Shown: positions 1-64,000 of the stretch, one piece after another | Layout: each line of letters opens with the position of its first letter | Numbering within the stretch: position 1 is the stretch's first letter | Source: Nymphaea colorata | Lineage: Eukaryota; Streptophyta; Magnoliopsida; Nymphaeales; Nymphaeaceae | Reading direction: 5' to 3' | Assembly (NCBI RefSeq): GCF_008831285.2 | Contig: NC_045146.1 | Coordinates: 1 to 64,000 of the forward strand | Length of the DNA: 64,000 nt | Made by a program: the position numbers and the translations under genes | Notes under the pieces: model-generated | The model's database searches: none | What the model was told of the DNA's origin: nothing | Seen by the model: the letters and a program-made list of their open reading frames with translations, nothing else

Positions 1-654
1 AAGAGTAATCTTGAATCCCGGTTGTTTTCAATGTTAAAGAGGCATTTTAGCCATTTTGAACACAAAACAGCAACCAACTTCAAAACAGTAACTTTGATAC
101 TTTTCTAAATTATGCTTCTTGTGGAAGGGCTGAAATAATACAGGAACATTGGATCAGTCGGGGTCAACATTGTCCAGACCTTTAGTTGCATGCAATCCCA
201 CTGAATCAATCAATCTGTTAGGTGAAAATAAAATAGGCAGATAAAATATGCCATTTGATTTTTTTATTATTTTTCTATGAATTTATTTTATTAGATATAT
301 GTATTCCAAGATTGAGATAACTCAAAAAATTGAGTCACTCTCTTTGGAAAGGCATCGAATAAAGAGATTAAAAAAAGTTCCATTATTGCTTCTCTCAACA
401 CACATATATATATATATATATATAATTTAGATAATCCATTTAAAACAGTTTAAGCAGATGAATGATTGAGAAAAAAAATGTAAACTAATATTAGATGACA
501 AAAATGTCCATGATATATTTTTCTCTTAACCATCTATCATGTTTGATCACAGTCCTGATTAGATGCTAGGTGACTCTTAGAATCACATTCTTTTTTTTCT
601 CTCTATATATAACATGTCTCTTTTTCATATTATAAAAAAAGAGACACCCAAAAC

Positions 655-695
<41 letters not shown>

Positions 696-1060
696 TATAA
701 TATATATATATATAAAGAGAGAGAGAGAGAAGCTCATTTTTTTTTGTGTCGTTTTAATTTTAATACAAACATCCAATAAAAGAAATTCATTGAAAAAGTG
801 CACAAATACAAATGACGTGTTTTATCAGCCTACCTTGTTTTAGCCCAACCCATTGGTTGATTTAGTGTGAGTGCGATCAATATTCATGCATTATTTCAAC
901 CCTTCCATAAAACGCATAATTTAGGAACAAACAATGCCTACTCTACTGTCCAAGAAGCTCGTTGCTATCTTTGTGACTTAAAATGACTAAAATGCCCTTA
1001 ACGTTGAAACCAACAACGGTCTTCAGAAGTGAACCAACGTGGTTGCGATGTTGGGGGCTC
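1..1060. mobile_element. Inverted-repeat (fold-back) element at the arm tip
   Basis: Positions about 10-330 read as an imperfect reverse complement of about 750-1045. Matching parts include the segment with GGCATTTTAGCCATTTTG, the AAATTATGC...GGAAGGG.TGAAATAAT segment and the ATAAAA...GTCATTTG segment. The loop holds AT-rich sequence and a TA/GA microsatellite. There is no coding capacity, so it fits a non-autonomous element with long terminal inverted repeats. The mirrored copy is at about 24040-25088; a partial copy opens the third arm segment. The element may extend left of the window, and I could not define a target duplication. Confidence 0.55.
655..731. repeat. TA then GA microsatellite
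   Basis: A long TA dinucleotide tract is followed by a GA tract. The counterpart in the right arm (24359-24428) differs in length and purity, as expected for replication slippage after duplication. Confidence 0.9.
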
Positions 1061-1979
1061 AACCGCTTAAGGTCAAGAAAAGCAACGACACCCTCCCCCT
1101 TTTCCTCTGAAGGGCAAAAATGGAAAAGTGATGTTTTTGGGGTCAAAGGACGAAGATACCCCTCCACCACTCATAAAGGCAACTTAGTTTGTTGCTTGGT
1201 GCTGATCAACTGCTGCTATGGATGATCACTTCCCATATTGAATATTCTTTTCTGTGTGAAAATGTCCAAAATTTTATTCATGTATTTGCATTGGAGAGTG
1301 TTCGTTATGTATTACGTACGAAATCAACTTAGTTCCCAAGATTTTAGGAGCAAATTAAAATGACAATAAAAATTATAAACAAAGAGAAGGGAAAATTAAA
1401 CTTACATGAAGAAAAAATGCGGGATGCACAGGCATGGTACCGAAATATATATTCAAACTTTTTGAATCCATGGTTGAATGTTTAAGAAAAATCCAAACAC
1501 ATCCATAATAAATTTCCGAATGGTTGTATGTAAGATTCAATTTCTCACTGGATCTAGTTACATAATAAAGAATTTGAACTCGATTTTGTTACATTTTGTT
1601 AGTCGATTAATACCAGACAGCTACATCTATTGTGTACATTTTCTTTCCCTTTTTCCGACTTTCTTTTTTTATACGAGTACGATCTGCGAAGAGGTATTCA
1701 CTAATATTTTTGAGCTTTTGATTTTTCAATATACATGAAATTAAGCTGACACAAATTTCCTAGAAGCAGCTTGAAATCCACTCTTGTCATCCAAATGACC
1801 ACGTTTAAAAAGTAAAATTCATCGACCATTTATTTCAAGGTTTCCGTGTTCGAGTTAAAGCCCAACCAATTTTTCGTTCATGCTCATGGTTAGTTGTAGG
1901 TTCAAATCTGGTTCCCATAGCAACCAATTTTTCTTGTCAAGTTCTTGGCCGTGATGGGCGGGATCCGATAACTTTCAAA

Positions 1980-2640
1980 TGAAAAGGCGGCAGTTGAAAG
2001 TGGCGGTTGCACCCAACCAACTGCAAATGATCTCGATGATCATGCTTATCCTTTACATGAACAAATTTATAAATAGGAGACGATTCCGATGGTTGGGTGA
2101 TGAGAAATTGAACGAGGCATTTCAGCGAAGAAGAGATTACCCGTTCTTCTCTCAAAGGTGTCTGAATCTCTCCTTCCTTGAGAGGTTACCAGCCTATCGA
2201 GCGATCCCCAGTCGCGTCCATCCTCACCTTCTCTTCCGCTACAAAGCTAAGGTAAATGATCTGAATCTTTATATTGTGCCATCGAAAAGAAGTATGTGAT
2301 GCATGTGCGGAATAGGTTTGAAAACCAACATTGGTATCAGAGCAAGATTTACAGTCTTTTCATTTAATGGCCGGATTGCACCTTTTTTCATTGTTACGCC
2401 TCTCGGTTTCGGCGTACAGGGCGGTTTGCCCTGCTGTTACTGTTTGGAGGGCCGGAATCCCTCTTCCTACAGCATCTAAAGATCAAACAGAATAAAATAA
2501 AAAGGAAGAAAGGGGTGAGTAGAGGGTCAAACGCATACTGCACAGGAGGACACCGGAATCTGTCGCCGGTGGTTGTGTCCTCTCTTGCAGGCAGCAAGAA
2601 TGGCAGAGTAGCAGGTTTTCTGCCCAAATGAGGTTGCTTA
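1980..2640 (+). mobile_element. LTR-like module 1 with primer-binding-site sequence
   Basis: Contains a TATA-like TTATAAATAGG near 2067. About 260 bp later comes AACA followed by TTGGTATCAGAGCAAG at about 2328. TGGTATCAGAGC is the usual plant retrotransposon primer-binding site for initiator tRNA-Met, and the preceding CA fits an LTR end. A purine-rich stretch (AAAAGGAAGAAAGGGG) lies near 2500. The module is followed directly by a second copy. This fits a short non-autonomous LTR element (TRIM or similar), but I could not find LTR starts or a target duplication. Mirrored copy: about 22450-23110. Confidence 0.5.
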
Positions 2641-3250
2641 TCCCTCCAACTGCAAATGAGCTCGATGATCATCCAAATGATCATGCTTATCCTTTACATG
2701 AACAAATTTATAATAGGAGACGATTCCGATGGTTGGGTGATGAGAAATCGAACGAGGCATTTCATCAAAGAAGAGATTACCCGCTCTTCTCTCAAAGGTG
2801 TCTGAATCTCTCCTTCCTTGAGAGGTTACGAGCCTATCGAGCGATCCCCAGTCGCGTCCATCCTCACCTTCTCTTCCGCTACAAAGCTAAGGTAAATGAT
2901 CTGAATCTTTATATTGTGCCATCGAAAAGAAGTATGTGATGCATGTGCGGAATAGGTATGGAAAACCCAAGATTCGTATCAGAGCAAGATTTACAGTCTT
3001 CTCCGGCAATGGCTGGATTCCACCGTTTTTTCATTGTTACGCCTCTCGGTTTCGGCGTACAGGGCCGTTTGCCCTGCTTACTGTTTGGAGGGCAGGAATC
3101 CCTATTCCTACAGCATCTAAAGATCAAACAGAATAAAATAAACAGGAAGAAAGGGTGGGTGGAGGGTCAAACGCATACTGCACAGGAGGCCACCGGACTC
3201 TGTCGCCGGTGGCTGGGTCCTCTCTTGCAGGCAGCAAGAATGGCAGAGTA
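2640..3250 (+). mobile_element. LTR-like module 2, tandem copy of module 1
   Basis: Repeats module 1 in the same order: the AATAGGAGACGATTCCGATG segment, the ...GTGATGCATGTGCGGAATAGGT segment, then a decayed primer-binding site (TTCGTATCAGAGCAAG at about 2972), the palindromic GCCTCTCGGTTTCGGCGTAC part and the AGGCAGCAAGAATGGCAGAG end. Mirrored copy about 21830-22450. The third arm copy has one module only (about 43650-44340), with the same decayed site. Open frames of up to ~160 codons here shift between copies and look incidental. Confidence 0.5.
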
Positions 3251-5430
3251 GCACTGTAGCAGGTTTGCTGCCGTTTTGTTCTTTTTATTACTATTATGTT
3301 TTTTGGTTCTTGCGGGCCGCTTTCGCCTACTCCCTCTTCCTTTACTTTGTTTCGGATTTCGTGTGTATATTATTATATCATTGTTTCTTGGTTTTTTACC
3401 CAATTTAATTAATTTGTCTTCTAATTAAATATTACGACATAGATTTGCTAACATTTGGTTTCAGATCCATATTCTTATTCAAGTCTGATGTGCGATCCAT
3501 TTAAAAAATTGGATGTAGATTAAATAGATTACATTTTTTTCATCCTGTTAGACTTATTCTCTTTACATGATGATGATCCCGGTACGAATACAACTTGTTT
3601 TGAATCACGATTAGTGTTCAGGGATCATAATTTGAATCCACGATCATAACTTGAATTCTTTTGTGGCATATCAATTTATAATGGGCGTCACATATTGATG
3701 CATTGGATCTGCAACTTTGGATCTTGTTTTACTTGAAGATTCATTTCTGTTAATTTCATTCTTCATTTAGATCCATGTTTATGATCCAAATGAAGTTATT
3801 ATCTAAATTACATCCGTAGACCCAAAGATGTTCAGAGTCCAAACTTGGCCTCGATATGAAGACCAGCACAGCATGAGATTTGGTTTCATGCCCAACTGGT
3901 CCATAGTGAATTGAACATTTTTGGAAATGGGGATGTCTTCATAAATGCCTGAATGTTCTCCTACACGAAGAATAGTCTCTTTTCAAGGAGATGTATTATA
4001 AAAAACATGGCAGTGGCCTCGTCTTCTCTGAAATGCAAATTTTCAATCTGACATTGTGGTGCAACTCTAATTCATGATGCAGTCTACCTTTCTATTACAT
4101 AATTTTATGGTTATCTGAGCTATTGCTAGCCAACCAGTCTACTAAGAAAGACATGGAATACATCTTGAGTGCTATTCATAATCTTTTTTAAAAAAAAAAA
4201 ATTGTAGTTCATCGGCTTAATCATCAGATCTGGCATCCTAACTAGTGGAGTTGATTGTCCAGATTTAATGCAATTAAGCATTGCTGCATGCACCTGGGAT
4301 CAGGAAAATTGTCTCAAAGTCTACATCCAAGTTGTTTCAGGTGCATATGGCACGTTCTCCTTACCATCATACTCCTCTTAGCTTGGTCATCTCTTATTAT
4401 GCTTGGAGATTAGGTAAGGATGCTTTTGAAGAGTGTGTGACTATCTAGGTAGATCCAAACAGGTACGTATATGACTGTCTTTGTCTAATCTATGAATTGC
4501 AGTTTTGGTTTTATTTACTGGGTGCTTTTGTTTAGATGTGAAATTTTTGCACTAGAGAGATTTCTGCGCTGGGAATTTGCTGTTGCCAGAGTTTTTCTAT
4601 GTTGGTCTTCAAAAAGTGTGTGTGCAGGTTGTGTTGCAGTACAAGGAATGAAGGAATGCTTTCTGCAGATTAATATTTCTCCCTCTTTTATCTACTTTTC
4701 TAATTACTCTCTTTTTTGAAACTGCTTTTTCTCCTTTACAGCATCTTTTCTTTCTCTTTGTGTATTTGAATAGTTTGACACTCGTCTTTTTAGCTTATCA
4801 TTTTTCATATATTATCTTGTATCTGTAGTTAAGATGATAGGGGACATGGTCTGAATCCATTGGTAGTTACGCGATGAGAGCATTTGGTACAAATTCATCG
4901 ATTTTCTGTCCAGTTTTAGTTGAAATCAAGATGTAATTTCTGCCTTTCAAAGTCCAACTTCTTTTGAACACTTGTTTGCAGAAGGTTTGTAGGTCTTGAG
5001 CTCATGGGTCAATTGTCTATAGGTGTTGGATTATGTGTGCCACTTGGATTATGTTTGCCAGTAACACTGAGGTGGATTTGTAAAACTCCATCAGAACTGA
5101 CCGCTGCTTGTTAGCAGCAGTGAAAACTTTGTTGAGGAACTCACTCAGGATTCATTCTGGCCATTCTTAGTAGTAGGGGTGGATCTCCCTAAGTAGTATA
5201 TAATTTATAGAATTTTCATTGGGACCTTATGAAAGTTTTTTAGAAATGTTATGTAGTACATATTTTGTTTTTCAGGCACCAAAGGGCTATGGCCCCCTAG
5301 CTCTGCCTTGCATAGTAAATTGATTGGCCAACTATGTCACATGGGGAGTGGGGGTACAGGTGCAAAGCAATTTTGAATGTGGATATATGGACACACATGG
5401 AACATTGATTTTTTCGATGATTTAGAGGAA
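3250..5430 (+). other. Non-coding body of the arm, resembling a decayed transcription unit
   Basis: No frame is conserved between copies. A short segment at 4342-4415 is bounded by a CAG acceptor-like and a GTAAGG donor-like site and stays open in the third copy, but I recognise no protein. Much of 3950-5150 is homologous, with many changes, to the - strand of 32780-34000. That implies an older shared locus rather than a simple transposon. Around 5160-5300 there is a GGCCCCCTAGCTCTGCC motif typical of common plant interspersed repeats. Confidence 0.4.
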
Positions 5431-5501
5431 TCTGGCGTCTCTCACACAAAACCTAATATAATGCATTGAGCTGCATGTGTGAGAGGCCAGATGTATATAT
5501 A

Positions 5502-7743
5502 TTAGCTTCTATCAGTTTGTAAGAGTAGTATTTTCAAACTGCAGAGAGACAACCTTTAGAGCAGTACACATATAGCATTGACTACCATATACCCTCATGT
5601 GTACTTACTACTTGTGCACAAAAAAGTCGTATCATAAACATACTCATGCAATCATGCACACTGATGTTAGGGTGTAGCCAGAGGGAGTCAGTAGAGCCAT
5701 GGCCCTCCTCAAATTTTAAAGAGAAAGAATTCACACCCAAACAAAATTGTGGATATACCAACAGATGCTGGCTATATATATTTGTGAATAATATGAATAT
5801 GCTATTAATACAAATATGCCCTTTATCAGTTTTTTTCAGGCAAATGGTACAAAAATGCAAATGATATGTTGTTTTATAATTTTTGTGTACATCAATATGT
5901 ATAGGGATATGATTTTTTGTCCACTGCTTTGGAAGATAGTCACTCTGCAGTTTCCACATGCTGCTACTTTAAAATAATAGGCACTGAATGGTTTAATTTT
6001 GAAGTGTGAACTGTTTATTATGTCTCCTGAAATTGCTCTGCACCTGTGTCCACACTTGCGCCCCTACTTGCCTTCATTCCCAAACTTATGTCATAGGCAT
6101 TTGAAGTAAAACTGAGGCACATCAATTGCTGGTTCAAACTTAAATCATCGAATGTAGTAATACCTTAAAAATCAAATTACCAGTGGAAACCAATTGTTCC
6201 ATCCTTGGCATCTCGAGAACACTAATCAAACAACCTATAATGTCTCATAAGTCTCCCACTTACCAAGTGCCTGATTCTTTTATGCAGCCAAACTTTAGGC
6301 TCTAGTTTTCTCCATTAGTTATATATGATATATCACCAAGAAAAATTTAAAGAAATTATAGCTTGTCACTATTTGATATGAATAAGATTTTCCAACACTT
6401 TTTTGCCTAGGTTATTGCCAATAAGTTTTTCATAAATATTAATATTATATTATTTTCATCACCAGTATTAGGGCCAACTCTGATTTTTAGCACTAATATC
6501 ATTGCCACTATTGCTACTACTATCACCATTATATTGTTGAACCTCAATGATTATTAGTATTATTATTGCTATCACTTTCACCCCCACTACCACGGTCAAC
6601 AATAACAATAACTCTTTAAATAAATGCTAACTTTATTTTTTTATTTTTTGTCAAAAAACAGTTAATTAAAAGAGCTCTCTCAAAATCTCTAATGTGATCT
6701 ACATGTGTCTAGTGTCTAAATTACACATTATTGCCTTTGTTGTTGATTTTTCACTCCTTGTGTCTGCCTAATTTATGAAAAATTTATTCGCAATAACCTA
6801 TGAAAAAGTGTTATATTAAATAGCCACAAGCAATAATTTTTTTTAAATTTTCCTTTGTGATATATCATATATAACTAATAGAGAAAACTAGAGCTTGAAG
6901 TTTGGCTGCATAAAAAAGAATCAGGCACTTGGTCGGCGGGAGACTTATGGGAGACACTACAGTTTGTTTGATTAGTGTTTTCGAGATGCTAAGGATGGAA
7001 CAATTGGTCTCCATTGGTAATTTGATTTTTAATATATTACTGCACTCAATGTTTTAAGTTTGAACCAGCAATTGATGTGCCTTGGTTTTACCTCATTAGG
7101 TTAGATACAAGTGCATAGCAATTTGAGGAGACACAATAAACAATTTATACTTCAAAATTAAACCATTTAGTGCCTATTATTTTAAAGTAGCAACATGTGC
7201 AAACTGCACAGTGACTATCTTCCAAGGCAGTGCACATATAGTATATCACCATGCACACTCACTTGTATTTGTGCACAAAAAATCATATGCCTATACATAT
7301 TGATGTACACAAAAATTGTAAAACAGCTTATCATTTGCATTTTTTGTACCATTTGCCTGGAAAAACTGATAAAGGGCATATTCGTATCCATAGCATATTC
7401 ATGTTATTCACAAATATATATGGCTTGTATTTGTGGGTGGATCCACAATTTTTTTGCACAAATATATATATAGCCAACATCTGTTGATGGATCCACAATT
7501 TTGCTTGGGGCCAATCGAAATTTTTTAAGATATAAGGATGTGAATTCTTTCTCTTTAAAATTTGAGGAGGGTCATGGCCCTGCTGGCTACACTCTGACAT
7601 CAGTGTGCTTGAGTATGTTTATGAATACGACTTTTTGTGCATAAGTAGTAAGTACACATGAGTGTATATGGTAGTCTATGTTATATGTGCACTGCTCTAA
7701 AGGTTGTCCCTGTGCAGTTTGAAAATACTACTCTTACAAACTG
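5502..7743. mobile_element. Fold-back transposon with ~0.95 kb terminal inverted repeats, left copy
   Basis: The first ~930 bp (CAGTTTGTAAGAGTAGTATT inwards to about 6435) are the imperfect reverse complement of about 6775-7743, leaving a ~340 bp loop. The loop holds ATT/ATC-rich low-complexity sequence and no open frame, so the element is non-autonomous. The right end has lost a few terminal bases compared with the other two copies. Superfamily is uncertain: 8-bp flanking repeats at the third copy would fit hAT or Mutator-like elements. Confidence 0.75.
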
Positions 7744-8230
7744 AATTGGTTGCTACTCAGTGAAGTGAAATCCCTTATTGCTTGACACTGGGAAGAAGAG
7801 GAGTGTTCAAAAAATGTTTAGATATTCTAGGTGGCATATGGTCTCTTCCTGTCACCATCATGTTCTTCTCAGACTAGGTGCATGTCCTATTTTGCTTAGG
7901 CATGGTGCAAACACATTTTAAATAGAATGGGCATCTATTATCTATTCAAGTTCTTGAGGACTATGTTGTTTTAATTCAATTTTAAATTTGTCCTGGATGA
8001 TTGTCTTGGCAGAAAACATGTCCATGGACAGTTTTTTTTCATACGAGTTGCTCGACGTTTCCATTTAGCAGCTTATTGTGGCAGGTATAGAAGAAGTTAA
8101 TAATAAGCAAGGAAATAAGAGAAAGCACCCTTGCTTTTTGCTTGTGGCTACCTGGTTTTGCTGGTCAGCCACGTTGATGTTCTCTTTCTTGGATGTGGCT
8201 GTGGCCAATGCACTGAACAGTAGGAAAAAA

Positions 8231-9190
8231 GTTTTTAACTCCGCCATTGGTTCAGGTTTTACTTTACCAATGCCAGTCCCAAGCCTGGATAAAGGAGGAG
8301 GGTTTAAGTGTCCATTTCTAATTGCCTAAAGTGGTTTGAGATGAGGTCGCTCCCTGACTGGGTGACCCAGCAACATGAAACATTATATATATGTGGTCCC
8401 ATCAAAGTTCTGTTTACTAAGAAGAGTTCACTGATGACTAGATAAGGAGCTTTTGTGGCTGGGCAACCTGTGAAATGCTTTCATGGGAGTGTTTTCTTTT
8501 CTTTTTCTTCTTTTTTTTTTCTTTCCCCTATCACCTGATCTATCTCATCGAAGGATACCTCAGCTCTAACCAGCTGGAGAGATTAACATGGAATGGAGGA
8601 AATAGCGAAGATATTACCAGAGCCTCTATTCTGGATCATATAAAAGCTAGAGGCCTAGCTGAACCTTGGCATGAAGGGGGTATGGCTAACAAAGAGCTGT
8701 CCTGAAGCAAACTGCACGCTCTATGTGGGAGTAGAAGGTTGTTAACTTACTGAAGACAGGTTGAAGAGACTTGGATTAGCATGGCTTCAGGCTGCATTTT
8801 ATGTGGAAAAGCAGAGGAGGATGAGTGTTCTGTTCTTTAAATGCCCCATGTGCCAAAGCATTTGCAGGAGAAGAGTTACTAAATATGGGAAGAAGAGTGC
8901 CCAAGGGAGGCCTTATAAAGGTACTTCAATGATGGAGCAGGAAGAAGATTAGAAACACAGTCCTTCAAAAATGGTGGAAGAATTGTTTCCATGCTGCCAT
9001 TGGGCACATCTGGAAACTGAGGAATGGTATAAAGCATGGCAAGATCAGTAAGTTGTGCAATGAAGCAGATGTTTGCTGGAAGACATGCATGGAAATTATT
9101 GTGGCGCAGGACTGGAGAGAAGAGCACAGGGATCTAACCTGCTGGATTGCCACTGGTATTATTTGAAGAGCACAGGGAAACGATGAAGTC
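8231..9190 (+). mobile_element. LINE 3'-end remnant, left-arm copy
   Basis: Read across frames, 8740-8890 gives LTEDRLKRLGL, then C-I-L-C-G-K-A-E-E-D-E-C, then LFFKCPMCQSI. This is the zinc-binding region found at the C-terminus of plant LINE reverse transcriptases (zf-RVT, with C-x2-C and HLFF-x-C patterns). It is followed near 8965-9035 by a tryptophan-rich IWKLRNGIKH block, the counterpart of the IW..RN motif downstream in these proteins. At least two frameshifts separate these blocks and a stop lies upstream, so it is a dead fragment. The RT domain proper is absent. Confidence 0.7.
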
Positions 9191-9339
9191 TGCGTCCTCC
9201 CCAATTTTTAAAGCCATTGGTTGGGAGTGCCAATTTGGCATGGGAAGTGATGCGCAAGGATCCCAAGTTACGTTGGGGCATGGGAATGGCGACAGTGCAG
9301 CTTCAGCTTGCTGTTGCATCATACCGTTTATGACTTAGG

Positions 9340-9429
9340 GTTTTAGCACACTGAGTTGACGACCCAACTCTCATTGAGGTTGTCCAGGTTCGGCAGTTAT
9401 TATTTCTCCCGAAAATTTGTTGTTTTTTC

Positions 9430-9462
<33 letters not shown>

Positions 9463-10270
9463 GGTTTAGAAAGGTACTAAGATAATGGGTTCATGATCCC
9501 CGTTTCCTGCTTTAAGGGAATACTTTTGCAACATTCTTGGAAGATGTTGATGGCTTATGTTCAAGCATTAAGTTTTTGGTAATCTAACTTTTGATTACAA
9601 GTTATGCCTTTAGAGTATGTCTTTAATGACCAATACCAAGATATCCAAACATTTCCATTAATGTGGAGGCAAGGACAATGTAGTTTAGATGGTTGGATTA
9701 ATATGCTAAATAATTAAAATTGGCAAAGACACATTGTGACCACCTTCATTGCCACAGCAAGCTAATTAAATTTATAGGATTTTGCCTCAACAGGGACAAC
9801 ATGGTTGGACAGGGAACGTGTAAACCGTTCCTGCTTCGATTCCTGTGGGCATCGTGTGGTTGTTATCGTCCTAAAAATTTATAAAATTTTATCTATCATT
9901 TTTTGCATTTTTTATTTACAACAATCATTTGAACAGATTCTTTCTGATCGATCGCCTTCGATGCGATAATGACAGTATTGATCACAATAATATTAAATAC
10001 AAGCAGTTGTGAACATCGGGCCGAATCGGTCTCTTGTGGACAACCGAGTCGGTTCACCGGCTGATACATGGTAGCACGTTATTCATTACTTTACTAATTA
10101 CTAATTTAAATTAATCTTATATTTCTTTACATCTTTCAGTAATATCGCAATATATATATATATATATATAAAATCAGTTGATGACGAATTAATATATAAA
10201 AAATAAAAAGTACTTAAAGGTGACATGTGGCGTTCTTGATTAAGGTCGATCCACTGTCTCCTAATACACA
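9340..10270. other. Intergenic stretch, nothing recognised
   Basis: AT-rich. It contains a pyrimidine run (about 9424-9462), a TA microsatellite near 10150 and no conserved open frame. The match to the arm copies ends near 9190. I see no gene here. Confidence 0.5.
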
Positions 10271-10615
10271 ATTGACATGCGTATCGGCCGATGCACGTTC
10301 TTACTGGCAACATTTAGTTTTTTCCTCCCCTGCTCTCACCTTGGGATGCACAAAACCGACTCAGATTGCATTTATAAGATGTTAATTTGTTCTAGGAGGC
10401 ATTTGATTTGTTGTCATTATAATCGTACGCGTACCGACTTGGTGCATGTACTCTTCTGCTCAGGCACGGTGCAAACACAACTGTCCTTTTGTTGGTTTAG
10501 TATCAAATGCATGGTGTCAACTGTTAGCAGTTAAGTTTGATTCTGCATTGGCATTGAAATTAAGTTTATGGTTATTTTAAGAGTCAATTTCTTTTCGTTT
10601 AAGTTTTGATGTTTG

Positions 10616-10913
10616 TTCTTGTAAGTTGAGCAGGGTTAGTGCAAGGATGTGTGCTTGTTGGATTATGATTGACAGGATTAAAGTGGACTAGAATGGATTT
10701 TAGATTCAGTTAGTTTGTGAATTAGCTGAGCGCTGCTCAGTTTTCCTTTCCTTTTATTTTTTTTATATTCTCTAGTTCTCCTTTGTTTCCTCTTTATTTG
10801 TTGGAAGCATTTATGATTTTGCTGCTCGGTTCTCCTTTCTTTTTCCTTTTTATGGTTTATCTTCCCTTCTCATCTCCCTTTTGATCAGCTTTAATTCTTT
10901 CCCTGGTTTATAC
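10616..10913 (+). repeat. Direct repeat upstream of the kinase exon (intron-derived)
   Basis: Begins TTCTTGTAAGTTGAGCAG and ends CCCTGGTTTATAC. It is repeated with a few differences at 11482-11780, directly after the kinase exon. Both begin with an intact GTAAGT donor. The repeat therefore looks like the exon's own intron, present on both sides. A single copy without any exon lies inverted at about 30720-31025. Confidence 0.85.
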
Positions 10914-10928
10914 TCTGTTCTGTTTCAG

Positions 10929-11486
10929 ATACTTGCTTTAACAAAACTGAGACATCCACACCTTGTCACATTAATTGGTGCTTGTTCTGAAGAACATTGC
11001 CTTGTCTATGAGCTCTTAATAAATGGAAGCCTAGAGGATCGTCTCTTCGGCAATCATAAAGAGCAGCTATTTTGGTGGAAAGATCGACTTCGAGTAGCAG
11101 TGGAGGTTTGCTTGGGGCTTCTTTTTCTTCATTCCAATTCTATGGTACATGGTGATGTGAAGCCTGCAAACATCTTGCTAGATGCTAACAACAAGGCCAA
11201 GATTGCAGATTTTGGGATTTGTTGGTTTCTCCCCAAGCCTCAAAGGGAGTCCACTAGCACAGTTTGTAAATACACTGACCCAAGGGGAACCAAGGTGTAC
11301 ATGGACCCCGAGTTCATGAGCTCTGGAAAATTGACATACAAGTCTGATGTTTATGCATTTGGTATCATTCTTATGCAATTACTCACCAAAAAACCTGGTT
11401 TTGGATTGCCAAGTGAAGTTGGAAAAGCTTTGAATAGCAGTGCATTACACAAAATGTTAGATCATGATCCAGGAAACTGGCTTCTT
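10929..11486 (+). pseudogene. Isolated protein-kinase exon of a U-box (PUB33-like) kinase gene
   Basis: The exon is bounded by TTTCAG at 10928 and GTAAGT at 11487 and is 558 nt, exactly 186 codons in one phase. It encodes the middle of a Ser/Thr kinase: RHPHLVTLIGAC (residues 8-19), the catalytic loop VHGDVKPAN (73-81, HGD rather than HRD), DFG (94-96), MDPE of the activation segment (125-128) and SDVYAFG (139-145). The HGD-VKP loop and the T-D-P-x-G-T-x-x-Y-M-D-P-E-F stretch are typical of plant U-box kinases of the PUB32-35/PUB50s class. The glycine loop, catalytic lysine, C-lobe end and U-box are not found within several kb on either side. The frame is intact, so it may be a single exon of a rearranged gene or a captured exon. 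As a working gene it looks incomplete. An alternative is another receptor-like cytoplasmic kinase; I favour the U-box class. Confidence 0.75.
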
Positions 11487-11780
11487 GTAAGTTGAGCAGG
11501 GTTAGTTCAATGGTGTGTGCTTGTTGGATTATGATTGACAGGATTAAAGTGGACTAGAACGGATTTTAAATTCAGTTAGTTTGTGAATTAGCTGAGCGCT
11601 GCTCAGTTTACCTTTCCTTTTAATTTTTTTATCATCTCTAGTTCTCCTTCGTTTCCTCTTTATTTGTTGGAGGCATTTACGATTTTGCTGCTCGGTTCAC
11701 CTTTCTTTTTCCTTTTTATGGTTTATCTTCCCTTCTCATTCTCGCTTTTGAGCAACTTTAATTCTTTCCCTGGTTTATAC
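11482..11780 (+). repeat. Direct repeat downstream of the kinase exon (intron-derived)
   Basis: Second copy of the sequence at 10616-10913. After it the sequence runs into CTGCAAACGTCATTG, which in the inverted counterpart directly follows the single repeat copy. This layout would allow deletion of the exon by recombination between repeats. Confidence 0.85.
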
Positions 11781-13849
11781 CTGCAAACGTCATTGAGTTC
11801 CTCATTGCTCTCTCTTATTTGAGGTCATCTTGGGTTTTTTTTTCAGTCTTTACTTTTGCTCCACTAAGATTACCATATCTAGATTTGGTACAGGAGGCAT
11901 ACAAATGGGTTATCTTCCTGTTGAAGTTATGTTTAACACTGAAATTAGTTTTGGTTTGTCATTTGGAAGCTCTCCTTTACTTCAGTCAGTGATTCTAGAT
12001 GAAGAATGAAATCTCAGTTGGACAGAAAAGTCAATCCATCTTGTGGTGTTGGGATGTTACTTCTCCCCAAGGATGCAGCTTTCTAATTGCGGTGTCACAT
12101 TAAGTTTGGAAATGGACACTTCCCTGAGTTTGAAAACACAAAATTATCTTATTGGTTTTCTGCATGATTCCTCACTCATGTAGCACACATTAAAAGCATA
12201 TCCTACATGTATGTTGAGCCGGACATTCATCCCCTTGGCAAGACAATGTTATTTCTTACTAACCCTCGTGCATGCTTTGGGACAGAGAGGATAGTCCAAT
12301 ATGACATTTCATAAAAAGGATCTTATTAATTTTAGCTTTCTTTTTATGAAATTTGATACTAATGCATTACTTATTGCATGGGCTTGTACCTTAATTTTGT
12401 GTTGTTGGTACGGGTGGCAGAATTTAGTTGTTTTGTAATAACTGTGAGTGGTTTTTGCACCTAAAATATTATGGAGAAGACGCTAAAAGCTAATTTAGCT
12501 AGGTTCCTCTTTTACAACCTTCCTACAAACTCTGCTCTCTGGTAGGTGGTTAAGGCGGCATTAGAAGTGGGGAATGCTACTATTGCATTATATTGGTGGC
12601 AAAGAGCCAGTTGTTTGAGACATGCTCTTCTTTCTCCTTTATTGAAAAGTTGTTGTCCCTCGTGATGGGAAATTCTTCATTCAGTTGGGCATGAACTTCT
12701 CAGTAGTTCCTCAAAATTGACCTTTGGTGATGATGTTTCTTTCCCATGTTGTCCTTGCAATGTGGATGTTTCTACAAGTACTTGAGTTCACAGCGTTCAC
12801 ATGTGAAAAATCAGTAGTCTCGGATCTGCATTGCATAGTCTTCTGCGAACTTGATGGTGGATGAAGTATTTAAGTTAGCCTGATGGTTATCTTGTCTGGA
12901 AACATCTCCATGTTTCATGCTTGTCTCATTGAGCGGCTATTGTTTCTTTGTACATGCACACGTGATCTTTTTGCAACTGGCTTACATCAAATGGAATACG
13001 AACTATGTAGTGTTTGGTTTCCTAATGGTTATGGTTACTGTGGGGGTGTGATTATTTTCTTGTCCAACAAATAGCAGCTGATGCAGTGATCACAAGCGAA
13101 GTTAATAATAACATTTAGGCGAAATGATAAGGCTGTGCTGCTTCAATTCTCCTTGTCGCAACTTGGTTTTGCTGGTCTGGCAGGTTGTTCTCATTTCTCT
13201 GTTCATTTTTCTGGCTATTTATCCCATGCAGTAGTTTACTGGTCGCTGTTGCTTATACACCAAGTGCACTGAATGAACCTAGTCGTCTTGCTATACTGGA
13301 AGGAAACTATGTATCTAATGTTGTAGATGTATGGCATGGATATTGTCGAGGTAAAAAGTTGGAAGGCAGATTTCATAGTGTTTACAAAGCACGAATGCAA
13401 GAGGAACTTCACTATAATAGTCAGTGCTTTTGTTGTCCCTCTCCTTGTCCTGTTCACGTTGGTATCCTCTAGTAATACGCTGAACAGTAAAGGAAAATTT
13501 TTTTAACTCCGCCATTGGTTGAGGTTTTACTTGGCCAATGCCAGTCCCAAGCCTGGATAAAGGAGGTTTTACTTGGTCTACTTTTATTGGATAACTTATT
13601 TGTGTGTGGACTCTTTGCAAAAGCTTCTCGTAACTATAATGATATACAGACAAGTCCTTAAACAAAACGCACCGAAAGAAATTACGTTTTTTTCCTTGTG
13701 CACACAATGCACTTCTTACAAATGAAAGTAACTCATGCACTAAAGACTTCCGCTGCTTGGCAGCTTGAGAACGCTTTTTTATTATTTCTAAAAGAATTGC
13801 GGCAACCATTTTTATACAGCCAATAAAATACAAGGCTGCGTAGGACTCT

Positions 13850-14325
13850 TACACGCTTTCCGTGTGCAAGAGAACCTACGCGAGAGGTTTGAGTTCTCGT
13901 GCTGTAGGGGACCTGCAGTTCTGCCGGCCAGGAATTTCGTCATCGCAGACTACTGCCCTTCGAGCTCAGGTTGGATGCTCGAGCTTGTGGGTGCCCGGCT
14001 TCAAACACAACATCTACGCGCAACCCTGCCACATGTGGTTGATGGTCGTCACGTCTTCCCCGAAGGCATTCGAACCGTCGCGAATATCCTCACGAGCTTG
14101 CCGGAGACATCTGCCTGCAACCAGAGACTTCGACGTTTCAGGGGGACGGCTGGGCGGAGGTGTAACTGGTGAGATTAAAGGGCCGTCATCCCGCCATGGC
14201 GACTGGGAAAGTGAGCAGTGCCTGAGCACCGACCATCCCTGGCCCACCGAGGACGATAGGAATTGGAAGGGAGGAAGGCGCCGAGTTGGGGAAGGTCCTC
14301 GCAGTGGTCGAAGGATGTACACAAT
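13850..14325. other. GC-rich segment of unknown origin
   Basis: About 470 bp markedly richer in GC and CpG than everything around it. It is open in three overlapping frames (up to 161 codons on + from 13862, 102 codons on - at 14014-14322). None resembles a family I recognise and no copy exists elsewhere in the window. It sits exactly between the end of the 10.3-13.6 kb segment and a rearranged arm piece, so it could be a captured gene or organelle fragment. Open frames may reflect base composition only. Confidence 0.35.
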
Positions 14326-15170
14326 TGATGTAGCTATCTGGTATTAATCGACTAACTAATTGTAACAAAACCGAGTTCAAATTTTTTCTTATGTAACTGG
14401 ATCCGTGAGAAATTGAATCTTGCATACATCCATTGAGAAATTTATTATGGATGCGTTTGGATTTTTCTTATCATTCAATCAACTGGATTCAAAAAGTTTG
14501 AATCTTACATACATGCCTCCTAGGTACCATGCCTATGTATATCCCACTTTTTTTTCTTCATGCAAGTTTAATTTTTCCTTCTTTTTTTGCCTTCTCTTTG
14601 ATTATAAATTTTAGTGTCACATCCTATTTAATTTTGTTCCTAAAATAATGGGAAGTAAGTTGATTCCGTACCATTTTATTCCGAACACTCTCCAATGCGA
14701 ATATATGAATAAAATTTTGGACATTTTCTAGCTCCAGTTCAGAAAAGATCATCCACTATGGTAAGTGATCATCTATAGCAACAGTTGATCAGCACCAAGC
14801 AAACAAAGTAAGTTGCCTTTAACGGGGCAAACACTCACATCAATTGTATACATTTTCGCCAACTTTTTGCGACTTTCTTTTTTTTTATACGAGTCCGATC
14901 TTCGAAAGAGGTATTCACTAATATTTTTGATCTTTTGATTTTTCAATATACATGAAAATGAAGGTGACAATAATTTCCTAGAAGCAGTTTGAAAAATGAA
15001 AACCACTGTTGTCATCCAAATGACGACCTTTAAAAAGTCAAATCCAGGGTCTCCTAATTATATGAAGCAAGCACGTCAGCATTTGCGCCATCCATCGACT
15101 ATTTATTTCAAAGTTTCCTTGTTGGTTCCCGGGACTTCTATTGATTGCTTGTCATGGATGTGCAATAATT
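14326..15170. repeat. Rearranged arm pieces meeting head to head
   Basis: 14326-14815 matches the right-arm orientation (about 23450-23900), while 14826-15165 matches the opposite orientation (about 42845-43135, and 1630-1850 of the left arm). The two pieces abut near 14820. In the arms these segments are adjacent in one orientation, so an inversion or template switch created this junction. Confidence 0.7.
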
Positions 15171-15283
15171 GGAATGTGGACCAGGCAAAACCAAGACCAG
15201 CCAGAAACAATGGTGCTTTGTCTGCAAAAGCAGAGGAAAGTTCAGTTAGATAAAGGGTTGGATTTAAGATTTTCAAGCTGGAG

Positions 15284-15415
15284 AAAATAGAGATTGATGA
15301 ATATCTTGCTATAATCTGGTGCCCATAGGCACAAGCCAGCCCACTGATAAAAATAGAGATTGATGAATATCTTGCTATAATCTGGTGCCCATAGGCACAA
15401 GCCAGCCCACTGATA
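15284..15415 (+). repeat. 66-bp tandem duplication
   Basis: Two essentially identical 66-bp units (15284-15349 and 15350-15415), each containing GGTGCCCATAGGCACAAGCC. The embedded GTGCCCATAGGCAC is an imperfect palindrome. Confidence 0.9.
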
Positions 15416-15419
15416 ATTA

Positions 15420-16030
15420 ATGAGAAATAGGAGGAGGATCTTCTCAATTAAGTGCACCTAAGAATCCATACTTACTATTGGCTTCCTAGAATCTATTTTC
15501 AGGTGTGGCAATATAATAGTTTTCAAAAGAGTGGATTTGAGCAGCAGGCAGCAGCAATTCAAATTCGCAGATCTGAGATTCTCGATGATCTCATATCATC
15601 ATCTTCACAAACCTCAAATCCGAAGTAAACACATATGGCCTCAGTTCATTCAGTAGCCTTTCTTTTTCGTTTTCGTAAGAAGGAATTACATCGGGCAGTG
15701 AGACTTAGTTCACTTGCTGTATTGTAAAACTCCATGGCATGCTTAAACTTGCGCAGAGGGGTAGCTCTTATGAGTTTACTTTGAAGCCTAATCGTTCTTA
15801 TGGTAGTCAAAGCCTTAGAGGTATCATCATGTGTTTCAAGATACATTTATACTTTCTCTTGCTAAATTGTGAATTTCATTGCTTGATTTATGGGGGGATA
15901 CCCAGAAGAGGCTGAAACCTCTTTCCTTGTCTCTAGGGTTCATGCATACTTGAAGACCTGGGTGAGGAGCAGGACTATCATCAATTACAGTGTTGCAGAT
16001 TCATCATTTGTAGTTGAGGGCAATAGTACC
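15420..16030. other. Spacer between duplicated segments, nothing recognised
   Basis: Unique sequence with no conserved open frame. It ends where the right arm begins. Confidence 0.4.
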
Positions 16031-16620
16031 CATGCTTTATACCATTCCTCAGTTTCCAGATGTGCCCTATGGCAGCATGGAAACAATTCTTCCACCATTT
16101 TTGAAGAACTGGGTTTCTAATCTTCTTCCTGCTCCGTCATTGAAGTACCTTTATAAGGCCTCCCTTAGGCACTCTTCTTCCCAGATTTAATAACTCTTCT
16201 CCTCCAAATGCTTTGGCAGATGGGGCATTTAAAGAACAGATAACACTCATCCTCCTCTGCTTTTCCACATAAACTGCAGCCTGAAGCCATGCTAATCCAA
16301 GTCTCTTCAACCTGTCTTCAGTAAGTAAACAGCCTTCTTCTCCCACATAGAGCGTGCAGTTTGCTTCAGGACAGCTCTTTGTTAGCCATACCCCCTTCAT
16401 GCCAAGGATCAGCTAGGCCTCTAGCTTTTATATGATCCAGAATAGAGGCTCTGGTAATATCTTCGCTATTTCCTCCATTCCATGTTAATCTCTCCTGCTG
16501 GTTAGAGCTGAGGTATCCTTCGATGAGATAGATCAGGTGATTGGGGAAAGAAAAAAAAAAGAAGAAAAAGAAAAGAAAAACACTCCCATGAGAGCATTTC
16601 ACAGGTTGCCCAGCCACAAA
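16030..16620 (-). mobile_element. LINE 3'-end remnant, right-arm copy
   Basis: Mirrored copy of the left-arm LINE fragment. On the - strand it reads CTLYVGEEGCLLTEDRLKRL in one open frame, slightly better preserved than the left copy at this point. The zinc-binding blocks still fall in different frames. It is truncated at 16032, where the inverted-repeat match ends. Confidence 0.65.
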
Positions 16621-19600
16621 AGCTCCTTATCTAGTCATCGGTGAACTCTTCTTAGTAAACAGAACTTTGATGGGACCAGATATATATAATGTTTCATGTT
16701 GCGGGGTCACCCAGTCAGGGAGCGACCTCATCTCAAACCACTTTAGGCAATTAGAAATGGACACTTAAACCCTCCTCCTTTATCCAGGCTTGGGACTGGC
16801 ATTGGTAAAGTAAAACCTGAACCAATGGCGGAGTTAAAAACTTTTTTCCTACTGTTCAATGCATTGGCCACAGCCACTTCCAAGAAAGAGAACATCAACG
16901 TGGCTGACCAGCAAAACCAGGTAGCCACAAGCAAAAACCAAGGGTGCTTTCTCTTATTTCCATGCTTATTATTAACTTCTTCTATACCTGCCACAATAAG
17001 CTGCTAAATGGAAACGTCGAGCAACTGGTATAAAAGAAAACTGTCCATGGACATGTTTTCTACCAAGACAATCATCCAGGACAAATTTAAAATTGAATTA
17101 AAACAACATAGTCCTCAAGAACTTGAATAGATAATAGATGCCCATTCTATTTAAAATGTGTTTGCACCATGCCTAAGCAAAATAGGACATGCACCTAGTC
17201 TGAGAAGAACATGATGGTGACAGGAAGAGACCATATGCCACCTAGAATATCTAAACATTTTTTGAACACTCCTCTTCTTCCCAGTGTCAAGCAATAAGGG
17301 ATTTCACTTCACTGAGTAGCAAGCAATTCAGTTTGTAAGAGTAGTATTTTCAAACTGCACAGGGACAACCTTTAGAGCAGTGCACATATAACATAGACTA
17401 CCATATACACTCATGTGTACTTACTACTTATGCACAAAAAGTCGTATTCATAAACATACTCAAGCACACTGATGTCAGAGTGTAGCCAGCAGGGCCATGA
17501 CCCTCCTCAAATTTTAAAGAGAAAGAATTCACATCCTTATATCTTAAAAAATTTCGATTGGCCCCAAGCAAAATTGTGGATCCATCAACAGATGTTGGCT
17601 ATATATATATTTGTGCAAAAAAATTGTGGATCCACCCACAAATACAAGCCATATATATTTGTGAATAACATGAATATGCTATGGATACGAATATGCCCTT
17701 TATCAGTTTTTCCAGGCAAATGGTACAAAAAATGCAAATGATAAGCTGTTTTACAATTTTTGTGTACATCAATATGTATAGGCATATGATTTTTTGTGCA
17801 CAAATACAAGTGAGTGTGCATGGTGATATACTATATGTGCACTGCCTTGGAAGATAGTCACTGTGCAGTTTGCACATGTTGCTACTTTAAAATAATAGGC
17901 ACTAAATGGTTTAATTTTGAAGTATAAATTGTTTATTGTGTCTCCTCAAATTGCTATGCACTTGTATCTAACCTAATGAGGTAAAACCAAGGCACATCAA
18001 TTGCTGGTTCAAACTTAAAACATTGAGTGCAGTAATATATTAAAAATCAAATTACCAATGGAGACCAATTGTTCCATCCTTAGCATCTCGGAAACACTAA
18101 TCAAACAAACTGTAGTGTCTCCCATAAGTCTCCCGCCAACCAAGTGCCTGATTCTTTTTTATGCAGCCAAACTTCAAGCTCTAGTTTTCTCTATTAGTTA
18201 TATATGATATATCACAAAGGAAAATTTAAAAAAATTATAGCTTGTGGCTATTTAATATAACACTTTTTCATAGGTTATTGCCAATAAATTTTTCATAAAT
18301 TAGGCAGACACAAGGAGTGAAAAATCAACAACAAAGGCAATAATGTGTAATTTAGACACTAGACACATGTAGATCACATTAGAGATTTTGAGAGAGCTCT
18401 TTTAATTAACTGTTTTTTGACAAAAAATAGAAAAAATAAAGTTAGCATTTATTTAAAGAGTTATTGTTATTGTTGACCGTGGTAGTGGGGGTGAAAGTGA
18501 TAGCAATAATAATACTAATAATCATTGAGGTTCAACAATATAATGGTGATAGTAGTAGCAATAGTGGCAATGATATTAGTGCTAAAAATCAGAGTTGGCC
18601 CTAATACTGGTGATGAAAATAATATAATATTAATATTTATGAAAAACTTATTGGCAATAACCTAGGCAAAAAAGTGTTGGAAAATCTTATTCATATCAAA
18701 TAGTGACAAGCTATAATTTCTTTAAATTTTTCTTGGTGATATATCATATATAACTAATGGAGAAAACTAGAGCCTAAAGTTTGGCTGCATAAAAGAATCA
18801 GGCACTTGGTAAGTGGGAGACTTATGAGACATTATAGGTTGTTTGATTAGTGTTCTCGAGATGCCAAGGATGGAACAATTGGTTTCCACTGGTAATTTGA
18901 TTTTTAAGGTATTACTACATTCGATGATTTAAGTTTGAACCAGCAATTGATGTGCCTCAGTTTTACTTCAAATGCCTATTACATAAGTTTGGGAATGAAG
19001 GCAAGTAGGGGCGCAAGTGTGGACACAGGTGCAGAGCAATTTCAGGAGACATAATAAACAGTTCACACTTCAAAATTAAACCATTCAGTGCCTATTATTT
19101 TATAGTAGCAGCATGTGGAAACTGCAGAGTGACTATCTTCCAAAGCAGTGGACAAAAAATCATGTCCTATACATATTGATGTACACAAAAATTATAAAAC
19201 AACATATCATTTGCATTTTTTGTACCATTTGCCTGAAAAAAAAACTGATAAAGGGCATATTTGTATTAATAGCATATTCATATTATTCACAAATATATAT
19301 AGCGAGCATCTGTTGGTAGATCCACAATTTTGTTTGGGTGTGAATTCTTTCTCTTTAAAATTTGAGGAGGGCCATGGCTCTGCAGGCTCCCCCTGGCTAC
19401 ACCCTAACATCAGTGTGCATGATTGCATGAGTATGTTTACGATACGACTTTTTTGTGCACAAGTAGTAAGTACACATGAGTGTATATGGTATTCAATGCT
19501 ATATGTGTACTGCTCTAAAGGTTGTCTCTGTGCAGTTTGAAAATACTACTCTTACAAACTGATAGAAGCTAATATATATACATCTGGCCTCTCACACATG

Positions 19601-22600
19601 CAGCTCAATGCATTATATTAGGTTTTGTGTGAGAGACGCCAGATTCCTCTAAATCATCGAAAAAAACAATGTTCCATGTGTGTCCATATATCCACATTCA
19701 AAATTGCTTTGCACTTGTACCCCCACTCCCCATGTGACATAGTTGGCCAATCAATTTACTATGCAAGGGCAGAGCTAGGGGGCCATAGCCCTTTGGTGCC
19801 TGAAAAACAAAATATGTACTACATAACATTTCTAAAAAACTTTCATAAGGACCCAATGAAAATTCTATAAATTATATACTACTTAGGGAGATCCACCCCT
19901 ACTACTAAGAATGGCCAGAATGAATCCTGAGTGAGTTCCTCAACAAAGTTTTCACTGCTGCTAACAAGCAGCGGTCAGTTCTGATGGAGTTTTACAAATC
20001 CACCTCAGTGTTACTGGCAAACATAATCCAAGTGGCACACATAATCCAACAACTATAGACAATTGACCCATGAGCTCAAGACCTACAAACCTTCTGCAAA
20101 CAAGTGTTCAAAAGAAGTTGGACTTTGAAAGGCAGAAATTACATCTTGATTTCAACTAAAACTGGATAGAAAATCGATGAATTTGTACCAAATGCTCTCA
20201 TCGCCTAACTACCAATGGATTCAGACCATGTCCCCTATCATCTTAACTACAGATACAAGATAATATATGAAAAATGATAAGCTAAAAAGACGAGTGTCAA
20301 ACTATTCAAATACACAAAGAGAAAGAAAAGATGCTGTAAAGGAGAAAAAGCAGTTTCAAAAAAGAGAGTAATTAGAAAAGTAGATAAAAGAGGGAGAAAT
20401 ATTAATCTGCAGAAAGCATTCCTTCATTCCTTGTACTGCAACACAACCTGCACACACACTTTTTGAAGACCAACATAGAAAAACTCTGGCAACAGCAAAT
20501 TCCCAGCGCAGAAATCTCTCTAGTGCAAAAATTTCACATCTAAACAAAAGCACCCAGTAAATAAAACCAAAACTGCAATTCATAGATTAGACAAAGACAG
20601 TCATATACGTACCTGTTTGGATCTACCTAGATAGTCACACACTCTTCAAAAGCATCCTTACCTAATCTCCAAGCATAATAAGAGATGACCAAGCTAAGAG
20701 GAGTATGATGGTAAGGAGAACGTGCCATATGCACCTGAAACAACTTGGATGTAGACTTTGAGACAATTTTCCTGATCCCAGGTGCATGCAGCAATGCTTA
20801 ATTGCATTAAATCTGGACAATCAACTCCACTAGTTAGGATGCCAGATCTGATGATTAAGCCGATGAACTACAATTTTTTTTTTTTTAAAAAAGATTATGA
20901 ATAGCACTCAAGATGTATTCCATGTCTTTCTTAGTAGACTGGTTGGCTAGCAATAGCTCAGATAACCATAAAATTATGTAATAGAAAGGTAGACTGCATC
21001 ATGAATTAGAGTTGCACCACAATGTCAGATTGCAAATTTGCATTTCAGAGAAGACGAGGCCACTGCCATGTTTTTTATAATACATCTCCTTGAAAAGAGA
21101 CTATTCTTCGTGTAGGAGAACATTCAGGCATTTATGAAGACATCCCCATTTCCAAAAATGTTCAATTCACTATGGACCAGTTGGGCATGAAACCAAATCT
21201 CATGCTGTGCTGGTCTTCATATCGAGGCCAAGTTTGGACTCTGAACATCTTTGGGTCTACGGATGTAATTTAGATAATAACTTCATTTGGATCATAAACA
21301 TGGATCTAAATGAAGAATGAAATTAACAGAAATGAATCTTCAAGTAAAACAAGATCCAAAGTTGCAGATCCAATGCATCAATATGTGACGCCCATTATAA
21401 ATTGATATGCCACAAAAGAATTCAAGTTATGATCGTGGATTCAAATTATGATCCCTGAACACTAATCGTGATTCAAAACAAGTTGTATTCGTACCGGGAT
21501 CATCATCATGTAAAGAGAATAAGTCTAACAGGATGAAAAAAATGTAATCTATTTAATCTACATCCAATTTTTTAAATGGATCGCACATCAGACTTGAATA
21601 AGAATATGGATCTGAAACCAAATGTTAGCAAATCTATGTCGTAATATTTAATTAGAAGACAAATTAATTAAATTGGGTAAAAAACCAAGAAACAATGATA
21701 TAATAATATACACACGAAATCCGAAACAAAGTAAAGGAAGAGGGAGTAGGCGAAAGCGGCCCGCAAGAACCAAAAAAACATAATAGTAATAAAAAGAACA
21801 AAACGGCAGCAAACCTGCTACAGTGCTACTCTGCCATTCTTGCTGCCTGCAAGAGAGGACCCAGCCACCGGCGACAGAGTCCGGTGGCCTCCTGTGCAGT
21901 ATGCGTTTGACCCTCCACCCACCCCTTTCTTCCTGTTTATTTTATTCTGTTTGATCTTTAGATGCTGTAGGAATAGGGATTCCTGCCCTCCAAACAGTAA
22001 GCAGGGCAAACGGCCCTGTACGCCGAAACCGAGAGGCGTAACAATGAAAAAACGGTGGAATCCAGCCATTGCCGGAGAAGACTGTAAATCTTGCTCTGAT
22101 ACGAATCTTGGGTTTTCCATACCTATTCCGCACATGCATCACATACTTCTTTTCGATGGCACAATATAAAGATTCAGATCATTTACCTTAGCTTTGTAGC
22201 GGAAGAGAAGGTGAGGATGGACGCGACTGGGGATCGCTCGATAGGCTCGTAACCTCTCAAGGAAGGAGAGATTCAGACACCTTTGAGAGAAGAGCGGGTA
22301 ATCTCTTCTTTGATGAAATGCCTCGTTCGATTTCTCATCACCCAACCATCGGAATCGTCTCCTATTTATAAATTTGTTCATGTAAAGGATAAGCATGATC
22401 ATTTGGATGATCATCGAGCTCATTTGCAGTTGGAGGGATAAGCAACCTCATTTGGGCAGAAAACCTGCTACTCTGCCATTCTTGCTGCCTGCAAGAGAGG
22501 ACACAACCACCGGCGACAGATTCCGGTGTCCTCCTGTGCAGTATGCGTTTGACCCTCTACTCACCCCTTTCTTCCTTTTTATTTTATTCTGTTTGATCTT

Positions 22601-24365
22601 TAGATGCTGTAGGAAGAGGGATTCCGGCCCTCCAAACAGTAACAGCAGGGCAAACCGCCCTGTACGCCGAAACCGAGAGGCGTAACAATGAAAAAAAGGT
22701 GCAATCCGGCCATTAAATGAAAAGACTGTAAATCTTGCTCTGATACCAATGTTGGTTTTCAAACCTATTCCGCACATGCATCACATACTTCTTTTCGATG
22801 GCACAATATAAAGATTCAGATCATTTACCTTAGCTTTGTAGCGGAAGAGAAGGTGAGGATGGACGCGACTGGGGATCGCTCGATAGGCTGGTAACCTCTC
22901 AAGGAAGGAGAGATTCAGACACCTTTGAGAGAAGAACGGGTAATCTCTTCTTCGCTGAAATGCCTCGTTCAATTTCTCATCACCCAACCATCGGAATCGT
23001 CTCCTATTTATAAATTTGTTCATGTAAAGGATAAGCATGATCATCGAGATCATTTGCAGTTGGTTGGGTGCAACCGCCACTTTCAACTGCCGCCTTTTCA
23101 TTTGAAAGTTATCGGATCCCGCCCATCACGGCCAAGAACTTGACAAGAAAAATTGGTTGCTATGGGAACCAGATTTGAACCTACAACTAACCATGAGCAT
23201 GAACGAAAAATTGGTTGGGCTTTAACTCGAACACGGAAACCTTGAAATAAATGGTCGATGAATTTTACTTTTTAAACGTGGTCATTTGGATGACAAGAGT
23301 GGATTTCAAGCTGCTTCTAGGAAATTTGTGTCAGCTTAATTTTCATGTATATTGAAAAATCAAAAGCTCAAAAATATTAGTGAATACCTCTTTCGCAGAT
23401 CGTACTCGTATAAAAAAAGAAAGTCGGAAAAAGGGAAAGAAAATGTACACAATAGATGTAGCTGTCTGGTATTAATCGACTAACAAAATGTAACAAAATC
23501 GAGTTCAAATTCTTTATTATGTAACTAGATCCAGTGAGAAATTGAATCTTACATACAACCATTCGGAAATTTATTATGGATGTGTTTGGATTTTTCTTAA
23601 ACATTCAACCATGGATTCAAAAAGTTTGAATATATATTTCGGTACCATGCCTGTGCATCCCGCATTTTTTCTTCATGTAAGTTTAATTTTCCCTTCTCTT
23701 TGTTTATAATTTTTATTGTCATTTTAATTTGCTCCTAAAATCTTGGGAACTAAGTTGATTTCGTACGTAATACATAACGAACACTCTCCAATGCAAATAC
23801 ATGAATAAAATTTTGGACATTTTCACACAGAAAAGAATATTCAATATGGGAAGTGATCATCCATAGCAGCAGTTGATCAGCACCAAGCAAACAAACTAAG
23901 TTGCCTTTATGAGTGGTGGAGGGGTATCTTCGTCCTTTGACCCCAAAAACATCACTTTTCCATTTTTGCCCTTCAGAGGAAAAGGGGGAGGGTGTCGTTG
24001 CTTTTCTTGACCTTAAGCGGTTGAGCCCCCAACATCGCAACCACGTTGGTTCACTTCTGAAGACCGTTGTTGGTTTCAACGTTAAGGGCATTTTAGTCAT
24101 TTTAAGTCACAAAGATAGCAACGAGCTTCTTGGACAGTAGAGTAGGCATTGTTTTGTTCCTAAATTATGCGTTTTATGGAAGGGTTGAAATAATGCATGA
24201 ATATTGATCGCACTCACACTAAATCAACCAATGGGTTGGGCTAAAACAAGGTAGGCTGATAAAACACGTCATTTGTATTTGTGCACTTTTTCAATGAATT
24301 TCTTTTATTGGATGTTTGTATTAAAATTAAAACGACACAAAAAAAATGAGCTTCTCTCTCTCTCT

Positions 24366-24431
<66 letters not shown>

Positions 24432-25088
24432 GTTTTTGGGTGTCTTCTTTTTTATAATATGAAAAAGAGACATGGTTATATATAGAGAGAAAAAAAAAGA
24501 ATGGTGATTCTAAGAGTCACCTAGCCATCTAATCAGGACTGTGATCAAACATGATAGATGGTTAAGAGAAAAATATATCATGGACATTTTTGTCATCTAA
24601 TATTAGTTTACATTTTTTTTCTCAATCATTCATCTGCTTAAACTGTTTTAAATGGATTATCTAAATTATATATATATATATATATATGTGTGTTGAGAGA
24701 AGCAATAATGGAACTTTTTTTAATCTCTTTATTCGATGCCTTTCCAAAGAGAGTGACTCAATTTTTTGAGTTATCTCAATCTTGGAATACATATATCTAA
24801 TAAAATAAATTCATAGAAAAATAATAAAAAAATCAAATGGCATATTTTATCTGCCTATTTTATTTTCACCTAACAGATTGATTGATTCAGTGGGATTGCA
24901 TGCAACTAAAGGTCTGGACAATGTTGACCCCGACTGATCCAATGTTCCTGTATTATTTCAGCCCTTCCACAAGAAGCATAATTTAGAAAAGTATCAAAGT
25001 TACTGTTTTGAAGTTGGTTGCTGTTTTGTGTTCAAAATGGCTAAAATGCCTCTTTAACATTGAAAACAACCGGGATTCAAGATTACTC
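16032..25088 (-). repeat. Right arm of the ~9 kb inverted repeat
   Basis: Reverse-complement copy of the left arm. It carries the same components mirrored: LINE remnant about 16030-16620, fold-back element 17329-19572, two LTR-like modules about 21830-23110, and the outer inverted-repeat element about 24040-25088. The fold-back element here keeps the outer terminal bases (GATAGAAGCTAA after 19560) that the left copy lost near 7743. The right arm is therefore not simply a later copy of the present left arm; both descend from a common source. Confidence 0.9.
17329..19572. mobile_element. Fold-back transposon, right-arm copy
   Basis: Mirrored copy of 5502-7743 inside the right arm. It shares the same truncated end (now at 17329) and keeps the complete outer bases at the other end (to 19572). 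Since both arms share the truncation, the element was already present and damaged before the inverted duplication. Confidence 0.75.
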
Positions 25089-25089
25089 G

Positions 25090-25670
25090 AATGCCTTTAA
25101 CATAAAAAAAAAAAAAAAAAAACAACGACCCATATGTTTAATAAGTCTACTTCAATCAAGGCCAGCTCTCCGGTTCATAAGTCTACCACCAACCAATTGG
25201 CGATGCTTCCACAAGAGGATTATGTGGGAGGCAGAACAGCATCAGGAGCACCAGTAAAATGCCGCAGGTCCTTCATACCTGAAAAGTAAATGCAAGAAAA
25301 AGACTCGGTGCAAGAAGGACACTGAAAATTTAACTTGTGTTACTAGTTTTACAGCCACAATTCGTCTAACTGACCAACACCATTGCTATCGCTGACACCG
25401 ACGCAGCTCAGGACCCCAAAAGCAGGAGGAATGGGGGGGTCTTCGGGCCTTGCTTGGGCAGTGGAGGTTAACACCTCTCGCTCACCCAAAACTATAGAAT
25501 ATCGAACGGAGGATACTTTCGCTATGCTAATTTTTGGTCAACCAACCTGAACTCAATCTCATTAAGCTTGCCTCGTCTAAGAAAAGATGCAGGTTGTTAG
25601 CACAAATAAGCTGTTGATTGGGTTCTAGATCTCGTGAGCTAACTTAGGTGGGTTGCTCTGTGAAATAGAT
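25090..25670. other. Flank of the right arm, no gene seen
   Basis: Starts with a poly-A run (about 25107-25125) immediately beyond the arm. It contains a GGGGGGGTCTTCGGGCC motif like that of common plant interspersed repeats (about 25432). I see no coding sequence. Confidence 0.4.
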
Positions 25671-26048
25671 CTGTGTTGCCTGCATGCTCCATTTAAACTT
25701 ACCATTTGTAGATCAAAGCTTTTACTAGACATCAGAACACGCCTTAGAACAGGTCTCCGGTGCTGATTCCGGTGCTGTTCGCTGTAAACGTTGACGACGC
25801 AACCGCCATGGCAGTGCAGGTGGCCGAGTGCCCAAAGAGCCTAGAGAAAGAGCTTGCCGCAAACAAATTGCAATGGGCCTTTTTTCTTTGTGTAGTTAAA
25901 ATGGTTTGCTGAGCATTTAATTGATTTACACAGTTGCTTCATGTCTTCCCTGCGAAGACGGGGTATCAAATTTGGACCTACATGAAGAAGCCATTACCAG
26001 GATAACATATGCTAACCATGAATTAGGGGATAGCGATGATTTTGTAAT

Positions 26049-26092
<44 letters not shown>
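26049..26092 (+). repeat. AG microsatellite
   Basis: About 22 AG dinucleotides in a row. The equivalent place in the second tandem unit (about 27576-27590) has only a short AG run, showing recent expansion here. Confidence 0.95.
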
Positions 26093-26095
<3 letters not shown>

Positions 26096-26632
26096 ACGAC
26101 CACAGACTGTTCATGGAGTCCCCATCCCTCCTCCCTCGCTTCCCTCCAACTCTAGGAACTTTCTTGATTGAAGAGAACATCTATACTCTAGTGTGGTTGG
26201 CCCCACCAAGGTCAAGTCCGTCATTTTCTCCAACTTTAACCATACTCAGACCTGTCCAGTTTCTAAGATTCTTTTTTGTATCGTGTGCTTCTATGTCCGG
26301 CATGAGACGGATTCTTCCATGCTTACCTGCATCAATTTTAACCATACTCAAAACTGTCCATGCTTAAGAAAAAAAGAAAAAAAAAAGTAACAAATATTTT
26401 TATCATTTAGTATTAATTTAGGTGAAAGGCCTTATTTAGATAGTTGGATGCCTGTATTGACACCTATAACTACACACACTCTATGCAACGTAGGTCAGGC
26501 CAGGCCACCTGTTTCACCTTCCAAAGTCACCTGCCATGACAATGCTCACCAGTATACTGAGAATATGTGGTCCATTGTTGAGAAGGTCAGCAGAAGCATG
26601 GCCTGATCTCTACATAGTAAAGACATAAATAC

Positions 26633-26711
26633 TTAAACCCTCCTCCTTTATCCAGGCTTGGGACTGGCATTGGCCAAGTAAAACCTCAACCAATGGCGGA
26701 GTTAAAAACTT
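26633..26711 (-). repeat. ~65-75 bp interspersed motif, one of seven copies
   Basis: The - strand reads CTCCGCCATTGGTTGAGG, then TTTTACTTGGCCAATGCC, then AGTCCCAAGCCTGGATAAAG. Other copies are at 8231-8308 (+), 13501-13566 (+), 16763-16841 (-), 28973-29050 (-), 38397-38469 (-) and 49441-49520 (+). It is more conserved than the sequence around it in the diverged copies. On the strand opposite to the motif a frame containing LSRLGTGIGQVKPQPMAELK stays open in several copies, but I cannot say that it is translated. Confidence 0.75.
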
Positions 26712-26829
26712 TTTCCTTTACCGTTCACCGTATTACTAGAGGATACCATCGTGAACAGGGCATCAGTGTGTGTTGCCTGCATGCTCCATTTAAGCTTTAC
26801 CATTTGTAGATCAAAGCTTTTAGACATCA

Positions 26830-27265
26830 GAACACGCCGTAGAACAGGTCTCCGGTGCCGATTCCGGTGCTGTTCGCTGGAATCGTTGACGAAGCAACTG
26901 CCATGGCGGTGCAGGTGGCCGAGTGCCCCAAGAGCCTCGACGTGCTCAGGGCAGTCTCTGGGATCAGGGTTCTGGTCGACTTGCTGGAGAACAGGTCCGA
27001 GGGGCCACAGAATCAAAGCTATTTCTCTCTCTATCGATCCATGGAACTCGACCATTCGAAGGTGAGGGACCGATTCGCCAAGACGATCTGCAGCATCTGT
27101 TTCCAAGACTTAATCCCATCATCGACGATGTCCAAACCATTTCCATCTGCGGCATGTTTTCCAATGACCAGCCCAAAGCGTCTCCGATGGCGGAACGTCC
27201 CCCCCATTTCAACTAGGGACAACACTGGGGTATGCTTGAACCCGTTCTCCCCTACTCTCTTGTGA
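26830..27265 (+). pseudogene. GC-rich gene fragment, possibly armadillo-repeat-like
   Basis: The frame from 26855 reads AVQVAECPKSLDVLRAVSGI followed by RVLVDLLENRSEG, which resembles an armadillo-type helix pair as in plant U-box/ARM proteins. After about 60 codons the similarity is lost, and a neighbouring frame (from 26923) also stays open. The first tandem unit keeps only the start of it (25790-25850) before a deletion. I treat it as a fragment of a former gene. The ARM suggestion is weak and rests on a short stretch. Confidence 0.3.
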
Positions 27266-27766
27266 AATCATAGTTGGTGCCTTACTTCATCATCCCAGTT
27301 CCTGACAAGTTGCCACAAGGGAAGTAGGAAGAGGTGCTGCTCTGTCCCCTTTTCCAAACTGCAGGATAGGATCTTGGCACTAGAGAAAGAGCTTGCAGCA
27401 ATCAAATTGTAATGGGCGTTTTTTGTTTGCGTAGTCAAAATGGTTTAATGAACATTTAATTGATATACATAGTTGCTTCATGTCTTCCCTGTGAATATGG
27501 GGCATCAAATTTGGACCTACGTGAAGAAGAGATTGCCACCCATGAATTAGGTGATACCGATGATTTGTAATAAAGGGAGAGAGAGAGAGAGGAGGGAACT
27601 ACCAAAGATTGTTCCAAAATGGCAGAGAATCCACGCACATGCGCTAGAGATCCTCAACAAGGTCGGTGTCATCGCTCACTTACCAATACTAAAGTCCGGA
27701 CTCCATGGTTGGGGTATACTTTTTCCTCAATGCTCAAATTTTATCGAGAAATTGCAAATCGTGAGA

Positions 27767-27826
27767 AGCGTTCGCACGTATATAACCTCCAGCAAAAGCG
27801 TTCGCACGTATATAACCTCCAGCAAC
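27767..27826 (+). repeat. 30-bp tandem duplication
   Basis: Two identical units containing GCGTTCGCACGTATATAACC. Confidence 0.9.
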
Positions 27827-28969
27827 GGAACTTAAAGAAAGAAAGGAGGCGGAGAAAAAAGAGAGGCGAAGAAAGGAAAAAGGGAACAAGGCAGGCAGAG
27901 GAAGAAGGGAACGAAGGAGGAAGAAGAAGGTAGAAAAAAATTTTCATCTCTCAGATTGAAATTTTTTTTCAAAAATATGTTGTGGTATTCAACCCCGACG
28001 GACTAATTTTTTTTTTTCATGTTTGATAAACTGGAAAATTTTTTAAAAATTTGCAATAAATTTCCTGTGCTACAGTAAATTTGCCACCTTAAGGAATTGT
28101 TGATCATATAGTTATGGCAGGCTTTTGCAAGCAGTCCACGCACAAATCAGTTATCCAATAAAATTATAAAAGTAGATCAAATTAACTAATATTTTTAAAA
28201 ATCAAATATCAATTACCATTAATTTGCTTGATCGCAAAAGTACCTTGCTCACAATATAATGCAAAATGAGTAAGTGGTTCGTCATCATTTTTTATAATTC
28301 ATAATGTACAAACATTGCAAATAACATGAGTTATCCGATCAAATAAGCAGTTGGAATAAGAACTTGAAATTTTCAGTAGTAGCTATAAGATAATCGATCA
28401 CATCCGACAGAAAGCTGGTTAATCCCCCCACTCAATTCCATATTCGCCCATGAGTGAGCCTCACGGTAGTTGCTGCTCTCATTAAATTCATTTTGAATTG
28501 ATACGACTGCAGCTATGTTAAGCATTGAAGAAAACATCTGTACTCTAGTGTGGTCGGCCACACCAAGGCCAAGTCCGTCATTTTCTCCAACTTTAATAAA
28601 CCATACTCACAACTGTCCTGTTTTAAGATTCTTTTCTCTCATGTGCATCTATGCCCGGCATGAGAGGGATTCTTCCATGCTTACCTGCATTTCAACTTTA
28701 ACCGTAGTCAAAAGACTCAAAACTGTCCTTGCTTACCTGCATTTCAACTTTAACCGTAGTCATAACAAACATTTTTGTCATCTAATATCAATTCAGACTA
28801 AATTTAACTCGTACCAGATGGACAAACTTAATGGTTGGATGCCAGTATTGACACCTATAACCACACACCAGGTCAGGCCAGGCCACCTGTTTCACCTTGC
28901 AATACTAAGAATATGTGGTCCATTGTTGAGAAGGTCAGCAGAAGGATGGCCTGATCTCTACATAAATAA

Positions 28970-31160
28970 ATACTTAAACCCTCCTCCTTTATCCAGGCTT
29001 GGGACTGGCATTGGCCAAGTAAAACCTCAACCAATGGCGGAGTTAAAAACTTTTTCCTTTACTGTTCAGCGTAGTACTAGAGGATACCATAGTGAACAGG
29101 GCAAGGAAAGGGAAAACAAAAGCACTGACGATTATATTGAAGTTCCTCTTGCATTCGTGCTTTGTAAATACTATGTAATCGGCCTACCAACTTTTTACCT
29201 CAACAATATCCATGCGATACATCTACAAGATTAGGTAGAGCAAGAAGACTAAGTCGATTCCGTGCAGTTTGTGTATAAACAACAGCGACCAGTAAAATAC
29301 TGCATGGGATAAATAGCCAGCAACATGAACAGAGAAATGAGAACCTGCCAGACCAGCAAAACCAAGCGGCGACAAGGAGAATTGCAGCACGGCCTTATCA
29401 TTTCGCCTAAATGTAATTATTAACTTCGCTTGTGATCACTGCATCAGCTGCTACTTGTTGGACAAGAAAATAATCACATCCCCACGGTAACCATAACCAT
29501 TAGGAAACCAAACACTACATAGTTTCGTAATCCATTTGATGTAAGCCACCATTTGATGTAAGCCAGACGCAAAAAAGATCACGTGTGCATGTACAAAGAA
29601 ACAATAGCCGCTCAATGAGACAAGCATGAAACATGGAGACGTTTCCAGACAAGATAACCATAAGGCTGATTTAAATACTTTATCCACCGTCAAGTTCGCA
29701 GAAGCCTATGCAATGCACATCCGAGATAACTGATTTTTCACATGTGAACGCTGTGAACTCAAGTACTTGTAGAAACATCCACATTGCAAGGAAAACATGG
29801 GAAAGAAACATCATCATCAAAGGCCACTTTTGAGGAACCACTGAGAAGTTCATGCCCAACTGAGATTGTCAACTTTATTTTGTAGCATTAATCAACAAAA
29901 GAAGAATTTCCCATTCACGAGGGACAACAGCTTTTCAAACTTAACATTCACAGTAAAGGAGAAAGAAGTGCACGTCTCAAACAACTGGCTCTTTGCCACC
30001 ATCTAATGCAATAGTAGCATTCCCCACTTCTAATGCCACCTTAACCAACTACCAGACAGCAGAGTTTGTAGGAAGACTGTAAAAGAGGAAAAAAAAACCT
30101 AGCTAAATTAGCTTTTAGCATCTTCTCCATAATACTTTAGGTGCAACAACCCACAGTTGTTACAAAACTAAATTCCCCAGAGGCACCAAACTGCATAGAC
30201 TGCTAAGAGGAAATCATTCGTGCCTAACTGAGATTGCAATTTCATTTACCAGTCATTATCAAAGCTAGGAAGCTTCCCTTTGCAACCGAAGAAATATCAG
30301 CACTATGCAGACGCTACATGAGTGAGGAATCATGCAGAAAACCAATAAGATAATTTTGTGTTTTCAAACTCAAAGAAGTGTCCATTTCCAAACTTAATGT
30401 GACACCACCATCAGAAAGCTGCATCCTTGGGGAGAAGTAACATCCCAACACCATAAGATGGATTGACTTTTCTGTCCAACTGAGATTTCATTCTTCATCT
30501 ACAACCACTGACTAAAGTTAAGCAGAGCTTCCAAATGACAAACCAAAACTAATTTCCGTGTTAAACATAACTTCAACAGGACGATAACCCATTTGTATGC
30601 CTCCTGTATCAAATCTAGATATGGTAATCTTAGTGAACCAAAAGTAAAAACTCTGAAAAAAAACCCAAGATGACCTCAAATAAGAGAGAGCAATGAGGAA
30701 CTCAATGACGTTTGCAGGTATAAACCAGGGAAAGAATTAAAGTTGATCAAACGGGAGAATGAGAAGGGAAGATAAACCACAGAAAGGAAAAAGAAAGGTG
30801 AACCGAGCAGCAAAATTATAAATGCTTCCAACAAGTAAAGAGGAAACGAAGGAGAACTAGAAAAGATAAAAAAAATAGAAGGAAAGGTGAACTGAGCAGC
30901 GCTCAGCTAATTCACAAACTAACTGAATTTAAAATCCATTCTAGTCCACTTTAATCCTGTCAATCATAATCCAACAAGCACACACCATTGCACTAAGCCT
31001 GCTCAACTTACAAGAACAAACATCAAAACCTAGACGAAAAGAAATTGAATCTCAAAATAACCATAAACTCAATTTCAATGCCAATGCAGAATCAAACCTA
31101 ACTGCTAACAGTTGACACCATGAATTTGATACTAAACTAACAAAAAGGACAGTTTTAATT
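28970..31160 (-). repeat. Inverted counterpart of 10277-13570, lacking the kinase exon
   Basis: Reverse-complement copy of the kinase-bearing segment. The intron-like repeat occurs once (about 30720-31025) and no kinase sequence is present. Extra sequence is present at about 30170-30300. A 17-bp duplication (CATTTGATGTAAGCCA) lies near 29537-29570. Confidence 0.85.
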
Positions 31161-31599
31161 TTTTAAACCATTCTGAACTCTGTGCAAACCGAACACCTGA
31201 AAAAGTGAAAGGTGAAATAGGCTTGCCAAAAATGTTCCATACGGTGCAGAATTGTAACTTTTTAGGAACCAAACAAAGACCCTTAAATAAAACAAACGAT
31301 GAATAGTGCAACATCTTCTCCTATTGCTGACAGATTTGCTACATGCAAAGATAACAATGCTCTAATGAATGAAGTGATTATATTCTAATTTGAAGAGCAT
31401 AAATTGGATGTGATAAATGATCCACAAGGCGCAGGATTTGATGTAAATAAAAGCTTGCACCACCTCCAAGATGAAAAATAGATGCACAACCTATGGTGGG
31501 GATACACTGATGACTGGTTAGATTGCAATGCCCCTTAAAACATGACATAGATGGACGCCAAACTGCTTTTCTTGATTCTAAGATTGCAGCAAGCTTGAA

Positions 31600-32170
31600 C
31601 CTCACCTGGGCGAGGGTAAGATGCTAGGTCCAAAAACATATGCAAAATGGTTGGAAGGGTAAAAAGTGATCTCTTTCTTGATGGATTGATTGCTTAGCCA
31701 TCAAAAGTCCACGTTCTTTACCCTACAATAGAACATGAGCTCTGTGTGCTTGAAAAAAAATCAATCATCTAAAACTTGAATCAGGATTTAATTGATTGCT
31801 GAAGGAGAAGTAGTCTTAAAAAACTGAGATCTGCGTTTCTTTATATGACAGTCTTGATCAATGATAAGAAGCTTTCTCTGAAACTATAGTGTCCCACCTG
31901 GGGGAGGGATGAGATGCTAGGCCCAAAACCATAGGCCAAAACGGTTATAAGGGTAAAAGTGATCCCTTTCTTGATGGATTGATTGCTTAGCCATCAAAAG
32001 TACACATTCTTTACCCTAAAATAGAACATGAGCTCCGTGCTTGAATAAGGAATCAATAGTCTGAAACTTGAATCAGGATTTCATTGATTGCCACAGGAGA
32101 ACTAGTCCTTAACCAACTGAGATCTGCATTCTTTATATGACAGTCTTGACCAATGTTAAGAAGCCTCCTC
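31600..32170. repeat. ~290-bp tandem duplication
   Basis: Two units (about 31600-31895 and 31896-32170) share GATGCTAGG.CC, TTGATGGATTGATTGCTTAG, GAACATGAGCTC and TTATATGACAGTCTTGA, with roughly 85-90% identity. No open frame spans the units. Confidence 0.85.
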
Positions 32171-32779
32171 ATGAATAGAAAAATTACCAGCTCTACTTTG
32201 ACACAATGTCAGTGAGGAATCACTCAGTTGAAAACATGAAATCAGCAATCAAGCATCTAATTTCATCTTTAATGTAACATCCCCCATCAAAAGTAGGAAT
32301 TATTGAACCTATAATGATCATTAATAGTTGGCAAGTAATCAAGCAGGTGAAACCTTCAGCCAAGGAAAATACTAACACCATATTCCACATGAAGAAGCTT
32401 GCTTCGTGCCCAAGATTGTGTTCTTTATGAGATGTGTGATCAGCTTCATCGTGCAAGGTAAAATATCAATACCACAACAAACCAATAAGCAGCTTCAGAC
32501 CTTTTAATGTACCACCTTCTTCTGAGAATAACCTCCATTGGGAGGATCAGAAGTCTTGGAAAAGCAAGACAATCTTTTGTAACATGTTGTACTAAATCTA
32601 GACAAGACTATTTCAATACCGAAAAAAAAAAAAAAAAAAAAGACCTGGGAAGAAAATACAAGATAACCAATGACATGTCACAAGACAAGCTAATAATTAT
32701 TTTCCCAAGTTCAAACTGAAAGCGTGGCAAAAACCATCAATATAATTAAAACAAAGCTGAGATAAGGGAAAATAGAGAA

Positions 32780-34650
32780 AAAGGTAAATGGCGTCAACAA
32801 AATTGTATCTACTTCGAACAAGCAGCAGCCAGGTATGATTGAAAAAATAAATATGAAGGTCCCCTTGTCCACACGAGTCTTGTGCTAACCATAATAAAGA
32901 CAGGTGCATTCAACAACCACAGACAATCAACCAGCTAGCCCCTACAAAACTTCCCTAAATTAAATAACAATTTTTGAAAGGTAGAAGTTATATCTCAAAT
33001 TCAGTTAGAAAAGGTTAATAAAAATTAAATCATAACTAAATGCTCTGATATCCCAAGTTCCCAACTACTGAGACAATTCAAGCTATGAGTTCAGTCTTCT
33101 TTAACTATATGTACGACATAACATATGGAAAATAAGAAGCCAAAACTATAAGGCTCTTTAAGTGATGTTGTAAAGGAAAAAGGACACGTCAGAAAACCCA
33201 AAGGAATAGAAAAAAGAGAAAAAAGAGAGAGAAAAGTTATTGCAGCAAATGAAGAACGGTTAGCTCCACCATCACCTTGTCGCAGAACATGCGACCTGAA
33301 AAATCAAGCAGAGGTACTTAATATATGCGGAACGAATATGAAAGCGACACAATTTGTAGAAGTTCTACTTCCCGACAACCAATATAGAGAAGCCTCAGAT
33401 AACAATTACTTCATAATACATCAATTTCTCCAATGCCAATTATCCCCAGTAAATAAAGTAGCTAGATTCCAACAAGGGAACTGTAATCCGAGGGCAGATG
33501 AAATAGTCCTCAAGACTGCTGATTGGATCAAAATAGATTGTCAGACTATTCACCAATACACACTCAAGCCTTGAAGAAGAGTTGGCTTCCACCTTAATAA
33601 GATGCTTAAGCTAACAAGATAGAACACTCCATTAAGATTTTTCTTTGTGAACTTACAAATTCCAAATATAACCTCAAAGTGACCCCATTTATCCAAGAAA
33701 AAACTTCTCTTGGAACGCATCAGACTATCCAGCAAAATTATGGAAGGCACAGATAACAATCCCAATTAACAGTTGCTATGAACGACCGTGCTAGATTTCA
33801 CAATAGAAGCTGGTTCAAAAAGTCATAGGGCTGTAGGGAAGTAGATTGCTTGATGAACCAGAGCTACAGCAGAATGTCAGATCTGCAGGGAAAAGCGTCA
33901 AGTCACAAGTAGATGATGTCCACCTTGAGAACAAAATGGCTACCCGTCATAAACGGGAAAAACCGGATCAACAGTAAGAAACTTTTCAATCTCTCAGTCT
34001 AACAACAGAAGGGACACTTCAAGAAAAAGACTACCCTACAGAACGATGCAGTGCTGACAGAACGATGCAGTGCTGCGCGCTTCAAAATTATCCACATGTG
34101 ATAAAAATCCATAAAAACCAAAACCAGCAGCCTAATTGAAGCCTCATAATCATCCGCTTGCATATCAACCATACCCATTACTCTGCCTAAAATCAGAATT
34201 CCAGGTGATTAGATCAAATTCCCCTCGTAAAGATCATGAACCGACTACAAATGACGGACCAAAATCACCTATATTCCTCATCTACAGCAAACGAGATGGT
34301 CAAAGCCGACAGCACGAACCACAATCGTTTCAGAAACAATAAGGGACCTTAAGAACGGACTGGGGTCAAAAGAAGAACATGCTGAGCAGAAAATAGATTA
34401 GAAAGATTTAATAGAGATCATTTCACCCTTTGGGACACCCTCCTTCATCGAATTAAACGAAAGACGTGGAGAATGATAAACAAAATTGCAGAAAATCCCG
34501 AACAACAGATTTCATCAAAGAGCATCGGGGAACGAAGAAGCGAAGGAAGAAAGGAACCAGAGAAGGGAAGAAACAACTTCACCATCCCCCCCACCAGCGA
34601 TGGTGAAAGTCACGTAGGAAGAGATATTTATAGGTAATGGTTAGGTGGAT
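32780..34650 (-). other. Ancient diverged relative of the arm body
   Basis: The - strand shares ordered blocks with + strand 3950-5150 of the left arm. Examples are TTCAAGG-GA...ATCTGACATT...TTCAT-A-GCA-TCTAC, the ATATGTTAT...GTAC-TATAGTTAA-GA block, and GATTGTCT.TGG.TGTTG...GCTGCTTGTT. Identity is low (perhaps 60-70%). With the 28970-31160 block it makes a - strand unit collinear with + strand 2000-13570. I see no intact protein-coding frame. Confidence 0.5.
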
Positions 34651-34660
34651 CGACGGTCCT
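34560..34660 (-). promoter_or_regulatory. Promoter-like region of the - strand unit
   Basis: On the - strand a TATA-like TATAAATATCTC (about 34621-34632) is followed by a pyrimidine-rich leader (CTTCTCTGG...CCTTTCTTCCTTCGCTTC). It occupies a position comparable to the TTATAAATAGG of the arms at about 2067. The transcript it would drive is unknown and could be non-coding. Confidence 0.35.
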
Positions 34661-34941
34661 GATGAAGCGGTTGCAAATCGGACGGCCAGATTTGTCGCTT
34701 ACTAACTTTGGAGTGGTTAACTGGCTTCCAACGTGGATTAGGTGATTGAATTTGACACGCCAACCGTTCGATCACAATCGCCTCCGCGTTGGCCGCGATA
34801 TAAACCGGTCGAATTCAGATCAGATTTGAGCTCATCAGACTTGAGCTCGGATTTGGATCGGGATTCGCCTCTCTGTCTCTCCGGGTAGATCTAAAGTAAT
34901 CAAACAACTTTTCACACTATTTGATGTTCCTATTTACACAT

Positions 34942-34988
<47 letters not shown>

Positions 34989-35020
34989 CTATATATATAT
35001 ATATCTATATATATATATAC
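34942..35020. repeat. CT then TA microsatellite
   Basis: About 17 CT dinucleotides followed by an interrupted TA tract. Confidence 0.9.
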
Positions 35021-35024
35021 CTAA

Positions 35025-35465
35025 AATTCCCAATGATATTTAGATCATGCTTGAAGTAATCCAACAACTACTTCCACTTACCGATTATCATATTCGCATT
35101 TATCCATGCTCTTTCTTTTTCTCTCAAAACAGTTTTATTTAGGTGGGAAACAGCTACTGAATCATCCGCTTTTCATGTTTGGATGTGTATTTGGAGCTCA
35201 AGATAAACAGCTCTTATGACACCCACAATTATATATATATATATATAATCTAAAATTCCCAACTGTATTTAGATCAGGCCTGAAGTAATCCAACAACAGC
35301 TTCCACTTACCGATTATCATATTCGTATTTATCCATGCTTCTGTCTTTTTCTCTCAAAACACTTTTATTTAGGTGGGAAACAGGCCAGCTACTAAATCAT
35401 CCGCTTTTCATGTTTGGATGTGTATTCCGAGCTGAAGATAAACAACTCTTATGAGACCAACAATT
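35025..35465 (+). repeat. ~220-bp tandem duplication
   Basis: Two units (about 35025-35240 and 35250-35465) share TGAAGTAATCCAACAAC, CACTTACCGATTATCATATT, TTTATTTAGGTGGGAAACAG and TTTTCATGTTTGGATGTG. Each follows a TA tract, which may have promoted the duplication. Confidence 0.85.
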
Positions 35466-35776
35466 TAATGGTAAAAATTATGTCTTACCTAAGAATTGAA
35501 CTCAGCCAGCCGTTTGGTTTTAGCTGTTGGGTCACACGAATTTCTCATGCATAAGGCCAAGTTCTCAATGGGTCAATTGGCTTAATATTTTGCTATAAAT
35601 GAAGCTTCCAACAACCTTTATGATTCGGTTAAGTACATCAATCCTTGCATTATTCGGTTAAGTTGTGCTTAGGTCCAGATTGCAGCTCCAAATTTATCGA
35701 ATATTCATATCCGATTTATTTAACACAATTTGGTTAGATATTCGATCTAAATTGAATCCATTAACATCTGTACGTA

Positions 35777-36600
35777 TTGACCATGGAGGTAGGCTTGAAT
35801 CAAGCCATTAGTCCTGGTATTTTTCTAGTTTGGAAAGGAAAAGGAAGACGACTTCCAAGGGCTGCCTGGGTGGTGTATTTAGGTTGTGCTGATCGTCTTC
35901 CAACGGATGGGTTAGTGCAAAAGCAAGGTCGTCATCTACCATCCAAGTGTTATGTTTGCAAGCAAGCAAGTGAAGACATTCCACACCTATTTTTTGACTG
36001 CAAGGGTGCTAGACCCATTTGGGCTTGCATCTATGGTAAGTTTGGGCGAACTGCTCCATGGCATCGGAGCCCTCAATACTTAAGGCAAGGACTCATCAGG
36101 TGGCACAAGCAAGGTTTCAAAGACAAAACCTTGGATAAATGTTGGAAAGATAGCTTCCATTTGGAGATTTGGTTCATATGGAAAACTCGCAACCATTTTA
36201 AGCATAAAGGAGATCTTCCTATAGGTAACTTAGCCAAAATCTTATGGTCGCACTGCTGCGATCATTAGTGGACTTATCAGTGGACTGAATCGCAACGAGT
36301 TAAAACACTAAACTAGTTACGCACAAGGATCTTATGGAGCAATGGAGCAAACCGAGCAGATATATGGGTGGAAATCAGCATTACCTCCCTGTTAGAAAAG
36401 GGGTAGCAGGTCTCATTAGAGACACAGCAGGTCGGTTTCGCCACGGTCTAGCTTGCTGGTTTGTTAACATTTCTGAACGGTGGGAGACCGAGGTACTTAT
36501 GGAATGCATCAGGTACCTGGATAACTTAAAAGATAATCAAGGGCACATCTATATACTGGCCAACAGTGGCGATTGGAAGCAGCACTTTTGCAGTTCCTGA
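35777..36600 (+). mobile_element. LINE remnant: zinc-binding region and RNase H-like piece
   Basis: The frame from 35777 (163 codons) contains RLPTDGLVQKQG, a CYVCKQASEDIPHLFFDC zinc-binding block (C-x2-C then H-x4-C) and IWFIWKTRNHFKHKG. This is the standard order at the end of plant LINE reverse transcriptases. A second frame from about 36334 has GVAGLIRDTAGRFRHGLACW, the start of the RNase H domain used by these elements, and WETEVLMECIRYL. Stops and a frame change separate the two, and the RT domain is missing. The type differs in sequence from the LINE remnants in the arms. An autonomous element is excluded. Confidence 0.75.
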
Positions 36601-36954
36601 ATAGGCAGGTCCAACACTGACACTAACTCTATGTTCAGCAGTCTTCTCAGCAGGATTGTCTTTTGCAGGAGATGGCCTCTTGCTGAAGCCACCAATCTTT
36701 TGATGTCTATTCGGGACAATGGCCTGTATACCAAATGGAATCCTACAGCTAACATGTGGGATCCACTTAAAGAAAGTACTCATAGATGTTGAGGTCCTTC
36801 TCGACCAATTTTAGCTCTTATGCCTAACCCCCAAGCAGCCTTTGTCTGGACTATAATTTTTTTAAGACCATCATGGGCTAAAACATTTCGGCCGCACCAT
36901 AACGTCCGCATCACTATTGAAAGGTGGGAAGTCATCATCTTCTAAGCTGTCTCT

Positions 36955-37110
36955 CTTCCATGCTTAATGGCGGAGGGAAGAAGGGGGGTCTTTGGCCCTC
37001 ACTCATATTTTAAAAGCTTTAAAAATTTATATGTAAATCTAAAAAATTTTAGTTTAATATATATATAAATTTTAAAATTTTTATTTTGTCCTCTGTTTAA
37101 ATTTTGAAAC
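36955..37110. mobile_element. Common plant interspersed-repeat terminus (tentative)
   Basis: Carries GGCGGAGGGAAGAAGGGGGG then TTTGGCCCTCACTC and an AT-rich tail with AAAATTT runs. This is the pattern of a very frequent plant repeat end; related motifs sit near 5690, 19370 and 46650. I cannot assign a superfamily. Confidence 0.35.
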
Positions 37111-37204
37111 TTTAGATTGCTTTCTCGTAATAACTAATTCAATATATGCAACTTTTAAACGTATTTTTTTTCTCTTCCGGTACTAGTCATCTTAACCACT
37201 AAAA

Positions 37205-37345
37205 AAGTTCCTGGGGACACCCCAAAGAGGCCCAACTCTTTTTTGGAGTTCAAAGCTGCTTTAGGACCTGGATGGGACGTGAAACTTTCTTTTTGTTTTT
37301 TGGGGTTCAAAGCTACTTTAGGACCTGGATGGGGCGTGAAACGTT
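37205..37345. repeat. ~70-bp tandem duplication
   Basis: GTTCAAAGCT.CTTTAGGACC followed by TGGATGGG.CGTGAAAC.TTC occurs twice, near 37248 and 37306. Confidence 0.85.
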
Positions 37346-37489
37346 CTACCTTTGGTAGAACAAGAGAATGATGCTTATGAGAATAAAACGACCTAACTTT
37401 CCTTGCCAATCAGTTCTCTGAGCACCATTAAAAAACTTCTAGTAATGTCTTTCTTATGTCTCACTACAGGTTGATCACAGCTCATCGAT

Positions 37490-37660
37490 TCGTACCAAAA
37501 GTTCGGATACCCACCATTAAAAAAGGGTGGCTGAAGGATAACTTCTTAGGTGTCTAACATAAATTGTTCGTTTTCGTACCAAAAGTTTGGATACCCACCA
37601 TTAAAAAAGTGTGCTCAAGGATAACTTCTTAGGTGTCTAACATAAATTGTTCGTTTAAGA
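37490..37660. repeat. ~85-bp tandem duplication
   Basis: Two units share CGTACCAAAAGTT.GGATAC, CCACCATTAAAAAAG and ATAACTTCTTAGGTGTCTAA with very few differences. Confidence 0.9.
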
Positions 37661-37905
37661 ACCATCAATTGCGTATCTAGTTAGAACATTGTATCTAAGA
37701 ACATGTGTTACAAACGCCCGTTTCTTTTCTTATTTGAGTAACTCTGCATTCAGTTTCAGACTGCTCGAATCCTCACCGTCTTAAGATACAGCCAAAAATA
37801 TAAAAAAAAGAACTTTCACTCGTTGCTGATCCCTCGACCGCTCGACCAGAAGCGTTATTTTTCCTTTTTTCTCTGCTTGCCAATCTCCTTTTGTTCAACA
37901 CCTTG

Positions 37906-38060
37906 CTATTTGTTGCGCTTAAAAGCAGTAGGGGCCGCAGGCTGCACGTTCCTGGCACTGGAGAGGCCTTCCAACTTTGACTTGCCTAAAAAGAAGTCAT
38001 AAAATACCATGCGCAAGCGGGAGTGCAGATATGTAGAAGGCTCAAGGAACTCCTGGTCGG
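37906..38060 (-). CDS. Terminal exon of an unrecognised gene
   Basis: On the - strand an acceptor (TTTGCTGTATCAG, ending at 38061) is followed by 51 codons and a TAG at 37908-37906. The peptide includes DQEFLEPSTYLHSRLRMVFY, then DFFLGKSKLEGLSSARNVQ and PAAPTAFKRNK at the C-terminus. It has protein-like composition and codon use. An in-frame TGA lies just upstream of the acceptor, as expected for an intron. I do not recognise the family. No preceding exon was found on the - strand up to about 39 kb, where duplicated sequence (38390-38900) intervenes. It may therefore be a cut-off gene end or have a long intron. A chance open frame is possible but less likely. Confidence 0.4.
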
Positions 38061-38389
38061 CTGATACAGCAAATCAAATAGCAAACCTCAGTGCAAAGAT
38101 GTGAGTTTGTTTGTGATCCACCAGAAAAAGAGAGAGAGAATTGATCAATCAACGCACCATGAGGAGGAAGGATTAACTTAATTTGTAAAACTTTAAACAA
38201 AACTTAAAGCAATACTTCACAAGTTTATGCCAAAAACATAAAGATTGCAGTCATAATTCTACGTGAGCCAGATATAAGCAAAGGTTAAAAACCGGATGAT
38301 CTCTGTATTGTCATGCGAGCCATGTTGCTGGCTACACAATGAGAAACTAATCTGGTCGCACTTCTCTTTTAACAGGGAGAAATCAATCA

Positions 38390-38900
38390 ATGCTTGCTTA
38401 AACCCTCCTTTATCCAGGCTTGGGACTGGTATCCGCCAAGTAAAACCTCAACCAATGGCGGAGTTAAAAATTTTTGTACCAGCTGCTCAGTACATGATTA
38501 CCAATTGATACCACCACCAACTTGAAGAAAGTGATAAAAAAGCACCGACGGTTACACCATTGAAGCTCCTCTTTCCTTCATGCCTGTAATCTTCCTCAAA
38601 TAAAACGCATGCGGTACTTAATACAAGAAATGTAGCTGATAGCTATGCTACTAATAGAGCAGCGGATAAGCCTCCTTCCAGTACAGGAATATTGCAAGTC
38701 TACCCAATGCAGGTTGTGCAAAAACAATAGGACCCGTTGATGCAAAAAGAACCCAAAGGTCATGGGCGCAGAATAGATGCTAGACCGCTCTTAAGAAGAA
38801 CTTAACAATGAAACATGAGATGTTTCCTGGCAAATTCCTTCAGCTGAATGAAATAATTTGGAGACTAATCTAAGTCACCAGGGTGCAGCATTTCTGCGGT
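38390..38900 (-). repeat. Diverged partial copy of 28970-29650
   Basis: Begins with the CTTTATCCAGGCTTGGGACT motif and continues with weaker matches to the 28970-29650 block, such as AAGCACCGACGGTTA...ATTGAAG.TCCTCTT and GAAACATGAGATGTTTCC. It is the fifth trace of the duplicated locus in the window. Confidence 0.55.
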
Positions 38901-39454
38901 ATAATGGGCGTTGAGTGCAATTGTTTGTGGAAATGTCTGCTGTTTTCTTTTGAGTTTATGTTTTTGGAATAGTGATGCAACCTATAAGTGAGAGATTTCA
39001 ATGGCTGGGCTTCTCATTGTTGCTATGCAAAGTTCTCATTGTTACTATGCAAAAAGGACGCAAAATATTTGCATCATTCTTTTTTTTGAGCTCTGCTTCT
39101 GTGTAAAAATTATGTTCTTTAAACGAATAAAACACCATATTAGTAGGTGGCTTTGTAGTACGAAGCATCGATGGTGTCTATTGGTTTCTTTCTTTCTAGT
39201 CTGCAGACTATCTAATTTTAAAGTTGTATTTAAAATTTTGTTATATTTAAAATTTTTCATTTTGAAGGTAAAACCATAAAAAATGGCAAACATAAGGAAA
39301 GTAAAAAAGTTGTTTCAAATTCTCTTGTCATGAATGTTAATGATATTAATGTTTCAAAGTCTTCTACACTACATGATGAAGCATATGCATCCGAAGAACA
39401 ACCACTATGAAAAGAAATAAAAGCGGCCACTAAAGAAAATTACAATTTTGATGT

Positions 39455-39545
39455 TGGTTTATAGACAATTTTTTGTCATATATTACATATATATATATAG
39501 ACAATTTTTTGTCATATATTACATATATATATATATATATTAAAT
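39455..39545 (+). repeat. ~40-bp tandem duplication with TA tract
   Basis: ATAGACAATTTTTTGTCATA and the TTACATATATA tail occur twice, followed by a TAA/AATA trinucleotide run to about 39565. ACAATTTTTTGT is itself near-palindromic. Confidence 0.9.
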
Positions 39546-39569
39546 TAATAATAATAATAATAATAAATA

Positions 39570-40870
39570 CTCTCACCGCACCTAAATTTTTTGAAATGTG
39601 CCGCACTCGCACCTTCTTCTGAAAAAAAATCTAGCAGAGTAAGCTTTAAAATACAGCTGAAGACCATCTTCTGCGATCTCCCCGATCTCCCATACCACTT
39701 TAGTGTAGAACAAGAAGAAAAAAAACTGATGAAAAAAGCACACAATATCGGCACACAAGGCCAATTAACAAAAAAAACTAGACAAAATTGCAGAGCTCAA
39801 CCACAAACATAAAATAAACTAGTAAGAAAAATAACAAAAAATAAAAAACGATGACAGGGAGAAGAGAAGGTAAACTAAAAAAAAAAAAAAGGACAGGCAA
39901 ACCAGCAGCAAAATCCCCAAGAAGCAATGAGATGAAAAGGAGAAGAGAGGACGAACAATAAAAAGAGAGGACGAACAATCATGAAAGCTTTTCTTTTTTT
40001 GTTTCTCTACATCACAGCTAGTTCGATTTATATAGGTGCAAAGGATTTGGAATTTAAATGTGCTGATTATATGGAGAGTTGGATTTAAATTAAATCAACA
40101 CATTGGAAAATTAAGAAAGCCCAATATTGAAACTCGATAGTTTTGGATTCTTACAACTGCAGTGGCCCCAGCTCCAGTCATTGTTTGCTTTAGTTAGTTT
40201 TTGTTTGAATTTGAGCAAAAACCCACTGTTAGTTCTTAAGTCAGAAATGCATGAATTGGATAAAACCCATGTTACCATTATGAATTGAAACTAATGCAAT
40301 GAGATGGAACATACTTGTCAGATCCAGATATCTAAACACTAGATCAGATATGTGCATTCATATTCGGATAAGTCAGTTTCAAATATCTGAATCATGATAT
40401 TCGTGTTATAAGTTAAATCATGATATTCGTGTTATAAGTTAATCATCCAATCGGATATTTATTAAAGCTAAAGCTGGATCTGATTTGACATGACCTCTTA
40501 AAATCGAATCTAAACTGAATCCTTGATCGGATCTTATCTTTTTTTCCATATCCGGTTTATCTGAAACGGACCGGTTAGATACCCGGTCCAGAAACAATCC
40601 ATTGTCCTTCATAACCCTCTCTGGCATCATCCCCTCATTTCTGTTGCATCTCTATGCGCACGGTATACAAAGTTCAAATAAAACGACAGAATATCCATGC
40701 AATCAAACTCTCCCTATTATCAAAATGCTCTGACTCTATTTTTTCTTTTTTTCTTTTCAAATTAAAGGTAAGAAATGGAAGTTAACATGAGAGGTAGGCC
40801 CAATGAGCTGCCATTAGCTTATTCATATTTACATATATAGGAAAATTGAATGATACTTTAGTTTTCTAAA
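39570..40870. other. Intergenic stretch, mostly low complexity
   Basis: Purine-rich 39770-39970, a TATATAAAT box on the - strand near 40031-40039, and a 27-bp duplication (ATCATGATATTCGTGTTATA) at about 40390-40443. No gene recognised. Confidence 0.4.
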
Positions 40871-40875
40871 GTTAC

Positions 40876-41078
40876 TATAACAACCCGACCCACTTCCGGG
40901 TTCGGGCCCTTGGTTCGATGGATCTCAACCCATCCCCTACTAGTTTCGGTTCCAATCCTAAAAAGGTTAGAAACCAAGACAATCATCTCATTAATGACCT
41001 CCCTTTATAAATCCTTGAAGATCTTTTACAATTTTTTTTACAATTTTCGATAACGGACTAAACTTCTGGGGTGTTACA
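40876..41078 (-). repeat. TRIM 3' LTR
   Basis: 203-bp LTR, TGTAACACCCC...TTGTTATA on the - strand, preceded by the polypurine tract. It is longer than the other LTR mainly through small indels near its TTTTTTTACAATTTT part. Confidence 0.88.
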
Positions 41079-41247
41079 ATCCACCCTCCTTAAGGCACAT
41101 GCATCCGCGTGTGTGGTACCTCAGGTCCAAGTGTTGAAACCGGCTCTGATACCAAGACAATCATCTCATTAATGACCCCCGTTAAGGCACACGCATCCGC
41201 GTGTGTGGTACCCCAGGTCCAAGTGTTCAAACCGGCTCTGATACCAC
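41079..41247 (-). repeat. TRIM interior with internal duplication
   Basis: The segment GGCACA.GCATCCGCGTGTG to GGCTCTGATACCA (+ strand) occurs twice. Between the two copies lies a short piece of LTR sequence (AAGACAATCATCTCATTAATG). This gives two primer-binding-site copies (about 41147-41159 and 41234-41246), suggesting a template switch during reverse transcription. Confidence 0.75.
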
Positions 41248-41437
41248 TATAACAATCCGATCCACTCTCGGGTTCGAGCCCCTGGTTCGACCGATCCCAA
41301 CCCGCCTCCTAGCAGTTTCGGTTTCAATCCTAAAAAGGCTAGGAACCAAGACAATCATCTCATTAAAACATCCCTTTATAAGCTCTTGAAAATCCCTCAC
41401 AATTTTCGATACGGGACTAAACTTCAGGAGTGTTACA
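41248..41437 (-). repeat. TRIM 5' LTR
   Basis: 190-bp LTR directly upstream (on the - strand) of the tRNA-Met primer-binding site. Confidence 0.88.
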
Positions 41438-41654
41438 GTTACCCTTCTATATAATAAAAGTCGTATGATCCATCATACGGTTAAGAGAAAAATAAAAAGA
41501 AAAAAGTGATGAGTATTTTCATCATGTGGTATTAGTTTTTTTCTCTTTTTTTTCTATGTTTTTCTTTCAACCACCAGATGAATGACTCTAAATAGATAGG
41601 TAAGTAATCAGTCAAACTCACTGTTCACTCTATCTCTATCTCTCCCTCTTTCTT

Positions 41655-41703
<49 letters not shown>
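41655..41703. repeat. TA microsatellite at the border of the third arm copy
   Basis: About 24 TA dinucleotides. Similarity to the left arm starts shortly to the right. Confidence 0.9.
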
Positions 41704-41706
<3 letters not shown>

Positions 41707-41939
41707 TGAGTGAACAATAATTGTGGTTATCTAGAGTCACCTAACCATCCAACTTGAACCATCCATCTAAAGAAGATAAATGATTGAGAGAGAAATAAGA
41801 AAAAAAATGTGTAAATTAATATTACATGACGAAAATGTCCATCACATCTTTCTCATTGTTTTTTTCTCTTAATTATCCATCATGTTTGATCACCGGCCTT
41901 ATTAGATAGCTAAGTGACTCTTAAAATCACCATTCAATT

Positions 41940-41943
41940 TTTT

Positions 41944-41995
<52 letters not shown>

Positions 41996-41998
41996 ATC
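41940..41998. repeat. CT then AT microsatellite
   Basis: Equivalent in place to the microsatellites at 600-620 and 24480 in the arms, but expanded. Confidence 0.85.
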
Positions 41999-44900
41999 AT
42001 GTCTCTTTTTCATATTATAAAAGAAGAAACACCCAAAGAATCAATTATGTATATATAGAGAGAAAAATAAAAACAAGTTCAATTTTTTGTGTCATTTTAA
42101 TTTTAATAGAAATAATATCAATAAAAGAAAATGATAGAAAAAAGTGTACAAAAACAATTGACGTGTTTTATCTGCCTATCTTGTTTTAGCCCAACGGATT
42201 GGTTGATTTAGTGCGATTGCGATCAATATTCATGCATTATTTCAACCTGGTTGCGATCTTGGGGGCTCAAAATTACTTGAATGCCTTTAACGTCAAGAAA
42301 AGCAACGACACCCGCCCCCTTTTCCTCTCAAGGGTAAAAATGGAAAAATGGTTTTTTTTTTTAAGTCAAAGAATGAAGATACCTCATACCCCTCCACCAC
42401 TGTTAAAGGCAACTTACTTTCAACTGTTGCTATGGATACTTGCCATATTGGACGTTCTTTTATGTACTAACATGTCCAAAATTTTATTCATATGTTTGCA
42501 TTGGAGAGTGTTCGTTATATAGTTCTTATAAAATGCTACGGAATCAACTTAGTTCCCATGATTTTAGGATCAAAATTAAAACAGGGCGTGACACTAAAAA
42601 TTATAAACAAAGCGAGGGCGAAAAAGAAGAAGGAAAAATTAAACTTACGTGAAGAAAAAATGTGGGATGCATAGGCATGGTAGCTAAATATATATTCAAA
42701 CTTTTTGAATCCAGTTAATGATCAGAAAAATCCAAACACAACCATAATACATGTCCGAATGGATGCATGTAAGATTCAATTTCTCAGTGGATCCAGTTAC
42801 ATAAAAATGAATTTGATCTCGATTTTGTTACATTTGGTTCAATTGTGTACATTTTCGCTAACTTTTTCCGATTTTTCTTTTTTTATACGAGTCCGATCTT
42901 CGAAAGAGGTATTCACTAATATTATTCTGGAGCTTTTGATTTTCCAATGGACATGAAAATTAAGCTGGCACTAATTTCCTAGAAGCAGCTTGAAAACCAC
43001 TGTTGTCATCCAAATGACCACGTTTAAGAAGTAAAATCCTGGGTTCTCCTAATTATATGAAGCAAGCATGTCAGAAATTACGCCATTCGTCGACTATTTA
43101 TTTCAAGGTTTCCTTGTTGGTTCCTGGGACTTCCATTGATTGCCATTCTCAAAGGCAAACCACCTTCGAGTTAAAGCCCAATAATTTAAGCATTGATTTT
43201 CACGGTTAGTTGTAGGTTCAATATCTGATACCGATAGCAACGAACTTTTCTTGTCAAGTTCTTGGTCTGTAAACAATCGGATCTATTAAAAAAACCACAG
43301 CAGAAATTGGTTGTCTTTGTCATCATTACGTTGTTGTTATAGCAGTTCATTATCCATTACATTTTCTTTTGGCGGGGCTTAAACCTGATCAGATCCACCT
43401 CGCTAGATGAGAAGATCTTGAATTCTTGATTTTCTAAGTTAAACCTCACCTGCTCTCACCTTGGGATGCACAAAACTGACTCAAACTGCATGTATAAGAT
43501 GTTAGGTTGTTGTGATTTGCTGTCGTTATAATCATATGCGTACCGACTTGGTGCATGGACTCTTCTGCTCAGGCTGTCAGGCATGGTGCGAACGCAACTG
43601 TAATAGTGTTGGTTATCAAGATTTGGATCCGGCCGTGAAGGGCGGGATCCGATAACTTTCAAATGAAATGGCGGCATTTGAAAGTGGTGGTGGCTTGAAT
43701 CCACCCATAATGAGGATGCTTATCCCTGCAACTGCAAATGAGCTCGATGATCATCCAAATGACCATGCTTATCCTTTACATGAACAAATTTATAAATAGG
43801 AGACGATTCCGATGGTTGGGTGATGAGAAATTGAACGAGGCATTTCAGCAAAGAAGAGATTACCCGCTCTTCTCTCAAAGGTGTCTGAATCTCTCCTTCC
43901 TTGAGAGGTTACGAGCCTATCGAGCGATCCCGAGTCGCGTCCATCTTCACCTTCTCTTCCGCTACAAAGCTAAGGTAAATGATCTGAATCTTTATATTGT
44001 GCCATCGAAAAGAAGTATGTGATGCATGCGCGGAACGGGTATGGAAAACCCAAGATTCGTATCAGAGCAAGATTTACAGTCTTCTCCGGCAATGGCTGGA
44101 TTCCACCGTTTTTTCATTGTTACGCCTCTCGGTTTCGGCGTACAGGGCCGTTGGCCCTGCTGTTACTGTTTGGAGTGCCGGAATCCCTCTTCCTACAGCA
44201 TCTAAAGATCAAACAGAATAAAATAAAAAGGAAGAAAGGGGTGAGTAGAGGGTCAAACGCATACTGCACAGGAGGCCACCGGAATCTGTCGCCGGTGGTT
44301 GTGTCCTCTCTTGCAGGCAGCAAGAATGGCAGAGTAGCAGGTTTTCTGCCCTTTTTTTTTTTTTTTTTTTGCCCGATGCTTTTTAGGTTCTTGCGAGCCG
44401 CTTTCGCCTACTCCCTCTTCCTTTACTTTATATCGGATTTCGTATGGGTATTATATCATTTCGTTGGTACCCAATTTAATTCAAATAATACGGCTTAGAT
44501 TTGCTAACATTTGGTTTCAGATCCATATTCTTATTCAAGTCTGATGTGCGATCCATTTAAAGATTAGTGTTCAGGGATCATAATTTGAATCCATGTTCCT
44601 AACTTGAATTCTTTTGAGGTATATGAATTTATAAAAGGACGTCACATATTGATGCATTGGATCTGCATGTCTGGATCTCGTTTTACTTGAAGATTCGTTT
44701 CTGTTAATGTCATTCTTGATTTAGATCCATGTTTATGATCCAAATGAGATTATTATCTAAATTATATCCGTAGAGCCAAAGATGTTCAGAGTCGAAACTT
44801 GGCCTCGATTTTTTTGGGACCTATGAAGACCAGTACAGCATGAGATTTGGCTTCATGCCCAACTGGTCCATAATGAATTGAACACTTTCGGAAATGGGAA

Positions 44901-46391
44901 TGTCTTCATAAATGCCTGAATGTTCTCCTAGACGAAGATTAGTCTCTTTTCAAGGAGATGTATTATATAAAACATGGCAGTGGCATCGTCTTCTCTGAAA
45001 TGCAAAATGTTTGCAATCTGTCTTTCTGCTGCATCTCTAGTTCATGATGCAGTCTACCTTTCTATAGTCTTGTGAGTGCCTAGACTTGTTGATTCAGCTT
45101 TTGTTGTGAAATATATTACATAATTTTATGGTCATCTGAGCTATTGCTAGCCAACCAGCCTACTAAGAAAGACATGGAATACATCTTGAGAGCTATTCAT
45201 AATCCTTTTTTTAAAAAAAAAAATTGTAGTTCATCGGCCTAATCATTGGGTCTGGAATCCTAACTAGTGCAGTTGATTGTCCAGATTTAATGCAATTAAG
45301 CATTGCTGCATGCACCTGGGATCAGGAAAATTGTCTCAAAGTCTACATCCAAGTTGTTACAGGTGCATATGTCACGTTCTCATTACCATCCTACTCCTGT
45401 TAGCTTGGTCATCTCTTATTATGCATGGAGATTAGGTAAGGATGCTTTTGTAGATCCAATCAGGTACGTATATGACTGTCTTTGTCTAATCTCTGAATTT
45501 CAGTTTTGGTTTATTTATTGGGTACTTTTGTTTAGATGTGAAATTTTTGCACCAGAGAGATTTCTGCGCTGGGAATTTGCTATTATCAGAGTTTTTCTAT
45601 GTTGGTCTTCAAAAAGTGTATGTGCAGATTGTGTTGCAGTACGAGGAACAAAGGAATGCTTTCTGCAGATTAATTTTTCTCCCTCTTTTATCTACTTTTC
45701 TAATTACTCTCTTTTCTGAAACTGCTTTTTCTCCTTTACAGCATCTTTTCTTTCTCTTTGTGTATTTGAATAGTTTGACACTCGTCTTTTTAGCTTTTCA
45801 TTTTTCATATATTATCTTGTATCTGTAGTTAAGATGATAGGGGACATGGTCTGAATCCATTGGTAGTTAGGCGATGAGAGCATTTGGTGCAAATTCATTA
45901 GTTTTTTTGATCCGGTTTTAGTTGAATTCAAGATGTAATTTCTGTTTTCCAGAGTCCAACTTCTTTTGATCACTTGTTTGCAGAAGGTTTGTAGGTTTTG
46001 AGCTAAGTGGTCAATTGTCTATAGTTGTTGCATTATGTGTGCCAATTGAATTATGTTTGCCAGTAACACTGAGGTGGATTATTATAACTCCAGTCCAAAT
46101 TTTTTTGAGGAACTCACTCAGGATTTATTCTGGCCATTCTTAGTAGTATGGGTGTAGCTCCCTAAGGGGGCCATTATATAATTTACAAAATTTTTCATGG
46201 GGGACCTTATGAATGTCTTTTAAAGATGTTATGTAGTAAATATTTTACTTTTCAGACACCCTAATGCCATGGCCCCCTAGCTCTGCCCCGTTATAGTAAA
46301 TCGATTGGCCAACTATGTCACATGGGGAGTGGGGATACAGGTGCAAAGCAATTTTGAATGTGGAACATTGATTCTTTCAACGATTTAGAGG

Positions 46392-46456
46392 AATCTGGCC
46401 TCTCTCACACAAAACCTAATATAATACATTGGGCGGCGTGTGTGAGAGGCCAGATG
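46392..46456. repeat. Short perfect hairpin beside the fold-back element
   Basis: ATCTGGCCTCTCTCACAC and its perfect complement GTGTGAGAGGCCAGAT enclose about 30 bp. The same hairpin with one mismatch lies at about 5429-5492 and, mirrored, near 19580-19645. It looks like a tiny terminal-inverted-repeat element, or the foot of a larger one, adjoining the fold-back insertion in every copy. Confidence 0.6.
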
Positions 46457-46459
46457 TAT

Positions 46460-48786
46460 ATATATTAGCTCCTATCAGTTTGTAGGAGCAATATTTTCAA
46501 ACTGCAAGGAGACAACCTTTAGAGCAATACACATATAACATTGACTACCATATACTCTCATGTGTACTTACTACTTGTGCACAAAAAAGTTGTATCATAA
46601 ACATACTCATGCGCATTGATGTTACGTGTAGCTAGGGGGAGTCAGCAGAGCCATGGCCTTCCTCAAATTTTAAAGAGAAAGAATCCACACCCAAGCAAAA
46701 TTGTGGATCCACCCACAGATGCTGGCTATATATATTTGTGAATAATATGAATATGCTATTAATACAAATATGCCCTTTATCAGTTTTTTTTTTCCAGGCA
46801 AATGGTACAAAAAATGCAAATGATATGTTGTTTTATAATTTTTGTGTACATCAATATGTATAGGGATATGATTTTTTGTGCACAAATACATGTGACTATG
46901 TGAGTGTGCATGGTGATATACTATTTGTGCACTGCTTTGGAAGATAGTCACTCTGCAGTTTGCACTTGTTGCTACTTTAAAACAATTGGTGCTGAATGGT
47001 TTCATTTTGAAGTGTAAAGTGTTTATTATGTCTCCTGAAATTGCTCTGCAACTGTGTCTACACTTGCACCCCTATTTGCCTCTATACCCATACTTATGTC
47101 ATAGGCATCTGAAGTAAAACCAAGGCACATCAATTGCTGGTTCAAACTTAAAGCATCGAATGCAGTAATATCTTAAAAATCAAATTACTAGTGGAGACCA
47201 ATGGTTTCATCCTTGGCATCTTGCGAACACTAATCAAACAACCTATATTGTCTCCCATAAATCTCCCACTTACCAAGTGTTTGATTCTTTTATACAGCCA
47301 GAGTTTAGGCTCTAGTTTTCTTTATTAGTTATGTATGATATATCACAAACGAAAATTTAAAGAAATTATAGCTTGTCACCATTTGATATGAATAAGATTC
47401 TCTAACACTTTTTTACCTAGGTTATTGCAAATAAGTTTTTCATAAGTATTAATATTATATTATGCTCATCCCCATTCTTACGGCCAACTTTGATTTTTGG
47501 CACTAATATCATTGCCACTATTGCTACTACTATCACCATTACTATTGCTGAACAATGATTATTATTATTATTATTGCTATCACTTTCACCCCCACTACCA
47601 CCATCAACAATAACAACAACTCTTTAAATAAATGCCAACTTTATTTTTTTTGTTTTTTTGTCGGAAAACAGTTAATTAAAAGAGCTCTCTCAAAATCTCT
47701 AATGTGATCTACATGTGTCTACATTACACATTATTGCCTTTCTTGTTGGTTTTCACTCCTTGTGTCTGCCTAATTTTTGAAAAATTTATTGGCAAAAACC
47801 TAGGAAAAAGTGTTATTAAATAACGACATGCTATAATTTCTTTAACTTTTCCTTTATGATATATCATATATAACTAATAGAGAAAACTAGAGCTTGAGGT
47901 TTGGCTGCATAAAAGAATTAGGCACTTGGTAAGTGGGAGACTTATGGGAGACACTATAGGTTGTTTGATTAGTGTTCCCGAGATGCCAAGGATGGAAAAT
48001 TTGGTCTCCCAGATGCCAAGGATGGAACAATTGGTCTCCACTGGTAATTTGTTTTTTAGTATATTACTACATTCGATGTTTTAAGTATGAACCAGCAATT
48101 GATGTGCCTCGGTTTTACTTCATTAGGTCGGATACAAGTGCAGAGCAAGTTCAGGAGACACAATAAAGTATAACAGTTTATATTTCAAAATTAAACCATT
48201 CAGTGTCTATTATTTTAAAGTAGCAACATGTTCAAACTGCACAGTGACTATCTTCCAAGGCATTGCACATATAGTATATGACCATGCACACTCACATGTA
48301 TTTGTGCACAAAAAATCATATCCCTATACATATTGATGTACATAAAAATTATAAAACAGCATATCATTTGCATTTTTTGTACCATTTGCCTGGAAAAACT
48401 CATAAAGGGCATATTTGAATCGATAGCATATTCTTATTATTCACAAATATATACAGTCAGTATCTGTGGGTGGATCGACAATTTTTTGCGCAAATATATA
48501 TAGCCAGCATCTGTTGGTGGATCCACAATTTTTCTTGGGGCCAATTGAAATATTTTAAGATATAAGCATGTGAATTCTTTTTCTTTAAAATTTGAGGAGG
48601 GTCATGGCCCTGCTGGCTACACTCTGACATCAGTGTGCTTGAGTATGTTTATGAATAGGACTTTTTGGTGCATGAGTAGTAAGTACACATGAGTGTGTAT
48701 GGTAGTCTATGTTATCTATGTACTGCTCTAAAGGTTGCCCCTATGCAGTTTGAAAATACTACTCTTACGAACTGATAGGAGCTAAA
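46460..48786. mobile_element. Fold-back transposon, best-preserved copy
   Basis: Both ends are present: TTAGCTCCTATCAGTTTG from 46465 and CAAACTGATAGGAGCTAA-type sequence ending at 48785. The octamer AGATGTAT lies on both flanks (46452-46459 and 48787-48794), a candidate 8-bp target duplication. The left octamer is separated from the repeat proper by a short AT run. Terminal repeats are ~0.95 kb and the loop is about 47450-47770 with no coding frame. Confidence 0.75.
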
Positions 48787-49689
48787 AGATGTATTGCTTG
48801 CTACTCAGTGAAGTGAAATCCTTTATTGCTTCACATTGGGAAGAAGAAAAGTGTTCAAAAAATGTTAAGATGTTCTAGGTGGCATATGGTCTCTTCCTGT
48901 CACCATCGTGTTCTTGCCAGACTAGGTGCATGTCCTATTTGGCTTAGGCATGGTGCAAACACATGTTTAAATAGAATGGACATCTATTATCTAATCAAGT
49001 TCTTGAGGACTACGTTGTTCTAATTCAATTTTAAATTTGTCCTCGATGATTGTCTTGGCATAAAACATGTCCATGGACAGTTCTTTTTTCATACCAGTTG
49101 CTCGATCTGGAAAATACTTTGTCCTTCAGAATATAGCATATAAATTATGTTGTGTTTGGTTTATTGGTGGTCGTGGTTAAGGGGTATTAATTCTTTCTAT
49201 CAAAAAACTCACGTTTCCATTTAGCAGCTTATTGTGGTAGGTATAGAAGAAGTTAATAATATGCAAGGAAATAAGAGAAAGCACTCTTGCTTTTTGCTTG
49301 TGGCTACCTGGTTTTGCTGGTCGGTGACATTGATGTTATCTTTTCTATTTTCATTTTGGTGGCTTTCAAAACCACACCCCCAGTGCTCTTTTGCTCTTTC
49401 TTGGAAGTGGCCGTGGCCAAAGCACTGAACAGTAGAAAAAAAGTTTTTAACTCCGCCATTGGTTCAGGTTTTACCTGGCCAATGCCAGTCCCAAGCCTGG
49501 ATGAAGGAGGAGGGTTTAAGTGTCCATTTCTAATTGCCTAAAATTGCTTGTGATGAGGTCGCTCCCTGACTGGGTGACCCAGCAACATGAACCATTATAT
49601 ATATCTGGTCCCATTTAAGTTCAGTATGATAAGAAGAGTTCACTGATGACTAGATAAGGAGCTTTTGTGGCTGGGCAACCTGTGAAATG

Positions 49690-50410
49690 CTCTCAAGGGA
49701 GTGTTTTTTCTTTTCTTTTTTTCTTTTCTTGTTCCCCCTCTCACCTGATCTATCTCATCGAAGGATACCTCAGCTCCAACCAGCCGGAGAGATTAACATG
49801 GAATGGAGGAAATAGTGAAGATATTATTACCAGAGCTTCTATTCTGGATATAAAAGCTAGAGGCCAAGCTGAACCTTGGCATGAAGGGGGTATGGCTAAC
49901 AAAGAGCTGTCCTGAGGCAAACTGCACGCTCTATGTGAGAGTAGAAGGTGTATACTTACCGAAGACAGGTTGAAGAGACTTGGATTAGCGTGACTTCAGG
50001 CTGCAGTTTATGTGGAAAAGCAGAGGGAGGATGAGTGGCATCTGTTCTTTAAATGCCCAATTAGCCAAAGCATTTGGAGGAGAAGAGTTACTAAATCCAG
50101 AGCGAAGAGTGCCCAAGGGAGGGTACTTCAATGATGGAGCAGGAAGAAGATTAGAAACACAGTTCTTCAAAAATGGTGGAAGAATTGTTTCCATGCTGCC
50201 ATATGGCTCATCTGCAAACAGAGGAATGGTATAAAGCATGGCAAGATCAGTAAGTTTTGCAATGAAGCAGATGTTTGCTGGAAGACATGCGTGGAATTTA
50301 TTGTGGTGCAGGACTGGAGAGATGGAGAGAAGACACAGGGATTTAACCTGCTGGATTGCCACTGGTATTATTTGGGATCAAGAGGCCTGGGATGTGAACG
50401 ATGAAGTCTA
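49690..50410 (+). mobile_element. LINE 3'-end remnant, third copy
   Basis: Same zinc-binding and tryptophan-rich blocks as the arm copies, with different frameshifts, extending further downstream (to about 50410). The extra sequence matches the left arm at 9041-9190, showing that the left arm keeps more of the ancestral segment than the right. Confidence 0.65.
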
Positions 50411-50459
50411 TGTTCATATCTCTATTACCAAATTTAGATGAGGAATTAGACATTGATGA

Positions 50460-52160
50460 GCACCAATTATATATGCCTCATTTTTTCTTAATGGGTTAAT
50501 CAGTTGTGAACTCTCTTCAAAATAAACACACTTTTTTGGCAATTGGGATGAGGAAATTCAAAGTGCTTACTGATTTTAACAATCATGAAAACTTTTTTTT
50601 CTTTTTTTTTTTTTTGCATTTTCCCATTCTATGGGTTTTAGATGCGACCACTTTGGTTTGAAACTTTATAAACTATACGTGGGCCAAAAAGCTAGTCTAG
50701 CAAAAATGTTGTGTCAATTGGTGTTGAAGACTTGTCTTCATGCAACCCAGTCTCTCTCTCTCTCTCTCTCTCTTTGTGTAATATATATATATGTGTGTGT
50801 GTGTGTGCGCATGTGTGTCGAGAGTGTGAAACTAAATATAATTCTATAAAAAAACGTAAGATCATTGACTTATATGCAGATTTTAACGGTTTTTAATCCT
50901 ACAAAATTGTGGGAAACTTGACTTCACAAAAGTCAAATATTTTTATCATTGTTGTTTTGGCATTAATTATAAGTCATTCTTTCATTCTTTGTTGTCAGAA
51001 ATCAAATCTAGTACTGAAAAATGGTTAATTGAGCGATTCTGCTTACTAAATTAATTTTGTCATGACATGTACAAGGCTGGAGTTGCACAAAAAAAAAAAA
51101 AATACAATGACTTACGTATTCTGACTTGCCTGGTTTTTCTTCAGTGCAAGTTCTGTGGTAGTATGGCTTCCATAGACACGCTTCCGTACATATGTGGGCA
51201 TAATTGATTTATATTTGAAACAACCCCAAAAACCATGATTTTGACTTGCTCTAAAAGCATAAGGGGGCTCCACATATATTTTTATTATATCAATTAACAG
51301 GTTCGTCCGGAACTGTTTTATGTTCCTGATTGATGCAAACACATCTTAATGTAATTTTACATTCTATTAGATATGAATTGTTGTTTGTATTAAACAAAAA
51401 AAAGTCAAGCATTTTTGTTCTTAAATAAGTTATTCAGACAGAGGCTAAATGGCCAAAAACTACAACCGTTTGTGAAACTTGTTCAAACTAAATCAGTTCT
51501 TTGTTGCCAATTCGATGTGCACAAATATTTATTCATCTATTTCCTCGACTGCCATGTATCAGTAAAACTAAAATATAATTTTGGTACGTGGTATTTAAAT
51601 TTGACAATATCATTTTCCATATAGGTGCATCGAGGTATAAACTTTATAAGAGTAATGATAAAATGTTAGGGAGCGTTTGGCAACAGGAACACTAATAATT
51701 GTTTCATAAATTTGTTTTAAAAATTGAAGCAGATTCATTAAAGAATACATTAGTAATACTATTGCCAAATTTCTTGTTAAAAATATTTTAGTTGGGTGTT
51801 GGAATTGAAATAAAAAGGCAAAGAAAATCAAAACATGAATCTCTTAAAAAATGAAGTTTGAACAGACACACATGGAACTTAAATTAAAGCGACCAAGGTT
51901 GGGTTCGAACCAATTCCATCATCCTCCAAATCTGTTGAATCTCTTCATCGTTTTTCTTAAATTTCATACACAAACTTTATTTAATGTGTCAAAGTAAAAA
52001 CACACTGAAAGCCCGGTTAGAACTGTGTTTGGCATCAGCAAAAATATTTCTAGCCACTTTCCCTGCCTTTAACACGTTCGTTTTCCTTCCGCCTTTATTT
52101 TATCACAAAAAAATGAAAAAAAAAATCACTACTTTTTAGTGTATTCAAATATGTTATCAA
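50460..52160. other. AT-rich intergenic region upstream of the flippase gene
   Basis: Holds a compound CT/AT/GT microsatellite (about 50745-50818), scattered poly-A/T runs and no convincing open frame. Similarity to the arms ends near 50460. Confidence 0.5.
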
Positions 52161-52164
52161 TCAA

Positions 52165-52445
52165 TTCAACATGGAAAAAATTGCAAATTACTAAATATTT
52201 TAAAACCAATTAAACCAAGTAAAAGGACGATACATATTTACCAAATTTTTTGCTACCAAAAGTTATCGGCGTGCAAAATCGATGGCAAAAAATGAGACAT
52301 AACTCGCTGAAAAAAATTGAAAATTACTGAATATTTTAAAAACCAATTAAACCAAGTGAAAAATGATATATATGTACCAAAAATTTTTGCTACCAAAAAA
52401 GTTATGGGCATGGAAAATCGTTGGCAAAAAAATGAGACATCACTC
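52165..52445 (+). repeat. ~138-bp tandem duplication just upstream of the flippase gene
   Basis: Two units share ATATTTTAAAA.CCAATTAA, ACCAAGT.AAAA, TTTTTTGCTACCAAAA, GTTAT.GGC.TG.AAAATCG and GGCAAAAAA.TGAGACAT. They lie between about 760 and 480 bp upstream of the likely start codon. Confidence 0.85.
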
Positions 52446-52540
52446 ATAAGCATCTTCGTCGCGGATCTTACTTTTGGTGCGGCATCTTCAGGTGGTGATT
52501 GAGGGGGTGCGGGCCTGGATTTTGGGGTGCTCCCAGTGGT

Positions 52541-52546
52541 CACGTG
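52541..52546 (+). promoter_or_regulatory. G-box (CACGTG) in the flippase promoter
   Basis: A single CACGTGG lies about 380 bp upstream of the proposed start codon, in a locally GC-rich region likely to be promoter or leader. G-boxes bind plant bZIP and bHLH factors; whether this one acts is unknown. Confidence 0.35.
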
Positions 52547-52922
52547 GAAAGTCGCTATCACACCGTTGGCGCGGGAAAGAGCCATAGCGGAAGGAAAAGG
52601 GCCTTCTCCGTTGAGACGCCGACAGGCGCTGACGCGGTTGTTGAAGGAAGAGAAAGCGAAGGAGGCAGCGAAAATTTCGGGTTCATTTAATTTTCATCGA
52701 TTCTGAAAAGAAGAGAAATAAAGAAAAAAGAAAGAGAAGTTCCTTCTTTCTGGCGAACGCGCTGCTTCGTCTTCCCCTCTCTCTTACTGCGGTTGTTATT
52801 TCTCGTTGGTTGGGAGAGGAGGAAGGAAGGTGGGGAGGAAGAGGGAGACAGGGCAGCTGCGTTGGGGCGGAGTTGCGATCTGGTGCTTAGTCTCAAGGGA
52901 CGGGAATTGGGAAGGGAAGAGG

Positions 52923-55900
52923 ATGAACGGATGGGATTGGATCAAGGGGGCATCTTCGTCGTCGATGTCTTCCGTGCCGAGCATGGCGAGGTCGAGGACC
53001 TCTTCGCACATCACCGATCGGCAGCCTTCGTCGCGGACAGTCCGGCTTGGGAGGGTCCAGCCGCAGGCCCCCGGTCATCGGACCATTTACTGCAATGACC
53101 GAGAGGCTAATCTGCCCGTCAGGTTTAAGGTAGTTTTCTATCTGTACTTTGGCTGCTCTTGATCGTTTTCTCTTTCAATTGTCTATTCTTTCGTTTCTTT
53201 GTGGTGTGATCATTTCGAGCAACTTTATTAACTTTCTTATCGACCAACTAATATAGTCTTGGGAGATTTTCTGATGTTCTCGTGTTGGGCGTATGAGATT
53301 TGGGCTGGACACTTGTCTTTGGATATGCTTAAGGCCTTTAGTTCGACGAACTAGGGTTTGAATTATGGTTTGCACATTTGAGTTGGAATTTTAAAACATA
53401 GTGCTCATAGGTGGTTATCTGCGCGGCCGATAATGCGTATCTTCTCAACTTGACGAAACCCGAGGATGAGGGAAGCAGCTGATACCAAGACGAAGATGCA
53501 CTCGCAACCCTAATGGTCACAAAAATAATTCTGGAATCAAAGTCGGATCCCTTAGGGCTGGACTTTAATTCCTGGAAAAATGTTTACACTTTTTCGAATT
53601 TTAATCCGTGAACAGTACCTTTCTGAGCACATCGAGTTTGATACCTCAAAATTATATTTTTCGAATTATAGTCCATAATTATAATTCTGGAACATATGGA
53701 AGGGGAAAACTATTCTTCCATCCAAATTTTTTGCTTTTTTGGGATAATGATTCGTGGAAATCTTTTCTGGTGATGATGGCAGAACACTGAAATTTTAAAA
53801 TGTTTTTGACCGTGGCTAGCAGTTACGTAACATACACAAATCAGTTTATAGAGCAGCTATTTACTCAACAAAAAATTTTTGCAGCAGGATGCTTTACATA
53901 CTACTGTATGCTTTGGATAGTTGAGAAATTAAGGAGAGGAGCAATACGGTGACAATAATAATAAGTTCAACAAATTTGACAAGCACAAACATTTTTCTTT
54001 TATGTAAATAAATAAAAAATTAGACCACTAATTATTGAGTATGAGTCATGCTTCAAAATTTCAAAGTAACTACAAAATAGCTTTGAAAGATCCAATTAAT
54101 TTAAGAAAGAAAATAGGTGATAGAGGACATGTGGTAAGCAGCTGCCTCAACTCCCTGTAATTGTTTATTTGTTGAAATTACTGTACTTAACATTTAAGCT
54201 GTAGAACTGAATGAGGCACACAAGTAAAATCAACAAACCTTACATGCCAAATTTCTTGGAAATACATGGCTTCAAATATGGAACAAGCTAAATGCAGAAG
54301 ATTGAAGAAAATTACAATGAAATAATGACAGGCAGAGGGAGAGAGTACAGACCTTCTCCATGGCTGTAGTGTCATCGTTATGTCTTAAGCAGAAGGCCAG
54401 GTCAAGGCAATATAAAAGGTCTGGATTCTTCAGGCAGGGTGTAGAGGCAATATAGTACCGACCTTCCTATTCCCTATGAGAGTGCAAAGCTCAAGGCATT
54501 TAAGATGACTGATTTCTTTACAAACAACATCACTGGTCTCATCACTTTTTTGAGGAAAGATGACTTATTGCGGGAAGATAGAGGAGGAAACCGACGATGT
54601 GATGAGGACCCGACTAGGGATCCCTTGCAGGACCATTGCTTAACCCTGTTGAGAGTGCAGCGGTTGGATTGGAAGGCCACTATGACCTGGTCAAGAGGTT
54701 TATTATGAAGACTTTTCTTGGAAACTCGTGCTATTGTGGGTTAAGGAAACAACCCGTTCAAGGAGAGGTTGGTTGAGAGGTTATTGGTAGCCGTGTTACT
54801 GGGAGAGCCTTCTAGCACAAGATGCCAGTTCAGAGGAGCTTCATTCCTTTTGGTGTGGAGAGCTCATGCGTGTGAGGTGCCTGCTGAAGACTAGTGAGGC
54901 TGGCATTTGGACTGGCCGTCAGTCTATGCAATTTGATAAAGAAAAAGCAAATGACATCGCTAGAAATGGAGAGCCATGCTGTAGAAAAGGAAAAACTCGA
55001 TAAGTAAATTCTTATTCCAAGCATGGCCCAAAATGAGTGTGCTACACGGCTTAAATAGAAAAGCAACTAAGCGAGAAAAAACAAAGTTGGAAAGACAATT
55101 CAAAATTAAAATAAAGCAATTAGCATCTTCATCCTCCCCTTGAATTGCCGACCTTTTAGAAAGGAAAGGAATATTTTCTCTGCACGAAATGGGGAGTTGG
55201 TTGTGGTGTATATTTCTCTCTCCTTCCAATTAGAATGGCTTAATTGGTGGACGTTTCCTTTTTACCTCAGTTGTTTAAGTTCTTCATCATTATCTATATT
55301 TTTTTTCTTTATCTTCTATTTCCGTATGACTTGTGAAACTCCCACCATAGTCCTTTCTTAGCATAAGACAAAATTCAATAATGAATTTTATCTTTTTCAA
55401 GCTCCATAAAATTAAATGACGGAGATGACCACCCTTTGTGCATGCCCTAAGGGCCTCTTGTGGCTTGCGAATTTCTTCATGAAACCTTTCTCAAGCATGC
55501 TTTCCTTCTTGAAAAGTAAAAAATGACGAATAAAGTGCTGCACTATATGGGTTGGCTTTATTGGTGTTAGAAAACAATTTGAGATCTATATCCTTTTGAG
55601 ATCCATTTTTAAGTTTGGATCCATTTCAATTGATTCAAATGGATTCAAACCATCACACTTGGGAATGGGTTCCGGATCCAAGAGTTGTGGAGCACTTTGA
55701 ATGAAGGTCTGACCTAAGGAATTTTAGGTTTTGACACTTGGCTGGCCATGGCTGGGCCAAGGTGTGCGGATGATTGCGGATTAGATGGGTTCGCATCACA
55801 ATGTTACCTAATGATGTGAAGAAAACAAGCTAAGGACGTAGATGGTGGCACCATAACTGTGTAGCTGCTGCGTGAAGAAGAAGACATGCCTTAACAAGAC

Positions 55901-58900
55901 GAGAAGGAGAGGAGAAATGTTCACGTCGCCCTAACTGGCAAGAAAATAATTTAAAATATTTGGACCCCTCCAGGTCAGATTTTTCCAGAATGATTATTAT
56001 GGAACGGGGGGTCTATTTTGGAATTTTCATTTAGAGGGTGATAGCCAGGGCTCATCTTTTGAAATCTCAGATTAACATCTGCATGTAGTAGTGGAATCCA
56101 TGTGCATCAAGTGGGCTCTTAGGGTAAGGCGATCACTTCTAGTTTTCTAGTATAATTTGCACACAGAAATAATGTTCCAGTAACAAAATCCCTTGTGAGT
56201 CACACATGATACAAAAAAAGGCATAACTTTTCTTCAACCACTCTTATGCACACAATGCCAATGGGAAATATCAGATTGGCCTTTGGAAAATTGGAACTAT
56301 ATAACTGATAAACTGATTTCAGGAGACGGGCTAGAAGTCATTTTGGCAGCGCATTTTGCATAAGATTGGTTGGGATTTATGGCAAGGAAAACCTAGACAT
56401 AGTCTAGACAAAACCATAATGTTACTTTGTTACCAAATTAAATTTAAGGGATGGTGGAAGAGACAAGTCGAGGGCAAGAACCAGGCAGAGGAGTGAAGGA
56501 GATTGGAAGGAATGATGGAGGGGATGAGAGCCATCCTTTCTCCACCTGCTGCCTGCTGCCTGTATGTTTTCATAAACAGAACAGACAACTGCTGATTATT
56601 CATCTCATTAAGATGGGCATAGATGAAGTGGGATGAGTAAACCTTTGTTCTAACTATAGAATATAGTTATATTAGGAAATGTCGTGATAGTGGTGTTTCT
56701 GACTTATATGTTGGCCATATCATTTTGACCATACTCATCTTAGAATTTAGACTATCATAATTGTCTCTGCACTGCCATTCTTATTTTGAATATGTTATAA
56801 ACGGTCTTAAGGAACTAGTGTTCATCTTGTCTATAGCACTTGGCACTTGTCATATTTTGCTTTTTCTTTGTTTTCTTTTGCCTTGGTTGTTTTGCAATTA
56901 TTCCGTTTGAATGAGTCACATATACCTTAGCTTTTCAGGGCAACTCTATATCAACCACAAAATATAACATCGTAACCTTCCTTCCTAAAGGTCTTTTTGA
57001 GCAGGTATGTGGTCATTGTATGCAGATTCTATTTTTTCTTTTCCCTAATGACTTTACCACTTTGATTATAAATGTTCATTTCTTCAGTTGACCCCTCTGT
57101 GGATGTTCTCTTTTGGTCAACTAACAGTTTAGGCGGGTGGCAAATTTGTACTTCTTGATGATATCTATACTATCTACCACACCAATTAGGTAAATACTTT
57201 TGTCAGATCCTGTTTCTGTACCCCTTCATTGGTATCTCTCTAAATTTTTGTAGTTATAATCTGGTAGTGCTCATGTCATGCATATCAAATATGAGGCTAC
57301 AAGCGTTGTTTCATATATGTTTCAGAACAGGTATTTCATGTACATCATTTTTCTGAACGTTCATTGTCATATGCAGCCCTGTGCATCCTATTACAAATGT
57401 GGTCCCTCTCAGTCTTGTGCTGTTTGTTTCGCTTGTCAAGGAGGCATTCGAGGACTGGGTGAGTGGAAATTTTTGTCTTTATCATGCAATATGATTCTCT
57501 ATGTATATTTAAATTTCTTTTGTTTGTATCTGTTGCCACTATTTGGGCATGCCCCTGAAAGCAATGCTACTCTGTTTGTCATCTGTTTCTCTCTGTTTTT
57601 CTATACACACATCAATACTTGTTTGCAGGATATTGTGGTGCATTTTTAGGAAAGGAAAGGAAAGGGATTTATGTATTTATTTATTTTTTGGGTGGTGTGG
57701 GTGGTGGGGGAGGGAGGCTGGTGAGGGGAAAATGGTTACTGTGTTCTTCAGAGCCCCTTTTTTCCATCAGGCTTCAAGTACAACCCTTCTAGAAAAAAGT
57801 AGCAGGGGTTGTTCACTTGATCTAGTTCATCAAATCTGTTTGTCATTGACTCATCAGTTATTTACCCAACAGCATACTTTGGTCGCATTGGTTGAACAAA
57901 AAACTTTAGATTTATATGACTCAATTATAGTGCAATTCTGAGCCATTGGTTCTTCACCTCTTTAGAAAGTGTATATGAACTCATGAAGCATGTTTTCCAG
58001 TAAGTTGCCAATTGGACATTAAGGTACCTGGATTTTTGCAGGCCTTAGTAAGAGTTGAGGAATTTCACATGCATACAAAAGCATAGAGACAAACATATAC
58101 CTTGTTATGCTGAATTTTATCTTAACCTGTAGTCTCCTTTGTTTCTGCTGATTTCAGAAACGGCTGAATAACGACAAAGTGATAAATAGCAGTCCTGTTG
58201 ATGTATTGGTGGAACAAAAGTGGGTTTCTATACCTTGGAGGAAGCTGCAGGTTGGAGATATTGTTAGGGTAAGTATTTCATTGTTTATTTCCATGCAGTC
58301 AATATCTGTAGTGAATGATTCATTTTTGCAAACATGGTTGTTGCCTTTGGTTTTCGATGTCGGTTACTAAATATTATTGTTCTCTGTGATAACCATAACC
58401 TGAACATAGCACTCAAGTCTTCCTCTGTATAGTATATATTATATAATGTCTTCTGACTTCTGAGATGATTGTAACCACTTGATTATGCATTATTGCTCCA
58501 AGCAAATACCTTTTTGTTTGAACTTTCAACCAATTTTTCTGCACATTATCACATGATTCCTGCTTCTGTAATTCTAGTCCATTTCCCATTTCTGCCTTGC
58601 TGGTCATTGTGGTTTTCTTTGCTGCTCTATAAACTATGTCCTACAATGTCAATATTTATGCGTCCAGTAAAGTTTGGAGTGGGAGGCCTTCTTTTTGACA
58701 TGTTTCTTTGTTAGATGTTATAAAATTAAAATCTCAGGATTGGTTGCCAATAACATTTGGGTTTCCTCAGGTGTTTTTTCTCAGTAATAGTTTTTGTTGG
58801 GAACATATATGAAATTTTAGAAGTTTAGAAAAAGTTAAAGGATTAAAATGGAGATATATTTGTTACTGCTGATATTTAGAACTGTTTTGATATTTTTCCA

Positions 58901-61900
58901 ATATTATTGCTCAAGAATGACAGTAATTTTTTGTCAATATGTCAACATGCCAGTGAAACTTGATTATCTATCTCAAACTTCGAGGGGAAAACTGGAAAAA
59001 AAAAAAGAAAAACTTTCTAGCTTTTTGCCATGCATTTTGCATAATTCTGGCATATTTATACTTGAGTTCACTCTTCACTGCCTCATATTAGTTGTCTGCC
59101 TCTGTGCTAAAATGTGAGTATATTGCAGGTTAAGCAGGATGGATTTTTCCCTGCAGATTTGTTGTTTCTTGCTAGCACAAACGCAGATGGTGTCTGCTAT
59201 ATTGAGGTTCTTTGCCTTTACCTGCTTTCTTAAAAACTCCTGTCCTAAGAAATAACTATGTTGAGCAAGTCGTGACAGATGGTTATTATCAATGTGACTG
59301 AATATAATCTTTGGCATTAGACTGCAAATCTTGATGGTGAGACAAATTTGAAGATAAGAAAAGCACTTGAAAGAACATGGGACTATGTGCTCCCAGAGAG
59401 AGCTGCTGAATTTAAAGGTAACATCGACTGTAGGATTATAGTTTATCATGCTACTCCTGTTATCACAGATTTCTTACTCTGGGTTGTAGACATTACTCTT
59501 ATTTGCTAGTGCTGAAGCCATCTGAGATATGATCAAGATATATTCATGTAACTGCAAATAGATGGATTCGCTTATTTCCATTTAGGCTATATACGGAAAT
59601 GTCAGTTTTATCTAAATTCTGTGTCTGCATCCACTAAAGGAGGCTGTACTTGCAAATGGAATTTTAGAAACCTCAGACTCCATGTAGTAGTACTATTTGA
59701 AATTATGATAATTGTACCACAACATTCATGCTATTTCCTTTTGGGATACAGAGTCTGAGGGCCACCAAAATATAACTTGTGTTAAGGATTTCTCTGGTTG
59801 AAAATAGCTTACATTGCTACATGTAATAAATCTGTTAATATGAGAATGCACTCTTCTTGGTCATGGGAAAAAAAAACTTTTAGTCTATTGGAGAATGCTT
59901 GTAATTCTAATTTTATGGGCTTTGGTGTTGAGAAAATCAAAATTTTCTCTATTTTTAGCGAGATAGTAATAGTAGTAAAGTATGGATGTCCTTGACCTGA
60001 TATATACTATCTTGTCTGGTCCTAAGTTCCAAACTGTAGATGATGTCCTACAGCCTATATGGCATGAGCAATGAAATATGTATTGACGATATGACACTTT
60101 GCATTGGGTCTTGGAGAGCAGGGGATGTTTGAGTTACTGCCTGTTTAAGTCATTAAATATAAATAAATAAGAATAAATGCTTAAAAGGAGATTGAAAGAA
60201 AGGGAATGATGCGTGTACTATTCCATCTTCAATTTCTTGCCTAACCAAAATGGATTCAAGGAGGGGCAGCACCTATGCCCCTTTTCCTTCTCTTGTAGAA
60301 AAGTAAGAACCTATTCTTTTTGTCAAACACAAAAAAAGAGGTGTGAACCATTAAGAACTGTTCAAAGAGTGTTACTATCAGTGTCCAGAGCCATCAACCA
60401 TTTCAGTTCACGCTTATAGAAGTGTATTTGTTGCTATTCCATGGGGAATCATTTGTTTGGTTGCATTCTACTAGGATTACTACCAATCCATAGGTATGTT
60501 ATGTAGAATTTGGATTGCCAGCAGGGTCAAAGTTGGCATATGGTGGTTCCTGGTTGGAGCCTCTGAAGTGGTCACATTGCAGTCTGCAAATAAATGCCAT
60601 GGCTGATGAGATGAGGTGGCCTTTGTAAGGGTGTAAAGCTGATGGTTTAAGTTAAGGTGTAAGCCTTGTGAATGGAGTCCACTTGTTGTAATTGATAGTA
60701 CGACTGAATCAAATAGAAAGAAATTGATAATGTGACTCACATAAGCTACTAGGCTTTAGAAAAAACAAATTAGTAATATAGTGACATTATAGTTTAAGAA
60801 ATTCAACTCATTTAGAGAACTTACAGGTAGCAGATATAGTTTTTTCTGGAATTGTCGGTCATTGTTGTCGACTATAATCTGATAGCCTTCATTTAAAGCA
60901 ATGTTAGCTTCTTGGGGGTCATAATAAATGTTTGGTTAAAAGTTAAGTCCTTAAAATGCCATTGCTGCAAGCAATTCTTTAGGGTGCATTTGAGGCTCAT
61001 AATGTGCAGACATCGTGGTTGTTAATTGGTAGGCAAGTTTATTACTCTCAAAGGACATCATTAACATAGTCAATCTGCGAGATTAGCAACCCTTGCTGGA
61101 TGCAAGGAAGGATCTCCTTTCATGAACCTATTCACAAAAAGAAGAGGAAGAAATGTTTTAACTCTATCTAATCTGCATAACAAATGATGTTAATATTCTC
61201 CATAATATCTATGATCATTTATCCTTGTAAGGCAGCTCCTCTTTGGTCTGTAGATTTGCTTAGTAGATTACATTAATGATATCTTAGTGGGTAGAGGTGA
61301 TATGCTCAATCTGTATGCAAGTAATCAAAATAATGCTTTTAGGACAATGCTGACATTAGTTTTGTAGTTTTGTCCAGGCATGCCAATCCATAGCTTCTGT
61401 TAGTTATGTGATAGTGAAAGTTAGCCAAAGATACATTTTTGCAATCTACAGAAAGGTTTTTTTTCTGTGACAAGTTGACGGGGGTTTTCCATACGATATG
61501 GTTCTTCAGCTGTTTGTCATGCATGGTTGGTGTACAGCCTCTTGCTTGGGAAGTTTCCTGTATTTGCGTACCTCTAGATGGCTGGTTTAATTTAATCACT
61601 TAATTCACTTTGGATATGCTCTTTCTCTAATTCAACAATATCTATTGAGCCAACTTGTTGAACAGTGGGGTGACCTGTATTCTTTTTCTATGTGGCAGAA
61701 ATGGCCATAAATATGTTAATGTGAAGATATGAAAACTATATGATTTTTCTTTGACTAGTGGAAGTTTGTTTTTCCTTTTGTTGTTTTAGGTGAAATACAA
61801 TGTGAACAGCCCAACAATTCACTGTACACATTTACTGGCAACCTTATCATGGAGAAGCAAACCTTGCCACTTACTCCAAATCAAGTTCTTTTGAGAGTCA

Positions 61901-64000
61901 GTATCACCATATTTTAAAATTTTGAACGCAAAATGGTGCATCAAGAGTTGTTAGTAGATTGTTGTTTTTACTGTCAGATTGTGCCCCTAATGTTATGTTT
62001 TTATAATAGCCTGAGCATAATCTGATTCCAGCAATGCAACACAATATTTTACAAATTATTTGTTCTATACTGGTTCATTGTGCCGAGTTCTAATATTATT
62101 TTTTATCATTATTTTTCAATCTTTAGTATTATTTGGATCTTTTATTTCACAGCTTCATTTTGTGTTTTGCCTCATGGTTGTTCTAATATGTTGGCCTGCC
62201 CCAATTGATTCGTCACGGCATTGATGATGTGCATTGGTTATTTCAATTTTAACTGTTATCTGCTGTTTGTATCTTGTTCACATTAGAGAGTCTTAAAATC
62301 ACCATGAAATTGCCTGCTGTAACACTTTATTTCAGTACCTAGAGGTAGGTGAGGAGTAGGAGTGTGCAAGCTGTGACTTGTGAGTGGTGATGTACATTAT
62401 AAATATTGGCATAAAAGCCATGTTATGACTAGATGCACTTTTCCCTTTTTCCTTATCCTTCTATCTGATTATGAATATTTGGAATCGGTTGATGATTAGT
62501 ATACTTTTGTTCATCTTATGCTTGTTTCTCTTGTCAGCATCATTCCATAATTTCACTCTTTGTAGTGCTCCTGCATTATCTTGTTTCTCTGTATGTGAAT
62601 GCTGCCTTGCCCTAGCTTTGAGCTTTGAACTGATTCTCAATAAGTGGTAGCATCTATTCTCTTCATTGCGCTGCTGCAGGGCTGCAGCCTTAGGAACACC
62701 GAGTACATAGTAGGAGCAGTTATCTTCACTGGACATGAGACAAAGGTGTAGTGTTTTTTTTATCAGTATTGAGTCTTGATGTTGGTTTACTTTGTTGATA
62801 TCCATACGGTTATGTGGATTTTCCTTGCCTGAGCAATAAAATCCAGTATCACAGATATCGTAGTATTTTCGAAAATATCGCGATGTTAACGTGACAAATA
62901 AGAAAAACGAATAAAAGGGAAAAAATCGCGATATTTTGAAAAACATGGAGAAAATATATTTATCGCATTATTATCACATTGGTTTCGCAATTTTTCCTAG
63001 TTTTTCATTTTTCTATTTTTTAGCATTGATATCATCGAGTCATCATGGATTTACATTTAAACTTAAACTAAATTATTTTTCATCATTTTATCGTCATTAA
63101 AACATTCCTTTTAACACTTTTATCTAGTTTTATTTATGTTTTCCTATTAGTTTGTGATTTATTTTATTTATACTTGATGTTTTTTTATTTTGTAAAGTTT
63201 TTTTTTAGTTTTCTGAGATTTTCCAAAAAAGAAAAAATAACTTTGCTGAAAAATACCTGAGAAAAGTTTTGCGGTTAAAAACCCAAGAACGATATTTATG
63301 ACAATATCAAAATCTAATTGATGTAAATGGATTTTTTTGCAGGTGATGATGAACACTATGAATGTTCCTTCAAAAAGGAGTACCTTGGAAAGAAAGCTTG
63401 ACAAACTCATATTAACACTTTTTGGTGCTCTTTTTTCTATGTGCTTAATTGGAGCGATTGGCAGGTAAATCACTTGCCTAGTAAATAAATGCCTTTTGAT
63501 TTTCTTTTAATTATTGGATATGTTTTTTCAAACAAATAAACTGAATACCATTATGGGCTTTAAAATTTCCTTGTTCATGAATAATGATCTTACTTTTGGC
63601 AGCGTGTGTGGCAATGCTGAGTTTTTTTTGCTTTGTCTACATTTTCATGTCTATATAATCTTACAAATTTGAAATTATTTTCTTCCCTTATCCTATACTC
63701 CAAGTAGTTATTATTATAAATGTTTTGATAATTAGGCCATACCATGTGATGATGGTTTCATGACATCTCAAAATTTGCAGCGGTGTTTTTATCAGCCGTA
63801 AATATTATTATTTAGGTCTTCATGTGGATGTGGAGAAGCAGTTTAATCCCAGCAATAGATTTGTGGTATGGTTCTGCACGTTCTGCTTGCTATGCTGATT
63901 TCTGTAGCTAGGTTTTTGCATTGTGGCTTTTTCTTCTTATTCTTCATGTCTACAAGCATAAATATCTTCCATTGGTTCTGCAGGTTGCCATTCTTACGAT
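52923..64000 (+). CDS. ALA3: Phospholipid-transporting P4-ATPase, ALA3 type (5' part, 12 exons)
   Basis: A P4 flippase moves aminophospholipids to the cytosolic leaflet. Arabidopsis ALA3 works with ALIS partners at Golgi/post-Golgi membranes. Exons, joined by GT-AG sites in frame: 52923-53129, 56939-57004, 57128-57189, 57377-57458, 58158-58268, 59129-59206, 59321-59417, 61790-61896, 62680-62745, 63343-63464, 63781-63865, 63984 onward. This gives 366 codons of a family usually near 1,200 residues. Visible features: NDREAN and [15 protein letters not shown] leading into TM1 (about 92-110), PISP (110-113), the actuator-domain DGET (207-210), [31 protein letters not shown], and TM3 (about 313-332). 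The phosphorylation site lies beyond the window. The first ATG could also be at 52965 in frame; 52806 would add 39 unlikely residues. No stop or frameshift was seen, so it looks functional. Intron 1 is unusually long (3.8 kb). Confidence 0.95.
53130..56938 (+). other. Long intron 1 of the flippase gene
   Basis: 3.8 kb between GTAGTT donor and CTTTTCAG acceptor, whereas most other introns here are 0.1-2.4 kb. It contains AT-rich sequence and a stretch at 54450-55150 with several mutually offset open frames that could be a decayed insertion. No recognisable domain was found. Confidence 0.7.

Follow-up and report, generated by a model that had tools for sequence, protein, structure and literature searches.

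A probable inverted segmental duplication with mosaic arm-to-arm divergence at an apparent assembly break in Nymphaea colorata

The window, the 64,000-nucleotide stretch of DNA analyzed here (C9:1-64000), raises the question of whether a large inverted repeat at one of its ends is a genuine feature of the genome or a product of assembly, and of how such a structure may have originated. When the window was aligned with itself by BLASTN, positions 16030-25088 matched 9039-3 in inverted orientation with 99.084% identity across 9062 columns that include 55 mismatches and 26 gap openings. The longest exact inverted match of these 9-kb arms is 767 bp, and the arm-to-arm identity is far beyond chance. 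An earlier note on this DNA had proposed a large, near-identical inverted repeat, and the alignment of 3-9039 with 25088-16030 at 99.08% bears this out. The note also described few differences along the full arm; these are spread unevenly, and some are private to the contig start. The window contains no N, and a single gap-free assembled stretch carries both inner arms. That the arms reside on one DNA molecule would follow from this one assembled contig, although a chimeric join at its inner junction, 16030, is conceivable.

The placement of the left arm end at base 3 did not withstand comparison with other sequence: the window begins at base 1 of C9 and homology continues in another contig. 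The window is simply the beginning of a 25.2-Mb sequence and the description of the locus as a plant accessory region found no support. Segment C9:19798328-19805102, which adjoins a 100-N gap (19805103-19805202), aligns in BLAST to window 3-6773 in the same orientation, and this alignment has 4 mismatches and 36 gap openings. Beyond this overlap the other contig matches the inverse of window 25089-38296, after which homology stops; the longest run of identical bases shared by C9:19785583-19805102 and inverted window 18298-38303 is 2742 bp. Since the left arm extends outward in the other contig, as the counterpart of window 25089-38296, the full palindrome would comprise ~22-kb arms around a 7-kb loop. 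The principal features are the following.

3..9039, forward strand: left arm, in-window part, cut at the contig start; probable outward continuation in C9:19785583-19798327
9040..16029, no strand: spacer (loop) of ~7.0 kb; homology to the third copy extends over 9040-9165
16030..38296, reverse strand: right arm, probable full extent 22.3 kb, from comparison with the left arm and C9:19785583-19798327
35513..37284, forward strand: right-arm-only stretch that breaks the right-arm homology; the left-arm counterpart is 452 bp there and was not aligned by BLAST
41861..50374, forward strand: third, older arm copy, oriented as the left arm and serving as outgroup

The relationship between the overlapping contig ends was resolved further in a three-way MAFFT alignment. 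Twenty substitutions are private to the right arm and common to both overlapping contig ends. The window left arm has 9 private substitutions and 19 private indel columns, with 24 of the 28 at 564-3298, near the contig start, and these look like consensus errors. The other contig has 6 private substitutions and 17 private indel columns, of which 20 of 23 are at window positions 4000-5536, towards the contig end. The two contig ends thereby differ by 15 substitutions in MAFFT versus 4 in BLAST, depending on gap placement. Because the two ends share the 20 substitutions and differ from each other mostly close to where the contigs end, the copies at the window start and at 19.8 Mb are probably one locus at which two overlapping contigs were left unmerged. 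The break in the assembly seems to lie inside the left arm, with the outer half placed 19.8 Mb away; one of the two contigs would then be misplaced. The assembler may have failed to pass through the left arm, so that one contig ends and the next starts there, and scaffolding would then have set the two left-arm contigs 19.8 Mb apart. The mean read length of the N. colorata assembly is ~9 kb by our own division of the figures in the available part of the published description (49.8 Gb in 5.5 million reads), which is near the length of the near-identical tract described below. Past the N gap, the initial 1500 bases of the next contig gave no other long match and thus offered no clue to where the contig of the window belongs. 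The suspicion of an assembly artefact voiced in the earlier note was justified, though in another way: a fault is likely, in the form of the unmerged overlap and the misplacement, but it would truncate the palindrome in the window rather than invent it.

Divergence between the arms is distributed as a mosaic of three blocks.

16030..20205, reverse strand: inner arm block, 52 substitutions in 4168 aligned bases (1.25%)
20206..29090, reverse strand: near-identical tract, candidate gene conversion, 7 substitutions in 8866 aligned bases (0.08%)
29091..34999, reverse strand: outer arm block, 249 substitutions in 5852 aligned bases (4.26%)

The three values differ with Fisher p < 1e-18 for every pair. 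The counts omit the left-arm substitutions at 560-3300 except those at 640 and 641 (9 substitutions), as the alignment had revealed them to be private to the contig start, and also exclude 35000-37239 (107 differences in 818 aligned bases in the 35- and 36-kb bins) where the right-arm-only insertion makes the alignment unreliable. The edges of the central tract are at 20205 and 29091, and the outer edge is the sharper with a change from 0.08% to several percent at 29091. The palindrome is young, as had been suggested, in part, with 0.08% divergence over 8.9 kb. Sequencing error was rejected as the source of the arm differences: the 20 substitutions private to the right arm stand against two agreeing contigs, and each arm holds its own derived changes relative to the third copy. 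At 53 differences between the arms, the third copy has the left-arm state in 26 cases, the right-arm state in 21, neither in 5 and a gap in one.

The mosaic is best read as an inverted segmental duplication followed by gene conversion. Overall, we consider it probable that the locus is a genuine inverted segmental duplication in a local cluster of duplicated units, and neither a mobile element nor a fold-over of two haplotypes. From what is directly visible, namely the arms, the contig-end overlap, the mosaic divergence and the differing flanks, the following course may be proposed. During copying or repair of a stretch ending at 16029, synthesis would have switched at short homology to the opposite strand at ~9039, and would then have run back through the arm and beyond to leave an inverted copy beyond the 7-kb loop. 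Subsequent pairing of the arms may have allowed one arm to overwrite the 8.9-kb middle of the other by gene conversion, which would account for a near-identical middle and for the older differences retained in the inner and outer blocks. The inner ends of the arms are unequal, in agreement with the earlier observation: the left arm and the third copy remain alike up to 9165 and 50374, respectively, whereas the right arm stops at 16030. The right end of the loop (15152..16032, forward strand) is 88-95% like C1:16479666-16480820, and this C1-like homology reaches the inner junction where ~5 bp of imperfect microhomology were discerned by eye.

Two clean steps do not fully describe the history, as divergence varies within the inner and outer blocks too. 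It ranges from 0.5 to 2.5% per kb in the inner block and declines from 7.6% at 29 kb to 1.0% at 34 kb in the outer block, which also includes large indels, several of at least 100 bp. This unevenness would suit a real palindrome whose mosaic identity reflects several duplications of different ages, and not gene conversion. Partial units of several ages do exist at the locus: 398 of 5375 sites distinguish the third copy from both arms, and a loop segment is 96.8% like the left outer arm versus 93.4% like the right. However, the scenario requires that an old, a younger and a very young duplication all took the same register and inverted order, and does not sit well with the abrupt change at 29091. 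A history of repeated duplication alone is therefore judged unlikely.

Duplication with subsequent conversion also must be weighed against the view that the arms are two haplotypes, or separate paralogous loci, joined head to head in a chimeric contig. The window starts inside an arm at a contig start, with the accompanying contig-end differences, and the assembly seems to have mishandled the locus. Nevertheless, the flanks beyond 38296 and beyond C9:19785583 are unlike each other, except for a twister core and one 163-column match, and this counts against alleles since alleles would share outer flanks. Moreover, no second full copy of window 50700-58700 or of C9:19780001-19785560 was found (40 of 142 candidates were scored in one search); the outermost right-arm flank, 38304-41860, was compared with the other contig only. 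A simple haplotype fold-over was rejected on these two grounds. The unequal inner ends had been advanced previously as an argument against such a fold-over, and this argument is strengthened by the agreement of the third copy with the left junction. The outer blocks are 4.3% apart with several indels of at least 100 bp, and the related sequence in the loop and the third copy at 41861-50374 demonstrate local duplication in any case. Collectively, a head-to-head chimera is rather improbable.

A putative hairpin transcribed through the arms that feeds siRNA production would be compatible with the duplication-conversion model. The geometry permits a long duplex with a 7-kb loop, and natural plant cases are described in the available parts of reports on the soybean I locus (PMC3804491) and maize Mu killer (PMC3440606). 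The arm frames that were scanned revealed no recognizable intact conserved gene. A Pfam scan of 102 frames detected a kinase fragment within the loop, a single zf-RVT domain and weak matches. These frames were a selection from 162 (at least 66 aa, with the right 9-kb arm and the third copy excluded) plus two third-copy frames; a letter-by-letter check located 92 of the 102 in the 162-frame list. Of 29 left-arm frames, 15 were in the 102-frame scan and 14 were scanned afterwards, and three frames of the right 9-kb arm were scanned as such. The kinase frame (10776..11492, forward strand; partial protein kinase domain, PF00069, E 1.4e-32) is one exon-like piece between 302-bp direct repeats at 10616-10917 and 11482-11783 (94%). 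The weak matches were ABC1 and Kinase-like, both on the kinase frame, and Zn_ribbon_GRF_2, E1-E2_ATPase and DUF6713 (E 0.007-0.0095); the 14 left-arm and 13 further right-arm frames added one weak match, CCDC106 (E 0.0042). The right-arm-only stretch contains a LINE-type zf-RVT reading frame (35765-36265, E 4.2e-12) and a decayed zf-RVT remnant is at the inner arm end, with no other Pfam match at E < 0.001 in the arm frames scanned. With so few Pfam matches in the arms, there is no evident gene for silencing to target. An siRNA-producing hairpin is considered very unlikely. A tRNA scan was empty, and a mir-1277 match at 41641 (33.7 bits versus a cut-off of 81) overlaps a TA repeat and was taken as chance.

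The last alternative, a large transposable element whose terminal inverted repeats would be 9 or 22 kb long, is suggested by the two inverted arms that flank a loop but was rejected as barely credible: no target-site duplication was evident at the outer ends when the junctions were compared by eye, the Pfam matches obtained with 129 translated frames include no transposase family, and the two arm segments queried genome-wide, 1-1000 and 6900-9165, gave near-full copies on C9 only.

As a duplicated and partly converted inverted repeat, the palindrome is a fresh example of an already known kind. The palindromes of the Salix purpurea W chromosome, as described in the available text (PMC7023750), similarly have ~20-kb arms, a short spacer and a neighboring extra partial copy, and combine high identity with lower-identity parts and indels for which conversion is invoked; in contrast, they are situated in the sex-determining region and carry genes, whereas here no intact arm gene was recognized and there is no known sex link. 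Human Y palindrome P6 likewise has inverted arms, and multi-kilobase conversion tracts are indicated by the title of the report (PMC3723533), but the human Y palindromes are given as exceeding 99.9% arm-to-arm similarity and here only the 8.9-kb tract is that alike. From the accessible sections of two papers (PMC3804491, PMC6710647), the soybean I locus CHS1-3-4 is also a natural plant inverted repeat cluster, of 27 kb, with genome-assembly gaps and recombination between repeats that can be likened to the present locus. It differs in having CHS genes and demonstrated siRNAs. Maize Mu killer, in the part of the account consulted (PMC3440606), is a partial inverted duplication for which a long (~4 kb) hairpin RNA was proposed, but it derives from one transposase gene and was shown to silence its target. 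If the proposed origin is correct, a mosaic palindrome with no known sex link is added to plant cases such as that on the willow W, which is a sex chromosome. The same reading would mark a concrete assembly fault, in which two contig ends that should be adjacent stand 19.8 Mb apart, in the probable reference assembly of an early-diverging flowering plant.

A more elaborate proposal envisages a 22-kb-arm palindrome with no known sex-determination link, in what is probably an early-diverging flowering plant, that is kept alike by ongoing arm-to-arm conversion within a directional twister cluster whose ribozymes would cut the unit transcripts, the hairpin included; as a whole, this is highly improbable. 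A literature search retrieved nothing that joins 'twister ribozyme' and 'Nymphaea', and the papers listed for 'Nymphaea' with 'palindrome' are, by title, on organelle genomes. For alignment, 10 of the 17 twister-P1 matches listed genome-wide were used, one per near-identical group with a partial match left out. Thirteen of the 17 are at the two places on C9, which supports the joining of these places. Two of the seven matches in the window reach 68.4 bits, above the Rfam RF03160 gathering score of 67.2, and the other five score 40.4-65.7; among the 17 listed, four reach the gathering score.

Self-alignment of the window by BLASTN bore out the inverted repeat of about 9 kb proposed in the earlier note: positions 3-9039 pair with 25088-16030 at 99.084% identity over 9062 aligned columns (55 mismatches and 26 gap openings). 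Exact inverted matches between these 9-kb arms reach at most 767 bp, and the window includes no N. The self-alignment also revealed a further copy of the arm:

41861-50374, orientation as left arm, third copy of the arm

Over the inner arm, 398 of 5375 compared sites set the third copy apart from both arms. Both arms possess a 580-bp tandem duplication (94.5%; window 2036-2613 and 2677-3253) that the third copy matches with one stretch.

The left arm recurs elsewhere on C9, the contig of 25,178,754 bases that begins with the window, in a genome of 407,766,735 bases and 783 contigs. Window 3-6773 is found in the same orientation at C9:19798328-19805102. BLAST counts 4 mismatches and 36 gap openings over 6792 columns there, and this recurrence runs up to a 100-N gap at 19805103-19805202. 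Upstream of the recurrence, C9:19785583-19798327 corresponds, inverted, to window 38296-25089. The left arm of the window, this other contig and the right arm were compared in a three-way MAFFT alignment. Private differences comprised 20 substitutions and 5 indel columns in the right arm, 9 substitutions and 19 indel columns in the window's left arm (24 of 28 within 564-3298), and 6 substitutions and 17 indel columns in the other contig (20 of 23 within window 4000-5536); two columns differed three ways. The pattern resembles that expected of two contig ends that cover the same DNA and bear end-of-contig consensus errors. The published Nymphaea colorata assembly is described as built from PacBio RSII reads with Canu, Arrow, Pilon and Lachesis, and the stated 49.8 Gb in 5.5 million reads gives, by our own division, a mean length of ~9 kb. 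An assembly error is probable in which contig ends sharing a 6.8-kb overlap, at window position 1 and C9:19805102, were set 19.8 Mb apart on the same C9. Once both contigs are joined, the left arm would measure ~21.8 kb, the right arm about 22.3 kb (16030-38296) and the spacer about 7.0 kb. Although the window starts C9, nowhere in it do two or more TTTAGGG units follow one another.

Divergence between the arms is mosaic. In right-arm coordinates, substitutions amount to 1.25% in the inner block 16030-20205 (52 in 4168 aligned bases), 0.08% in the tract 20206-29090 (7 in 8866), 4.26% in the outer block 29091-34999 (249 in 5852) and 4.27% in the outermost part, 37240-38303 (43 in 1008). These counts exclude left-arm substitutions at 560-3300 that are private to the contig start (n = 9; 640 and 641 were kept) and positions 35000-37239, where a right-arm-only insertion makes the alignment unreliable. 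Pairwise Fisher tests among inner block, tract and outer block 29091-34999 gave p < 1e-18. The inner block is itself uneven (per-kilobase values of 2.5%, 0.5%, 0.5% and 1.5% between 16 and 20 kb), as is the outer block, which falls from 7.6% at 29 kb to 1.0% at 34 kb. The outer tract edge is sharp, with zero substitutions between 27940 and 29091 and dozens from there to 30 kb. Inward of 3500 the arms differ at 53 sites, one of which (4043) falls in the tract. The third copy carries the left-arm state at 26 of them, the right-arm state at 21 and neither at five, with a gap at one; thus, both arms evolved independently. The mosaic is best read as an older inverted duplication followed by recent conversion of the 8.9-kb tract, its rival being several duplications of different age.

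A simple haplotype fold-over was rejected because alleles would have their outer flanks in common; these flanks, with two small exceptions, do not match each other, and the stretch searched on each side has no second full copy among the candidates scored. The inner ends differ as well. Comparison of C9:19760001-19785583 with the window plus 20 kb yielded no match beyond 38296 and C9:19785583 except the twister core and one match of 163 columns. Genome searches gave no second full-length match for window 50700-58700 (others ≤509 bp among 49; 40 of 142 candidates scored) or for C9:19780001-19785560 (others ≤~110 bp among 17; all 15 candidates scored). The unequal inner ends that had led the earlier note to doubt a fold-over were confirmed: the left arm is homologous to the third copy until 9165 and the right arm stops at 16030. 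Inner arm 6900-9165 is matched over nearly its full length by the right arm, at 86-88% by the third copy and partially, at 78%, by C14 and C6. For the first kilobase, with 40 of 799 candidates scored, C9 has three copies at 99-100%, and all else found was weaker or short; therefore, no further haplotype of either part was found in these searches. The C14:4896636 and C6:21945243 regions, on different chromosome-scale contigs, are each ~78% like the inner arm and 100% alike after rounding over the ~1.28 kb compared, and may be a recent copy or an assembly duplicate.

As a structural explanation we commit to a real inverted segmental duplication that, judged from these alignments, would have been partly homogenised later. 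Hairpin-siRNA production from the palindrome, also raised in the earlier note, is possible by geometry. The soybean I locus is a described case of inverted-repeat siRNAs (PMC3804491, PMC6710647).

The arm copies contain zf-RVT pieces:

16168-16317, right arm, decayed remnant at the inner arm end (E 2.8e-4, below the Pfam cut-off)
35765-36265, right arm, LINE-like piece with zf-RVT domain (Pfam E 4.2e-12)
49994-50131, third copy, decayed remnant (E 0.0063, below the Pfam cut-off)

The LINE-like stretch is without counterpart in the other contig. The right end of the loop, 15152-16032, is 88-95% like C1:16479666-16480820, and by eye this C1-like sequence and the arm have ~5 bases in common at their joint, with one mismatch, a likeness that fits, as a weak indication, end joining or template switching during replication. 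One exon-like frame in the loop carries a partial kinase domain (Pfam E 1.4e-32), flanked by 302-bp direct repeats of 94% identity (10616-10917 and 11482-11783). The kinase piece has no match in either arm copy of the segment, and the arm copies match the 302-bp repeat once. Either the piece was lost from the arm copies, perhaps via repeat recombination, or it was gained in the loop. Identity to the loop copy of the segment is 96.8% for the left outer arm and 93.4% for the right; the outer arms are mutually 94.1% alike.

Rfam twister-P1 gave seven matches in the window (E ≤2.1e-5), two over the gathering score:

8232-8306, plus, left arm
13500-13571, plus, loop
16766-16840, minus
26634-26708, minus
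28975-29049, minus
38397-38470, minus
49444-49518, plus, third copy

In most copies of the putative ribozyme within the window, pairing looks weak at the outermost positions of P1. Genome-wide, at least 17 matches were found (61 of 18198 first-look candidates scored); the 17 listed comprise these seven, six at C9:19.737-19.797 Mb, two on C13 and one each on C6 and C14, and four exceed the gathering score. None of 14 control genomes of unspecified kind had a match. Thirteen of the 17 listed lie at two C9 places, some arising from the arm duplication; those at 19.737, 19.760 and 19.784 Mb are outside the palindrome. All six at C9:19.737-19.797 Mb are on the plus strand, as are those of left arm and loop. 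The clustering supports the two C9 places being neighbours. The ~67-bp core is alike among copies with unlike flanks, which suggests selection on the core as a ribozyme or its movement. Two twister-bearing C13 copies (6720312 and 6726142) lie 5.8 kb apart and are 99% alike over ~760 bp, and C13:6727080-6727588 is 70% like window 51172-51669.
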